Shown here in pieces: positions 1 to 64,000 of a stretch of 64,000 nt of DNA. The notes beneath the pieces were generated by a model. It ran no database searches. It saw only the letters and a list, made by a program, of their open reading frames with translations, and was not told the origin of the DNA. The stretch is from contig CP092881.1 of the NCBI GenBank assembly GCA_030710605.1, positions 70,733,118 through 70,797,117 on the forward strand, written 5' to 3'. The number at the start of each line of letters is the position of its first letter. Positions within the stretch are counted from its first letter, which is position 1. This stretch comes from Cordylochernes scorpioides. Taxonomy: Eukaryota > Arthropoda > Arachnida > Pseudoscorpiones > Chernetidae. Position numbers and translations under genes: made by a program.

Positions 1-465
1 ATTGTCTGTATGCGCGTTTTGAATTCTTCATTAAAACGTTGCATATGAAAATTGTGACGTATGTGTTCACGGTTACATATAAATCTTTCTGAGAGTGTCT
101 TATGTCCCATTCATATATGTTAAATGCATTTAAATAGGTACAAATGTTGCCTAAATTAGAGGCCAAATAATAATTGGTGGGAAAATGAAGTCATATGGAT
201 AGTTATCAAACTACCGCAAAAACGCTATCTCTTTCAATGTTTGTTGTGTACATTTTATTGAGAATACAATTATACACATCGTTATACTTATTGGTAATAT
301 AAAACAATTTATTTAATAGCACATAGTGTTAGAGGTATTGATGCCATTCGCAACAACACTTCATATCATTCCTTTAGGAGACATCAAGGAGCAGCCCAAC
401 ACTGCTTCGTTTTTTATAGCACAAATCAACTACACGATTTGGTCAAAATACAAATGTATTCGGTC

Positions 466-780
466 CTACACCCTGACAACACCGTGTTGTTGGCATGCTA
501 CACACTGACCACCGTGTTTTTTTGCTTGCTACACCCTAATAAGATCGTGTTTTCGCTTTACTACACCCTGATAAGACCGTGTTGTCGGTCTTTTACACAC
601 TGACACCACCGTGTTGTGGCCTGCTACACCCTGACAAGATCGTGTTGTCGGTTTACTACACTCTGACAAGATCGTGTTGTCGGTTTACTACACCCTGACA
701 CCACCGTGTTGTTAACTTGCTACACACTGACACCACCGTGTTGTTGGCCTGCCACACACTGACCATTTACTTGCGGATTT
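466..780. repeat. 32-bp minisatellite abutting a splice acceptor
   Basis: About ten imperfect copies of a 31-33 bp unit of the form CTACACCCTGACAAGATCG followed by TGTTGTCGGTTTA, at roughly 466, 499, 531, 561, 593, 624, 657, 690, 721 and 752. Two unit subtypes alternate (ACAAGATCGTG and ACACCACCGTG). The last copy ends within about 20 bp of the 3' splice site at 783. Confidence 0.9.
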
Positions 781-783
781 CAG

Positions 784-854
784 CGCCCGGTGGGCCGCCT
801 ACCAACATCTCCGCCAGAGCGACGGGCCCTAACTCCATTAAAGTTTCTTGGAAC
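784..854 (+). CDS. Dscam-like gene, FN3 domain a, N-terminal half exon
   Basis: A 71-nt internal exon encodes the first beta strands of a fibronectin type III domain of a Dscam-family cell-surface adhesion receptor. After a split first codon it reads PGGPPTNIS...NSIKVSWN, with the PP of strand A and the invariant Trp of strand B. The acceptor AG is at 782-783 after a moderate pyrimidine tract and the donor GTAAGT starts at 855, so the exon enters in phase 1 and leaves in phase 0. TNIS is a possible N-glycosylation site. Its other half is 21.8 kb away at 22662, with compatible phase. Sequence upstream of 430 shows no further exon, so the 5' end of the gene lies outside. The domain identity is clear; assignment to a particular Dscam paralogue is not. 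Confidence 0.85.
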
Positions 855-1360
855 GTAAGTTTATAACTGCTCATTCACATCTATAAAGTATATTAAATTC
901 CAACTTCAGCCTATCACACAATATCCCGTAAAATTAATTTCTATAGAATCAATTCCCACATTTCGCGCAAAGGAAACACCTTTTGTTAAAATAGCGTAAT
1001 GTAATTTCAGGTTGGTGCACAGCTCACAAAGTCCTATCATTCAATTTAGCATAATACCTGCTCTTGTCAAAATCACACCATGGGCTCACAAGGCAACGAG
1101 ATAAGGAGCGTCAAACTACCCGAATTTGGCAGAATATTTCTTATTTGGCGTAGTAGCAGAGCTACTTCAGGACCTTCCATAGAAAATGGAACATCTTAGA
1201 TCGAACGGGGTCTATTGCTTAATATACCGTCGATCAGAACGTTCGTCTTTTTCAAAAGCTTCTAAAATAGAAAGAAATTCATCTATTTATATAAAGAGTA
1301 TATATTTGTAATAGATATTCTACAGCACAAAATAGTTTGTATCAAGATATATTTAGGATT
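855..1360. other. Intron, no feature seen
   Basis: Donor GTAAGT then unremarkable AT-rich sequence. 1-465 likewise shows nothing but AT-rich sequence. Confidence 0.7.
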
Positions 1361-1887
1361 TTATTCTAGTTTTGACTGTTTTCCATTTTGTGAGGAAAAT
1401 TGTATTGATTTTTCTAAAGTGTACATTAGGTTTGATTGAATGGTGCATATATTTCTTGTATGTCTGTTTAAACTGGTATCGTCCTCTGCTGAACCCCAGC
1501 TCTCCAAGAGTCTGGTATGCTTGTATTTGATGTTTTCGTGAACTATTTCTTTTTTTTTTTTTGAGTTTGGAATTTGATTTTGTGTGATAGCATGTTCTAC
1601 TAGAAGTGATTTTTTGGCTATGGTTTTTAAAGGCTGAGTGGTTTGATGCGTTCTTCTAATGTTTTTCTGGTCTCTCCGATATAAGTGGCACTGTAGAATA
1701 TGCATGGAATCTTATAGATTACAGTTGTTTTCTGTTTTAGTATATAGGTCTATTTGGTAATGGGGTAACGAATTATATTTTTTAAATTCTTATTAGACCA
1801 GTATCTTGTTGAAATGTGATTCCATTTTAGTATCCTGGTGAGTCTTTCGGCTCCATAGCTGTATGGTGTAATGTAGAAATTCTTTGG
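1361..1887 (-). pseudogene. Penelope-like retroelement (PLE) C-terminal fragment with GIY-YIG endonuclease
   Basis: Read on the minus strand from 1887, one frame gives the PLE linker (FYITPYSYGAERLTRILK, then LKNIIRYPITK), one in-frame stop, then VIYKIPCIFYSATYIGET, which has the Tyr-Lys-Ile-Pro-Cys and YIG elements of a PLE GIY-YIG nuclease. After LEERIK the frame is lost; the following part (LLVEHAITQ, YKHTRLLESWG) continues in another frame to a stop at 1361. PLEs move by target-primed reverse transcription using an RT fused to this nuclease. No RT domain was found here, so this is a 5'-truncated copy with at least one stop and one frameshift. A poly-A/T run near 1551 may mark further damage. 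Recognition rests on motif memory, not a search. Confidence 0.8.
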
Positions 1888-3392
1888 AGAATGGTGTCTG
1901 CTTGTTTTTTTTTTTTTTTTTACTTTTTTTTATGGCGAAATATTATGTCTTTAAAGTTGTTTTCTGATGAACTTGTCAGGGTAATTATTCTCACGTAGAT
2001 CGGTTATTATTCTGTTTTTTTATTATTATTATTCAAGATAACTACGGTTTGACAATTGGGTAAATTATCGTTGTAATAGACCCTCTGATATCTGTATGAT
2101 TAGGTATGATACCGTGCGTTCCCGTACCGAATCTATCCGGTATACAGTCCCAAACACAAGGAGTCACCGTGTAATACAGCGCTATGTGTTTTGATGGTAA
2201 CTGGCAGCGACATAAATTCCAACAACGATTTAAAATAAATTCCGTCCGTTTATAGAAATCATCAGTCCTCTCTCCACCAATCACCAGGAAGACAAGATCT
2301 CACGGCCCACTAACGTCCCCTATGTAAATATGCTCTCCTCTTGTTTTATGCATTCCTCTTTGTTAACGGCGGGAGATCTCTAATGGCCGCTGCGCTCCGA
2401 ACACAATTCAGGGCCTCGATTTATGGGGCCTTCAATCGAATTTGAACAGCGCTCGATGGTTGTCCCAGTGTAACGGCCGTTGGATCTAAGTACGGAGCTG
2501 CACGCAACAACTCCATCATGTGGCAAGGATTGTCCGGAATATATGCAACTTATGAGAAATTGGAAAATATTCGTGTAATCTCTTTAGTGGTTTGAGTGTC
2601 TACATAATTCATCGTTTTTGTTATTGCTCCATAACGTGGAAAAATGCCCCATAAATATAGAAAACAAAACCATGTTCGCCAAATGCACTGTTTTAGAGTT
2701 CATGAGAGGTAGTTTTGTAATTGCATGGTGATTATAGATTAAAGGTGTGAGAACACATTAAATTCAAATCATACAACAATAAAATATTTATTTTTGATCA
2801 ATAATTTCGTATTTTCTATTTTTTTAAAATAATTTTAAACCTAGTTGAAGATAGAAAAGATACATTTTCATCTTGTATAGATTGACTATATATGTATATA
2901 TGGAAATTTTGACGGAAAAGGCGACCTTGGTCTATATATATATTCCGAACACACATATCTGCCCGAATAATATAAGAAAGTATAGGAATTTCCTCCTTTG
3001 TAATCCTTTTTTCAGAATCATTCTCTTCAGAACACCATCGTGTCCAACATTGCATTCTACATTTGCGATTATAGGACGTAATTATTGAACTAAAATGGCT
3101 TTAACATAGTGACAATGACAGCGTTATAAACAGAAGGATATCTTTCTACTTCAGCCATATCCCACCATAATATACTACATATATTCAACTCAGATAATAT
3201 TCCATAGAGATTCTTCCCAACCCTCTACTCTTAGAGAAATAGTTTTATTTGCGTCTATAATATATATATGTTGTGAAAAGAAAATGTCGAGTCGAAATGG
3301 TCGTAGTAGACTCCTCATTCAACTTGCAGTCTTGGGCCAAGAGTAGAAGCGCATTAGCCTGAAGACAAAAGAAATCCATATGCGTAGAATAT
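1888..3392. other. Intron with a GC-richer patch
   Basis: 2090-2520 is less AT-rich (AACGGCGGGAGATC, GTAACGGCCGTTGG) and not matched elsewhere in the window. The rest is AT-rich. Small ORFs at 2042-2284 and 2816-3088 are not recognisable. Confidence 0.5.
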
Positions 3393-3572
3393 TGTAGCAA
3401 AGTTATTTATTATTTTATTAACAGAGTATCATTTTTTTATGTTTAGATTTTTTTTACTCTGTAAACTCCCTCGTTGCTTATCTTTTGTTTATCATTCATA
3501 GTTTGTTCTTGCCTGAAATAAATTGCTGTCTCATCCGGAATTTGGTCTTCCCTAATTTTCCACGTGGCAATA
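3393..3572 (+). mobile_element. About 180-bp MITE-like element (CACGTGGCAATAT family), copy 1
   Basis: Runs from AATATTGTAGCAAAG to TTCCACGTGGCAATAT and shares its whole length with inverted or direct copies at 5302-5480, 7798-7975, 8814-9010 and 40503-41060. The short inverted ends (ATATTG / CAATAT) and lack of coding capacity suggest a non-autonomous element. Confidence 0.65.
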
Positions 3573-4484
3573 TGATTATCTCGGTTTAGAGGGGACAGCA
3601 CCCGGGAAGGTGAGGTAGACTAAGGGGAGTCCTGGGACTGCTGGTCAATCAGGCAGCATGGTAACCTGGCACCTGGGTACCCTGTCTGTCTGTACAGCCG
3701 CTGCTGTAGGCTCAGAAGCAATCCAGCTTATATACTGATGGTGACGTCATTAGACTTTGTTTTCCAATCAAGAACCGGTAAGGCCGATATGTCCACATCC
3801 TCTCCGAGTTACTTGGACAATGTTAACGACCTGTTATTCGATCTTTCTGGAAGCCGCACCCTACCTTTTCCGGTGGTACATTTTATTGGCGCCATTTTTA
3901 AATTACATCAGGCTTGGTTTGAGTCAAAAGGCGATTCATCAGACTTGGTGTTTCTATGTTAAACATATACAATACGACATATATTTACACCTAAAAATCA
4001 CATCTTTCTTTTTATATATATATCTCGCATTTGCGAATACTTCGGCCAGATGAAGCATAACCACGTCATAAAATTGGGATTTTAAGTAATAATAAAAAGA
4101 AACTCTCCAAATCGTTCATTAGTATTTTTAATTGACCCTAAACTACGAATCCCTATGTCTTCTATTTACTCCAACCACAGCGGCGGTGGTCTTCCTTGTT
4201 AATAAAATCTAGTAGCCGCCCAGCAACTCATAACGAGCAAAGCAAGTGACCAATCAATCAATCAATAGCTAGCCAATGACAGCTCGGAGAATTAATTTAT
4301 TTCCCATCTCTTCTTAATAACTCTCTTCTTTCTTATTAAGTAAATTGGAGCAAAGAAAGCATCCACAGGTGTTCTAGCATCCTAGGAGAGTTACGTACTT
4401 GGCGGTCGATTAATTCTGGATGTGTCACCAGAACTAGCGCCGTTAAAGAATCACTTTTTTTTTTTTTTTATGCCTATATATATA

Positions 4485-5120
4485 TATTTTTTGACAATTA
4501 AACAACTTTATTGACATCTCGTCAATCTTAACACTCAAAGGGAGTTATAAGGTAATAATAATGGTAGGAATGAAGAGAGATATTTACAATCGACGTAGCC
4601 CTCTCCGAAGGCACGTCCGGATCAGGAGCTTATAGCCGCCTTGAATCTAGACAGATCCCTGCCATTTGGGGAGTTCATGTTCAGAACATGTTTGATGATA
4701 ATGTCGAAGAATTTGTCGAGAAGAATCTTGTCTTCAGGCGTGAGTAGCCCGAGGAGGTGTTCCGTTTCTTCTTCGTAATAGACCGTGAGTATGATATCCA
4801 TCCTGACCACATTGATGTCTATTATAGAAGGAATATTTCATTTTGAAAAGCAATTTTCTTCAATAGCCTTTTCTTCTCAATTCGTAGAGGGTTTCATTCC
4901 CCCAGATGTCGATACAGCTGAATCTCTCCTCCGAACAATTGTAAAACAAACAGGTCTCTAGTTTCAAAATCACAAACCTCACTGCAAACTAACACTAAAT
5001 CTTGTAAGGTACATCAATGTTGTTGAAAACCAGTTATGTAAATATGTTATTTAGTGATATAGAAAACAATCATGTAAATTTATTCTAAGTTTAATCAATA
5101 TATGTAAATAAAATTTAAAA
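4485..5120 (-). mobile_element. Probable retroelement 3' remnant with small ORF
   Basis: On the minus strand a 62-codon ORF (4622-4810) is followed by a tail with the motif TTGACGAGATGTCAATAAAG and AATAAA. Related tails occur at 23900, 54796 and 57960. The ORF (LGLLTPEDKILLDKFFDI) was not recognised. I infer a decayed LINE-type 3' end; this is weak. Confidence 0.35.
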
Positions 5121-5301
5121 AAAAGGTTTATCCTGACCACGAGCATTTTTCACCTATATGTAAATATGTATTACTATAAATAGTGTACTTATTCAAATTC
5201 AAAGTGTGTGTGAGAGCCAGTTAGTGTTGAGTCGTCTTTGGTGTTAGATCGGGTTTTAGTTAGCCTACCCCTTTAGGAGTAGAAGGACTTTCCCTCAATA
5301 T

Positions 5302-5480
5302 TGCCACGTGGAAAATTAGGGAAGACCAACTTCGGGATGAGACAGCAATTTATTTCAGGCAAGAACAAACTATGAATGATTTTTAAAAAAAGATGAAAAA
5401 AGAGGAAAGTTTACAAAGATTAGCAATAATATAAACATAAAAAATGATATTCTGCTAAAAATATGATGATACTTTGTAAC
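5302..5480 (-). mobile_element. CACGTGGCAATAT-family MITE, copy 2
   Basis: Inverted relative to copy 1, beginning AATATTGCCACGTGGAAAAT and ending near TACTTTGTAACAATAT. Internal sequence (GACAGCAATTTATTTCAGGC) matches the reverse complement of 3500-3560. Confidence 0.65.
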
Positions 5481-6114
5481 AATATGAAGAAAGGTCGTAG
5501 AACTTCTCCCGGTACCAAAAGAAGGTATGGTTCAGGACGTCTAATCGAAGCAGAAGCCTGGGCGTAGATACGCTTTTACGCGTCAGATGACAATTATAAA
5601 GAGGGGGGATGGTATTGGCCTAATACACAGAGCCCATTCTACTTAAATAGTTATCTTATTTTTGTCTGGGGGCTTGCGAGGCGAGCTGAGAACAACTTCA
5701 TTAATTAGCAATCTACTTTTTAAACAGCTAATGAATACTACTTACTTTATATTATAGCTATAATTGTTAAGGTATTAACTCTAATCTTAGAGATTAAAAC
5801 TGGAGAATTAATTGTTCTGTTAATTAATTGTTTAGATGCTCCATAATTACATATAGTTAAACATTATATTCAAATATACCTATATATAGAAATTTCTCTA
5901 CTCTCGTCAAAGTTATAAGCGTCATTTTGACGGAAGATCTTTCGTTTCATAAAGATGGATTTCTTCTCTTTTTCGCAAAAAAAAACTTCCATATATTTAT
6001 AAAAGTTGCTTCCCTCGCTAAAACTAAGCGGCATCTATTGACCGTCGCCGCAAACTAGCAGACCCAGGTCGGTAACAAAGCCACAACACCAGCTTTGGCA
6101 AACTGAGAAACGTC

Positions 6115-6160
6115 CACCTAGAGACCATGGTTCCGGGATAATGGCCCTCATCAGTCTAGG
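6115..6160 (-). ncRNA. Hammerhead ribozyme motif, family 1 copy A
   Basis: On the minus strand: stem I 5' strand CCTAGA, core CTGATGA (complement of 6148-6154), stem II GGGCC-ATTA, then GGAA where GAAA is expected, the self-complementary stem III ACCATGGT region, GTC, and stem I 3' strand TCTAGG. Stem I is a perfect 6 bp. The G-for-A change in the second core box probably inactivates this copy. Confidence 0.65.
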
Positions 6161-6346
6161 GCGGAGTTTATTCCATGAGATCCACACGGGATCTAATGGA
6201 ATCTTGACAATCTGCCAAAGAGGTGTATAGCTAATAGAGTGACTAGACCAAATCTATGGGGAAAATATGGATCGAAACATTGCTGGGAGGAAATTAATCC
6301 ATAAATATTAAGGTCTCTCTCCCGACATCTAATGAAATAAAGTCCG

Positions 6347-6392
6347 CCCTAAACTGACGAGGGCCATTAGCCCGAAACCATATCTCATGGTG
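6347..6392 (+). ncRNA. Hammerhead ribozyme motif, family 1 copy B
   Basis: Core CTGACGA at 6354-6360, stem II GGGC-CATTA-GCCC, GAAA at 6374-6377. The stem III / cleavage segment has drifted (CCATATC instead of CCATGGTC) and stem I pairs poorly, so likely degenerate. Confidence 0.55.
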
Positions 6393-6559
6393 GACACTTC
6401 TCACTTTGCCAAAGCTGGTGTCGTTGCTTTGTCACCGACGTGGGCCCGCTAATTTGCGGAAACGGTCAATAGATGGCATTTTAGCATCCGTTTTTCCTAG
6501 ATAGGTAAAACCTTCACTTTTTGGATCAATTTACCTCCCGGAATATGATATTAATTAAT

Positions 6560-7080
6560 CTTTAATTAAAAAGGCATATATTGGATAAAAATATCATTTA
6601 TTTTACCAATATTTCAGTTGACTGAACGCCAACCTTTATCAAGGTGTTATAACATTTTAATGTGTGTCAACAACAAACTTACAACAACAAAGAGTTTGTT
6701 GTTGAGACTCATTAATCCGTCCGTGGTAAGCTTTTCTTGATTAATCAAGAATGAGTATTTGGCCAATTCTGGAATAATAAAAAATCTATGAGAATAGTTT
6801 ATATTTATTCCGATAGATGGCGCAAGCAATCACCAACTTTCAGTTACACGATAAGGAGATGCCTTTTTCATAATTTATGCACCTTATCCGAGTACAATAT
6901 CACATTTGTACTATTTTTTCACATTAATATGTTATAACACCTTGATAAAGGTTGGCGTTCAGTCAACTGAAATATTAGTCAAATAAATGATATTTTGATC
7001 CAATATATGCCTTTTTAATTAAAGATTTATTTATAGATTGCCCTTATTTTCAAAACAAAAAATATTAATAGGCATATTTT
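6560..7080. mobile_element. Fold-back element, GGCATATATTGGATC family
   Basis: Inverted arms 6560-6660 and 6925-7030 share AAAGGCATATATTGGATC, AATATTTCAGTTGACTGAAC and CCAACCTTTATCAAGGTG. Other members: 7290-7535, 19790-19870, 33745-33850, 40680-41024, 43440-43745, 54890-55075. The arm contains a hairpin (GGTTGGC...GCCAACC) followed by GAAA that resembles a decayed hammerhead core. Confidence 0.7.
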
Positions 7081-7289
7081 GAATCAAAAATAAAAGATTT
7101 TATCTATTGCAGAATCAAATATTTCGCTAGACTATACACCTATCTTCGTCAGGGTTTTTCTGTTATTTTAAATGTTTTGGTTAACCACGCGATATCTTCA
7201 CGCGACGATATATAAATTATTTACAAAATGCCCTCTGTGGCTAAAATTTCAAATTTATACACAATTTTATATTATACAACTATATATTA

Positions 7290-7535
7290 GATAATAAAAA
7301 GGCATATATTGGATTTAATAATTGATTTATTTTGCCAATATTTCGGTTGGCTGAACGCCAAACCTTTATCAAGGCATTACATTTTTTTGGAAAAAAAAAA
7401 CATTTTATGATACAAAAATGTAATGCCTTGATAAAGGTTTGGCGTTCAGCCAACCGAAATATTGGCAAAATAAATATTTTATTAAATCCAATATATGCCT
7501 TTTTATTATCTAATGAATTAAATATGGATTGCTCT
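7290..7535. mobile_element. Near-perfect fold-back element, GGCATATATTGGATT subfamily
   Basis: Arms 7290-7390 and 7418-7520 are almost exact inverted copies around an A/T-rich spacer at 7383-7420. Two opposed short ORFs here are by-products of the symmetry, not genes. Confidence 0.75.
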
Positions 7536-7797
7536 ATTTTCAAAACAACTATACATTATATTATAATAAGAATGTTAAGTAGATTTTAACTGTAAATATA
7601 ACGGAGAGATGTCAATTTTTCTATTTATACTGTTGTTATCATTTGTTGATATCATTTATCTCCAGCTTTCTGGAAATAGTCTTGAGTGTTTATCCTAGAT
7701 ATTGTGGTATATAATTTCTGATTTTTCAAAATTTGGCATATGGTCCTGTTTTAGTGCGTGATCTACCAAAAGTGATAATGGACTATGGTTTATATAT

Positions 7798-7975
7798 ATT
7801 GTAGCAAGGTATTTATTATTTTATTAACAGAGTATCATTTTTATGTTTATATTTTACTACTCTGTAAACTTCCCTTATTGCTTATCTTTTTTTATTATTT
7901 ATAGTTTGTTCTTGTCTTAAATAAATTACAGTGTCATCCTGAAGTTTGTCTTCCCTAATTTTCCACATGGCGATA
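7798..7975 (+). mobile_element. CACGTGGCAATAT-family MITE, copy 3
   Basis: Same orientation as copy 1: starts TATTGTAGCAAGGTATTTAT and ends TTCCACATGGCGATATTGTA. Confidence 0.65.
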
Positions 7976-8595
7976 TTGTATTATAAGTAATGGAATTTGG
8001 CTTAGTAAAGCAGTTCCTAATCGGTTGAGGCTTTGATTATCCTAATGGGCAGTCGTGGAATTTTAGAAAAAGAGAAAATTAAGGATTAGAAAATTTATAA
8101 ATTTAGAAAATCTGCGCCACATCTAGATTTCTCTTAGATTGTATCATATAGTTTATATAGAAAATATTGGAAATATTTAGCAAAGAAAATAAAATTACAA
8201 AAATAATTACAACATATATACTTGTATATTCTCTTCTTTTTTTCTTCTCCATGTCTATATTTGAGATGACATTGTCATGAAAGGTTGGCTTTATGTCGAA
8301 TGTTGATTGTGTGTGTGCTGTGATCCATACCTTGATTATGAATAAATAACACTCAGAACGGGGATACAGTCACCAATATAGAACCTTTAAAACATATAGA
8401 ATCATACTATAGAACCTTTAAGTTCGATTCTTTTTCTATAAATCAATATCCTCTCTCCCGGAAAAATATCCTTCAATTATATTGTCGCGAAGAAAAAATA
8501 GACGGGAGGAGAGGTAAACCGAACTTTATTCTCTCTAACTGTCTGTCTTAAAATCTACGCACATTTATATAGCTATATGACATCATTAAAAACTT

Positions 8596-8775
8596 ATGTA
8601 ATTTATAATACAATATAATGCAGCTTATGGTTGTAAACGACATTAGAAAATTATCCCGCATGTGTTTCTTTTGAACGAAAAATCGAAATTTATTTCAAGG
8701 AGAAATAACGATTATTTCTAACCCTAGTGATGAAGTATGAAATGATGAATTGTGAAGAGTAATGATACTTATGTA
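8596..8775. mobile_element. CCGCATGTGTTTCTTTTGAAC family, single arm
   Basis: One arm of the fold-back family seen whole at 30808-31135, 50195-50628 and 54388-54712: CAATATAATGC, CCCGCATGTGTTTC, AACGATTATTTCTAACC, GATGAAGTATGAAA, GAAGAGTAATGAT. Confidence 0.65.
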
Positions 8776-8813
8776 AATCAATACAATCTGAAAATTATGC
8801 AAATTAACCACCC

Positions 8814-9010
8814 TACAATATCGTCACGTAGAAAATTAGGAAAGACAAACTCCAGAATGACACAGCAATTTATTTAGTGCAAACACAAATCAACATTTAT
8901 AAGATATAAGATAAGCAATGGTGGAATTCTCCAGAGTAACAAAATATAAATAATATAAATACTAAAATTAATAATCTATAGATTTAAATATAATGAAATA
9001 CTTTGCTACA
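8814..9010 (-). mobile_element. CACGTGGCAATAT-family MITE, copy 4
   Basis: Starts CAATATCGTCACGTAGAAAA and ends GAAATACTTTGCTACATTAT. More diverged than copies 1-3. Confidence 0.6.
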
Positions 9011-10029
9011 TTATAATAGAATCTCATATAGATAAAAACATGTTTTCCACTCACTAAAATACATAATTAAATATAAATAACCAAATTTTATTTAAAATAT
9101 ATTCATTACTTAATAGTTTTTAACCATACGAGACGTCACTCTATCCTATCAATTGATTTAAATAATTAGAAACAAAAGTTTCCAAAGAAAGAAAGCAATA
9201 AAAACAAATCGAGGATAATTAAAGGTTCCTTGTATTGGAATATACGACAAAAATTCCGTACAAGGAAAGCACACCGCTAGATGAGCTCAATCTATAACGG
9301 ATGGAAGAAAGGTTTAGCAATTAAGAAAAACATATTTGTGTTTTTCAGTTAAAAAAAAAATCCGATTATCGATTAATAATTAATCAACGATTATTTTTAA
9401 ATAATTAAATTTAAAATTCTCCCGTTTTAAATAATTTAAGAACGTTTTTTTATTGAGATGCTTTCTTATTTTCCAGTCTAATAGAAGAGATGGGAAATTG
9501 AATTTGGAGCATCTTTAACGTTTTAAAAGAGAAAATTCAATTTGTGGAAGATAGCAAGAAATAAAGTGTTTTTAAAATGGGTTCCTAAATTATAAAATAA
9601 TTTATTGTTGCATTTTTCATTGTCTTGGGTGTAGGTGTTTCCTACATTTTATCACTTTTTTAATTTAGGAGATGACTTTGCCCCCCATGAATGTAAGTTC
9701 TGGTATGTTATCAAAAGACAAATACCGGTACATTCAATCGTTCAATACTTTCCTCCATTTCTCTATGTGTGTAAAATTGGAAAAGGTGAGATAAATAGAG
9801 AGACTTTAAATAGCCAAAATTGACCCTTTAGACATTTATTATGTCCTCTCTTCTTATCTGTTTCTCAGTCTGTCATTACAGACCGGCCGTTGGTAAAGAC
9901 AAGGCGTATATGTATATATGGATTGTAGAGAAGATAGATGAAATGATAAATTGCTCAAATTCTTGATTAATAAAACGTTTAAAAATCATTGCGATGTTTT
10001 ATTTACATAATTCTTCCCTTTGTGGATCG
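9011..10029. other. AT-rich intron, no gene
   Basis: Homopolymer-rich sequence with no repeat copy or exon I could identify. 3573-4484 and 7976-8595 are similar; 3590-3800 is GC-richer and unassigned. Confidence 0.6.
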
Positions 10030-10279
10030 TCCAATGTAGATATTTCCACTGTGGAAAAAGGTGATAGAGATGTGGAAATTTCTAGCTCGGTTCAAATTGA
10101 TATGGATATAGACATCTCAAGTGTGGTACAAAGTGAATTCACATGTGGTACAAAGTGATATGAATGTAGACATTTCAAGTGTGGTACAAAGTGCTATCAA
10201 TGTATCAATAATGGTTCAGTTATATTTTAATGTAGCCAATTACAGTACTTGGTTAAAATATATGTTTATCTCGCCAATC

Positions 10280-13080
10280 CAGTATGGTACAATATTATTT
10301 CAATGTATTCTATTCCAGTATGTATGTTGTGTGTGGTGCAAATATTATTTCAATATAGCCAATTCCAGTATGCTACAAATATACTTTGATGTAGACAATT
10401 ACAGTATATGGTTAAAATATATGTTTATCTCGCCAATCCAGAATGGTTCATTATTATTTCAATGTTATTAATTCCAGTACGTGTATTTTGTGTATTTGTG
10501 GAAAATATTATTTCAATATAGCCAATTCCAGTATGCTACAAATATACTTTGATGTAGACAATTACAGTATATGGTTAAAATATATGTTTATCTCGCCAAT
10601 CCAGAATGGTTCATTATTATTTCAATGTTATTAATTCCAGTACGTGTATTTTGTGTATTTGTGGAAAATATTATTTCAATATAGCCAATTCCAGTATGCT
10701 ACAAATATACTTTGATGTAGACAATTACAGTATATGGTTAAAATATATGTTTATCTCGCCAATCCAGAATGGTTCATTATTATTTCAATGTTATTAATTC
10801 CAGTACGTGTATTTTGTGTATTTGTGGAAAATATTATTTCAATATAGCCAATTCCAGTATGCTACAAATATACTTTGATGTAGACAATTACAGTATATGG
10901 TTAAAATATATGTTTATCTCGCCAATCCAGAATGGTTCATTATTATTTCAATGTTATTAATTCCAGTACGTGTATTTTGTGTATTTGTGGAAAATATTAT
11001 TTCAATATAGCCAATTCCAGTATGCTACAAAAATACTTTGATGTAGACAATTACAGTATATGGTTAAAATATATGTTTATCTCGCCAATCCAGAATGGTT
11101 CATTATTATTTCAATGTTATTAATTCCAGTACGTGTATTTTGTGTATTTGTGGAAATTATTATTTCAATATAGCCAATTCCAGTATGCTACAAATATACT
11201 TTGATGTAGACAATTACAGTATATGGTTAAAATATATGTTTATCTCGCCAATCCAGAATGGTTCATTATTATTTCAATGTTATTAATTCCAGTACGTGTA
11301 TTTTGTGTATTTGTGGAAAATATTATTTCAATATAGCCAATTCCAGTATGCTACAAAAATACTTTGATGTAGACAATTACAGTATATGGTTAAAATATAT
11401 GTTTATCTCGCCAATCCAGAATGGTTCATTATTATTTCAATGTTATTAATTCCAGTACGTGTATTTTGTGTATTTGTGGAAAATATTATTTCAATATAGC
11501 CAATTCCAGTATGCTACAAAAATACTTTGATGTAGACAATTACAGTATATGGTTAAAATATATGTTTATCTCGCCAATCCAGAATGGTTCATTATTATTT
11601 CAATGTTATTAATTCCAGTACGTGTATTTTGTGTATTTGTGGAAAATATTATTTCAATATAGCCAATTCCAGTATGCTACAAAAATACTTTGATGTAGAC
11701 AATTACAGTATATGGTTAAAATATATGTTTATCTCGCCAATCCAGAATGGTTCATTATTATTTCAATGTTATTAATTCCAGTACGTGTATTTTGTGTATT
11801 TGTGGAAAATATTATTTCAATATAGCCAATTCCAGTATGCTACAAAAATACTTTGATGTAGACAATTACAGTATATGGTTAAAATATATGTTTATCTCGC
11901 CAATCCAGAATGGTTCATTATTATTTCAATGTTATTAATTCCAGTACGTGTATTTTGTGTATTTGTGGAAAATATTATTTCAATATAGCCAATTCCAGTA
12001 TGCTACAAAAATACTTTGATGTAGACAATTACAGTATATGGTTAAAATATATGTTTAACTCGCCAATCCAGAATGGTTCATTATTATTTCAATGTTATTA
12101 ATTCCAGTACGTGTATTTTGTGTATTTGTGGAAAATATTATTTCAATATAGCCAATTCCAGTATGCTACAAAAATACTTTGATGTAGACAATTACAGTAT
12201 ATGGTTAAAATATATGTTTATCTCGCCAATCCAGAATGGTTCATTATTATTTCAATGTTATTAATTCCAGTACGTGTATTTTGTGTATTTGTGGAAAATA
12301 TTATTTCAATATAGCCAATTCCAGTATGCTACAAAAATACTTTGATGTAGACAATTACAGTATATGGTTAAAATATATGTTTATCTCGCCAATCCAGAAT
12401 GGTTCATTATTATTTCAATGTTATTAATTCCAGTACGTGTATTTTGTGTATTTGTGGAAAATATTATTTCAATATAGCCAATTCCAGTATGCTACAAAAA
12501 TACTTTGATGTAGACAATTACAGTATATGGTTAAAATATATGTTTATCTCGCCAATCCAGAATGGTTCATTATTATTTCAATGTTATTAATTCCAGTACG
12601 TGTATTTTGTGTATTTGTGGAAAATATTATTTCAATATAGCCAATTCCAGTATGCTACAAAAATACTTTGATGTAGACAATTACAGTATATGGTTAAAAT
12701 ATATGTTTATCTCGCCAATCCAGAATGGTTCATTATTATTTCAATGTTATTAATTCCAGTACGTGTATTTTGTGTATTTGTGGAAAATATTATTTCAATA
12801 TAGCCAATTCCAGTATGCTACAAAAATACTTTGATGTAGACAATTACAGTATATGGTTAAAATATATGTTTATCTCGCCAATCCAGAATGGTTCATTATT
12901 ATTTCAATGTTATTAATTCCAGTACGTGTATTTTGTGTATTTGTGGAAAATATTATTTCAATATAGCCAATTCCAGTATGCTACAAAAATACTTTGATGT
13001 AGACAATTACAGTATATGGTTAAAATATATGTTTATCTCGCCAATCCAGAATGGTTCATTATTATTTCAATGTTATTAAT
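10280..13080. repeat. 163-bp tandem array (higher-order repeat)
   Basis: About 17 units at exactly 163-bp spacing (ATGGTTCATTATTATTTC at 10443, 10606 ... 12888), nearly identical; the first (10280) is diverged. Each unit contains four sub-monomers of about 36, 37, 36 and 54 bp. A diagnostic change (CTACAAATATAC to CTACAAAAATAC) is absent from units 1-4, present in 5, absent in 6 and fixed afterwards, showing local homogenisation. One unit has a private TTTAACTCG variant at 12053. Confidence 0.95.
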
Positions 13081-16000
13081 TCCAGTATGTGTGTACGTGT
13101 ATGTGTGGTGCAAATATTATTTCAATATAGCCAATTCCAGTATGTGTGTACGTGTATGTGTGGTGCAAATATTATCTCAATATAGCCAATTCCAGTATGT
13201 GTGTACGTGTATGTGTGGTGCAAATATTATTTCAATATAGCCAATTCCAGTATGTGTGTACGTGTATGTGTGGTGCAAATATTATCTCAATATAGCCAAT
13301 TCCAGTATGTGTGTACGTGTATGTGTGGTGCAAATATTATTTCAATATAGCCAATTCCAGTATGTGTGTACGTGTATGTGTGGTGCAAATATTATCTCAA
13401 TATAGCCAATTCCAGTATGTGTGTACGTGTATGTGTGGTGCAAATATTATTTCAATATATCCAATTCCAGTATGTGTGTACGTGTATGTGTGGTGCAAAT
13501 ATTATTTCAATATATCCAATTCCAGTATGTGTGTACGTGTATGTGTGGTGCAAATATTATTTCAATATAGCCAATTCCAGTATGTGTGTACGTGTATGTG
13601 TGGTGCAAATATTATTTCAATATATCCAATTCCAGTATGTGTGTACGTGTATGTGTGGTGCAAATATTATTTCAATATAGCCAATTCCAGTATGTGTGTA
13701 CGTGTATGTGTGGTGCAAATATTATTTCAATATATCCAATTCCAGTATGTGTGTACGTGTATGTGTGGTGCAAATATTATTTCAATATAGCCAATTCCAG
13801 TATGTGTGTACGTGTATGTGTGGTGCAAATATTATTTCAATATAGCCAGTTCCAGTATGTGTGTACGTGTATGTGTGGTGCAAATATTATCTCAATATAG
13901 CCAGTTCCAGTATGTGTGTACGTGTATGTGTGGTGCAAATATTATTTCAATATATCCAATTCCAGTATGTGTGTACGTGTATGTGTGGTGCAAATATTAT
14001 TTCAATATAGCCAATTCCAGTATGTGTGTACGTGTATGTGTGGTGCAAATATTATTTCAATATATCCAATTCCAGTATGTGTGTACGTGTATGTGTGGTG
14101 CAAATATTATTTCAATATATCCAATTCCAGTATGTGTGTACGTGTATGTGTGGTGCAAATATTATTTCAATATAGCCAATTCCAGTATGTGTGTACGTGT
14201 ATGTGTGGTGCAAATATTATTTCAATATAGCCAATTCCAGTATGTGTGTACGTGTATGTGTGGTGCAAATATTATTTCAATATATCCAATTCCAGTATGT
14301 GTGTACGTGTATGTGTGGTGCAAATATTATTTCAATGTTATCAATTCCAGTATGTGTGTACGTGTATGTGTGGTGCAAATATTATTTCAATATAGCCAAT
14401 TCCAGTATGTGTGTACGTGTATGTGTGGTGCAAATATTATTTCAATATATCCAATTCCAGTATGTGTGTACGTGTATGTGTGGTGCAAATATTATTTCAA
14501 TATAGCCAATTCCAGTATGTGTGTACGTGTATGTGTGGTGCAAATATTATTTCAATATAGCCAATTCCAGTATGTGTGTACGTGTATGTGTGGTGCAAAT
14601 ATTATTTCAATATAGCCAATTCCAGTATGTGTGTACGTGTATGTGTGGTGCAAATATTATTTCAATATAGCCAATTCCAGTATGTGTGTACGTGTATGTG
14701 TGGTGCAAATATTATTTCAATATAGCCAATTCCAGTATGTGTGTACGTGTATGTGTGGTGCAAATATTATTTCAATATAGCCAGTTCCAGTATGTGTGTA
14801 CGTGTATGTGTGGTGCAAATATTATTTCAATATAGCCAGTTCCAGTATGTGTGTACGTGTATGTGTGGTGCAAATATTATTTCAATATATCCAATTCCAG
14901 TATGTGTGTACGTGTATGTGTGGTGCAAATATTATTTCAATATAGCCAATTCCAGTATGTGTGTACGTGTATGTGTGGTGCAAATATTATTTCAATATAG
15001 CCAATTCCAGTATGTGTGTACGTGTATGTGTGGTGCAAATATTATTTCAATATAGCCAATTCCAGTATGTGTGTACGTGTATGTGTGGTGCAAATATTAT
15101 TTCAATATAGCCAATTCCAGTATGTGTGTACGTGTATGTGTGGTGCAAATATTATTTCAATATATCCAATTCCAGTATGTGTGTACGTGTATGTGTGGTG
15201 CAAATATTATTTCAATATAGCCAATTCCAGTATGTGTGTACGTGTATGTGTGGTGCAAATATTATTTCAATATAGCCAATTCCAGTATGTGTGTACGTGT
15301 ATGTGTGGTGCAAATATTATTTCAATATAGCCAATTCCAGTATGTGTGTACGTGTATGTGTGGTGCAAATATTATTTCAATATAGCCAATTCCAGTATGT
15401 GTGTACGTGTATGTGTGGTGCAAATATTATTTCAATATAGCCAATTCCAGTATGTGTGTACGTGTATGTGTGGTGCAAATATTATTTCAATATAGCCAAT
15501 TCCAGTATGTGTGTACGTGTATGTGTGGTGCAAATATTATTTCAATATAGCCAATTCCAGTATGTGTGTACGTGTATGTGTGGTGCAAATATTATTTCAA
15601 TATATCCAAATCCAGTATGTGTGTACGTGTATGTGTGGTGCAAATATTATTTCAATATAGCCAATTCCAGTATGTGTGTACGTGTATGTGTGGTGCAAAT
15701 ATTATTTCAATATAGCCAATTCCAGTATGTGTGTACGTGTATGTGTGGTGCAAATATTATTTCAATATAGCCAATTCCAGTATGTGTGTACGTGTATGTG
15801 TGGTGCAAATATTATTTCAATGTTATCAATTCCAGTATGTGTGTACGTGTATGTGTGGTGCAAATATTATTTCAATATAGCCAGTTCCAGTATGTGTGTA
15901 CGTGTATGTGTGGTGCAAATATTATTTCAATATAGCCAATTCCAGTATGTGTGTACGTGTATGTGTGGTGCAAATATTATCTCAATATAGCCAATTCCAG

Positions 16001-16560
16001 TATGTGTGTACGTGTATGTGTGGTGCAAATATTATTTCAATATAGCCAATTCCAGTATGTGTGTACGTGTATGTGTGGTGCAAATATTATTTCAATATAT
16101 CCAGTTCCAGTATGTGTGTACGTGTATGTGTGGTGCAAATATTATTTCAATATAGCCAATTCCAGTATGTGTGTACGTGTATGTGTGGTGCAAATATTAT
16201 TTCAATATATCCAGTTCCAGTATGTGTGTACGTGTATGTGTGGTGCAAATATTATTTCAATATAGCCAGTTCCAGTATGTGTGTACGTGTATGTGTGGTG
16301 CAAATATTATTTCAATATAGCCAATTCCAGTATGTGTGTACGTGTATGTGTGGTGCAAATATTATCTCAATATAGCCAATTCCAGTATGTGTGTACGTGT
16401 ATGTGTGGTGCAAATATTATTTCAATATAGCCAATTCCAGTATGTGTGTACGTGTATGTGTGGTGCAAATATTATTATCTCAATATAGCCAGTTCCAGTA
16501 TGTGTGTACGTGTATGTGTGGTGCAAATATTATTTCAATATAGCCAGTTCCAGTATGCTA
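13080..16560. repeat. 55-bp tandem array
   Basis: About 62 copies of a unit reading TCCAGTATGTGTGTACGTG, TATGTGTGGTGCAAATATTA, TTTCAATATAGCCAAT. It equals the fourth 54-bp sub-monomer of the 163-bp unit with GTGTGTACGTG in place of its variant. Variants (CTCAAT, ATATCC, CCAGTT, TGTTATC) are distributed in patterns; CTC alternates every 110 bp between 13170 and 13400. A unit near 16470 carries a 3-bp ATT insertion. Confidence 0.95.
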
Positions 16561-17502
16561 CAAATATGCTCAATGTAGACAATTTTATATTGGCACAATT
16601 ATATTTAAATGTAGACAATTTTAGTAAGGTAAAATATTATTTCAATATAGCCAATTCCAGTATATGTGTGGCATATATATTTCAATTTAGCCCATTTCAA
16701 TATAGCGCGACGATATAGGTATACTTATAGCCAATTCCAGTATGTGTGTAGCACAAATATATTCCAATGTAACTTATTTCATTGCAGCAAGAAGCGGTGT
16801 CAATGTAGTCAATTCCAATATCGTTCAGCTCAATATTAATGTAGTCCATTCGAGTGTGGGACAAAGAATCAGGTATTCTAGCAGAGAGGTCGGCAAACAT
16901 TCCAATAAAAAAGACCTAATAGATAGAAATATTCAGGTTGTGAAAGATTGCTAACAATTTATAAATGGGAATGGTAAATATTTGCCTCTGAGGGAATCTG
17001 ATTCCATAATAACGTTGAAATATTCTTGTTTGATGCAGTTATCCTTTTTACCCTTGTATCTACAAACACAACTCATCCGTATAATATTTTATTAATAAAA
17101 TACCTACAAATAAATAGCAACCTATAGAAAACTGTGAATTGATGCCATCTGTATATTTTAATATAAAACGTTCTCACACAATGATATCCTCATTAACCTA
17201 CAGAGAAAATTCGGCGTCTCTCCAAAGTTATAATTAATTAACCTTTATTAATTAGAAGATGATGGATTTTAAAGATAATTAGAAAATAAAAATCAATTAA
17301 CTTGAAGTCAACGTATGCCTTGATGATGAAGAGGGTAGCTTCCAGCCCAGAAGCCACAGACTTCCCAATTTCAAAATTAGGATACTTTAACTTAAGTAGT
17401 ATAGTAAGGAAAGAAGAGTATTTTCCCCGAAGCTTTTGTTGTTTTTCTGCCATAACTTGAAGGCGATAAACCATTTCTGATGGAATATATTCTAAAAATA
17501 TA

Positions 17503-17774
17503 CACCCATACCTCGCTTTGCGTCGGAGTTACGTTCCAAAAAAAAAAAACACGACGCAAAGTGAAAATAAAATTTTGATGGCATGGCGCAATCAAAAACA
17601 AAGGTGTTGCCATATTTTAGGGAAAAAATTCAAAAAAAAAAATTACAAGACTCGAATCCAAAACAACGCAACTTCGAAAATCTAACGACGCACAGTGAAA
17701 ATCAGTAAAAATTAAGCAGCGACGCAACTTCGAAAAAAACGCAAAACGAAACGACGCAAAGCGAGGTATTGGTG
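17503..17774. mobile_element. pogo/Tigger-like MITE
   Basis: 272 bp with terminal inverted repeats CACCCATACCTCGCTTTGCG and its inverse at the right end, flanked by TA on both sides (17501-17502, 17775-17776). The CATACCTCG terminus resembles pogo/Tigger elements of the Tc1/mariner superfamily. Interior is A-rich with repeated CGACGCAA motifs and no transposase. Confidence 0.75.
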
Positions 17775-17840
17775 TAGTTGGCTTATTCCACAATATAAGA
17801 AGGATACATGAAGTGAGCGTTTGTTCGATAGTTCCATTCA

Positions 17841-18106
17841 AATTTTATAATTACTCAATTTGTTAAATCACACGTAAAATTCCAGAAATACTTACATAAA
17901 AGATGTTTATCACAGAAACACAAAAAAAAAAAAAACTGCGGAGAAACTGAACAAACTGCTCTTCACCATATTTATGACTGTCCGAACTTTACAGAAATGA
18001 GATATCAATTGTTCCCTGATCTAAAGCATTTAACTCGCTTACATCAGCCACTTTGTATATCTAAATTTTATGAACTCTGTCGAATAATATATATAAATTT
18101 GTAAAT
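17841..18106 (+). pseudogene. LINE ORF2 C-terminal fragment, copy 1
   Basis: The + strand encodes CGETEQTALHHIYDCPNF and then LHQPLCISKFYELCRIIYINL-stop, the Cys-Cys-His-Cys segment that follows the reverse transcriptase in Jockey/I/R1-type LINEs. An A-run at 17920-17934 damages the upstream frame. Its inverted relative is at 18381-18719. Confidence 0.75.
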
Positions 18107-18380
18107 ATATTCTAAAAATATAGTTGGTTTATTCCACAATATAAGAAGGATACATGAAGTGAGCGTTTGTTCGATACGTATAGCAGCGGTCAAATTCGAT
18201 GACTCCACAGAGGGAGAGTATCTTCCACCTCACAGAGGCCAACAAGGTCCATTAATGGCTCACTAGCTTAATACCAGCGCTATATTTATATATTTTTTTA
18301 TTAACCAATCAGGTGCGATATTGAAATATTTGCGCCTATTACAGAGGATACAAACAAAATAACAAATTAGAATTAAATAT

Positions 18381-18719
18381 TTACAAATTTACATATATTA
18401 ATCGACAGAGTTCATAAAATGTATATAGACAAAGTGGCTGATGTAAGAGAGTTAAATCATTTAGATCAGGGAACAATCGATGTCTCACTTCTGTAAAGTT
18501 CGGACAGTCATAGATAAGGTGAAGAGCAGTTTGTTCAGTTTCTCCGCAGGAACAATTTGATGTTTCTGATAGGCCTCTTTTATGTAAGTATTTCTGGAAT
18601 TTTACGTGTGATCTAACAAATTGAGTAACTTTATGGAACTGTGTAGGAATTCCGTTTGAAAAAAATAGTGGGAAATATTTAACTCTTAAGAAATGCATAA
18701 ACACAATAGAAATAGACAA
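18381..18719 (-). pseudogene. LINE ORF2 C-terminal fragment, copy 2
   Basis: Minus-strand ORF of 112 codons containing GIPTQFHKVTQFVRSHVKFQ, CSCGETEQTALHLIYDCPNF and a C-terminus close to copy 1. Same family, opposite orientation, about 270 bp apart. It is the 5'-truncated end of a non-LTR retrotransposon; no RT motifs remain. Confidence 0.8.
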
Positions 18720-19169
18720 ATATTTCTATCAAGTATTTTTGGTAAAATATATCTGCAAAATGCCTCAAGGGTGTAAAGTTCAACCTGCTGACACCAACCT
18801 TCGCTCTGACATATATTTGGCATTATTTCACCCACCGGAGATTTTGATATTTCAAACCGATATGTGATTTCTCTCTCTGGAGCTTGTAAACGTTATAAAT
18901 AATGCTGTTCAACATAAAAACATCCAATAGAAATAATGTTTATTGTTCCCGGAATCCAAAAATATATCATTTATACTTTTATAAGGTTGTGCCAAATGTT
19001 CGTAAACATATTATTATTTGAATATTTGAAACTATTATAGACGTGTATGATTCTTTTAAAAATTAAACAATTTCTATTGCCCTTACTGCAATGAAAAATT
19101 TAATGGGAGGGAATTTTCATAACAGATGGCTCGCTAATGCATCATAATATTATGATTTATATTTTGCAA

Positions 19170-19560
19170 GTGTTTACGAACTTTTGGAACAGCCTTGTAA
19201 TTCTGAAACTTGACCCTCCTACTGATTGGCCACCCTTGATATAGAACATCAGAGATTAAATCATTCTTCTATAAGAATTCTGTTATAATTTTACTAAGGT
19301 TACCAATATTACCAAGGTTGTCCCAAAGTTTCGTTAACACTTACAAAATATAAATCATAATATGTTTACGAACTTTTGGGACAAACTTGGTAAAGTTATA
19401 ACAGAATTCTTATAGAAGAATGATTTAATCTCTGATGTTCTATATCAAAGGTGGCCATTCAGCAGGTGGGCCAAGTTCCAGAATTACAAGGTTGTTCCAA
19501 AAGTTCGTAAACACTTGCAAAATATAAATCGTAATATGTTTACGAAATTTTGGGCAATTT
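19170..19560. mobile_element. Fold-back MITE with CCAAAAGTTCGTAAAC termini
   Basis: Arms 19170-19300 and 19385-19515 are inverted copies including ACATCAGAGATTAAATCATT and TATAAGAATTCTGTTATAA. The terminal motif GGTTGTTCCAAAAGTTCGTA recurs at 18985, 19315, 19370 and 19485, so at least two elements overlap or are nested. Confidence 0.7.
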
Positions 19561-20310
19561 TGTAAAAAAAAAAATAATTTATATTTATTAAGTATTTTGA
19601 TATTTTATATATTTTTATACCTAATTAATTTAAAGAAAGTATATATATATCGTTTATTTTTATTTATATTTGTGTGTATATATTTTAAAATTTAGCCCCA
19701 GAGTTGTAAATATTTTATATGTCGTCGCGTGAAGGCATCGCGTGATCATCCAAAGCAGTTTAAAAACAATAAAAGCCCTGACGGCGTACAGCCTATTGAA
19801 ATATTGGTATTTTGTATTAATTAAAATGTTTTGTTTTATTTTAGATCCAAAATATGCCTTTTAATTAATAATATATATATTGAATATAAAATATAAGAAG
19901 TACCAGTAATTAAGCTGGCCCAGCGCCATTTTAAACCTAGAGTGAAGGAATAATCTGACAGACACGCCACTTCTTTCCAATCGCCCAGAAATTCTGTTTA
20001 TCCCAATCTGAAGCTAATGTTTAAAACATTTTTATTAGCGGCGGAGCTTCCAAACTTCCCGAATACATTCCCTAATTTACAGGAGTTGTTGTTGTTGTTA
20101 GAACTTTTATCGCACAGCGGCGTCGTTTGCTTGTTATTTTGTTAATTTTAGCGCCTTTGATATATACTCCTTGCTCCAATGGCAACTTTTTCTTTAAGAT
20201 ATCGAACATGACACTTTCTTTTATCTTTTAACACTTTAAAATTACATTTTGTTTTTAAATATAGTTTTGGAATAATATATAACACACTTCGTTATATTTT
20301 ATTATTTGGG

Positions 20311-20621
20311 GGTCGGTGGAAGGATGGTCTAAATCGTTGGTTTTCGACCGCTACGACCCGGGTTCGATTCCCGCATTGGGCACTTTTTTATGTTTAAAAA
20401 AATGCTTCAATGGCCCCCGATTCTTGCAAAAGTCCAACCCCACTAGCGAGTGCAAGTAACCAAACGGGGCTCTGGCACATTTGCAAGTGCAAAGTCGAAC
20501 TGCTTTTAACATGTGTAGACATGTGGTGCACTTACAGTAAAAGCAGTCGCCTACTTCTACCCACCATGATTATCATGGCCCGTTCCACGTGTACTAGGGA
20601 AAAGCAAAAAAATAATAATAA
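20311..20621 (+). mobile_element. tRNA-derived SINE, copy 1
   Basis: Head at 20311-20383 has tRNA-like box A (GGATGGTCTAAATCG) and box B (GGGTTCGATTCCC). A body of about 230 bp follows, with the inverted motif AAGTGCAAAGTCG...GTGCACTT and an A-rich tail. The 112-codon ORF over it also appears in the 59126 copy and is SINE sequence, not a gene. Copies: 59126-59429 (complete), 52205-52440 (old), 55218-55352 (tail only). Confidence 0.8.
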
Positions 20622-20769
20622 GAGAGGTAACGTTATTCTAATTGGTTCTTGTTTGTCTCTGTATTGGTTGGAATGGAACAAACATCGCGCTCTGTCCTCT
20701 AGCTCAATTAGCTCGATCATCTCTCTATATGTATATTGGGGAGAATAAATATTTTATACCTTTATTTTA

Positions 20770-20965
20770 TTATTTATTTGATCAACACAACGCATAATAT
20801 CAACACACAAACACAACCAACACACAACAACACAAGCATACAACACACAACACACAACAAACACAACACACAATACAACAACACAACAAACACAACACAC
20901 AATACAACAACATAACAAACACAACACACAACAGACACACAACACACAACTGGGTCAGCTAGAGC
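20770..20965. repeat. ACAAC/ACACA low-complexity tract
   Basis: Simple sequence of CACAACA type. The opposite-strand Cys/Val-rich open frames here are artefacts of the repeat. Confidence 0.9.
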
Positions 20966-21520
20966 CAAGTTAAAAATCTCTAATCATGACAAATGTGCTC
21001 TAAATAAATCACTGAATCAATCAATCAAATCATCTAATCAAATAAATCATTGTATCAATTAAATCACTGAATCACAACACATAACACAACACACACAACA
21101 ATGAAAATACACATCATAATATAACCCTATATTTATGAATTATTGTTATGTTTTATAGCTTTGTTGTTAAATATTCCCTATCTGTAAATAATTTGTTAGT
21201 TTTAATTATAGTCTCCTAGTCATGCTGACGTCATAAATATCTTCTGCTTTATCATTGTGATCTGCCTACATCATCACTTACAATATATACGTCAACGTAG
21301 GTACCTATAAGTTGGATAACCACCCGGAGCAGTATATTGCTGCTCCCTCTCCATACATGGCCACCCCCCACTTCCCTCAACTTTACTCTGGAATCTTGGC
21401 CTTGTCATCCAACTTACAGGATATAAAGAGCAAGCATCAGCGCCTAGTACTCGAAGCTTTACTCACTAAATAACTCAGAGGAATCAATAGATCCATAGAG
21501 TTGTCCGACATATACCATAG
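20966..21520. other. Intron: AATCA-rich then unique sequence
   Basis: 20990-21110 is AATCAATCA-type simple sequence. 21130-21480 has mixed composition with CACCCGGAGCAGTATATTGC, no ORF. Confidence 0.5.
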
Positions 21521-21521
21521 T

Positions 21522-21873
21522 ATACTATAAAGTTAAGTGCCAGGAGAAAATGATTTTTTATTAATCGACTACACGAGCTTTCGGGCAGTCACGCCCTTCA
21601 ACTGGTAATGATACATGATGGCAATAGGCCTTAAATAGGATTCCGTTTTTAAAGAGATATTTTTACATATGAGAAAAATAATATAGGACGGCTAAAAATA
21701 TAGCCGTCCTATATTATTTTTCTCATATGTAAAAATATCTCTTTAAAAACGGAATCCTATTTAAGGCCTATTGCCATCATGTATCATTACCAGTTGAAGG
21801 GCGTGACTGCCCGAAAGCTCGTGTAGTCGATTAATAAAAAATCATTTTCTCCTGGCACTTAACTTTATAGTAT
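21522..21873. repeat. Perfect long palindrome
   Basis: Two 173-bp arms (21522-21694 and 21701-21873) that I read as exact inverted complements around a 6-nt spacer (AAAATA). Each arm holds GAGCTTTCGGGCAGTCACGC next to CCTTCAAC, the hairpin motif found in other fold-back families here. Confidence 0.9.
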
Positions 21874-22381
21874 TTATATTCCAAGGAGAAAGTTTCTATG
21901 TTTAAATAAATACCATAGTATAATTCCTACTACCTAAATCTCCGGCTTCCCATTTTGTTATTTACTGTGATTACATAACCTCAATATAGAATTAGCATTA
22001 ACCAATAATTCATTTTTTTAAAACTGTACTATGTAAATCAATTTTTTGCATATCTGTCTTATATGTCCTGCTTCGTTGTATATATATAGATTAGATTCGG
22101 AAAACTTCAGTAACGTAGTTATACCTATCGAAGGGCTGTTGAGCCGAAAACTTGTATTGTCGATATACAATATATAAAAGAAACTATGTATATAAAAGAA
22201 ACTTTTCCCTCGGCGAATTGTCTTTTATTAATAACTAGCCGAATGACCCGGGCAACGCCCGGGTTTTACCCAATCAAATGCTTTTATTCAAATATTATTC
22301 GTTACAATTATAAATTGGCGCCGTGGATGTCATTCTTGTATAATATATAAATGATTTTAAAAATTGTAAAAAAAAAAAAAA

Positions 22382-22450
22382 TCACCGGCCGGGAATCGAA
22401 CCCGCCCGCCCGCGTGGCTGGCGAGCATTCTACCACTGAACCACCGATGG
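22382..22450 (-). tRNA. tRNA-Gly(GCC)-like sequence, probably a pseudogene or SINE head
   Basis: The minus strand reads like tRNA-Gly: CATCGGTGGTTCAGTGGTAG, then CTCGCCAGCCACGCGGG with anticodon GCC, then GGGTTCGATTCCCGGCCGGTG. Acceptor positions 2-7 pair (one G-U), but 1-72 and one T-stem pair mismatch and the variable region is about 1 nt short. A T-run immediately follows on the transcribed strand, as for a pol III terminator. Confidence 0.55.
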
Positions 22451-22661
22451 TTATGAGAAATGGCCATATTTGGGTATTTATTCCATTCACAAAGCAAACG
22501 GTGACAGAATTGATTAAGAATTGTTGCTTGATTATGACGCTGATAACTATTTTTCTTAATTATACCGAATGTATTATATTAATAACAAGTTCTAATTTTA
22601 CAGTATCTACTAAAATCCCAGCTTATTGTCAAATCCCAAATGTTCCAACAAAGCTGTGCAG

Positions 22662-22902
22662 GCTCCTGCTAAGGCCCAATGGCACGGAGGTCTGACGGGC
22701 TTCTATGTGGGCTACCGGCCAGACACGGCGTCGGGAGAAGCCCCTCTGTACAAGACGGTGGAATGGTCGGGGCAGGGTCCCCTGGAAGCCCACCTCACCA
22801 ATCTCCGTCGCTCCACGGGATACCGCGTGGCTGTCCAGGCCTTCAACGGCAAGGGCGCCGGACCTGCCAGCGAGGAGGTGTCCGTACGGACTTTAGAGGA
22901 TG
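22662..22902 (+). CDS. Dscam-like gene, FN3 domain a, C-terminal half exon
   Basis: A 241-nt exon completes the FN3 domain begun at 784. It contains GFYVGYRP (strand C), the Leu/Tyr core LRRSTGYRVAVQAFN and the G-strand loop GKGAGPASEEV, and ends RTLED, a typical Dscam inter-domain linker. Acceptor AG is at 22660-22661 (phase 0) and donor GTGCGT starts at 22903 (phase 1). Its GC content is far above the flanking intron, as expected for constrained coding sequence. It acts in the extracellular membrane-proximal stalk. The open frame runs upstream of the acceptor and past the donor, but there it loses FN3 character, so I end the exon at the splice signals. Confidence 0.92.
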
Positions 22903-23199
22903 GTGCGTTATGTAGATATGTTTTTTTTCTTAAATTAATTCCAACTAGGCGTTATTTAGAACAAGCCGAGATGGTACATCGAGTTCAAGACAGAGATGGC
23001 TGGCGTCGTGTTTGGGATGTAATACGTACAGTGGGCCACAACGTTCGATCGCAAATAAAATGATTTATAAAATCTTACTTCGAACAAGAAATTTGTTGTC
23101 ACATATAAACTACTCTATGGATTTCTTACCATCAGCATATGGTCCGAAGACTAATTGTTATCATAGAGAATTATCAGGTAATAAAATGAAATACATAGC

Positions 23200-23760
23200 A
23201 ATATAACATCTATATAATACAAATTAAAACATCAAAAGGCCAATGTTTCTTTTCACAAATAAATCAAACTTCTACTACCCTTACTGCGATGAAAATATAT
23301 TGGAAGAACTTGGCTCATCAGTGGTGAACCCTCCCAGCGGCTTCGTCAATATAATCTACCAGACCGCTTCTTTAGAGCTCTAATACTGTATTGGATCATT
23401 CTGCTTTTATATGTAACACTAAATGGTGGAATCTTAGAAATGTTATTTAAGCAAACTATGGACATAAGCTTTTAGGACAGTAGAATTACATATAAATATT
23501 TGCATCGAGCAATTATATTCCGAAAAAAAAATAAGGACAATTCAGTTAGGCATAAATTAAAACAAAGCAATAACGCACCATCTATATAATACAAATGAAA
23601 ACACCAAAACGCGAATGTTTCTTTTCACAAATAAATCAAACTTCTACTGTCCTTACTTCGATGAAAAAAATTTGGGATAGCTTGGCTCATCTCATCCCTT
23701 CTTATCATTTTGGTGTTTTAATTTGTATAATAGAATGAAATACCTAAATATATTTCAAAA
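23200..23760. mobile_element. TACTGTCCTTACTGCGATG repeat family, cluster
   Basis: Two related direct segments (23215-23460 and 23560-23720) each with CACAAATAAATCAAACTTCT, a variant of CTACTGTCCTTACTGCGATG and AAAATATTGG. Longer copies at 32560-32830 and 53565-53985 extend through CTCCCAGCGGTTTCGCCAAT, ATACTGTATTGGATTATTCT and GCTTTTATATG. No intact long ORF. Confidence 0.65.
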
Positions 23761-24232
23761 TACAAATTTTAAATATAATTTGTGTAACATATTAGAAAAT
23801 AAAGTGATAAAAAAGAATAGAATAAAAGAGGATGTTATCTAGGCACTCTATTGTCTAGAGTCCTTCTAGGCGATACGTGAATTGGACAATTCTCGCTCCT
23901 AGACAATTGACAATTAAAATAATTTTATTGACATATTGTCATTACATGAAAAGTGCACAGTCTGCACTATGCCTAGATGTGTAGAGGCTTTTATTTCTCC
24001 TGGCAAACTTTTGATGAGAGTAGGTTTAGAAAGCCGGAGGAAGGTTCTCGGTAAATCATATATATTACCACATTGTTCAACATTCGTACTTCTATGTGAA
24101 ACGAGCTCCTGAAATTCAGATACAGGCGTCTGTGATTGAAGAATTTCGAGGCATTTAGAGCTTTGAACATCACTTCAGCTTTGTGGCTGAATCCAACAGC
24201 CAACTTGGCAGTGGAACAGAGTCTGTGTGCAG

Positions 24233-24331
24233 TTCCTCCCAGCGCCCCCTCTCTGGAGGTGACCTCCACGACCACCTCTTCCGTCACTGTGGCCTGGACC
24301 CAGAAAACTGCCTTCGGGAACACTGTCAAAG
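24233..24331 (+). CDS. Dscam-like gene, FN3 domain b, N-terminal half exon
   Basis: A 99-nt exon, acceptor AG at 24231-24232, donor GTAGAT at 24332, phase 1 in and out. With the G from the preceding exon the first codon is Val, so the junction reads RTLED-VPPSAPSLEV, very like the linker before FN3 domains in Dscam (EDVPSAPP). It contains TSSVTVAW with the strand-B Trp. The intron before it is only 1.33 kb and contains no recognisable immunoglobulin exon, so the Ig10 domain that canonical Dscam carries between FN3-4 and FN3-5 appears to be absent at this point. Confidence 0.88.
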
Positions 24332-24774
24332 GTAGATCATCAACTCACTGATCCCTTAGTTTATGATGTTTCCTTGATCTACTTCTTTGGCTGTTCTAAA
24401 ATAATAGATGTATACCTTGTCATGCTAGAGATTGTGATGGTCTAATTCTTGGACCGGGAATTGTGACGACTTTCCTGTCAAAGGTACATCATCACTATCA
24501 AAGATAGGATCATCAACTCACTGATCCCATAGTTTATAAATGTTTCCATGATCTACTTCTTTGGCTGTTCTAAAACATAGATGTATACCTTGTCGTGCTA
24601 GATATTGTGATGGTCTAATTATTAGACCGAAATTTGCGACGACTTTCCTGCCTGATAGTCCAACCGACATGTCCCAATCCTGTCGCAACAACCGAAAATA
24701 TGTAAATATGTCATAACAGCATATATGAGAATCTGAAATTTTCAATATATTGTGGCGAAGAAATAATTTATATT

Positions 24775-24975
24775 TTATTATTTAATTTAATCATTTATTT
24801 ATTTATTTAAAAGTTGCAAAGACACGCCATAACCACAATTAGGAAACTTGCGTGTAAATCTGAAATTATATAAAAATCAAATCATCGTAAAATTAATATA
24901 GTTAAACATTGGGAAGCCCGCAAATTACACATTCGATGTCAAATTTTGCATATAGTAATTAGATTATTCAATGAA
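24775..24975 (-). mobile_element. LINE 3' tail, same family as 41700-43165
   Basis: GACACGCCATAACCACAATT, CTTGCGTGTAAATCTGAAAT and CGATGTCAAATTTTGCATAT align with 41711-41840 (3' UTR of the LINE below). No coding part is present: a heavily 5'-truncated copy. Confidence 0.7.
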
Positions 24976-25429
24976 AACATTTAACACAGAATTGTGTGTG
25001 ATTACTATGAATTTGTGAAATCATCATACATGGTTCTTAGCTTACTTACTCAATATTCTCTAGCTGTAGATAGTTGTTCTTGTTTGATAATTGTCCACTG
25101 GTCGTACTGACGTCATCAATAAATACTTTCATATCTTCAGATATCCGAATACTGATTTCTACGCTACAATATTTATCCTTATATGAATGGATTATTAACT
25201 GGTCTTTCCCTAATTCAACAAAGCTGGTGCTGCACAATATCTGAAACTGTGTCCTCTACAGTAATATCATCTCGGTACATTTATTCTGTAGTAAAGGTTT
25301 GCATTTATAATTGCAGATATATATATATACAATTGTTCACAATTACTCTGTTGTACATATATATATGTAGATAGAACAACAATAAGTATGTGTAATATTA
25401 TATATATTAGCTGTATATATATACTAAAA

Positions 25430-25740
25430 ATAAAAGTGTCCAGGGGCAGGAATCGAACCCACAACCTTCTGCTTACCGGGCAGGTGCCATGTCCACTAGG
25501 CTACCCTGGACGTATTTTTCCGTTCGTAACTAATACTTAAAGTAACTTATAATACATTATAAATGTATTATTATCATACGCCTCAGTCATTTATAATGTA
25601 TTATAAGTTACTTTATGTATTAGTTACGAACGGAAAAATACGTCCAGGGTAGCCTAGTGGACATGGCACCTGGGCAGAAGGTTGTGGGTTCGATTCCCGC
25701 CCCTGGACACCTTTATTTTTCCGTTCGCCATTACTCTTCA
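25430..25740. mobile_element. Fold-back element with tRNA-like arms
   Basis: Arms 25438-25511 and 25642-25708 are inverted copies of a tRNA-like sequence (GTCCAGGGTAGCCTAGTGG, box B GGTTCGATTCC, closing CCCTGGAC). The right arm lacks about 7 nt in the anticodon region. Between them an inner palindrome of TATAATACATTATAAATG type. Outer motif AAAATAAAAGTGTCC resembles 50365. Confidence 0.75.
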
Positions 25741-26199
25741 TACTAAAAATGTAATATTTAACTGTAATATTTCATTGGTCTTGTAGAACGAGACACGCGT
25801 TCTCCCATGTTTTAGTGAGAAACATCCTCGATAAAGAGAAGCGAGTCACCCTTCGAAATATCGGAATAATAAAAAATATTTATAAATCCAATATATGCAT
25901 ATTTTCTGAATATATATATATATTATATATAATATATATATTTTTTTTCCAGGATGAAATTCATCTATAACAATAAAAGTCGTATTTCCTTTCAAAATAG
26001 ACGCTAAATCTAAACACTATCTATTGACCGTCTCCGTAAACTGTTGTAGCTTTGTCACCAGCCCGAGTCCACTAGTAGGCTGAAATGGTTAATAGTTGGC
26101 GCTTAGCTTTATATCTATGTGTATTTTTTTATTGAGAACGCGATCTACGTAATCGAGAAGTTTACGTCAATACAGAGTGATAGATTGCAAGTATTCACA

Positions 26200-26470
26200 A
26201 TTGTATGATTATAGAACGACGTTTAAACAAGTTTTACCACAAATTTTTCTTTTTTACAGAACAAAAAATCGTAATTTATTTTAAGGAGAAATATCAACTA
26301 TTCCTATCCTTAGGGATGAAGTATGAAAGGATGAATTAAGAAGAGTAATAATGAATAGAAAAATAAAGTGTCCAGGGATGGGGAAATGTGCAGTAAAATT
26401 TGCTAAACGTCGTTCTATAAGCATAGCCGCATTATATTGTATTACAAATTGTATAATAACAAAAGAAGAG
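26200..26470. mobile_element. CCGCATGTGTTTC-family fold-back remnant
   Basis: Left arm (26200-26375) matches the family and ends GTGTCCAGGGATGGGG; the right arm is reduced to TGCTAAACGTCGTTCTATAA and GCCGCATTATATTGTATTA. Confidence 0.6.
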
Positions 26471-26474
26471 TAAA

Positions 26475-27089
26475 TCTTCCGCCAAGAGATCAACACCATA
26501 GAGGTCCGTACGTCTCTTGACCTCACGGACAATACAGCAGCTACATTATTTGGTTCATTTTGTCTCCTCTCTAATTGTAAAGATGTTGCTGTATCACCTC
26601 ATAAGCATAAATAAATAAATAAAGAGTAAATCTGATGTGTAAATAAATCCCTTTTCAAACAAAGACTCACTTGCACATGGGGAAAGGGAGAAAAATATTG
26701 CTGTATTGTTTTGTTGTTGTATGGCGAATCCATATAGGGAAATGGGCCCTAATAAAAGCCTTTTTGTTGTTGTTGTTTGTTGAGTAAATCTGAAGAGATA
26801 AAGTCCTGTACTTTTAAAGCTAGTAAGAATATCAGAAATATGTGTACAAAAATCTTTAAATATTTTATACTTTCTCTATAATTTTAATGACTCGATTGTT
26901 CTTGGCAGATCAGGTTATTGAATAGATATGTTGATACCTTTCTTCATCTTTATTTTGAAATCCATCAGTACACACACACACACCACACACACACTTCAGA
27001 AACAAAAATTGAAGATCAAGAAATTTCAAATAATTGTATTGTATTAGGAATAACAATCTTGATAATTTAAAAAAAATCGGTATTCGGTT
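26475..27089. other. Intron with probable LINE tails
   Basis: (AAAT)n at 26605, TAATAAAAGCC plus (TTG)n at 26750 and (CA)n near 26970 look like worn 3' ends of retroposons. No coding sequence. Confidence 0.4.
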
Positions 27090-27610
27090 TGAAAAAGCGT
27101 TAATTTATTTTATTAACTACAATAGTTATAAATTGTTTGTTTTTAAAAAGAATCAGGGGTCTTTAATAGTCTCGAATTTTCATAACATGGCGCGCTAATG
27201 CATCATAATATAATTGCTATAATAAAAAAAACTCAATTTGATATTTGCGGAAGAGCGATTGCTCGAAGCATATTATATACAGTATTTATAATTGTATTCA
27301 TTTCTACTGTCCTCAGAGCTAATGTCCATAGTTCATTTAAAATACCTATTCCAAGAGTCTAACAACAGTATCACTATGAAAGGAAGACCGAAAAATACAA
27401 TATAACAGCAGTATGGTAGATTAAACTGGCGAAACCGCTGGAAATGTTCACCACTAATGAGCAGGTCCCTCCCATTAATATTTCATTGCAGTAAGGGCAG
27501 TAGAAATTGTTTAATTTTTAAAAGAATCATACGTGTCTATAATAGTTTAGAATTTCCATAACAGATGGCGTGTGTGCTAATGCATCATAACTATAATAAT
27601 AACATATTCA
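27090..27610. mobile_element. GCGCGCTAATGCATCATAAT / CTGCCCTTACTGCAATG family cluster
   Basis: Pieces TTTCATAACATGGCGCGC, GGTAGATTAAACTGGCGAAA, CATTGCAGTAAGGGCAGTAG and ATCATACGTGTCTATAATAG belong to the family whose complete members are 46201-46386, 48017-48268 and 56305-56441. Other partial copies: 19000-19160, 31218-31600, 54195-54360. Confidence 0.6.
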
Positions 27611-27619
27611 TGCAAATCT

Positions 27620-27850
27620 TTGATATGAATAAACTCTCGTCATCTCTGTACTTGCTAAAACCAGGGCACTCTAGCCACAGGTGTCTTCAATCCTGTGTCT
27701 CTTCACCGCAGTAACAACCTTCCACTGCTCGATCGATGTCAAAAATTTCCTAAATTTTCATGGTCCATTATAAATTGAATTTTGTAGAAACTTGGACGGA
27801 AATAGAATAGAATACCACAAGGGAAAACGTTTTGAAATGTTTCATTTATC
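27620..27850 (-). pseudogene. LINE C-terminal zinc-motif fragment
   Basis: The minus strand reads GCYCGEETQD-stop-RHLWLECPGFSKYRDD, the Cys/His segment at the end of Jockey/I/R1-type ORF2, with one in-frame stop. Different family from 18381 and 41868. Confidence 0.65.
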
Positions 27851-28199
27851 CCAGCAAATATTATATCCATTTTTAAACTTTAAAATGATTCAATTATACT
27901 GGAGATAAATGTGGTTTATAAAAATTATGATCAAGTATTGAAAGGTTGAGCCAAATCATATTTTATTGTTATGGAATCGATATAGTCTGTGTAGGAATAT
28001 TTGCGAGGCTATGGGCAAAATTAGATGAGGTAGTTTTATATGCACGAATTGATCATAGAATAAATTTACACTGCATTGTATTTAAATTTTGCCTACATTG
28101 ATTAAAATTAATTATGTCCAAGTATGGAATGCTCTATTTTAAATATAAATAGATTTGAGAACGACAGGATTATAAGATGATAAATTATTATTTTATTTC

Positions 28200-28466
28200 A
28201 TATTGGTATTTTTGACAATACATCCAGATGGCACAAGAACCTACAGGACATGCAACAACTGTCCTGGTGTGGAACTAACACCTACTCACATATTCTCATG
28301 CCCAGCAATGGCCGCAGCCTTGAAGAAAATTGACATGGACCCAGAGCAGCAGCTTTACACACCCAAGATAATGGACATTGCTGCTGCTGTGATAGAGATG
28401 TATGGATACATCTGGGTCTCTTCATTGGACATGGCAACAACAACACAGTATACGCACCCAAGATAG
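28200..28466 (+). pseudogene. LINE C-terminal fragment feeding a tandem array
   Basis: The frame encodes CNNCPGVELTPTHIFSCP and AVIEMYGYI, again a C-x2-C...H...C tail of a LINE ORF2. It runs directly into the 98-bp array, whose units repeat the last coding segment (AKIxDIAxAVIEMYGDI-stop). Confidence 0.72.
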
Positions 28467-29325
28467 AGGAAATTGCGACTGCTGTGATAGAGATGCCTGG
28501 AGACATCCGAGGCTCTTCATTGGACACGACAACAACAACAACACAGTATACACACCCAAGATAGAGGACATTGCGACTGCTGTGATAGAGATGAATGGAG
28601 ACATCTGAGGCTCTTCTTTGGACACGACGACAACAACAACACAGTATACACACCCAAGATAGAGGACATTGCTACTGCTGTGATAGAGATGTATGGAGAC
28701 ATCTGAGTTTCTTCATTGGACACGACGACAACAACAAAACAGTATACACACCCAAGATAGAGGACATTGCGACTGCTGTGATAGAGATGTATGAAGACAT
28801 CTGAGTTTCTTCATTGGACACGACAACAACAACAATACAGTATACACACCCAAGATAGAGGACATTGCGACTGCTGTGATAGAGATGTATGAAGACATCT
28901 GAGTTTCTTCATTGGACACGACGACAACAACAAAACAGTATACACATTCAAGATAGTGGACATTGCTACTGCTGTGATAGAGATGTATGAAGACATCTGA
29001 GTTTCTTCATTGGACACGACGACAACAACAAAACAGTATACACATTCAAGATAGAGGACATTGCGACTGCTGTGATAGAGATGTATGAAGACATCTGAGT
29101 TTCTTCATTGGACACGACGACAACAACAAAACAGTATACACATTCAAGATAGAGGACATTGCGACTGCTGTGATAGAGATGTATGAAGACATCAGAGTTT
29201 CTTCATTGGACACGACAACAACAACAATACAGTATACACATCCAAGATAGAGGACATTGCGACTGCTGTGATAGAGATGCATGGAGACATCTGAGGCTCT
29301 TCATTTGAAACGACAACAACAACAT
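28333..29325. repeat. 98-bp tandem array derived from a LINE 3' end
   Basis: Ten copies: GCTGTGATAGAGATG lies at 28384, 28481, 28579, 28677, 28775, 28873, 28971, 29069, 29167 and 29265 (97 bp once, then 98 bp). Each unit carries ACAACAACAACAC, CAAGATAGAGGACATTG and GACATCTGAG, i.e. the end of the LINE ORF, its stop and the start of the 3' UTR. Confidence 0.95.
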
Positions 29326-30299
29326 TGGTATTTTCATGAGAGGTATTCTTAATATCTGTAAAATTCGGAGGGAGTTGCCCCTAAAAGAGTTAGGTTTTTC
29401 GATCAATGTTGATAACTCCAATGAGCTTCCATTATTGTCTTGTTATCGTCTCTGGAAACTTACTTCCAACCACCCGGTAATCCACATTCAATATGTGAAA
29501 CCATCACGATGCTCACCCCCTGCGTTATATTGCCGGCATCTAAACCGCCGCTCTCTGAGACAAAAATCCACAACACCTCCCTGAGGCAGAACTAATAGGC
29601 AGCGGAATGTTGCAATTACCGCAGAATTTCTATCCCAAACTTTCGGTTCAACACCTTTGAACTCCAATAAAACGAATTGATGAAACGCAATATTGCCTTT
29701 AAAACCTAATTGACGTGATGATTAAAGGCTTCGCCAATTAAATTAAGACTTTATTTGATGGCTTTTCCTTGGAGTCAGCCAGCCTTTCGGGCCGTTTAGG
29801 CTGAACTGAATCGTTATCCCGCGTCCAATAAGCCAGGCGAGAAATGGAATGTTCTAAATTGGATATAGAATCTACCTACGACCGTTAAAGCCAGGAAATC
29901 TCAAATAAATTACAATTAGGAATGTAAAATCTCTAAACATTCTTCTAATGATAATTAAATAAGACTTCACGCTATTCTATCTCAACCAATTAGAATCTGT
30001 GAATTCAAACCAATTAGAGAAAAAGTAATTTGAATGATCTAGTTACAACGTTGTATCCTGAAAGAGTTGAGTTTACAAGATGGATAATTAGCTTGATACT
30101 TTGCCTCTAATTGCCGAGAAAGAAACAAATGGAAGAAAATTTATGAAATACGTTTATAAATATATGTTCAAATTATATAATTGCTCGCTATTAAAATGAT
30201 ATATGTTTGAATTTTGTATAACAAGTGGGATAACTAGTCGTCTGGTAAAGAATTATTTGCGACCGTTTTAAGAAGATAGTTCAATTTATATAAGGAATA
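29326..30299. other. Intron of higher complexity, no repeat copy
   Basis: 29400-29900 is balanced in composition (CGGGCCGTTTAGGCTGAAC, TTCGCCAATTAAATTAAG) without ORFs or matching copies; a candidate conserved non-coding element. Confidence 0.4.
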
Positions 30300-30393
30300 A
30301 CTAAAGAGACAAAGGTCGCCTCTCCCGTCAAAACCAGACGCCATCTATTGAACGTCGCCGCAAACTAGCGGCCTCGGGTTGGTGACAAAGCGT

Positions 30394-30440
30394 CCACCAA
30401 GAGACCATGGTTTCGGGCTAATGGCCCTCGTCAGTCTAGG
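30394..30440 (-). ncRNA. Hammerhead ribozyme motif, family 1 copy C (core intact)
   Basis: Minus strand: CCCTAGA, CTGACGA (complement of 30428-30434), stem II GGGC-CATTA-GCCC (4 GC pairs), GAAA (complement of 30411-30414), CCATGG, TC, TCTTGG. All invariant core boxes and a GTC cleavage triplet are present. Stem I pairs over six positions with one U-U mismatch. Stem III is the 8-nt self-complementary ACCATGGT, which could pair intramolecularly (tight) or between two copies. Confidence 0.7.
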
Positions 30441-30807
30441 GCGGGCTTTATTCCATGAGATCCACACGGGATCTAATGGAATCTTGACAATCTGCCAAAG
30501 AGGTGTTTAGCTGGCAAAGTGGCTGGGCAAAATCTATGGCTAAAATATAGATGGAAATTTGTCCAGGAGGATAATGATCTAAAGAGACAAAGGTCGCCTC
30601 TCCCGTCAAAATAGACGTCAAAACCAGACGCCATCTATTGACAAAAAATAACGAATCAATATATTTTAATGTTCTTTTTTATCTCTCTGACTGATGTACA
30701 CCTAGGTCTCCATTCTCTGTGGAAATTCTTCAACATTCAGATCGACGTGATGTCACATTATTGTACCAAAGAGGATTCCTTGAAGTCCTGAGTCAACAAG
30801 ATCTTAC

Positions 30808-31135
30808 TTATAATACAATATAATGCGGCTTATGATTGTAGAACGACATTTGAAAATTATCCCGCATGTGTTTCTTTTAAACGAAAAATCGAAATTTTTT
30901 TTAAGGATAAATAACGATTATTTCTAACCTTAGGGATGAAGTATGAAAGGATGAATTGTGAAGAGTAATGATAAACGGACACTTTATTTTTCCGTTTATC
31001 ATTACTCTTCACAATTCACCCTTTCATACTTCACCCCTAAGGTTAGAAATAATCGTTATTTCTCCTTAAAATAAATTTTGATTTTTCATTCAAAAGAAAC
31101 ACTTGCGGGATCATTTACAAATGTCGTTCTACAAG
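30808..31135. mobile_element. CCGCATGTGTTTC-family fold-back, complete
   Basis: Arms of about 160 bp meet at 30970-30990, where GATAAACGGACACTTTATTT closes a tight hairpin. The tRNA-like core seen at 50385 is missing. Confidence 0.8.
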
Positions 31136-31217
31136 ATCCTATTTCTAAAATATATTTAATATTATTGCATTTAGGATTATATTGAATTAATATATGAATA
31201 AACAATTAATGTTATTT

Positions 31218-31600
31218 ATTTGCTATATGATGTAAATATATCGGAATATATTTTCTTTTTCTGCACAAAGATGCAATAGCTTATCCTGAAACATTGTAAC
31301 TTTATTTACTATCGTATGAATATTTTTTTTTTCAAATTGCGTGTTAAATATTTCATTCGAAACTATTATAGACGCGTATGAATTTTTTTTTAATTGAAAA
31401 ATTTCTACTGTCCTTACTGCAATGGAAAAATTAATGGGAGAGTTCACCACTGATGAGCCAGGCCCACCCATTAATTTTTCCATTGCAGTAAGGGCAGTAG
31501 AAATTGTTCAATTTTCAAAAGAATCTTACGCGTCTATAATAGTTTCGAATTTTCATAACAGATGGCGCTCTAATGCATCAATAAATATTTCATTATTATC
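31218..31600. mobile_element. CTGCCCTTACTGCAATG family, fold-back copy
   Basis: Arms 31345-31440 and 31465-31560 are inverted around AGTTCACCACTGATGAGCC. Ends in AACAGATGGCGCTCTAATGC, 60 bp before a Dscam acceptor. Confidence 0.7.
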
Positions 31601-31660
31601 AATAAAAATCGTTGATAGTGGATATATAAATGACATGGCTATATCCAATGTGATGTACAG

Positions 31661-31846
31661 AGTATGTTGTCCATTACCGACGGGAGAGCGAGCCGTGGCG
31701 CCAGGCCGCGGTGCCGGGCAACCTCTCCGGCTACACGCTGGCTGACCTGGAGTGTGGCCGGGGTTACCAGCTATACGTAACGGCGCACAACTCTGTCGGC
31801 AAGTCCGAGCCCAGTGAACTGCTGAGTGCACGGACGGACGGGGCAG
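31661..31846 (+). CDS. Dscam-like gene, FN3 domain b, C-terminal half exon
   Basis: A 186-nt exon, phase 1 to phase 1, acceptor AG at 31659-31660, donor GTGAGT at 31847. The split codon with exon 24233-24331 gives Glu and a good strand-C motif (VKEYVVHYRRE). It continues with ADLECGRGYQLYVTAHNSVG, the hallmark of canonical Dscam FN3-5 (L-x-C-G-x-x-Y-Q-L-Y-x-T-A). GNLS is a possible N-glycosylation site. The 7.3-kb intron before it holds the 98-bp array, LINE ends and fold-back elements. Recognition is strong. Confidence 0.92.
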
Positions 31847-32559
31847 GTGAGTGGATCTAGCTATAGATAGGGAGGTGACCATTTGTTGTGGGGACAGAGG
31901 GTGACTTTTGGTGGTTATGGGAACTGAATATATGGGGAGCCGTTGTATGTGGTTGGTACAAGAATTTGTTACAAGAACTGTTCTATATCTGGGACAATAT
32001 TTCATCCTGCTTTCAGGCTTGTTCCTTTTATTTATTATTGGTTCTAAGATAGATACAACAAACTTTTATTTCATTCTGTGGTTTAATAATAAGTTCAATA
32101 TACTTTTTAGCAAGATTTAATTGTAAGAATATGATTTTATATTATATATAGGATGTGGCAAGTCGGGAAAACCATAAATGAGAGTACAGCAAGTTGCGAG
32201 CCCACTGTGTATAATATTAAAATAGCCAACAATACATGTTAATATGTTTTAAAAAGCTAAAAACCTTTCCCTTTGCAATCACTATACAGAGATGAAATTA
32301 AATAATTAAAAAGGTTTCCAAAGATGAGTTCCTTTTTATTTTATTAAAACATTCTCAATTTTTAGGCATCTCTGTTCTTCTATAGGAAAACATATAAATT
32401 TAATAAAACGCAGTCTGATGCCAAACTATGGAAACCTTTTTAATTGATTAATTAATGAACAGGAGACTTAAATCACTTGACAGAGATGAAATAAATAAGG
32501 TGTTATCACATACACCCATCAGCCGCATTGTATTAATAAATATACTTTTTATAATAAAA
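31847..32559. other. Intron, no exon seen
   Basis: AT-rich; AAAGGTTTCCA at 32310 and its inverse at 32425 form a weak 130-bp fold-back. Confidence 0.5.
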
Positions 32560-32850
32560 ATGAAAACACCTAAAACGCGAATGTTTCTTTTCACAAATAA
32601 ATTACACTTCTACTGTCCTTACTGCGATGAAAAAATATTGGGAGAGCTTGACTCATCAGTGGTGAACCCTCCCAGCGGTTTCGCCAATTTAATCTACCAG
32701 TCCGCTTCTTCAGAGCTCTAATACTGTATTGGATTATTCTGCTTTTATATGTTACACTGAAGGGTGGAATCTTAAAATGGTATTCAACTAAACTATGTAC
32801 ATAAGCTTATAGGACAGTATAATTATATTTAAATACTTATTATAAGTTAG
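32560..32850 (+). mobile_element. TACTGTCCTTACTGCGATG family, longest single copy
   Basis: Contains an 88-codon ORF (32455-32721) with FYCPYCDEKILGELDSSVVN. The same reading frame is partly kept in other copies. Function unknown; a CxxC knuckle would fit a small zinc-binding peptide, but chance is not excluded. Confidence 0.55.
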
Positions 32851-32929
32851 GTAATCATCATCTGGAGCATTAAATCATAAAAAGTACAAAATCGTGAAGC
32901 GAAGAGCTTCTTGTAAGGTTTTTTATTTA

Positions 32930-33520
32930 ATCGAGCTTTCGGGTATCTCTGCCCTTTAAATTTCTGTTTGATGAGAAGGACAGAGCCAATATCCAATTAT
33001 TTGTTTAGGCAGGTACGATAAGTTAACCCCCCACACTGATAAAACAGTGTTTACCTTACAACCCTGAACACTCGGATTTTCCTGGAAAATCTCTTAAAGA
33101 TTTCTTGAAAAAGCCATGGCCCACCTGTGCTGTGTGAGCCGAAGAGCTTGAATTGACTTGTTCCATATGTAAATACCTGTTTTCTTTCCTCTTTTCGTTC
33201 TCCACTTCTCCCATCCATATTTCCTTTTTTTATGTTTTTTTCTTCTTATAATCTGTATATATTTACCATATGTATATAATCTTTCTCCATTTTTTATTTC
33301 CCACTTTCATAGGTTTCTCCGTCTTGTAACCCCAAGGAGAATACTCTGTAAGACCTGTGTGTCTTAATAAAGGCTTTTGTGTGTGTGTGTATCTCTGCCC
33401 TTCTACAGGAGTAAGAATGAATAATTGAATAATAAAAATGTTCACTTCTGTAGAAGGAGAGAAATGCACGAAATCTCGGATGAATAAAAACCTTACGAGA
33501 AACTCTTCGCCTCACGATTT
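32930..33520. mobile_element. Element bounded by inverted TCGAGCTTTCGGG / CGAAATCTCG ends, LINE tail inside
   Basis: GAAGAGCTTCTTGTAAGGTT and its inverse (CTTACGAGAAACTCTTCGCC) bound the segment, with CTTTCGGGTATCTCTGCCCT twice (32937, 33390). Inside, 33170-33385 looks like a LINE 3' UTR ending CTTAATAAAGGC and a (GT)n run. Confidence 0.5.
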
Positions 33521-34203
33521 TGTACTTTTGATAACATACAAGGGTCACTTCAAAAGTTTTTTCAATCAATATTAAATAATTAAAAAATAAATTATGCCAT
33601 TAAAATCTCTACATGCAATTTCTACCTAACATAAATAATTTTAAGATTACAAAATATTTTCTCACAATGAATTTCTTTTTTTTTTTTTTCAAGTGATGCT
33701 TTCAAGTGATAATCGCTCTTCAATTTAATCGTGAATAGAGATTTATATTTAATTAAAAAGGCATATATTGGATCAAAATATCATTTATTTTGATCTAATA
33801 TATGCTTTTTAATTAAAGATTTATCTATGGATTGCTCTATTTTCAAAAAGATATTTATATGAAATGGAGAAGTATAAAATCTTATTTTACAAGAAATAAA
33901 CTCATTGTGAGAAAATATTTTGTAATTTTAAAAGTTTTCACAATTTTATCATGAATAAGCATTTTTATAAAATATAACAACAATGACTGATAGAGGGATT
34001 GTTTACTGTGCAGCAACGGTAATTTCTAAACATTGCATCATACACAATGGAATTGACTATAGAAAGTTGACGCGCCATGATCTTTTTTGATGTATTGCTT
34101 CTCTCTAAACAAATTGAGACGTGCTTTGTGGGTATTTCGTTATTCTACGTGCATGTAATGTCTAACTGACCACCGACTGACACAACTAACGCCATGTCTG
34201 CAG
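33521..34203. other. Intron with a hairpin remnant
   Basis: 33750-33835 is a compact hairpin of GGCATATATTGGATC type; GATTACAAAATATTTTCTCA and its inverse (33650, 33910) form outer arms. Otherwise AT-rich. Confidence 0.55.
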
Positions 34204-34500
34204 CCCCGTTGTCTCCGGGCCAGGCGGAGTTTGTGAGGACCGGGATGCGAAACGCCACGCTGCAGCTATCGGCCTGGAGGTCCGGTGGCTGTGGAGTGAG
34301 CGGGTTCGCCGTGCGGGTGCGGACGGGAGGCGGGGCGTGGAGACCGGTAGCCGTTCCCAGCCCTCACAACGGCTCCTTGCAGCTCACCGGCCTCTCACCC
34401 GGCACCTGGGTGGACCTCCACGTCACGGCCCGCTCCCCCGCCGGGGACACCGAGGCTACCTACCACTTCCAGACCCTCAACCACTCCGCCCCTCTCCGAG
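34204..34500 (+). CDS. Dscam-like gene, FN3 domain c (FN3-6-like), single exon
   Basis: A 297-nt exon encodes a whole FN3 domain of 99 residues, phase 1 to phase 1 (acceptor AG 34202-34203, donor GTGAGA 34501). It has the features of the last Dscam FN3 domain: AWRSGGCGVSGFAVRVR, then LSPGTWVDLHVTARSPAGDTEATYHFQTL in pieces. The Gly-Gly-Cys and the L-x-P-G-T-W-x-x-L-x-V-T-A pattern are diagnostic for FN3-6. NATL, NGS and NHS are possible glycosylation sites. It lies directly before the transmembrane exon, as in Dscam. GC content is very high against an AT-rich background. Confidence 0.93.
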
Positions 34501-34817
34501 GTGAGAACACTCATTCGCCTACTCTGACATCTTCAATCGATCCTCTAAGCATATTTTCTTTTACCTATTTTCTATATCCACACAACAAAACAGAAAATTT
34601 TAGTTTTAGGTTTCGATGTCAGGTAGAGGAGTATATGTGGATCACATGTTGAGAGCATACAGACTCTGGGTCCTGAATACCTCTTCATATGAGATCCCCA
34701 TATGCTCCTCTAGGCCCCGGGTAGTTAGCGCTCTGCGCTCCAGGAACCTGAGTTATAAATATTTCTCTCTCCTCATAGGCACTGTATAGTCCAACTCACA
34801 TTGAGGCTGCCATGCAG

Positions 34818-35180
34818 GGAATGAAGTCCGCGGAGCCCGCAACAGCGAGGACTCTGCGCCCAGGACTCCGCGAGGATCCTCCCTGGGCGATCTGGAGATC
34901 CTGGTCCCCGTAGCTGTGTCGGCGGCCGTGGTGTGTGTTGTCGTGGCCGTGGGCTGCGTGCTGTGTGCCCGGGAGCTGCGCTGTCTCTCGTCCTCCCAGC
35001 CAGGTACTGACGTCGCACAACACTGGGCGGGGTACAACACTGCTGTGGTCGGTGCAGGAGCTGGCAGGCATCTCGACCGCAAGCAATCGCGGGACATCGT
35101 CATGAAGGAACTCTCAGGGGAGCAGGGTGTGGAGGAGAATCCCCGCGGAGGGTACCATACGTCGATCTACAGTCCTCGAG
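34818..35180 (+). CDS. Dscam-like gene, transmembrane and juxtamembrane exon
   Basis: Acceptor AG at 34816-34817, phase 1. The first residues are an acidic linker (SLGDLEIL), then a hydrophobic single-pass helix of about 23 residues from VPVAVSAAVVCVVVAV to CVLCA, then basic RELRC, the expected stop-transfer. Two phase-1 donors are possible. CAG-GTACTG would end the exon at 35003. GAG-GTACAG would end it at 35180 and adds 59 in-frame GC-rich residues including YNTAVV, DRKQSRDIVMKEL and GYHTSIYSP. I favour the longer form because the extra 177 nt (a multiple of three) has no stop and keeps exon-like composition. If unspliced, the frame ends at TAG in 35192-35194. Either donor is phase-compatible with 48444. 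Confidence 0.82.
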
Positions 35181-35194
35181 GTACAGTCCTGTAG

Positions 35195-36754
35195 TGTGTA
35201 GCCCTCGGCATGCTGCGACCTCAGAGAGCTCTTCTCTCTTTGTACTTAATGTAGGGACGGGTTAATAGGTGTTGATCTAAATATTGAATAGTTTGAAGTT
35301 ACTTATCATTTTTCTACAAACCATACTAAACCCAAAGCTACTTAGAAAGATTAGTTCATCGGTGGCGAACTTTCTCTGCAGTTTCACCATTTCAATCTTC
35401 ACATCGCTATTATAGTATTGGCTAACTCTGGTCAAATACAGACCAACATTTTAAGATTAAAAATAGTACAAAAGTGAAATTATACTGCGATCAGGTGCAT
35501 AAATTAAGAAATAAAGGCATTTTCTGATATAGTGCAACTAACATCAGTATCTTTTAGTTGCACAATCCGGAGATGTCTTTTTTCTTAATTTTAAGATTTT
35601 TTGTTCTATGTTTGCGCCCGATCTAACAACTTATGGAAAATGAAAATTTCAAAGAGTAATATTTGAGCTTTTATCTTCTTTTGAGAGAGACCACATATAA
35701 AAGCTCTTCGGTCTTTAAGATAAATAATGACAAACGTGGAGCATTTAAACAATGGGAAGAGCTTCAGTATTGTACATTCTCTTGAGGTGTCCAACCGTTA
35801 TGTCGCCAAGTGTCACAACAATAATGCGCTCCGCCAATGTTCAACTTGACGTCTACTTTGTGAGTGTGTCACAACCCACGGGGTTTGAGGAAATCAATGT
35901 ACCTAGACACCAATGGAATCTCAGACCCTGGCAACTGGTGCCTGCTTACATTTGGTCAAATGGCTCTATAAAATCTCATCTTCAAATTCTTCACCTTAAC
36001 CCGCGCGTCGATCAGTCCTAAAGTTCATTCAGATTGGAATATTAAGGTGACATAATGCACACACCCAATATATGTAAAATAAAAAAATGTCTCTTTAAAA
36101 TATATTTCATAGATTCAATGACTCTGTTAAATCGACCACCAGAGGTCGCCGTTTTCCCTATAAAAACTCATTGTTGTTGTTTCCCGTTGGCTGGCTCAAA
36201 TATTTTGTACATTATGTAAATAAGTTTTCATTTTTTGGATTCTTACGCCTTAAGCCAGGCATTACCTTTCTCAAGTTATGTTTTCTATATTTCTTTAGCT
36301 CAATTAAAGCTATTTTTTATAACTAATTTTATTTAATTTTTTCCACGACTGCATTACCGATACCATTTAGTTCTAAAAAGTACCAGCAAATAATTACCAT
36401 AGCATAATCATCGGGATGATCAAGGGTTAACAGAAATTTCCATTATATATAACATATATATTCACAAATATCATTCGAATTCTCTCAAAAAAGAGAACAT
36501 ATAGTGTTTTGACCTAAATTTGAATCCTGTTTGGATGATCTTAGAGTGCTAATTATATTTTATGGCGAGAAACACAAAGATATCATCACCCAGTGTATGA
36601 TGGACGAAGAATTCAACCGATTGAATAATATTATTACTCATTGAACTCTTAATAGCGCGTGGTCCGATATTGATGTCAGGAAACTTATTTCTCAATAGTG
36701 ATATAGGAATAAAATCCAAAGAAAAAAACTTTAAAGACAACTACAAAGAACCAT
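35195..36754. other. Large intron, mostly unassigned
   Basis: 35310-35560 carries a worn ATCAGTGGTGAACTTTC-type repeat. 35750-36020 has mixed composition and an unrecognised 89-codon frame. No splice-bounded exon in Dscam phase was found. Confidence 0.5.
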
Positions 36755-36885
36755 AGAAGCATATGTCGCCGCTCCCGTCAAAATAAACGTCAAAACCTGA
36801 CGCCATCTATTGACCTTCGCCTCAAACTAACGGCCTCGGGTCGGTGACAAAGCCACAACACCAGCTTTGGCAAACTGAGAAGCGT

Positions 36886-36930
36886 ACCTAGAGACCATGG
36901 TTTCGGGCTAATGGCCTTCGTCAGCCTAGT
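36886..36930 (-). ncRNA. Hammerhead ribozyme motif, family 1 copy D
   Basis: Minus strand: CTAGG, CTGACGA (complement of 36918-36924), AGGC-CATTA-GCCC, GAAA, CCATGG, TC, TCTAGG. Core boxes and GTC are intact and stem I has five pairs including one wobble, but the first stem II pair is A-C. Confidence 0.65.
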
Positions 36931-37509
36931 TTGCGCCGCTAGTTTGCGACGACGGTCAATAGATGGCGCCAGGTTTTGACGTTTATTTTGACGGGAGAGG
37001 CGCCCTATGCTTCTATGGATCAATTTCCTCCCGGTAAATTTTCCATCTATAACTACAAAGAAGTTTTAAAGGAATGAAAAGTGTCTGAAAATCCAATACA
37101 ATCAACTTAAAAGAAATTCTTAAGAAGAGTGTAGACATTGTAAAGAAAAATCAAAACATTCAGGTCTGAGAGATCTAACAATAAGGTTTTAGAAGGTAAA
37201 AGAATCGTGATCCAGTTTTAAAGTATATTTTAATAGATCCTCTCTAAAATAAGATTTAAAGTAAATACTGTGAGCGTTACTTATTTTCAAAAAATTCTAA
37301 GGGAAACACCAAGAAGTTTTTAAGTAAATTTTAAAAGAACCCAATTACTTTTAAAGTAAATTCTAAATAAAACAACTAGTTTGAAGGTGAATTCTATGAT
37401 AACCCGACTCTCTTCTCTGATTTGAAAGTAAAAAATTCTAAGTTAATCCAATTATATTTGAAGAAAATTCTAAGCGAACTAGCTTTATAGTCAATATTAT
37501 AAAGCGAAT

Positions 37510-37523
37510 CCCCCCCCCCCCCC
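37510..37523. repeat. Poly-C tract
   Basis: Fourteen C residues; prone to slippage and assembly length error. Confidence 0.95.
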
Positions 37524-37539
37524 AACTTACTTTGAAAAT

Positions 37540-38750
37540 AAATATTAAGACAACCCAACTAGCTTTATATTAAAAGAACCCGACAGGTTTTGAGAGAAAG
37601 TCTAAAAATAACCCAGTAGTAATGAGGGAAGGTCTAAAAGAACATCAATAGTTTTGATAGAAAGTCTGAAAGAACATTATTAGTTTTGAGGGAAAGTCTA
37701 AAAGAACCCGACAAGCTTTGAGAGAAAGTCTAAAAGAACCAGACAAGTTTTAAGGGAAAGTCTAAAAGAACCCGACAAGTTTTGAGGGAAAGTCTAAAAG
37801 AACCCCACTAGTTTTGAGGGAAAGTCTGAAAGAACCCGACTAGTTTTGAGGGAAAGTCTAAAAGAACCCCACTAGTTTTGAGGGAAAGTCTAAAAGAACC
37901 CGACAAGTTTTGAGGGAAAGTCTAAAAGAACATCAGTAGTTTTGAGAGAAAGTCTGAAATAACCCCAGTAGTTTTGAGGGAAAGTCTAAAAGAACCCGAC
38001 AAGTTTTGAGGGAAATTCTAAAAGAACCCGACAAGTTTTGAGGGAAAGTCTAAAAGAACCCCACTAGTTTTGAGGGAAAGTCTGAAAGAACCCGACTAGT
38101 TTTGAGGGAAAGTCTAAAAGAACCCCACTAGTTTTGAGGGAAAGTCTAAAAGAACCCGACAATTTTTGAGGGAAAGTCTAAAAGAACATCAGTAGTTTTG
38201 AGAGAAAGTCTGAAATAACCCCAGTAGTTTTGAGGGAAAGTCTAAAAGAACCCGACAAGTTTTGAGGGAAAGTCTAAAAGAACCTCAGTAGTTTTGAGGG
38301 AAAGTCTAAAAGAATCCCACTAGTTTTGAGGGAAAGTCTAAAAGAACATCAGTAGTTTTGAGTGAAAGTCTAAAAGAACCCGACTAGTTCTGAAGGAAAG
38401 TCTAAAAGAACCCGACTAGTTTTGAGGGAAAGTCTAAAAACCCACTAGTTTAGAGGGAAGTCTAAAAACCCACTAGTTTTCAGGGAAGTCTAAAACCCAC
38501 TAGTTTTGAGGGAAAGTCTAAAAACCCACTAGTTTTGAGGGAAAGTCTAAAAACCCACTAGTTTTGAAGGAAAGTCTAAAAACCCACTAGTTTTGAGGGA
38601 AAGTCTAAAAACCCACTAGTTTTGAGGGAAGTCTAAAAGAACCCGACTAGTTTAGTGGGAAAGTCTGAAAGAATCCCACTAGTTTGAGGGAAGTCTAAAA
38701 ACCCACTAGTTTTAAATGAAATCTAAGAGAGCCACCAGTTGGAGGAGAAA
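37540..38750. repeat. 32-bp minisatellite with higher-order structure
   Basis: About 37 copies of AAAAGAACCCGACAAG-TTTTGAGGGAAAGTCT with subtype words CCACTAG, CATCAGTAG, CCAGTAG. An eight-unit block is repeated at 257 bp (CTGAAAGAACCCGACTAG at 37825 and 38082). From 38430 the unit shortens to about 29 bp (loss of AGAA). Confidence 0.95.
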
Positions 38751-38849
38751 GTTGCCAACAAGTTGAAAAGAAGGGAGAAGTCTATCAGAGCTACCAGTTG
38801 AAGGATTCATCCAGATATCAATCATGCAAGAATCCGGCAGTGTTTACAC

Positions 38850-39235
38850 AGCTTGCCTGCTCTAAAATTAAAAACAAATAAGGCACACACACAGAGCCTA
38901 ATCAAAAGAGATATTTATATAGACGTTTGTGTCCCCCGAGGCGGCGGTAGAGCTTCTTTTGATTCTCCCCAGGTCGATGTCAACACGGGGCTATCGATCT
39001 TGGAGTTCGATATTTCTACAGACGCCTGTTTCTCTTACGGCGGATTTATTGACGTTTTTTTTATTCTCGGAGCCGGTCCTATACCGTTCGGGGACTTGCG
39101 CATCCTCGAGTGGAAGTCTATGTAGACACATCTACGCCGTACATTCTGATAAATTGGCTTCGAGTCTCTTCATCTGTATAAATATTGCTGTCGAATCTCT
39201 CTTTTTGGAACAATCATATATTCCTTCTATATAAT
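38850..39235 (+). other. GC-richer island with two overlapping open frames, unassigned
   Basis: Two overlapping frames of 90 and 101 codons (38853-39125, 38929-39234) lie in sequence with GGCGGCGGTAGAG and GGAGCCGGTCC. I recognise neither product and see no splice-bounded exon in phase with the Dscam tail. Confidence 0.3.
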
Positions 39236-40502
39236 TTTCCATGTGTGGCATTATGATAAAAAATAAATATTTTCTTAATTGATAATGATATGGTAGTTTA
39301 AATATTTTAAAGAACTCTCAGAGGAATACTGTTTACTACCACTTTCAGACCGTCCCTTTCTCTGGTTTGATGACATTCAAATAGAAAATAAATTTAGGCA
39401 AAATCTAAGTCTTCCTATCTTAATATTCGAATGTACGAAACTAGCGAAGATTGAAAGAAACTAAGAATAGCTATATAATTATTTAAGAGACTTTTAAAAT
39501 TCTATATTTATTAACAGAGAAAAATTCCATTCAGTTAGGGTGAAGCTGAGTAGAGATTAATAAATTCCAAGTAGATGGAGCTATAATGAAACGCCACGCA
39601 CAGCTTTGTTAATCTTATTTTGATTTATCACGACTTATTTAATGGACCACCTCACAGATGCAAACAGGTGTCACACCACAGTGATCGACAGCCTTCTACT
39701 CGGATAGTACTCGGGGATCACACCAAAGAGATCAAATAGAATATGGTGGGGCTGCTTCCTTAGCTAAAACCACTGCCAGAGCTGACCGCTACAGGGCACG
39801 TCTCCAGGTGGCGGATAGGGGAATGACTTTCAGATATTAAGGCCATCTGTGAAACAAGCAGAATAACTCTGACGAATAAGCAGTCGCGGACTAACAGCAG
39901 CATTGTTAGAAGAAGAGAAAGATCTCTTTAAAAATCCTGAGTTCAACTGACCTGGTTGATAAACCTCAGCAAAGGCCTTCTCCATGGATACAGAGGAGCT
40001 GCGACTGTACTCATGTTAGAATTAGCAGCTAAGGTGACTGATTCCATGTTAGGAACGGCCTAAAAATATAAAGTCAGACTTTCACCAGCCTGGATTATAG
40101 TATCATGATCAACGAAATCTGCACACCAATACCCCATTTCATGAGATCACTCATGGAATTCGTGTAATATTTACACAAGGGGATAAGAAACAACAATATG
40201 TCACAGTTAGGTCCGTTCGACACTTTCTTTAAAGGTGGGTAATCCTTTTCGCGCCCGCTGTGGTGATGGATCAATGAAGAATTTTTCCTTCCCCGGCCTG
40301 ATCCCAACACATCATCCTCCTCTCACGAATCAAAAAATATTTGCGTTCTCAGCCCAAGATGAGAACGTCAGTTTATACTTTCACCGGAAACAAATTTCTC
40401 TATATAAAATGTTGTATATAATGTAAAATGTAGAACACAGCACCTGAAGCCTTAAGGTCTTCTCGGTGATCTTCAGTTCGTCCTTCCTCATCTACCCAGC
40501 AT
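39236..40502. other. Intron, unassigned mixed-composition sequence
   Basis: 39640-40070 (GGTGGGGCTGCTTCC, GGTGGCGGATAGGGG) may be an old repeat; no ORF above 75 codons. Confidence 0.4.
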
Positions 40503-41060
40503 CTCTACCAAATATCACGTAGAAAATTAGGAAAGACAAACTTCAGAATGATACGTCAATTTATTTAAGGCAAAAACAAAATCAACATTTATATAAGATA
40601 AACAATGAAGGGAGTTTCCAGAGTAACAAAAAAATAATAAATACAAATATAAAAATTAATAATTTATAGATTCAAATTTTGAAAATAGAGCAATCCATAA
40701 ATAAATATTTAAATAAAAAGGCATATATTGGATCAAAATATCATTTATTTTTACCAATATTTCAGTTGGTTGAACGCCAACCTTTATCAAGGTATTATAA
40801 CATTTTAAAGTGTGCAGTAGCAAACTCAGCGCCACATAACGTCAATAGAATTAATTTTTAAAATATTTTGCCTATATTCAATGGGGATAAAAAAATTGAT
40901 ATATAAATTTATATTATGGACAAAATAAATTTTATAAAATAAGGGTGTGAATATTTTGAATATTAACAATAACGCCTATTTTATATTTACAAGTATTTGT
41001 ATTATGTGTGAAAATATTTTAATAGATTTAAATATAATAAATACTTTGTTACAATAAGAC
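40503..41060 (-). mobile_element. CACGTGGCAATAT-family MITE, copy 5, interrupted
   Basis: The left part (40503-40678) and right part (about 41026-41060) match copy 4, but about 345 bp of the GGCATATATTGGATC family is inserted between them. The insertion is flanked by near-identical 12-mers (ATAGATTCAAAT at 40668 and ATAGATTTAAAT at 41024), read as a target site duplication. Confidence 0.6.
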
Positions 41061-41159
41061 CGTGTAAGGATGCGGTAAAAATGACAGAAAACACATTCAA
41101 TATCATTTCAAAAATCTTGTCAAATTATATTGACAAATATTTGCATTTTTTTAATCTTA

Positions 41160-41445
41160 TCTCGGGTGTAAGTGGGAAGGATTTTGTTATCGTTTGATAG
41201 TGAACCAATCTCTCCCGCCTTCTCATTGGACGAATGTGGCCATGTTTGTATATATAAGGGGGCTATGGTATTGCGAGTGGAGTCGAGAGGAGTGCGGTGG
41301 ATTATCGTGTGGAGACGCTTAAAGTGTTCTCTGCGTGCTTTATCCGTGTCTGGCTATCTCCTCACCTACCTGTGTAACCCCGGTCCGATCCCTACCAACG
41401 CAACAATAAAGATAAGTATTGTGTGTGTGTGTGTGTGTTTTTATT
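41160..41445 (+). promoter_or_regulatory. Possible retroelement promoter / LTR-like segment
   Basis: TATATAAGGGGG at about 41250, a following transcribed-looking GC-richer stretch, then CAACAATAAAGATAAG and (TG)n. TATA box followed by AATAAA about 150 bp later is LTR-like. No partner copy is seen, so tentative. Confidence 0.3.
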
Positions 41446-41689
41446 TTATTTTATTTAACAAATTGTGAGTTATTATTTACTTTTTTTGTGTTGTACTCTT
41501 GAGTGTACGTTCTTTGTGCCTTTAGTTACTATTACTGTAGGCCCTAGTAATTCGCAACTTTTTGTGTAAACCCGTAAATAGTAAATTTTGTCAATCTAAA
41601 ATCTGAAGGTAAGATGAATACTTAGGATTTGGGCATAACTAAAGTGAGACAGAACCCGTTAGTATCAAACCTCGATCCAGGGAGTGACA

Positions 41690-43165
41690 TTATTATTATT
41701 ATTTAACAGTTGGGAGAGACACGCCATATCCACAATTTGGATAATTGCGTGTATATTTTAAATTATATACAATTAATACAATTGAACATTGGAAATCATT
41801 AAAATTAAACGTTCAATGTCAAATTTTACATATAGCAATTATAAGTAGTAGCTTGAAATATGTACAGTCAACGCTTTCGCCTCAAAATATACATCCTGCA
41901 GAATCTATTAAACTTGATGTATTGGTCTTTATTGCAAGCAGCTTGTTTTGTATTAGTCAGGTAAAGTTGGTTTTCTTCCCTTAGATCAGAAGTTAATGGA
42001 CAGTCTATCAGAAGATGTTCAGGGGTTTGTTGTTCGTTTCCACAAGTGCATGCAGGTGAACCAATTTTGCCAATTCTAAACAAATATGTGTTGAAGTCAC
42101 CATGTCCAGTAAAATATTGAACGTTATAGAAGTTGGGTTGAAAAGAGTTAGGAATTCTTGAAGTATCAAAGAATCCCTTGAAATTATCATTGGCACCTCC
42201 ATAGTATTCCTCAATTTTCTGGTTTATAAAATTAGATATCATTTTTCTTTTAGTTGGATCTGATGTTTTGTATCCAATATTCATTTTTAGTATATTTGTT
42301 TCAATAAAATCCGTGAGCTTTGGTGTTCTAGCAACAATATGAGTACAGTTTGAAGATGTTGAATTATAAACCTGTGTACTGTGCTTCAAAATTTTGTACT
42401 GCAGAGAGTTTAATTTATCTTTGACTTTTTTGGGTATAAAGTTGTACCAGATCGTGGAACCATAAGTTAGTGAACTTCGAAACAGTGTCTTATAGAGTTC
42501 TATTCTTCTTTTACTGTCCAGTCCCCATGCTTTCCCGGTTAATCCAATTAGGTATCCACTAGCTCTATTTGTCTTAGTAATAATCTCATCAATATGGGGC
42601 ACAAAATCCAATTTGTTTTTATTTCTATGCTTTTTAAAAGTTATTCCCATAATCTTCAGTTTTTCTACCCGATTGGCAGTGATAGTGTTAGGAATTTTTG
42701 CAGCTATTTTGCTATTAAACAAGTATAAGATTTTCGTTTTCTCTTCAGATACGGTCAACTTATTGTTCCCACACCAGTCTAATATTCTCTCCATGACCTT
42801 TCCTGTTGTATTCCGAAGTTCTGTCAAGTTGTTTCCCCAACATATCACAGTTAAATCATCCGCATAAGCAATGATTTCACTGTTTGATTCTGAATAGTTA
42901 TTCAATAAATCGTTTAGAATAATATTCCATATTGTAGGGGATATAGGCCCACCCTGTGGACATCCCTTGCTTAATTTTTTGTGGGTTTCATTTGATGAGT
43001 ATCTAAATCTCACTCTTCAATTATTAAGAAAAGACCGTAGTAGTTTTATTATTGAAGCTTGAACGTTGTCCTCATCTAGTCTTTTCAGCACCATCGGCCA
43101 CCATGCATTGTCGAACGCTCCATGATAATGACGCCGTATACACCAGTTTAGTAGTTGACACCTCC
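41690..43165 (-). pseudogene. Non-LTR retrotransposon (Jockey/I/R1-type), 5'-truncated, RT plus zinc motif
   Basis: A 381-codon frame (43013 to 41868) starts inside the reverse transcriptase: GCPQGGPISPTIWNIILNDL (residues 17-36, motif B), YADD (50-53, catalytic Asp pair), LDWCGNNKLTVSEEKT, then a long C-terminal region ending with CTCGNEQQTPEHLLIDCP, the Cys-Cys-His-Cys motif. Upstream, past a TGA at 43017-43019, the same frame gives GAFDNAWWPMVLKRL (RT motif A region). It makes cDNA by target-primed reverse transcription when intact. The 3' UTR ends at (ATT)n on the + strand, i.e. a (TAA)n tail (41691-41703). Endonuclease and most of RT are missing; the copy is dead but young enough to keep 381 open codons. 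Confidence 0.9.
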
Positions 43166-43439
43166 ACTGGGGTCCTTTATAGATACTTCAATATTTTATT
43201 GATTCATCTTGTCGTACTGAACCGTTTTACATCATTTTTCAACGAATACTTTACCTAAAAAGAATATTTTATTTAAATGAAGAAAGATAATTAGCTGAAA
43301 TATTCTTTGAAAATTATTAATGGAGGCCACCACACAAACACACGCACATATTTTGCGCTTTGTGTTTTCAGTAAAATATCAGTTTAACATTTCTTTTATA
43401 TATATTTTGTTATTTTTATTTATTTTTATACGAAAAATC

Positions 43440-43745
43440 TTTTTACACAGAGTACAAATAATTTTAAATATAAAATAGGCGTTATTGTTAATTTTCGAAA
43501 TATTCACACCTATATTCCCCTAAATATATTTTGTCCATAATATAAATTATATATCATTTTTTTCTCCCCATTGAATATAATAAAATATTTTTAAAACTTA
43601 ATGCTGTTGACGTTATGTGGCGCTGAGTTTTGTTGTTGACACACTTTAAAATGTTATAACACCTTGATAAAGGTTGGCGTTCAGCCAACTGAAATATTAG
43701 TAAAATAAATGATATTTTGATCCAATATATGTCATTTTAATTAAA
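43440..43745 (-). mobile_element. GGCATATATTGGATC-family element, longer copy
   Basis: Reverse complement matches 40690-41010 over about 300 bp, including GCGCCACATAACGTCAA, CAATGGGGA and AACAATAACGCCTATTTTAT. This defines the unit outside the fold-back arms. Confidence 0.65.
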
Positions 43746-43904
43746 CACACACATATGTCGAAGGTTGAATTAGTTTTCATTCGATATTGGACAGATCTCA
43801 TGGCTCTATATTGGAACAAATTATTTAGACGCTGATGGTTTCATAATGGAATATGGATGTTGAAGCTCATTAGGGAATTTTCCGAGCGGTTTTGCCGGTT
43901 TAGT

Positions 43905-44040
43905 CCACCAGACAGCTACAGATATTGAGCTGGCTATTTTGTTTATCTGCATTGGAAAGATTGTTTAGTCCGGTTTAGTCCACCAGACAGCTACAGATAT
44001 TGAGCTGGCTATTTTGTTTATCTGCATTGGAAAGACTGGT
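43905..44040. repeat. Direct tandem duplication of about 73 bp
   Basis: CCGGTTTAGTCCACCAGACA to ATCTGCATTGGAAAGA occurs twice in succession with almost no differences. Confidence 0.85.
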
Positions 44041-44759
44041 ATTTATGATTTCGGGTCAATGAAGCTACTTAATCAACAACAGTGAGTTGGTGAGCTCCAG
44101 TGGAGAGATAAAAACTTGTAGAAACCGCCGGGAAGACTGATGCTTCCTGTTCCCAATACTTTTTTTTTTAAATCTCCGTCCAGTAATTGGCGATTTTCCT
44201 CTCCGAGAATGATTCAAAAAATCAGAACAAAATCAGCTTTTCTAGCACATTAAATATACATATGGAATTATATTTAAGAAATTGGTATATGACCAAAAAC
44301 GCTGTACACACGTGGGTGATATAAAGTTTAAAAAAAAACTTACATTAAGTCACATAGTATATTCAGGAATTCCCAAAATGTAAAATGTCATATACAAAGA
44401 CTCTATAAAAACACATTTTCTATAAGAGATTACCAATCTTAAATAAATATTGTTGCACAAGTATAACAGAGAGTCACTGAAGGAATGTAATCTCCCATAA
44501 TAACAACACATTAAAACAATACGTGGCCAAGTCCGATAATCTCTCGGATGTCGTCTGCTAGGAGTATCATCCAATTAGCTACCGCCGCGGTGGTGACCAA
44601 TCAAATTAGGACTGTTGTCGACTTCCCGCCAGGTGACCTCGGGTCTATTGTTTCAGCGCCCGCGGAGTATCTATCTGGTAGAGCTGCTTTCTTCACGGTG
44701 ACATCTCTCTCTCTCTGTTCTCTATATATTCTCTCTAACCTAGAGCCTGTTCTGTAAAT

Positions 44760-45135
44760 ATGTTCAGGCTTATAACACGGTCTATAGATATATTCTAACC
44801 TGGAACATGCTCTATAAAAAGATTTTGATTCTACCCCGATATTCCGTTCTATAGATATATTCTAACCAGGGAACTGATAGATTCTACCCCGATATCCCGT
44901 TCTATAGATATATTCTAACCCGGAACACGATCTATAAAAAGATTTTGATTCTACCCCGATATTCCGTTCTATAGATATATTCTAACCTGGGAACTGATAG
45001 ATTCTGCCCCGATATCCCGTTCTATAGATATATTCTAACCTGGAACATGCTCTATAAAAAGATTTTGATTCTACCCCGATATTCCGTTCTATAGATATAT
45101 TCTAACCAGGGAACTGATAGATTCGACTCTTAGTT
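44760..45135. repeat. 120-bp tandem array made of two 60-bp halves
   Basis: TCTATAAAAAGATTTTG recurs at 44811, 44931 and 45051. Each 120-bp unit is itself two diverged halves sharing CCGTTCTATAGATATATTCT. Confidence 0.9.
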
Positions 45136-45139
45136 CCCG

Positions 45140-45430
45140 TTCTATAGAAGCGCCGTTTGACTCTCCAGACACATCTTAAGCCGGGAAATGGAGGCAGCCC
45201 TCAATTACCCGCTACGCGCCCATCAATAACCGGGGGCCATTGTTCCTCCAGAAAAAAGCACAAGAAGGAAGAAAAAGCTGCAGTGAACCGGAAGTCGTCG
45301 GTCGATAACGTAATGGGCGGACTTCCGGCCGCGAAGCTCGACAAAAGCTTTCTCCAGGGAAGACAATGGAGGCTTTTAATTGGCTCTCCGGGGAGCTTCC
45401 ACAGGTTGGCCTAATTGGTCTCAACTTCTT
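45140..45430. other. GC-rich non-repetitive island in the last Dscam intron
   Basis: About 290 bp with CCGGGGGCCATTG, CGGACTTCCGGCCGCGAAG and ATTGGCTCTCCGGGG. Opposed frames of 85 and 70 codons are not recognisable. Could be an unrecognised exon, a regulatory element or a foreign fragment. Confidence 0.35.
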
Positions 45431-46188
45431 TCCTTGATTTGCATACTGAGGGAATTACTGGAGCGCCAATTAAATGTCAAACCTCTTTGAATAAATTCCC
45501 AACCCCAATATTTCCTCTTTGTTTGAACCAAATCTATCAACACGCCAAGTGTGTATCGATAAGTTAACACGTTAGTTTCAATAGCAGTTTTCAAATCAAA
45601 ATGTTATTTGCGAATTATGCTCGAGGAACAATGCTAGAAGTAAAAATAGTTGACGAGCTTTCTATTTACACCAAGGACGCCTATGTAACTTATTTTTTTA
45701 ATATACATTTACCTTGAATTCTTCAATATAGGCTAATGAGGACTTCTTCTCAATATAGATTGCTGTCTCTCTTTACCTTGAGAGAACACCTAGTGTTTTA
45801 GTCCAGCTACTTGACCAGCTCCGCAACTCCAAGGAAGAGGCTCTAAGGACGACTGCCAAACGTCCAAAAACTTATCCAGAAACTCATTTTTTATTGAAAA
45901 ACACGCTCAATTTATACATTAAAGAAATTTACAAACTAATTTATACATTAGAAGAAATTTACATACTTTTTTCTCTTAGTTTTTAAGTTACAAATATATT
46001 TACATGAAAATAAAGTTGACTACTCTAGTAGTCGTAAAATAGGCGGTATATAAGTATAACAGCCTGATACAATACTAAAGCGGGTTTACAGATTAAATTG
46101 GTGAAACTGCTGGAAGGGTTTACCACTACTGAACCAGACTCTTGCATATTTTCTCAACCCAGTAAGTTCATTCAAAATTATTTTATAT
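45431..46188. other. Intron, no gene
   Basis: AT-rich, with AGAAATTTACAAACTAATTT-type local duplication at 45920-45970. Confidence 0.5.
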
Positions 46189-46200
46189 GAAAATTAAATA

Positions 46201-46386
46201 TTACGATGCATTAGCGCGCCATCTGTTATGAAAATTCAAAACTATTATAGACGCGTATGATTCTTTTAAAAATTAAACAGTTTCTACCGCTCTTACTACA
46301 GACCTTCCCATTAATTTTTCCATTGCAGTAAAGGCAGTAAATATTATTTTATTTTTAAAAGAATCATACGCGTCTATAATAGTTTC
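46201..46386. mobile_element. CTGCCCTTACTGCAATG family element with 12-bp target duplication
   Basis: Flanked by exact GAAAATTAAATA at 46189-46200 and 46387-46398. Starts TTACGATGCATTAGCGCGCC and ends ATAATAGTTTC. No coding capacity. Confidence 0.8.
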
Positions 46387-46644
46387 GAAAATTAAATACC
46401 ACTCGTTAATTTAACCTTATATTATTCATCTGGTTATATCTATTTGCAGTAGCTCTGTCAGAATTAAACTCTATACTAAGCATTTGGGTTAAATTATTAA
46501 GTATTTTATTAAATTTTTAACAGTTTATTTATTTTCTCAAGCTAGTTTCTCTTCAATTAATCCTTCTAGCTCTCTAGTAGCATGAATGTAATTGTATAGG
46601 TAACATTAATGGTAACAATACAGTCAACCTTCTGGTTAGCATAA

Positions 46645-46714
46645 GGCGAAATAGCTCAGCTGTGAAATCTTTAGACTTAGAATCTGGTGTCTGGTTCTAA
46701 TCTGCTTTTCGCCA
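46645..46714 (+). pseudogene. tRNA-like sequence
   Basis: A 7-bp acceptor stem (GGCGAAA / TTTCGCC) encloses TAGCTCAGCTG (box A-like), an anticodon-type hairpin with loop CTTAGAA, and GGTTCTAATCT (weak box B), followed by CTTTTT. D- and T-stems do not pair properly, so a tRNA-derived relic rather than a working tRNA. Confidence 0.4.
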
Positions 46715-48005
46715 TCTTTTTATATTCTAAGATTCCAAACTGCGGGATTTCTTTGAAAAACAATCTGGTGAGCATGTCGAGGGTGACATGTCTACAATCC
46801 TGTATCACAATATACAGTGTACACCATACAGTGACTACCTTATAAACTATCTTGTGACACTGTTGTACACTACCTGTACTGCTCCCCCCGTGTGTCCTGT
46901 GTCTCCTGCCTGGTCGGTCATCTGTGCGGACCCTCCATGTTGTAGATCCTTGCTGCTTCTCCTTAGAAACTGTGGCCCAGCTAGCTTGTGTCCCTACCCC
47001 CTCTTATGGTGACACACAACCTTTTTATCTCTCTTTAGATCTTCTCTATGTATGTATCCCTTTGGTGTGATTTTTGGAATGAATTTATCCCCATCTGTGT
47101 GTATCGTCCCTATCTATTCTTGTTACTTGAGAAACCTGTGGACGCACCCGGCCCTGAGACAAAGTCCTTGTTGATCTAAAAACTCCAATCTAGTTCTAGG
47201 TAGTCCCAATAAACTGAAGTCCCAGTATAGCGGCGTTTGTTACGCTGGTGTTTATAGTCCGGCTAGTGGCCATTGAATTATTCCTTCTTCCTACTCTCAA
47301 ATCTTGGCTCTCTCTTGACCATCTACTAAACAAACAGAAATGTCATCGAGGTATAATGGCCTGTTCATTATTATTATAATATTTTATTAGTTTAATCAAT
47401 TTAATTATTTCTCTTTGAACTATATTAGATGTTTCATTGTCAACAGTTATATATAGTTACCTGGGAAATTGTGTTGGGAAGCATCGTTTAAAGGCGCAAG
47501 TAAATTTTTGTCGGTGAATTTTTGTAAGCATAGATTCCTTAAACTATTTATTCAAAATTCTTTTGAGTTTTGTTGTTTATAGAGACGGTTCTGATGTAGA
47601 CCGCAATAGTCGCCACGACAATTCTAGAGCCATTCTCAAATACCCTGAAAATGTTTATAGATTTACGGGATCCTGAATTTTTTTCAATAGAAGCTCTGGC
47701 CCCTGGTGTTGGATTATGCAATGATGAATGAAAATGTCATTCTGACGTTCTTTGTCAATTCTCTCTACTTCCAACACGACGTCTAGTTACTCCAAATACC
47801 AAGGTCTGCATAGTCTGAACTATTATTTTAAAATAATAATTAGATATATGCACATCTATGAACGATGAATATATAATGGCACCTCTGCCAACGCTGTAAA
47901 ATCACCAGCGGGTCCCCAGGCGACCTGACGCATTTCAAGATCAACGAAGAAAACGTAGATCACGTGCTTCGCCACTGAGGAGATGGCGTAGTCCTCGATG
48001 GCATT
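46715..48005. other. Intron, pyrimidine-rich patch then AT-rich
   Basis: 46870-47270 is C/T-rich (CTCCCCCCGTGTGTCCTG) and unmatched; 47815-47930 carries the ATGGCACCTCTGCCAACGC retro-tail. Confidence 0.45.
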
Positions 48006-48016
48006 AGAGCTCGATA

Positions 48017-48268
48017 CTTATATTACGATGCACTATCGCGCCATCTTTTATGAAAATTAGAAACTATTTTAGACTATATCACTATAAAAGGAAGATCGAA
48101 AAATGCAATATAACAACGGTATGGTAGATTAAACTAGCGATACCGCTGGGAGGGTTCACCACTAATAAGCCAGGCCCTCTCATCAATTTTCCATTGCAGT
48201 AAGGGCATTAGAAATTGTTTTATTTCAAAAAGAATATTACGCGTCTAAAATAGTTTCTAATTTTCTTA
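48017..48268. mobile_element. CTGCCCTTACTGCAATG family element with 11-bp target duplication
   Basis: Flanked by AGAGCTCGATA at 48006-48016 and 48269-48279. Starts CTTATATTACGATGCAC and carries GCGCCATCTTTTATG. Confidence 0.78.
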
Positions 48269-48443
48269 AGAGCTCGATATATTATCTCCATAGTTGAAGA
48301 GAGATAGTAACAGCTAGGTAACCAGCCCGAGCTCCTGAGTCATCCTATCCTTGTCGATGGTAGGAGGTGTAGAAAGGTCAGGACTTGCCGGGTGCGTCCA
48401 CTGAATAAAGAAGACCGCATGTCCCACCCTCTGTGTCCCCCAG

Positions 48444-48568
48444 CCTCCGAGGAACCAGTCCACTCCTATGCCTCGCCGTACGATATGCTGCCTTCCACCC
48501 CTCCTCGCATGCGCACGCTTACCCGCAGAGTGCAAGACGTGCGTCCCAACAACATTTACACCCCGCAG
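48444..48568 (+). CDS. Dscam-like gene, cytoplasmic tail exon
   Basis: A 125-nt GC-rich exon, acceptor (CCCCCAG) AG at 48442-48443, donor GTACTA at 48569, phase 1 in, phase 0 out. Joined to the transmembrane exon the first codon is Ala, giving SEEPVHSYASPYDMLPSTPP and then RRVQDVRPNNIYTPQ. The tyrosines in contexts such as YASPYDML and NIYTPQ are plausible phosphotyrosine or adaptor sites (inference). If the donor is not used the frame stops after QVLSHLGGR at a TAG near 48591, which would be an alternative short tail. I see no later exon of this gene in the window. Confidence 0.72.
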
Positions 48569-48639
48569 GTACTAAGCCACCTCGGTGGTAGATAGCTACT
48601 GTCTTGTTCCGCATAGCTGCGCTGTCTCTCGCATTAATG

Positions 48640-49165
48640 TCAGCTTGATCTCAAGTTGCTAACCAAGAATTCAATCGTGAGATAATAATACGCCGGTAGA
48701 GTAATCATTTTACAGTATCCGAAGAAATACTTCAGCGTATGAGAGTTACCTGTCTTGATTTTGATCGATATTTTGACAAGGTATTTGAATATCTTCGTAT
48801 TTTGAAGCCTTGTTAGCAAGAGCTTGATCTTAAGTCGCCAGGAACCAACCAAGAATTCAATCGTGAGGAAACAATACGCCGGTAGAGTAATCATTTCACA
48901 GTATCCGAGGAAATACTTCACCGTATGAGAGTTACCTGTGTTTATTTTGATCGATATTCTGGCAAGGTATTTGAATATCTTCGTATTTTGAAGCTGTGTC
49001 AGTAAGAGCTTGATCTTAAGTCGCCAACCAAGAATTCAATCGTGAGATAACAATACGCCGGTAGAGTAATCATTTTACAGTCTTCGAGGAAATACTTCAA
49101 CGCATGCTTTTTATCGATATTTTGACAAGGTTTTGATTATCTTCGTATTTTGAAGCTACGTTATC
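48640..49165. repeat. About 183-bp tandem array, three units
   Basis: GCTTGATCTTAAGTCGCC starts at about 48642, 48822 and 49008; units share ATTCAATCGTGAG, CAATACGCCGGTAGAG and TCGATATT. It begins 74 bp after the Dscam tail exon. Confidence 0.9.
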
Positions 49166-50194
49166 TAGAGGTATGATACGCCGATATTTCAGCATCTATT
49201 GTAAATACAAACCATAACACGCGAGATCCATCCCAACTCTATAAGTCCTAATCCTCCTATATTTTCGTTCTAATAGGCTTGCGCGTTATATTTGAATAGA
49301 ATAATTATAAATGGCGTTCCAACAACAAGAAAAGCCTAGCGACCTGTACAGTAATTTTTTGCGTCTGAAGTGCTGCAGATACAAAACGAGTTTATTATCG
49401 AAATATTTAAAAATAAATTTTAAAATATAAAGTGAATTGTTATTCTTTCGGTTATAAATGAGATTAAGTTTAAGCATTATGAAATATATATTACAATAGA
49501 TCGTTAGATTTTTGCGGTTTACAAATTTCACTCGTACAACAAACGTTTGAAAAGTTGATCACATTCTTTAACATTTATTCCTTCTTTTGAAATTTTAATC
49601 CGATGTGTTTTTCGAATGTCTATCTAGACAAACGTTATAGATGACATAACCTCATCAAACTGCTAGCTAATTCCCATCCTGCGGTGAACTGAAAGTTCCC
49701 TCACAATAAAAATAAATCCCGCAACCAATATATTTGGGCGGACAGCTACGGTAAGCTGAGCTTCAACAAAATCATTCCGGACAGAAACGAATTGATTTTT
49801 GAGATGACAACAAAAGTGAAATCGGTCGCACCATGCGGCAGACATTCCTTATCGTTTTTTTCTTCTTTCCAGCGAAAGGATTCCGTTTAAATTGAATTCT
49901 ATGGAGATTGACGTGATGCTTGTGCATGTCCTGGCCGTTCCTAGCCTGACCCGCCTTCCCTTGCTGCTACACTCAATGCTCCCCACTCACGGCAATGACC
50001 TGTGTTTGAATGGCAGAAATCGGAACAACTAAAGTCCTCAAATATATAATCGACGGTAAGTTGCTGGTACACTCTAACTTCTTGATTTGTTTGTTGTGGA
50101 TTGCCTATTTATGACCAAGCAACTTTAGCAATACTATTTCATTTGAGTAATATTTATCATGTCTCCAGACAAAAGTGTAATTTCAAAACATGTT
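49166..50194. other. No feature recognised
   Basis: Downstream of the last Dscam exon seen. A pyrimidine-AG at 49860-49873 was examined but no convincing exon follows. Confidence 0.5.
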
Positions 50195-50628
50195 TATCAT
50201 TCAATACAATATAATGCGGCTTGTGGTTGTAAAACGACATTTGAAAATTATCCGCATGAGTTTCTTTTCAACGAAAAATCAAAATTTATTTTAAGGAGAA
50301 ATAACGATTATTTCTAACCTTAGTGATGAAGTATGAAAGGATGAATTGTGAAGAGTAATGATAAACGGAAAAATAAAAGTGTCCAGGGATGGGAAGCGGT
50401 AAGCGGAACATTGTGGGTTCGATTCCCATCCCTGGACACTTTTATTTTTCCGTTTATCATTACTCTTCACAATTCATCCTTTCATACTTCATCCCTAAGG
50501 TTAGAAATAATCGTTATTTCTCCTTTAAATAAATTTCGATTTTTCGTTCAAAAGAAACTCATGCGGGATAATTTTCAAATGTCGTTCTACAATCATAAGC
50601 CGCATTATATTGTATTATAGATTTTTAT
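50195..50628. mobile_element. CCGCATGTGTTTC-family fold-back with tRNA-like centre
   Basis: Arms 50195-50370 and 50440-50628 are close inverted copies. The centre (50381-50439) is a short tRNA-like hairpin, GTCCAGGGATGGGAAGCGG to GGGTTCGATTCCC and CCCTGGAC, with box B intact. Confidence 0.8.
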
Positions 50629-50825
50629 TATTCTCTGGCTTTCGGGCACGGACGCCCTTCTACAGGAAGAAAACCTGGAGGAATGATTAATTTCACTGGA
50701 TATTGAAGCACGGGTTTATTATATAGAACTATTCCATTTATAATAAAGATTATTTCCTGCTTGTACACTCTGACAAAAATCAATAAATAATCTAGGGTTT
50801 GGTTTCTTTCTACAATTCTTTTATT

Positions 50826-51990
50826 TCTCGAGCTTTCGGGTTAACATGCCCTTCAACATGGAGATCAATAAGTATTACTTCTAGCCTAAAAGAAGTGTTA
50901 TATTTAGCTAGAAGTAGTACTCCTGGATCTCCGTGTTGAATAGCATGTTAACCCGAAAGCTTGATAAATAAAAGAAACTTTATTCCTCAAACTTTCGGGT
51001 TAACATGCCCTTCAACACGGAGATCAATAAGTATTACTTCTAGCCTAAAAGAAGTGTTATATTTAGCTAGAAGTAGTACTCCTGGATCTCCGTGTTGAAT
51101 AGCATGTTAACCCGAAAGTTTGATAAATAAAAGAAACTTTATTCCTCAAACTTTCGGGTTAACATGCCCTTCAACACGGAGATCAATAAGTATTACTTCT
51201 AGCCTAAAAGAAGTGTTATATTTAGCTAGAAGTAGTACTCCTGGATTTCCGTGTTGAAGAGCATGTTAACCCGAAAGCTTGAGAAATAAAATAAAATTGT
51301 AAAAAGAAACTTTATTCCATTAACTATCGGGTTAACATGCCCTTCAACACGGAGATCAATAAGTATTACTTCTAGCCTAAAAGAAGTGTTATATTTAGCT
51401 AGAAGTAGTACTTCTAGGTCTCCGTGTTGAAGAGCATGTTAGCCCGAAATCTCGAGAAATAAAAGAAATTTGTAAAAAGAAACTTTATTCCTCAAACTAT
51501 CGGGTTAACATGCCCTTCAACACGGAGATCAATAAGTATTACTTCTAGCCTAAAAGAAGTGTTATATTTAGCTAGAAGTAGTACTTCTAGGTCTCCGTGT
51601 TGAAGAGCATGTTAGCCCGAAATCTCGAGAAATAAAAGAAATTTGTAAAAAGAAACTTTATTCCATGAACTATCGGGTTAACATGCCCTTCAACACGGAG
51701 ATCAATAAGTATTACTTCTAGCCTAAAAGAAGTGTTATATTTAGCTAGAAGTAGTACTTCTAGGTCTCCGTGTTGAAGAGCATGTTAGCCCGAAATCTCG
51801 AGAAATAAAAGAAATTTGTAAAAAGAAACTTTATTCCTCAAACTATCGGGTTAACATGCCCTTCAACACGGAGATCTAGAAGTATTACTTCTAGCTTAAA
51901 ATACCTGCTATAGTTGGCTAGAAGTAATACTCCTGGATTTCCGTGTTGAAGGGCATGTTAGCCCGAAAGCTCGAGAAGTAAAAATATTGT
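50826..51990. repeat. Tandem array of seven hairpin units
   Basis: CGGGTTAACATGCCC lies at 50837, 50996, 51155, 51328, 51501, 51674 and 51847 (two spacings of 159 bp, then four of 173 bp). Each unit is an inverted repeat: ACTTTCGGGTTAACATGCCC ... GAGATC, an inner CTTCTAGC/GCTAGAAG stem, then CTCCGTGTTGAA...GCATGTTAACCCGAAAG. Confidence 0.93.
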
Positions 51991-52204
51991 AAAAAGAAAA
52001 ATATCTCTATATTCCTTATTGATTTTTTCAAAGTTTTTCGTTTATGTTGAAGGATTATAGAAATTTTGACCATAGCTTTCTCTGGAATAAGATCTTTATA
52101 TTTGATGTTTTATTCAAATCTAAATATTATTTGGGAGTGTCTAGACGTGTTGGTACAAATCGTCAATTTCTGACAGACACGACATCGAATTCCGCATTGA
52201 AAAT

Positions 52205-52440
52205 TTTTTCTGTATAAAATAATTGTTCTAATGGCCTCAGATTCTGGCAAAATTCCAACCCCACCAGTGAGTGCAAGTAACCAAACGGAGGCTCTGGAAC
52301 ATTTGTAAGTTCAAAAGACGAACTACTTTCTAGATATGTAGGCATGTAGTATACTTACTGTAAAAGCAATCACCAATTACCACTTACCATGATTATGATG
52401 GTCTGTACCATATATACTAGAGATAATAAAATATATATTT
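52205..52440 (+). mobile_element. tRNA-derived SINE, copy 3, old and 5'-truncated
   Basis: Body matches 20400-20620 (CCAACCCCACCAGTGAGTGC, GTAACCAAACGG) with many substitutions; the tRNA head is missing. Confidence 0.65.
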
Positions 52441-53559
52441 AGAATCTATGCGGGTGAATTCTCGAATGAAGAGAAAGCGTAAAATAAACATTTCAATTCA
52501 ATTTGATGAAATATTGGAATGAAGTGAAATATAAATGGCCATCACTAGATCACTTTTACAGGACTCACCCGCCGGGGAACATCCCCCGCATGATCATCTG
52601 TATTTTAGTTTATTCATTATATATATTTGCATTTTTAATGTAAATTATTGACAAGAAGTCAATAAAATATGTTACAATTGTCACTAGATCACTTTAACTC
52701 GGGGTATAACTTTATAGTAACTTTATCGCCTTCATAGAAGAGAATCTGAGCAATTTCTTTACAAAGTCTTATTCGGGAACGTAGAACTTCTGATTTTAAT
52801 AATAATTCTCAAGTTACGCATAAATTTTGAAGAATAATTCAATTTATCAAATACTGCCAACACTAATGAATATAATAGTTTTTAAAACAAGTTTTAATTA
52901 TTATGAAGTTGCGTTTTAGAATATTAATTACTACACTTTAAATATATTTTATACAAGATGTTGATATATTTTATTAATTTAAAGTGAGAACTACTTTGTT
53001 AGAACTGAATTTATCTATGAGATGTTATAAAGAGAGAGAATCTTTGCCCAATGTTGATCTTTAACTCAATATATTATTGAATTTGGGAAATGTTTGGTTT
53101 TAATCATTTTAGAAGATTTATAACCTTATTCATTGTGACTCTACTAATATATTGTGTACATTTATATGTGCTTATACTGTGTGAAAGACACAAAAATTCT
53201 TCTATATACTGAATAACTAAATAACAAATTCTTCTTCTTTCTTATCTTCACTCAATCATATTAGGGTGTCAAGCTTGTAGAGCTTGTTGATGGTGTCTGT
53301 TGACAACCATCATGACTGGGTGAAGTAGAATGCGTCTGCCTTTGTAATTAAGACTGGGAGCACTACTCAGTGGCAGGCCGACTTAGCTCTAAAATAAATG
53401 GCCGCCTCTGACATAAGGAAAAGACACCATGTGCAGCCGATCCTAACATGGAGTACAAACGCTGCTCATCTTGTATCCCTGGCCAGCTGAGCCCAGGTTT
53501 TGAGTAAGCTTGTTACTGCTTCTCCTCCTTTTTCATCCGGGCTTGGGACCGGCAAAGGC
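52441..53559. other. Intergenic or intronic, unassigned
   Basis: 52441-53220 AT-rich; 53265-53560 is GC-richer (CAGTGGCAGGCCGAC, AGCCGATCCTAACATGG) and unmatched, possibly an old LINE fragment. Confidence 0.4.
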
Positions 53560-53985
53560 GGAGTTATATAACAAATGAAAACATGAAGACGCGAATGTTT
53601 CTTTCCACAAATAAATCAAACTTCTACTGTCCTTACTGTGATGAAATATATTAGGAGGGCTTGACAAAGCTAGCACGATGCAGATATTCATATGTAATTC
53701 TGCTGTCCTAAAAACTTATGTCCATAGTTTACTTAAATACCATTTCTGAGATTCCACCTTTCAGTGTAGCATATAAAAGCAGAATGATCCAATACAGTAT
53801 TAGAGCTCTAAAGAAACGGTCTGGTAGATTAAATTGGTGAAACCGCTGGAAGGGTTCACCACTGAGGAGCCAAGTCCTCCCAATATTATTTCATCGCAGT
53901 AAGGACAGTGGAAGTTTGATTTATTTGTGAAAGAAACATTGGTGCTTTAATGTTTTTATTTGTTATATATAGATGGCGCGTTATT
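53560..53985. mobile_element. TACTGTCCTTACTGCGATG family, fold-back copy
   Basis: Left arm ATAACAAATGAAAACATGAA...GTCCTTACTGTGATG and right arm CATCGCAGTAAGGACAGTGG...TTTATTTGTTATATATAGAT are inverted. Ends in ATAGATGGCGCG. A further degenerate copy is at 61960-62225. Confidence 0.65.
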
Positions 53986-54387
53986 TCTATGTACAAAATA
54001 TCTATACCAGTGAAATGCTGAATATTCATAGTGCACTCTTTCCTTAAACACACATTGCTATGTTTTCATTTTTTCAAACCAAATATCAATTTGTCCAATC
54101 ACCTTTAATCCCTCGCTCATCAAGTTTTGTATATTGATCCATCTCCCTTTCTCTCTTCCAGATGTAATAAAACAGACAATGCTGCGAGGAATGAAATCAT
54201 TAATTAAAGAATTATACAATATATCGCGCCATCTATGTTTGAAAATATAAACTATTTATAACCCACAAATTCTATGATATCCTTAAGGATTCACCAGTAA
54301 TGAGCTAGGCACTCCCAATATGTTTACCATTGCAGTAAGGACAGTAAAATATTGTTTTGTTTGTTTTATATTTAAAAACCTAGATCA

Positions 54388-54712
54388 ATAAATAATTTAT
54401 AAAACGACATTTAACAAGTTTTGCCGCAAATGTTTCTTTTGAACGAAAAATCGAAATTTGTTTTAAGGAGAAATAACGATTATTTCTAACCTTAGGGATG
54501 AAGTATGATAGGATGAATTGTGAAGAATAATGATAAACGTAAAAATAAAGTATCCAGGGATGAATTTCCTTTCATACTTCATCCCTAAGGATAGAAATAG
54601 TCGTTATTTCTCCTTAAAACAAATTACGATTTTTCGTTCATAAGAAACATTTTCGGCAAAACTTGTCAAATGCCGTTTTACAATCATAAAGCTATATTAT
54701 ATTGTATTATAA
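54388..54712. mobile_element. CCGCATGTGTTTC-family fold-back, copy
   Basis: Arms 54388-54545 and 54565-54712 around GTATCCAGGGATG. More diverged (TTTTGCCGCAAATG). Confidence 0.75.
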
Positions 54713-55217
54713 ATAATGTATAGTTTTGAATGTTATATTAGTTACTATAAATATGACCACAAATGTATGCGTGGAAGAAATGTCAAATCATAGTATATGA
54801 CAATTGACAATTAACAGAATTATATTGATATCTTGTTATTACATGCAGAAGTTCATTTAGTCTGCACTACTATTTTTTAAATAATAATTGGATATATTAG
54901 ATAGTAAAAAGGCATATATTGGACATACGGCGCTGAGTTTGTGTATACAAAAAAATGTAATGCCTCCATAAAAGTTGGCGTTCAGCCAGCCGAAATATTG
55001 GCAAATAAATATTTTATTCAATCCAATATATGTCTTTTTACTATCTAATGATTGAAGTATGGATTTCTCTATTTTCAGAACAATTAGATATGTATAACTA
55101 CAAGGGTGGATCAATAAAAAACGATAAAAGTTCTTTTTTTTTTTTTAATTCAAACTAAAATACAATTTTATTTTAATCCTCTACATAACCTCCTCCTTTT
55201 TCTATACACTTCTTCTG

Positions 55218-55352
55218 ATTGTAAGTGCAATAGTCGAACTGCTTTTCACATGTGTAGACATGTGGTGCACTTACAGTAAAAGCAGTCGCCAACATCTACT
55301 CATCATGATTATCATGGCCTGTACCACACGTGTACTAGGGATAATTAAAAAA
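55218..55352 (+). mobile_element. tRNA-derived SINE, copy 4, 3' part nested in mariner
   Basis: Only the 3' half of the SINE (TAAGTGCAATAGTCGAACTG through ACTAGGGATAATT and an A10 run) lies between the left mariner terminal repeat and the mariner coding remnant. Confidence 0.75.
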
Positions 55353-56304
55353 AAAACTTCATCCAAAGGTCAGGTAGCTTATAATAGCTTGTTTAAGAAA
55401 ATATCTTGTGTATGTTGGGCAAGCTATCCATGCACCGCATTTTTAACCTCTTTATCAGTCTTGAAAGTCATGCTCCTTAAAAATCTTTTTGAGTATCCAA
55501 ATAAATGATAATCACTCGGGGCTAAATCAGGGGAGTAAGGGGGATAAATTAGATCTTTAAAATATATTTTTTGATGGTTTAAATGATAATATTTGCCACC
55601 TGAGGCCGAGCATTATCATGCTGTAGGCAAACACCTTTGCTAAGTAAATCACGCCTTTTGGAACGAATTTTGACTTTAATTTTTTTTCAAGAAGCTCAGA
55701 ATAAACTATGCTATTAACTGTTTGGCCTTTAGGAATATAATCTTCTAAGATGCATCTTCACTGTCCCAAAAAATAGTCAAAAGTACTTTTCCAGAAGAAA
55801 CTGTTATCCTTGGTTTTTTTGGTGTTGATGAACCCTTGTGATGCAATTCTGCACTTGATATTTTAGAGTCAAGAATGTGATGGTGTATCCATGATTCATC
55901 TCCAGTCACTATTCTATCAAGAAAACCTTCACCCTCAATTTCATAACGTTCCAAAATCTCTTTACAAGCGTTAAGACGTTTTTCCTTCATTTCCTTTGTG
56001 AGCAGCCGAGGCACCCATCTTGTTTCTGTACTTTAAATGTTTTGTAATGATTTTTGGACACTACCATGCTAATGCTAATGTGAAGATCGTTCTGTATCAT
56101 CTCGTCAAAGGCCCAGGTGGTTGCATCATCACTAACCTTGACCGGGGCGCCAGGTCGCGGTGCATCATTCAAACTTTCTATGACGCTTTTGAATTTTCTA
56201 ACCCATTCAAAAATTCGATTTTGAGATAAACATTTATCACCGTAAACAGCTTTCATTCTGAGTAAATTTTAAATGGTTTAACTCCTTCATGATAAATAAA
56301 ACGT

Positions 56305-56441
56305 TTATATTACGATGCACTAGCGCGCCATCTGTTATCAAATTACAGAACTATTTTAGACGCGTAATTACATAACTAAAAACACTAGAAATTGTTTTAT
56401 TTTAAAAAGAATATTACGCGTCTAAAATAGTTTTATAATTT
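56305..56441. mobile_element. CTGCCCTTACTGCAATG family, short element nested in mariner
   Basis: Flanked by GATAAATAAAACGT at 56291-56304 and 56442-56455 (14 bp). Removing it and one repeat restores the mariner reading frame at this point (…MRAV-IRF…), which confirms insertion after mariner. Confidence 0.85.
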
Positions 56442-56739
56442 GATAAATAAAACGTATTACTGCTCGCATTTCATACTTGGTGCAACTGTTTGTTTTGATC
56501 ACCATTTTTATTGGAAAATAAAATGGTGCCAGATGGTTTCTTTTCTTGAGATGTTTTGTTTAATATACCAACAGAGTTAAATTTAAATGTATATACCTGT
56601 TTCCTTCTTTATTATTTTTTCCTAATAAACTTTTATCGTTTTTTATTGATCCACCTTTGTAAACACAATGTACATGGCGCCTCTGCCAACTCTGCAAAGT
56701 TTAGTGGAGAATCGTCAGCGGGTCACATTTTCCTTTTTT

Positions 56740-57959
56740 TTTTTAATCTATTTGTCAAATAATTTGCACAAAATGTGCAACACATCGCTTACTAGGATAT
56801 GTAACTTAAATATGCAACGTATGTAAATAAAGCTATCCTCTGTTGTAGAGGATAACCTGGCCTGTGTTTAGAGCCCTACTCCAGACCAATTCTATGAGGC
56901 GGTGACAAGACTCAAGAGAAGCACAAGGTCCTCGAGAATCAACTTTACCCACTCTTATTAGATCTCTTCAGAATTGATTTCTATTCCTTTTATTATTGTA
57001 AGTATAGTGTGTGTGTTAATTTTTTAAAAAATTAATTAAATAAATTTAATAATCTAAATTTCCATTTGAATAAAGCTTCTATATTTCTTTAGAAAATTTT
57101 AGAAGCGTAGAAAAGTGTCAAATTCATTAATTTTTGTATCAAACTTCTTTTGAAAAACTTCCTTAACCGCTTTTTTTACAAAAAAAAAGGTTTCAAATTT
57201 TTCTCATTCATAACTTATTAAAATAGGAAAATTGAGTTTAATAAAATTAAAATTGAGGCTTTGGAAATTTTTAAAGAAGTTACTGGAACGAAAATATACT
57301 ATATTGAAAAAAAAAGATAATTTAAAATTTCTGAATAAAAAAAAAAACATCTATAACATATTATATATTGAAGTTTAATAGAGACTTATAGGTAAAAATA
57401 TTTATATATAAATGAGAGATAAATAGAAAAAAACAATTGATTTGCCTTTAACTTGCATTTCCATTGCTCCACAAGGAAAATGTGATATATTTATAAACTT
57501 GTATATATTCTCTCCCCGATGAATATTTTCCTGTAAATATATGCAAATATATATATATATGAAGTGTAGGTATGTTTATTTATCAATAATTGTTGAGAGT
57601 ACATATAATTTTATCTTCACATTATATACTTTTTCACATTTCACACATCTCTATTTTTACCCAAATAAAAAAACTCCAAGTAAGACTTAAGATAAACAAA
57701 TATGTAAATAGAAATCCATTTTCCTTTCCTACTATTAAACCTATACATGTCTGCACAAATTTCTTATTTGAATGGTGTCACAAACTATTCAAATTATTTA
57801 ATAAAATAATCCCTTGTATCATATGAGTCAAATTAATCAGGTCTTCAGAGAAAAGTGTCTTTTCAAAACATTTTTATTCTCTAACTTTCAGACACGAACG
57901 CCTATCCACAGGAGAATACCATGTTCGTGTCCAAAGAGCGTTCGTGTCCAAAAGCTAGA
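56740..57959. other. AT-rich sequence, no gene
   Basis: 56840-57010 is slightly GC-richer. 57870-57960 carries CTTTCAGACACGAACGCC and its partial inverse, another member of the TTTCGGG hairpin motif group. Otherwise homopolymer-rich. Confidence 0.5.
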
Positions 57960-58145
57960 CAATTTTTTGACAATTAAAATAATTTTATTGACATCTTGTC
58001 AATACATGCAAAGTGCACAGTCTGCACTATTTAAAAAAAAAGATAATATGGATTATATTAACTATGTACAATGAATATGGCACCTCTGCCAGCGCTGCAG
58101 AGTTTGGTGGAGAATCGCCAGTGGGTCTCCAGCGACAAAATCTAG
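57960..58145 (-). mobile_element. Retroelement 3' tail family (TTGACAAGATGTCAATAAAA)
   Basis: GACAATTAAAATAATTTTAT, TGACATCTTGTCAATACATG, AAGTGCACAGTCTGCACT, then ATGGCACCTCTGCCAGCGCT and GAGAATCGCCAGTGGGTC. Pieces recur at 23900-23965, 47815-47930, 54796-54870 and 56660-56735. Confidence 0.55.
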
Positions 58146-58682
58146 AGAATAATAAAATTGTTTTGAAAAGATACTTTATCCTGGAGGCCTGATTAATTTG
58201 ACTCAATATTCAAATTATATCAATTAGTTGAGTAATATATCAAGACAAAAAACTTTTTATTTTATTGATACTTATTCAAAATATGATTATGTACCTAGAC
58301 ATTGGTTATGATTTGATATTCCTTTAAGGTTTTAAAAAATACAACATTATGAATACCTCTAAAAACTTCAATAATAAAGTAATTTGGAAATAAATAATTC
58401 ACTAAGTTCTATATTGACTTCGAATACCAACTAGACTATACCAATTAATATTTCTTATGAATATTAATTAAAAACAGATTAAGGATATTAAGCCGCAGTA
58501 ATGAAGTAATTATACATCTCAACATTTTTAATATAAAGTTCATGTCCAATTCTCCATTTAAATATTGTCCATATACATAGAAAACTCCGAACAGTAAATA
58601 TTTTATCCTGAAGATAGAAGTTGCCGGTATTCATATTTCTGTGAAAAACAGACACTTCGGCCAGTTAGAGATTTTTTATTAT

Positions 58683-58724
58683 CTCAACGTTTCAACAAAC
58701 ATCTTTTGTCTTCGTCAGGAGAAA
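58683..58724 (-). ncRNA. Hammerhead ribozyme motif, family 2 copy A
   Basis: Minus strand: TTTCTC, CTGACGA (complement of 58712-58718), stem II arms ACAAA / TTTGT, GAAA (complement of 58690-58693), CGTT, GAGAT. Stem III would be ACGU, self-complementary, as in dimer-forming hammerheads; stem I about 4 bp. Confidence 0.6.
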
Positions 58725-58800
58725 TAAATTTTTTAAAAATTCATTTGACAAGGCGTTAGCTGAATAATTTTTAACGCCTTTGCCAAATGCTTTATTTTTA

Positions 58801-58845
58801 TTTCTCCTGACGAAGACAAAAGATTTTTGTTGAAATGTTGAGAAA
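58801..58845 (+). ncRNA. Hammerhead ribozyme motif, family 2 copy B
   Basis: TTTCTC (58801-58806), CTGACGA (58807-58813), stem II ACAAAA-GAT-TTTTGT, GAAA (58832-58835), TGTT, GAGAAA (58840-58845). Stem I is a perfect 6 bp and stem II 6 bp; cleavage triplet GUU. Faces copy A across a TTCATTTGACAAGGCGTTAG spacer palindrome. Confidence 0.65.
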
Positions 58846-59125
58846 ATAAAAAAAAACTCTAACTAGCCGATGTGTCTGTTTTTCATAGAAAAGTAAATAT
58901 TTTAACGGCTGCCATATTCAATATGTACCAGTCTTCATCATGGCATCTATGGAACCTGTGCACAATAACAGAAATGTACAATGTGGTACACATCAGACAA
59001 CCTAGCATCAATATCATTTCTATACTTGGCACAACATTTTCCATCTCCACAGGAGAGCTCGAAACTTGATGGTTAGAAAACTATTAAATATGGCCATCTA
59101 GAATGTTATTTACATGAGAAATATG

Positions 59126-59429
59126 GGAGTCTGTGGAGGGATGGTCTAAACCGTTGGATTTCGACCGCTCCGACCCGGGTTCGATTCCTGCATTAGGTAC
59201 TTTTTATAATTTTGAAAAAATGCTCCAATGGCTCCCGATTCTTGTAAAAGTCCAACCCCACCAGCGAGTGCAAGTAACCAAACGGGGCTCTGGAACATTT
59301 GTAAGTGCAAAGTCGAACTGTTTTTCACATGTGTAGACATGTGGTGCACTTGCAGTAAAAGCAGTCGCTTACTTCTACCCTCCATGATTATCATGGACTG
59401 TACCACGTGTACTAAGGATAAGCAAAAAA
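59126..59429 (+). mobile_element. tRNA-derived SINE, copy 2, complete with target duplication
   Basis: Same family as 20311. Flanked by a perfect 14-bp direct repeat ACATGAGAAATATG at 59112-59125 and 59430-59443, which fixes its ends at 304 bp. The tail is AAGCAAAAAA. Internal pol III boxes are intact. This indicates LINE-mediated, relatively recent insertion. Confidence 0.88.
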
Positions 59430-59567
59430 ACATGAGAAATATGAACGGGTTCTTCACCGGAAAAAGTGTACAATACAGGAATCATTCCCAGTTTATTAGT
59501 GTCAGGAAATCGAGGGTTTTAACCACTCATCCACCGACCATAAACGTTTCTATATCAATTTTCGTTA

Positions 59568-61067
59568 TACACTGGTGTCCAAAAAATAAGAAACTTAACC
59601 AATATTGAAATTTCTCAAAAGCTAATTTATTAAAATATATAAAATTTAGTATACAAATAGTTTAAACTATGGAGAATTTGACTAGCTATATGAAAATTTA
59701 AAAAAAAAATACTTGAAATTATGAAATATGCAAATTATTACCAACATACCCAAAGCTAAGGTTCCAGATCTTAAAGAAATAAGATATCAATAGGGAGTAT
59801 GATCACCTCTAACAGCTATCAAGGTCTCACAGCGAGCCCTCATACTGTTTACCAGGCTTTGGAGGAGGTCCAGGGGTAGTAAACCCCACTCCTCCAATAG
59901 AACAGTTCTTAGCTCAACAAGGGTTCTGGGAAAGGGGTGACGAGCTCCAATACGCCTCCCTAGAGCATCCCACACATGCTCTATTGGATTAAGGTCCGGA
60001 GATCTGGCTGGCCAATCCATCCTTCGAATATTCTCACTCTGGAGATATTCATTGACTAGCCTAGCCCTATGCGGACGAGCATTATCGTCCAGAAAAATTA
60101 AATTGTGACCAATTCGATCTCTATAAGGTCTTGGATAGGGCTCAAGGATCTCGTCCCTGTACCTTTGGGCAGTTAAAGTGCCCCCAAAAAAAATGTGGAG
60201 GGGTGTGCGTCTGCTAGAACTGATGCCAGTCCAGACTAAGAGACTGCCCCCTCTAAAACTGTCGATTTCCCTGATGTTACTGGGATGATAGCGGGTTCCA
60301 GGCTCCCTCCAGATGAAAACTCGTCGAGAATCTGTGTTTAAACTAAATCTTGACTCGTCACTGAAGAGAACATTGGCCCACTGATCATGAGTCCAGGCGT
60401 GATGTTCCAAGCACCAATTCAAGCGGGCTCTCCTGTGAGCAGAGGTTAAAGGGAAACAGACCATTGGTCGTCTTGCATAAAGAGCACCTTCGTGAAGCCT
60501 TCGGTAAACAGTTTGTCTTGAAATTCTCGTTCCAGTAGCACTTGAGAGTTCATTAGAGAGTTGAATAGCTGTCATCTCCCTATGGCGCTTGGCAGTTACG
60601 ACCAGATAACGGTCTTCAGAGGTAGCTGTTTTTCTTTTTCTACCAGAACCTTCTTTTCTTTTGATGGTTCCTGTCTCAATGAACTGTTTCCATATTTTGC
60701 TGACCACAGATTTATTCACATTTAGCCATTTTGCTACTTCAACTTGTGATTGCCCTGCCTCCATTCTTCCAACAGCTCTCCATTTTAAATCATCTGCTAA
60801 AAATTTTCGTAAACTCATAATTAACTAAGGATTAAATAAAATTATAATTGGACAATTCTTAGATGGGGTAAATGACATGCCAAATAGCACACTTATAAAG
60901 ACAAGCAAAAATTTGCATATTTTCAATTTTACCGAATCGAATGGTTGCGATAAATAAATTCTACGACTTAAAATACCTAATTAAATTACTTTTTAGCTTT
61001 TAGCGTTGTATATTTTAAAACATATCATTAAAAAACAAAAGTTTCTTATTTTTTGGACACCAGTGTA
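59568..61067 (-). mobile_element. Intact Tc1-type transposon
   Basis: 1500 bp with perfect 29-bp terminal inverted repeats (59568-59596 and 61039-61067, beginning TACACTGGTGTCC) and TA target duplications at 59566-59567 and 61068-61069. One uninterrupted transposase gene inside. No mutation is visible in ends or ORF. Confidence 0.95.
59787..60818 (-). CDS. Tc1-family transposase, 343 aa, full length
   Basis: Cut-and-paste DDE transposase acting on the flanking inverted repeats. N-terminal paired-like helix-turn-helix region (residues about 10-110, with VEVAKWLNVNKSVVSKIWK and RISRQTVYRRLHE) and an RKRK-rich basic linker near 60. The DD34E catalytic triad is complete: D154 in LFSDESRF, D245 in FLDDNARPH, E280 in SPDLNPIEHVW, with exactly 34 residues between the last two. 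The length matches complete Tc1 transposases. The start at 60818 is the first ATG and fits the conserved N-terminus. Intact ORF plus perfect ends suggests recent arrival, possibly still active; expression cannot be judged here. Confidence 0.95.
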   Translation of the reverse strand: MSLRKFLADDLKWRAVGRMEAGQSQVEVAKWLNVNKSVVSKIWKQFIETGTIKRKEGSGRKRKTATSEDRYLVVTAKRHREMTAIQLSNELSSATGTRISRQTVYRRLHEGALYARRPMVCFPLTSAHRRARLNWCLEHHAWTHDQWANVLFSDESRFSLNTDSRRVFIWREPGTRYHPSNIREIDSFRGGSLLVWTGISSSRRTPLHIFFGGTLTAQRYRDEILEPYPRPYRDRIGHNLIFLDDNARPHRARLVNEYLQSENIRRMDWPARSPDLNPIEHVWDALGRRIGARHPFPRTLVELRTVLLEEWGLLPLDLLQSLVNSMRARCETLIAVRGDHTPY

Positions 61068-61069
61068 TA

Positions 61070-61959
61070 TCTTAATCTCTGAGTGCACACACACATCTTA
61101 ATTTACACAATAAATGTCAGATCTTGTATATGCAATTTTAGCGCTTTCAAAATTAGCCCTTACTGTGTATCTAGAAACTAAATATCTTGAGAACATCCTA
61201 ATATGATCTCTCGGAAAGAGCCCAATTTAAAAAATACCAAAAATAATGGTTGAATAAATAAATACAGGAATTTATTAGTTTTTTTATCTTACAAAATAAC
61301 GTTCATAACTTGATTCTGTCATAATGATATTTACCGACTTCAAAACAAATCGCTTATTTGGTTTTCTAATATTGACAAATGTCTTATTCAAACATTTTTT
61401 TTATAGCAAGAGTCTGTGAACAAAATTAAAGCAATTATCAATGTTTAAATTAACAATTCTTGTAATAAATTTTATATATTTAATGTATAGGAGAGAGCAC
61501 ACCAATTACTGCATTCAAACGAATCAAATTTAATAAAATTGTAATGAAAAAAAGAGACATGTAATAAAGTTTTTAAATAAAATTTTCAGATGTTTAATGA
61601 AATTCCAGTTTAGAAATTCTCTTTTAAATATCTAATGTGCCTCATTTAGTTTTAAAATTCAACTTTCTCTTTCTCTATGTAAATGGACACGTGAATAATT
61701 TGTAAATGAAATGTAAATTATTTTCTAAATCTGTAAAAATGTTCGTGTAAATTGATCAAAAGATTTTTAATAAATTCCTTTTCTACATCTCTCTGTTGAC
61801 TATTAATTTATATTAAAACAACTCACAATTCTCTTCGTTTATTTGTTAGACACATAACACGTTTGCAGATTTTTTCTGGTTTAGCCTTCAGGCAGAGAAA
61901 TTAAATGGAAATATAGAGTTGCATCATAAGAGTAGAAATATATATATTTTAATACAAAG
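61070..61959. other. AT-rich sequence, no gene
   Basis: No ORF, exon or repeat copy recognised. 58146-58680 and 63331-64000 are likewise unassigned; the latter has ATTAACAAGAGCTCCATC / ATTAACAGGAGCTCCATC as a 100-bp spaced direct repeat (63870, 63962) with GTCTTAATAAAGC between. Confidence 0.5.
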
Positions 61960-62218
61960 CAATAACACGCCATCTATATATAACGAATGGAGATAATGAA
62001 GATAAAACCATTTCTAATATTCCACCCTTCAGTGTTGCATATAAAAGCAGAATTATCCAATACAGTATTGGAGCTCTAAGAAGCGGTTTGGTAGATTAAA
62101 TTGGAGGATTTACTACTGATAAACCCAGCCCTCCTAATATTTTTTCATCGCGGTAAAGACAGTTGAAGTTTGATTTATTTGTGATAAGAAACATTCGCGT
62201 CTTAATGTCTTCATTCGT

Positions 62219-62221
<3 letters not shown>

Positions 62222-62260
<39 letters not shown>
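62222..62260. repeat. (TA)n microsatellite
   Basis: About 38 bp of alternating AT. Confidence 0.95.
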
Positions 62261-62262
<2 letters not shown>

Positions 62263-62274
62263 TTCCTAGGGGTA

Positions 62275-63330
62275 TATACACTCGTGGACAAACCTTAAGG
62301 AAGTGGAAAGTCTTTAATGTCGCCGATCGTGTGTTATTTTTAAAAGAGACAGAGGCAATTTTTTTCATACTTGGTTATCTCGTATGTTTTCAATAAAGGT
62401 CGCTGTAATATCTTTCAAAGTTATTGTCTGAGAATCCTGATATAACATGCTGAAAGATACAACTTCCTTTAGTTTTGTCCATGAGTGTATCTTTCAGAGT
62501 TATTGTCTGAATCCCGATATACATGCTAAAAGATACAACTTCCTTTAGTTTAGTCCATGAGTGTATCTTTCAGAGTTATCGTCTGAATCCCGATATACAT
62601 GCTAAAAGATACAACTTCCTTTAGTTTTGTCCATGAGTGTATCTTTCAGAGTTATTGTCTGAATCCCGATATACATGCTAAAAGATACAACTTCCTTTAG
62701 TTTAGTCCATGAGTGTATCTTTCAGAGTTATCGTCTGAATCCCGATATACATGCTAAAAGATACAACTTCCTTTAGTTTTGTCCATGAGTGTATCTTTCA
62801 GAGTTATCGTCTGAATCCCGATATACATGCTAAAAGATACAACTTCCTTAAGTTTTGTCTATGAATCTATCTTTCAGAGTTATTGTCTGAATCCTGATAT
62901 ACATGCTAAAAGGTACAACTTCCTTAAGTTTTGTCTCTGAGTGTATCTTTCAGAGTTATTGTCTGAATCCTGATATACATGCAAAAAGTACAACTTCCTT
63001 AAATTTTGTTTATGAGTCTAACTTTCAGAGTTATTGTCTGAACCCCGATATACATGCTAAAAGGTACAACTTCCTTAAGTTTTGTCCATGAGTGTATCTT
63101 TCAGAGTTATTGCCTGAATCCTGATATAACATGGTAAAAGATACAACTTCTTTAAGTTTTGTCTATGAGTGTATCTTTCAGAGTTATTGTCTGAATCCAT
63201 ATATACATGCTAAAAGGTACAACTTCCTTAAGTTTTGTCCATGAGTGTATCATTCAGAGTTATTGTCTGAATCCTGATATACATGCTAAAAGGTACAACT
63301 TCCTTAAGTTTTGTCCATGAGTGTATATAG
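62275..63330. mobile_element. Tc1/mariner-type MITE with internal tandem amplification
   Basis: Left end ACACTCGTGGACAAACCTTA (about 62277) is the inverse of the right end CTTAAGTTTTGTCCATGAGT (to about 63328), both next to TATA. Inside are twelve units of about 76 bp. Confidence 0.7.
62400..63330. repeat. 76-bp tandem array
   Basis: CTTTCAGAGTTATTGTCTGA recurs at 62412, 62491, 62567, 62643, 62719, 62795, 62871, 62947, 63022, 63098, 63175 and 63251. Each unit contains a copy of the terminal motif AACTTCCTTAAGTTTTGTCC. Early units share TTTAG, later units TTAAG. Confidence 0.95.
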
Positions 63331-64000
63331 GTGTTGTGAACTATTAGTGAATTAGGAACGCTAAAATTGGAATTAAATTGTTGCCCAATTGAGTTCTGTG
63401 TGATCTTCATAATAAATAAATTAAACAAATAAAATTCTTCAATCTTGGGAAGCCTTGAGAGGCCAAGGAATTCTATATACAATCCTTCTATATTTAGAGT
63501 CTTCTATCTATCGAGAAAAAAGATTATTTACAATCCATATTCCATTATTATAAAAATATTTCCTTCTAAATGGATTTCTGTCCCAGGAGATTTCCTTGCA
63601 ATAACGTGGGTCGTAGCCTCTTCAAATGTACCTCAACTAGATTATTTTTGATACAAAATGTTGGTTATATACTTTCAAATATTTTTTTCACAAGTAAAAT
63701 GTTTAGTGGTATTTTATTTTCAAAATATCTTTATTAACATTTTCGCAATTCAAATTTTAAAATGGTTCAGATACCATGTGAGTGTTGTTCAAAATGCTAA
63801 CATCTCCGTGCCTAATTGGTTCGTCTTTAGGTTCTTAAAACTCCAGTGACTATATGTCCATATACTGGGATTAACAAGAGCTCCATCTATGATTCCTTTC
63901 TTTCTGTGGCGAATCTGTATAAGACCTGTGGTCTTAATAAAGCTTTGTGTGTATATACTGGGATTAACAGGAGCTCCATCTATGATTCCTTTCTTTCTGT

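What the first reader, a model, noticed from the sequence alone, without database searches (positions are those of the whole stretch)
6115..36930. Hammerhead ribozyme cores in a fold-back repeat family (four copies)
Seen: at 6115-6160(-), 6347-6392(+), 30394-30440(-) and 36886-36930(-) the order CTGANGA, GC-rich stem II, GAAA (GGAA in one), self-complementary ACCATGGT, TC, and a stem I complement is kept. Copies C and D keep every core box and a GUC site. Stem III is palindromic, which suits pairing between two molecules, as known for short-stem-III hammerheads. Inference: a non-autonomous, ribozyme-bearing retroelement.
Basis: partly seen in the sequence, partly recalled or inferred. Interest (0 to 1): 0.82.

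Follow-up and report, generated by a model that had tools for sequence, protein, structure and literature searches.

The report
Penelope-type repeats carrying dimer-type hammerhead ribozymes
Short repeats in this animal genome carry a self-cutting RNA motif that probably works when two copies pair, and their insertion scars match those of Penelope retrotransposons, which points to the machinery that spreads such ribozyme-bearing repeats.

Summary
The hammerhead motifs are real. Copy C (30440-30397, minus strand) passes a strict core-plus-stems descriptor; 0.02 hits are expected per shuffled window. A, B and D are decayed relatives. The 32-letter core occurs 8,774 times exactly in the 2.62-Gb genome and 25,391 times with up to 3 mismatches, backward control 0. 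Together with a second ribozyme family the stems covary. Stem III is the palindrome ACCAUGGU; the two-strand fold of an intact genomic copy is the double hammerhead, so dimer cleavage is the best reading.

The carrier is a non-autonomous retroelement of about 280-320 bp with Penelope-type scars: outward 3' ends, a 12-bp duplication around D, and a 32-bp tail on one arm only. Six larger Penelope-like elements of this genome, picked by me, show the same ends and carry a minimal hammerhead near the 3' end with a 4-letter palindromic stem III. Each ingredient is in print; I did not find the combination, or 6- and 8-letter palindromes, in the listings searched. No activity was tested; no helper sharing its letters was found.

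The parts
6117..6160 (-). Hammerhead copy A: stem I CCTAGA/TCTAGG, CTGATGA, stem II, GGAA (A13 is G), octamer ACCATGGT, C17 at 6123
   Evidence: model match 94.6 bits (by construction)
6348..6394 (+). Hammerhead copy B, decayed: core boxes and stem II kept, octamer and GUC site lost
30397..30440 (-). Hammerhead copy C: all core letters, stem II intact, octamer ACCATGGT, predicted cleavage after C at 30403; one U.U in stem I
36887..36930 (-). Hammerhead copy D: core letters and octamer kept, C17 at 36893; A.C at first stem II pair; stem I CTAGG/TCTAG
5993..6545 (.). Fold-back element A/B: minus-strand unit (A) and plus-strand partial unit (B), 3' ends outward; edges approximate; no target-site duplication found
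30301..30642 (-). Element C: about 1.23 tandem units (direct repeats 30301-30333 / 30579-30611, shift 278, and 30326-30351 / 30616-30641, shift 290); no target-site duplication found
36751..37050 (.). Fold-back element D: minus-strand arm ending 3' at 36751 (site 1) and plus-strand arm ending 3' at 37050
37019..37050 (+). 32-bp tail of D: plus-strand arm runs past the shared end GCTTCTATGG into the start of the next unit
36739..36750 (+). Target-site duplication AACTACAAAGAA, left copy
37051..37062 (+). Target-site duplication AACTACAAAGAA, right copy
25948..26121. Decayed relative E without hammerhead: opposed 3' parts between TATTTTTTT repeats (low complexity, weak; the self-alignment did not recover its arms)

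Best explanation
The repeats are copies of a small non-autonomous retroelement (unit about 280-320 bp, no protein) that carries a type I, minimal-class hammerhead ribozyme and is inserted by Penelope-type machinery. Proposed cycle: (1) tandem copies are transcribed into multimeric RNA (inferred; same-strand neighbours 319 bp apart are seen). (2) The 8-letter palindrome that stands in for stem III pairs between two ribozymes, so that stems I and III are formed by two strands, and both strands cleave after GUC, giving unit-length RNAs (folding shown for an intact copy, cleavage inferred). (3) The units may be ligated into circles, as known for animal retrozymes (inferred). (4) A Penelope reverse transcriptase with GIY-YIG endonuclease primes DNA synthesis inside the RNA at one of two start points about 32 nt apart, on both nicked target strands, and the two cDNAs meet head to head (inferred from the ends). 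The result is a fold-back copy with two outward 3' ends, one short and one with the tail, between duplications of about 10-14 bp (shown for D and some genomic copies). Single-ended copies and partial tandems such as C come from the same templates.
For: Core letters and stems; 8,774 exact and 25,391 near copies, backward control 0; covariation with a second family; double-hammerhead two-strand fold for the 51-nt majority string and for genomic copies L009 and L010, which are identical over the 52 letters folded: 8 of 8 octamer pairs, 7.2 kcal/mol below two monomers. End geometry: 20 of 34 loci have 3' ends on both sides, 14 one 3' and one 5', 0 two 5' ends. Among the first 100 listed exact copies, neighbours within 700 bp are 9 minus/plus, 0 plus/minus, 3 same-strand, the three all 319 bp apart (read from the listing). 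Alignment edges near the 3' end are bimodal: of 63 that do not reach the end of the reference, 22 lie exactly at +32 and 20 at -15, where the reference copy lacks letters next to site 1 (34 loci and 4 window pieces; some edges lie inside loci or in neighbouring copies). D: 12-bp duplication abutting both ends, tail on one arm only. Six Penelope-like elements of the same genome with GIY-YIG matches on both arms (frames with a [YF]xDD motif in 5 of 6): 6 of 6 have a 10-14 bp duplication and a 22-48 bp tail on one arm only, swapped flanks 0 of 30; ribozyme units 6 of 16, swapped 5 of 240. The same six carry a minimal hammerhead 68-89 nt before the 3' end of the arm. Published Penelope structure: inverted pLTR, 9-bp duplication, 31-bp tail on one inverted pLTR (PMC3846280, passages); two reverse-transcription start sites that delimit the tail, both target strands cleaved and extended (PMC11167929, passages and part of one section).
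Against: No cleavage, transcript or circle was observed. No autonomous Penelope element sharing letters with this unit was found (0 hits in 34 loci; 0 of 34 hold this ribozyme within 8 mismatches), so the helper is unknown. Rfam gives no hammerhead match at E up to 5 to five intact-copy loci of this family (L009, L010, L014, L019, L036) nor to the Penelope loci L061, L062, L070. For copies C and D, and for L069, L070 and L062, the lowest-energy two-strand fold is not the double hammerhead. With octamer letters shuffled, 37 of 500 strings gain as much energy on dimerising. A weak 2-bp stem III with a 4-letter loop is sterically possible, so monomer cleavage is not excluded. Catalytic positions T4/A6/A13 vary about as often as three loop II positions (193 against 213 copies), so no purifying selection is visible. 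Only 6 of 16 fold-back ribozyme loci pass the duplication-plus-tail test; A/B does not. The loci for that test were chosen after one search had been seen. In vitro, the anole Penelope element did not need its hammerhead for insertion (PMC11167929), and the Adineta paper explains head-to-head copies by self-priming on an antisense template rather than by priming on both target strands (PMC3846280).
Confidence: 0.75

Rival explanations
1. Animal retrozyme in the strict sense: small tandem repeats with a canonical type I hammerhead, expressed as circles, mobilised by an unidentified non-LTR element; the Penelope-like ends are coincidental.
For: Unit size, 45-49% G+C and tandem neighbours 319 bp apart fit the published description (PMC7229834, sections 13 and 17).
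Against: Stem III is an 8-letter palindrome rather than a stable closed helix; in the sample fold-back and single copies outnumber tandems; ends show Penelope-like tails.
Confidence: 0.12
2. Penelope machinery moves the unit, but the fold-back arises by self-priming on an antisense template (as proposed for Adineta Penelope elements), not by priming on both target strands.
For: Proposed in PMC3846280 for the frequent head-to-head copies (passages).
Against: The two outer ends differ, one short and one with the tail, inside one duplication; the anole protein cleaves and extends both target strands.
Confidence: 0.25
3. Fold-back (terminal-inverted-repeat) DNA transposon or MITE in which the hammerhead is a passenger.
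For: Inverted arms in A/B and D.
Against: Outer ends are not inverted copies of one another (one has a tail); 14 of 34 loci have only one 3' end; partial tandems exist; duplications vary in length.
Confidence: 0.03
4. The motif is no longer, or never was, a working ribozyme: a fossil carried along in the repeat, perhaps kept as promoter or protein-binding site.
For: All four window copies have at least one defect; catalytic and loop positions decay about equally; the anole Penelope ribozyme did not cleave without protein (PMC11167929).
Against: Stems covary between two families; 8,774 exact cores; the six Penelope elements examined keep such a motif at a similar place.
Confidence: 0.2

Closest known systems
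Minimal type I hammerheads of Penelope-like elements (Cervera and de la Pena 2014; Lunse, Weinberg and Breaker 2017; not held, seen only as cited in PMC7761336, PMC7229834 and PMC11167929; further details recalled)
   Same: Type I layout, diminished stem III, dimer cleavage proposed, Penelope association, thousands of dispersed copies
   Different: Stem III here is an 8-letter palindrome (a second family has 6); the carrier has no protein. Whether the published sets include such palindromes I could not check
Animal non-LTR retrozymes (Cervera and de la Pena 2020, PMC7229834)
   Same: Non-coding unit of about 300 bp with a type I hammerhead, some direct tandems, G+C just under 50%
   Different: Fold-back and single copies outnumber tandems in the sample; Penelope-like tails and duplications; dimer-type ribozyme; circular RNA not shown
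Penelope-like elements with inverted pLTRs, tail and target-site duplication (Adineta vaga, PMC3846280; Anolis PAc, PMC11167929)
   Same: Head-to-head inverted arrangement, about 31-bp tail on one end, 8-10 bp duplication (Adineta); hammerhead at the pLTR-ORF junction (PAc)
   Different: No reverse transcriptase or endonuclease in the unit; longer stem III palindrome
Rfam RF02275 Hammerhead_HH9
   Same: Core and type I layout; weak match of copy C (20.1 bits) and of L069 (28 bits)
   Different: Far below the gathering score of 52; stem III and loops differ

Membership tests
Hammerhead ribozyme (type I, dimer type) | Conserved core CUGANGA ... GAA, A15.1-U16.1, cleavable NUH | tested here: met
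   Copy C and 8,774 exact genomic copies; not met in A (position 13) and B (site lost)
Hammerhead ribozyme (type I, dimer type) | Stems I and II supported by compensatory changes | tested here: met
   8 of 10 stem I, 1 of 4 stem II and 1 of 3 stem III pairs change on both sides over 43 distinct rows. The alignment was fitted to the structure, most double changes separate two families, and weaker measures are reached by some shuffles (pairs 5 of 500, pair types 37 of 500). None within the four window copies
Hammerhead ribozyme (type I, dimer type) | Stem III, within one strand or between two | tested here: met
   8 of 8 octamer pairs between strands for the majority string, L009 and L010; absent from their lowest-energy monomer folds; a 2-bp version within one strand is possible but not predicted
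Hammerhead ribozyme (type I, dimer type) | Self-cleavage | not testable with these tools
   No experiment possible
Rfam hammerhead families | Match at or above gathering score | tested here: not met
   None in the window; copy C 20.1 bits to HH9 in an 81-base search; none at E up to 5 in five intact-copy loci
Penelope-like element (non-autonomous) | Head-to-head inverted copies with 3' ends outward | tested here: met
   20 of 34 loci, 0 with two 5' ends; A/B and D in the window
Penelope-like element (non-autonomous) | Tail of about 30-40 bp on one end only | tested here: met
   D: 32 bp on one arm; 22 edges at exactly +32
Penelope-like element (non-autonomous) | Short target-site duplication | tested here: met
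   D 12 bp; 6 of 16 fold-back loci pass duplication plus tail against 5 of 240 swapped; none found for A/B and C
Penelope-like element, autonomous | Reverse transcriptase and GIY-YIG endonuclease in the element | tested here: not met
   Units of about 280-320 bp are too short; the 91-codon frame through D has no Pfam match. Frames in the flanks of the 37 ribozyme loci were listed but not searched for domains
Penelope-like element (non-autonomous) | Sequence shared with an autonomous helper | tested here: inconclusive
   No similarity to the 34 Penelope loci held; one search scored only 150 of 17,015 candidates, so other families were not examined
Animal retrozyme | Unit of 150-450 bp with type I hammerhead in direct tandem | tested here: inconclusive
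   Three same-strand neighbours 319 bp apart among the first 100 places; C is about 1.23 units; most loci mapped are not tandem
Animal retrozyme | Expressed as circular RNA | not testable with these tools
   No RNA data
Plant LTR retrozyme | Type III hammerhead in LTRs with PBS and PPT | tested here: not met
   Stem I is the open stem, so type I; LTRs, PBS and PPT not searched for

The most novel reading that the evidence does not exclude
A family of dimer-type ribozymes in which stem III is replaced by self-complementary strings of 4, 6 or 8 letters in different elements of one genome, carried in part by small non-coding units whose insertion scars show that Penelope machinery moves them: each fold-back copy records target-primed synthesis on both DNA strands, one started at site 1 and the other about 32 nt further on. 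That would supply the mobiliser so far only suspected for animal retrozymes.
Probability: 0.35. Interest if true: 0.7.

Novelty: new variant of a known kind. Interest (0 to 1): 0.5.

Why it matters
How ribozyme-bearing non-autonomous repeats of animals are mobilised is open in the papers read (PMC7229834 and PMC7761336 name Penelope elements as strong or likely candidates). Here non-coding ribozyme units and larger Penelope-like elements of the same genome show the same end pattern, which gives that idea a testable genomic signature. Palindromic stem III strings of different length and sequence also give a simple rule for finding dimer-type hammerheads that the Rfam models missed in the loci tested here.

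Tried and rejected
Rfam at gathering score and permissive on A/B and D: no hammerhead; permissive on nine genomic loci: only the second family in L069 (28 bits). Covariation within the four window copies: none. Ribozyme pattern in viral contigs and genome contigs and an arm pattern in viral contigs: 0; these hold viral and prokaryote sequence, so little was expected. First pattern had one N too few; replaced. Selection on catalytic positions: none visible. Similarity of the unit to 34 Penelope loci: none. Plain MAFFT of the two ribozyme families misplaces stem III, so no pairs were counted on it. DNA transposon and plant retrozyme readings rejected on ends and ribozyme type.

Rows dropped: L003, L023, L029 (same places as L004, L022, L028); L002-L004, L023, L029 not. 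In one search the ribozyme loci were 14 fold-back loci plus A/B and D, a list I fixed; L012, L022, L024 and L036, among others, were not tested there (L022 and L036 show a duplication with a one-sided tail). Of 14 fetched Penelope regions 6 were tested; L059 and L064 run to the locus edge, L069 has AT-repeat edges, the rest were not resolved as fold-back. L060's duplication lies in locally repeated flanks and is the least certain. The 14 regions were picked for long frames or close opposed GIY-YIG pairs, so they say nothing about how common fold-back Penelope copies are. Searches do not agree on every locus as to fold-back (for example L030); L004, the reference, was itself among the targets.

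Changed after checking: confidence 0.8 to 0.75 and novel case 0.4 to 0.35, because a 2-bp stem III is possible within one strand and because PMC3846280 offers self-priming for head-to-head copies.


Full report
What was checked. The four places were read directly. Three of the four (A, C, D) hold the order stem I, CTGANGA, stem II, GAA(A), ACCATGGT, C, stem I; B has lost the octamer and the cleavage site. A has G at core position 13, D an A.C first pair in stem II, C a U.U in stem I. A strict descriptor (core, three stem II pairs, stem III start, NUH, stem I with at most one mismatch in five) finds only copy C in the window and a mean of 0.02 (largest 2) in 200 dinucleotide shuffles. Rfam finds no hammerhead at gathering score; in an 81-base search copy C matches RF02275 at 20.1 bits, E 0.0034. 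In nine genomic loci searched at E up to 5 Rfam reports a hammerhead only for the second family in L069 (28 bits): none for five loci with intact copies of the window family (L009, L010, L014, L019, L036) and none for the Penelope loci L061, L062, L070; one search finds none in 14 Penelope regions at gathering score.

Genome-wide evidence. The window lies in a 2.62-Gb genome of 24 contigs. The host is an animal: a DSCAM-type FN3 domain lies in the window. The ribozyme pattern with stem II left free occurs 13,886 times, backward control 0; the exact 32-mer 8,774 times; with up to 3 mismatches 25,391 times, control 0. A model built from the four window copies, run over 35 sources, gave 52 matches; seven of them, at 34-47 bits, belong to a second family with a different stem I and, in five of the seven, the 6-letter palindrome ACGCGT. 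Over the 43 distinct rows 93.2% of cells pair (shuffles 85.5); 48 cells change on both sides (shuffles 9.8, sd 2.6; slid structures at most 11); 10 of 17 pairs do (shuffles 6.3, reached by 5 of 500). The four window copies alone show no covariation.

How the ribozyme would work. Within one strand ACCAUGGU could close at most a 2-bp stem with a 4-letter loop, and the lowest-energy monomer folds of the majority string and of L009/L010 do not form it. The two-strand minimum-energy fold of the 51-nt majority string, and of copies L009 and L010 (identical over the 52 letters folded), is the double hammerhead: stem II within each strand, stems I and III between strands, 8 of 8 octamer pairs, 7.2 kcal/mol below two monomers. 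Shuffling the octamer gives at least 6 such pairs in 21 of 500 strings, though 37 of 500 gain as much energy in some other way. Copies C and D and three other ribozymes (L069, L070, L062) do not have the double hammerhead as their lowest-energy pair fold. Other ribozymes of this genome also carry self-complementary stem III strings: ACGCGT (its motif has 7,610 exact copies), AGCT (Penelope element L062; also L057) and ACGT (Penelope elements L060, L061, L067, L068, L070). The strings differ in length and letters but stay self-complementary. The five ACGT cases were read by eye; [quoted passage not shown] in L060 the motif letters are intact on one arm only. Cleavage is not shown.

What the carrier is. 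The unit is 278 bp (C) to about 311 bp (A), 45-49% G+C, too short for the Penelope enzymes; the one frame through D (91 codons) has no Pfam match. C is about 1.23 direct units. D is 300 bp, lies between two copies of AACTACAAAGAA that abut both ends, and consists of a minus-strand arm ending at GCTTCTATGG (36751) and a plus-strand arm running 32 bp past the same point (37019-37050). Of 34 mapped loci (37 fetched less three duplicates; 6 from a copy C query, 28 from the pattern), 20 have 3' ends on both sides, 14 one 3' and one 5' end, none two 5' ends. In the first 100 listed exact copies, neighbours within 700 bp are 9 minus/plus, 0 plus/minus and 3 same-strand, all 319 bp apart (read from the listing); in the second family 8, 0 and 1. 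Alignment edges near the 3' end fall mainly at two points: 22 of 63 exactly at +32, and 20 at -15, where the reference copy lacks letters next to site 1.

The link to Penelope elements. GIY-YIG matches are common in this genome (146 matches among the 150 candidates scored). I fetched 14 such regions, chosen for long frames or close opposed pairs. Six with resolved fold-back arms were tested; they have GIY-YIG matches on both arms, and five of six hold a frame with a [YF]xDD motif. All six have a 10-14 bp duplication with a 22-48 bp tail on one arm and none (within 4 bp) on the other; flanks swapped between loci give 0 of 30. The same test on ribozyme units gives 6 of 16, swapped 5 of 240. The six carry a minimal hammerhead 68-89 nt before the end of the arm. 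This is the published Penelope anatomy: inverted pLTR, 9-bp duplication and a 31-bp tail at one of the inverted pLTRs in Adineta (PMC3846280, passages), and two internal reverse-transcription start sites delimiting the tail, with both target strands cut and extended, in the anole element (PMC11167929, passages and part of section 3). No Penelope element sharing letters with the unit was found among the 34 loci held, so the helper remains unknown.

Mechanism, steps marked. Shown: motif, pairing, copy number, end geometry, duplication, tail. Inferred: multimeric transcription, dimer cleavage, circularisation, priming at two sites on both strands, head-to-head joining (in D the arms seem to meet at a shared CTAG, my reading). 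A published alternative for the head-to-head joining is self-priming on an antisense template (PMC3846280). Against a necessary role for cleavage: the anole element inserts without it in vitro and its ribozyme cleaves only with protein added, and catalytic positions in genomic copies vary about as often as loop positions (193 against 213 variants), as expected of dead copies but giving no sign of selection.

Known or new. Minimal dimer-type hammerheads of Penelope elements and animal retrozymes are in print (PMC7229834: abstract, passages and sections 13 and 17; PMC7761336: passages; the 2014 and 2017 primary papers were not held, and are recalled or seen as cited). Penelope elements are named there as likely mobilisers of retrozymes. 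Searches of the library did not list a paper describing this combination, judged from titles and abstract starts except for the four papers named; the library lacks most subscription journals. I therefore rate it a new variant of a known kind, interest 0.5.

Noticed in passing
L061 1375-1429 (-); L010 295-338 (-): Matches to the type-P1 twister ribozyme model below gathering score (49 bits, E 5.3e-8; and 24 bits, E 0.77); another ribozyme-bearing repeat may exist in this genome.
   Followed up: no
window 25438-25510 (-) and 25643-25708 (+): Two opposed tRNA-like sequences about 130 bp apart, the second lacking part of the anticodon arm.
   Followed up: no
window 10222-13144 and 13060-16557: Two adjoining tandem arrays, period 163 (18 copies, 98%) and period 55 (63.5 copies, 97%).
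   Followed up: no
window 22614-23060 and 34170-34649 (+): FN3 domains, the second matching the DSCAM C-terminal Fn3-like family; copy C lies between them, perhaps in an intron of a Dscam-like gene.
   Followed up: partly
window 59790-60824 (-): Tc1/mariner-type transposase open over 345 codons.
   Followed up: no
L007 798-865, L026 2327-2394, L034 2785-2852, L006 2796-2866, L015 1064-1131, L069 1265: Second hammerhead family with stem III ACGCGT; one form of its motif has 7,610 exact copies genome-wide, close pairs again minus/plus.
   Followed up: partly
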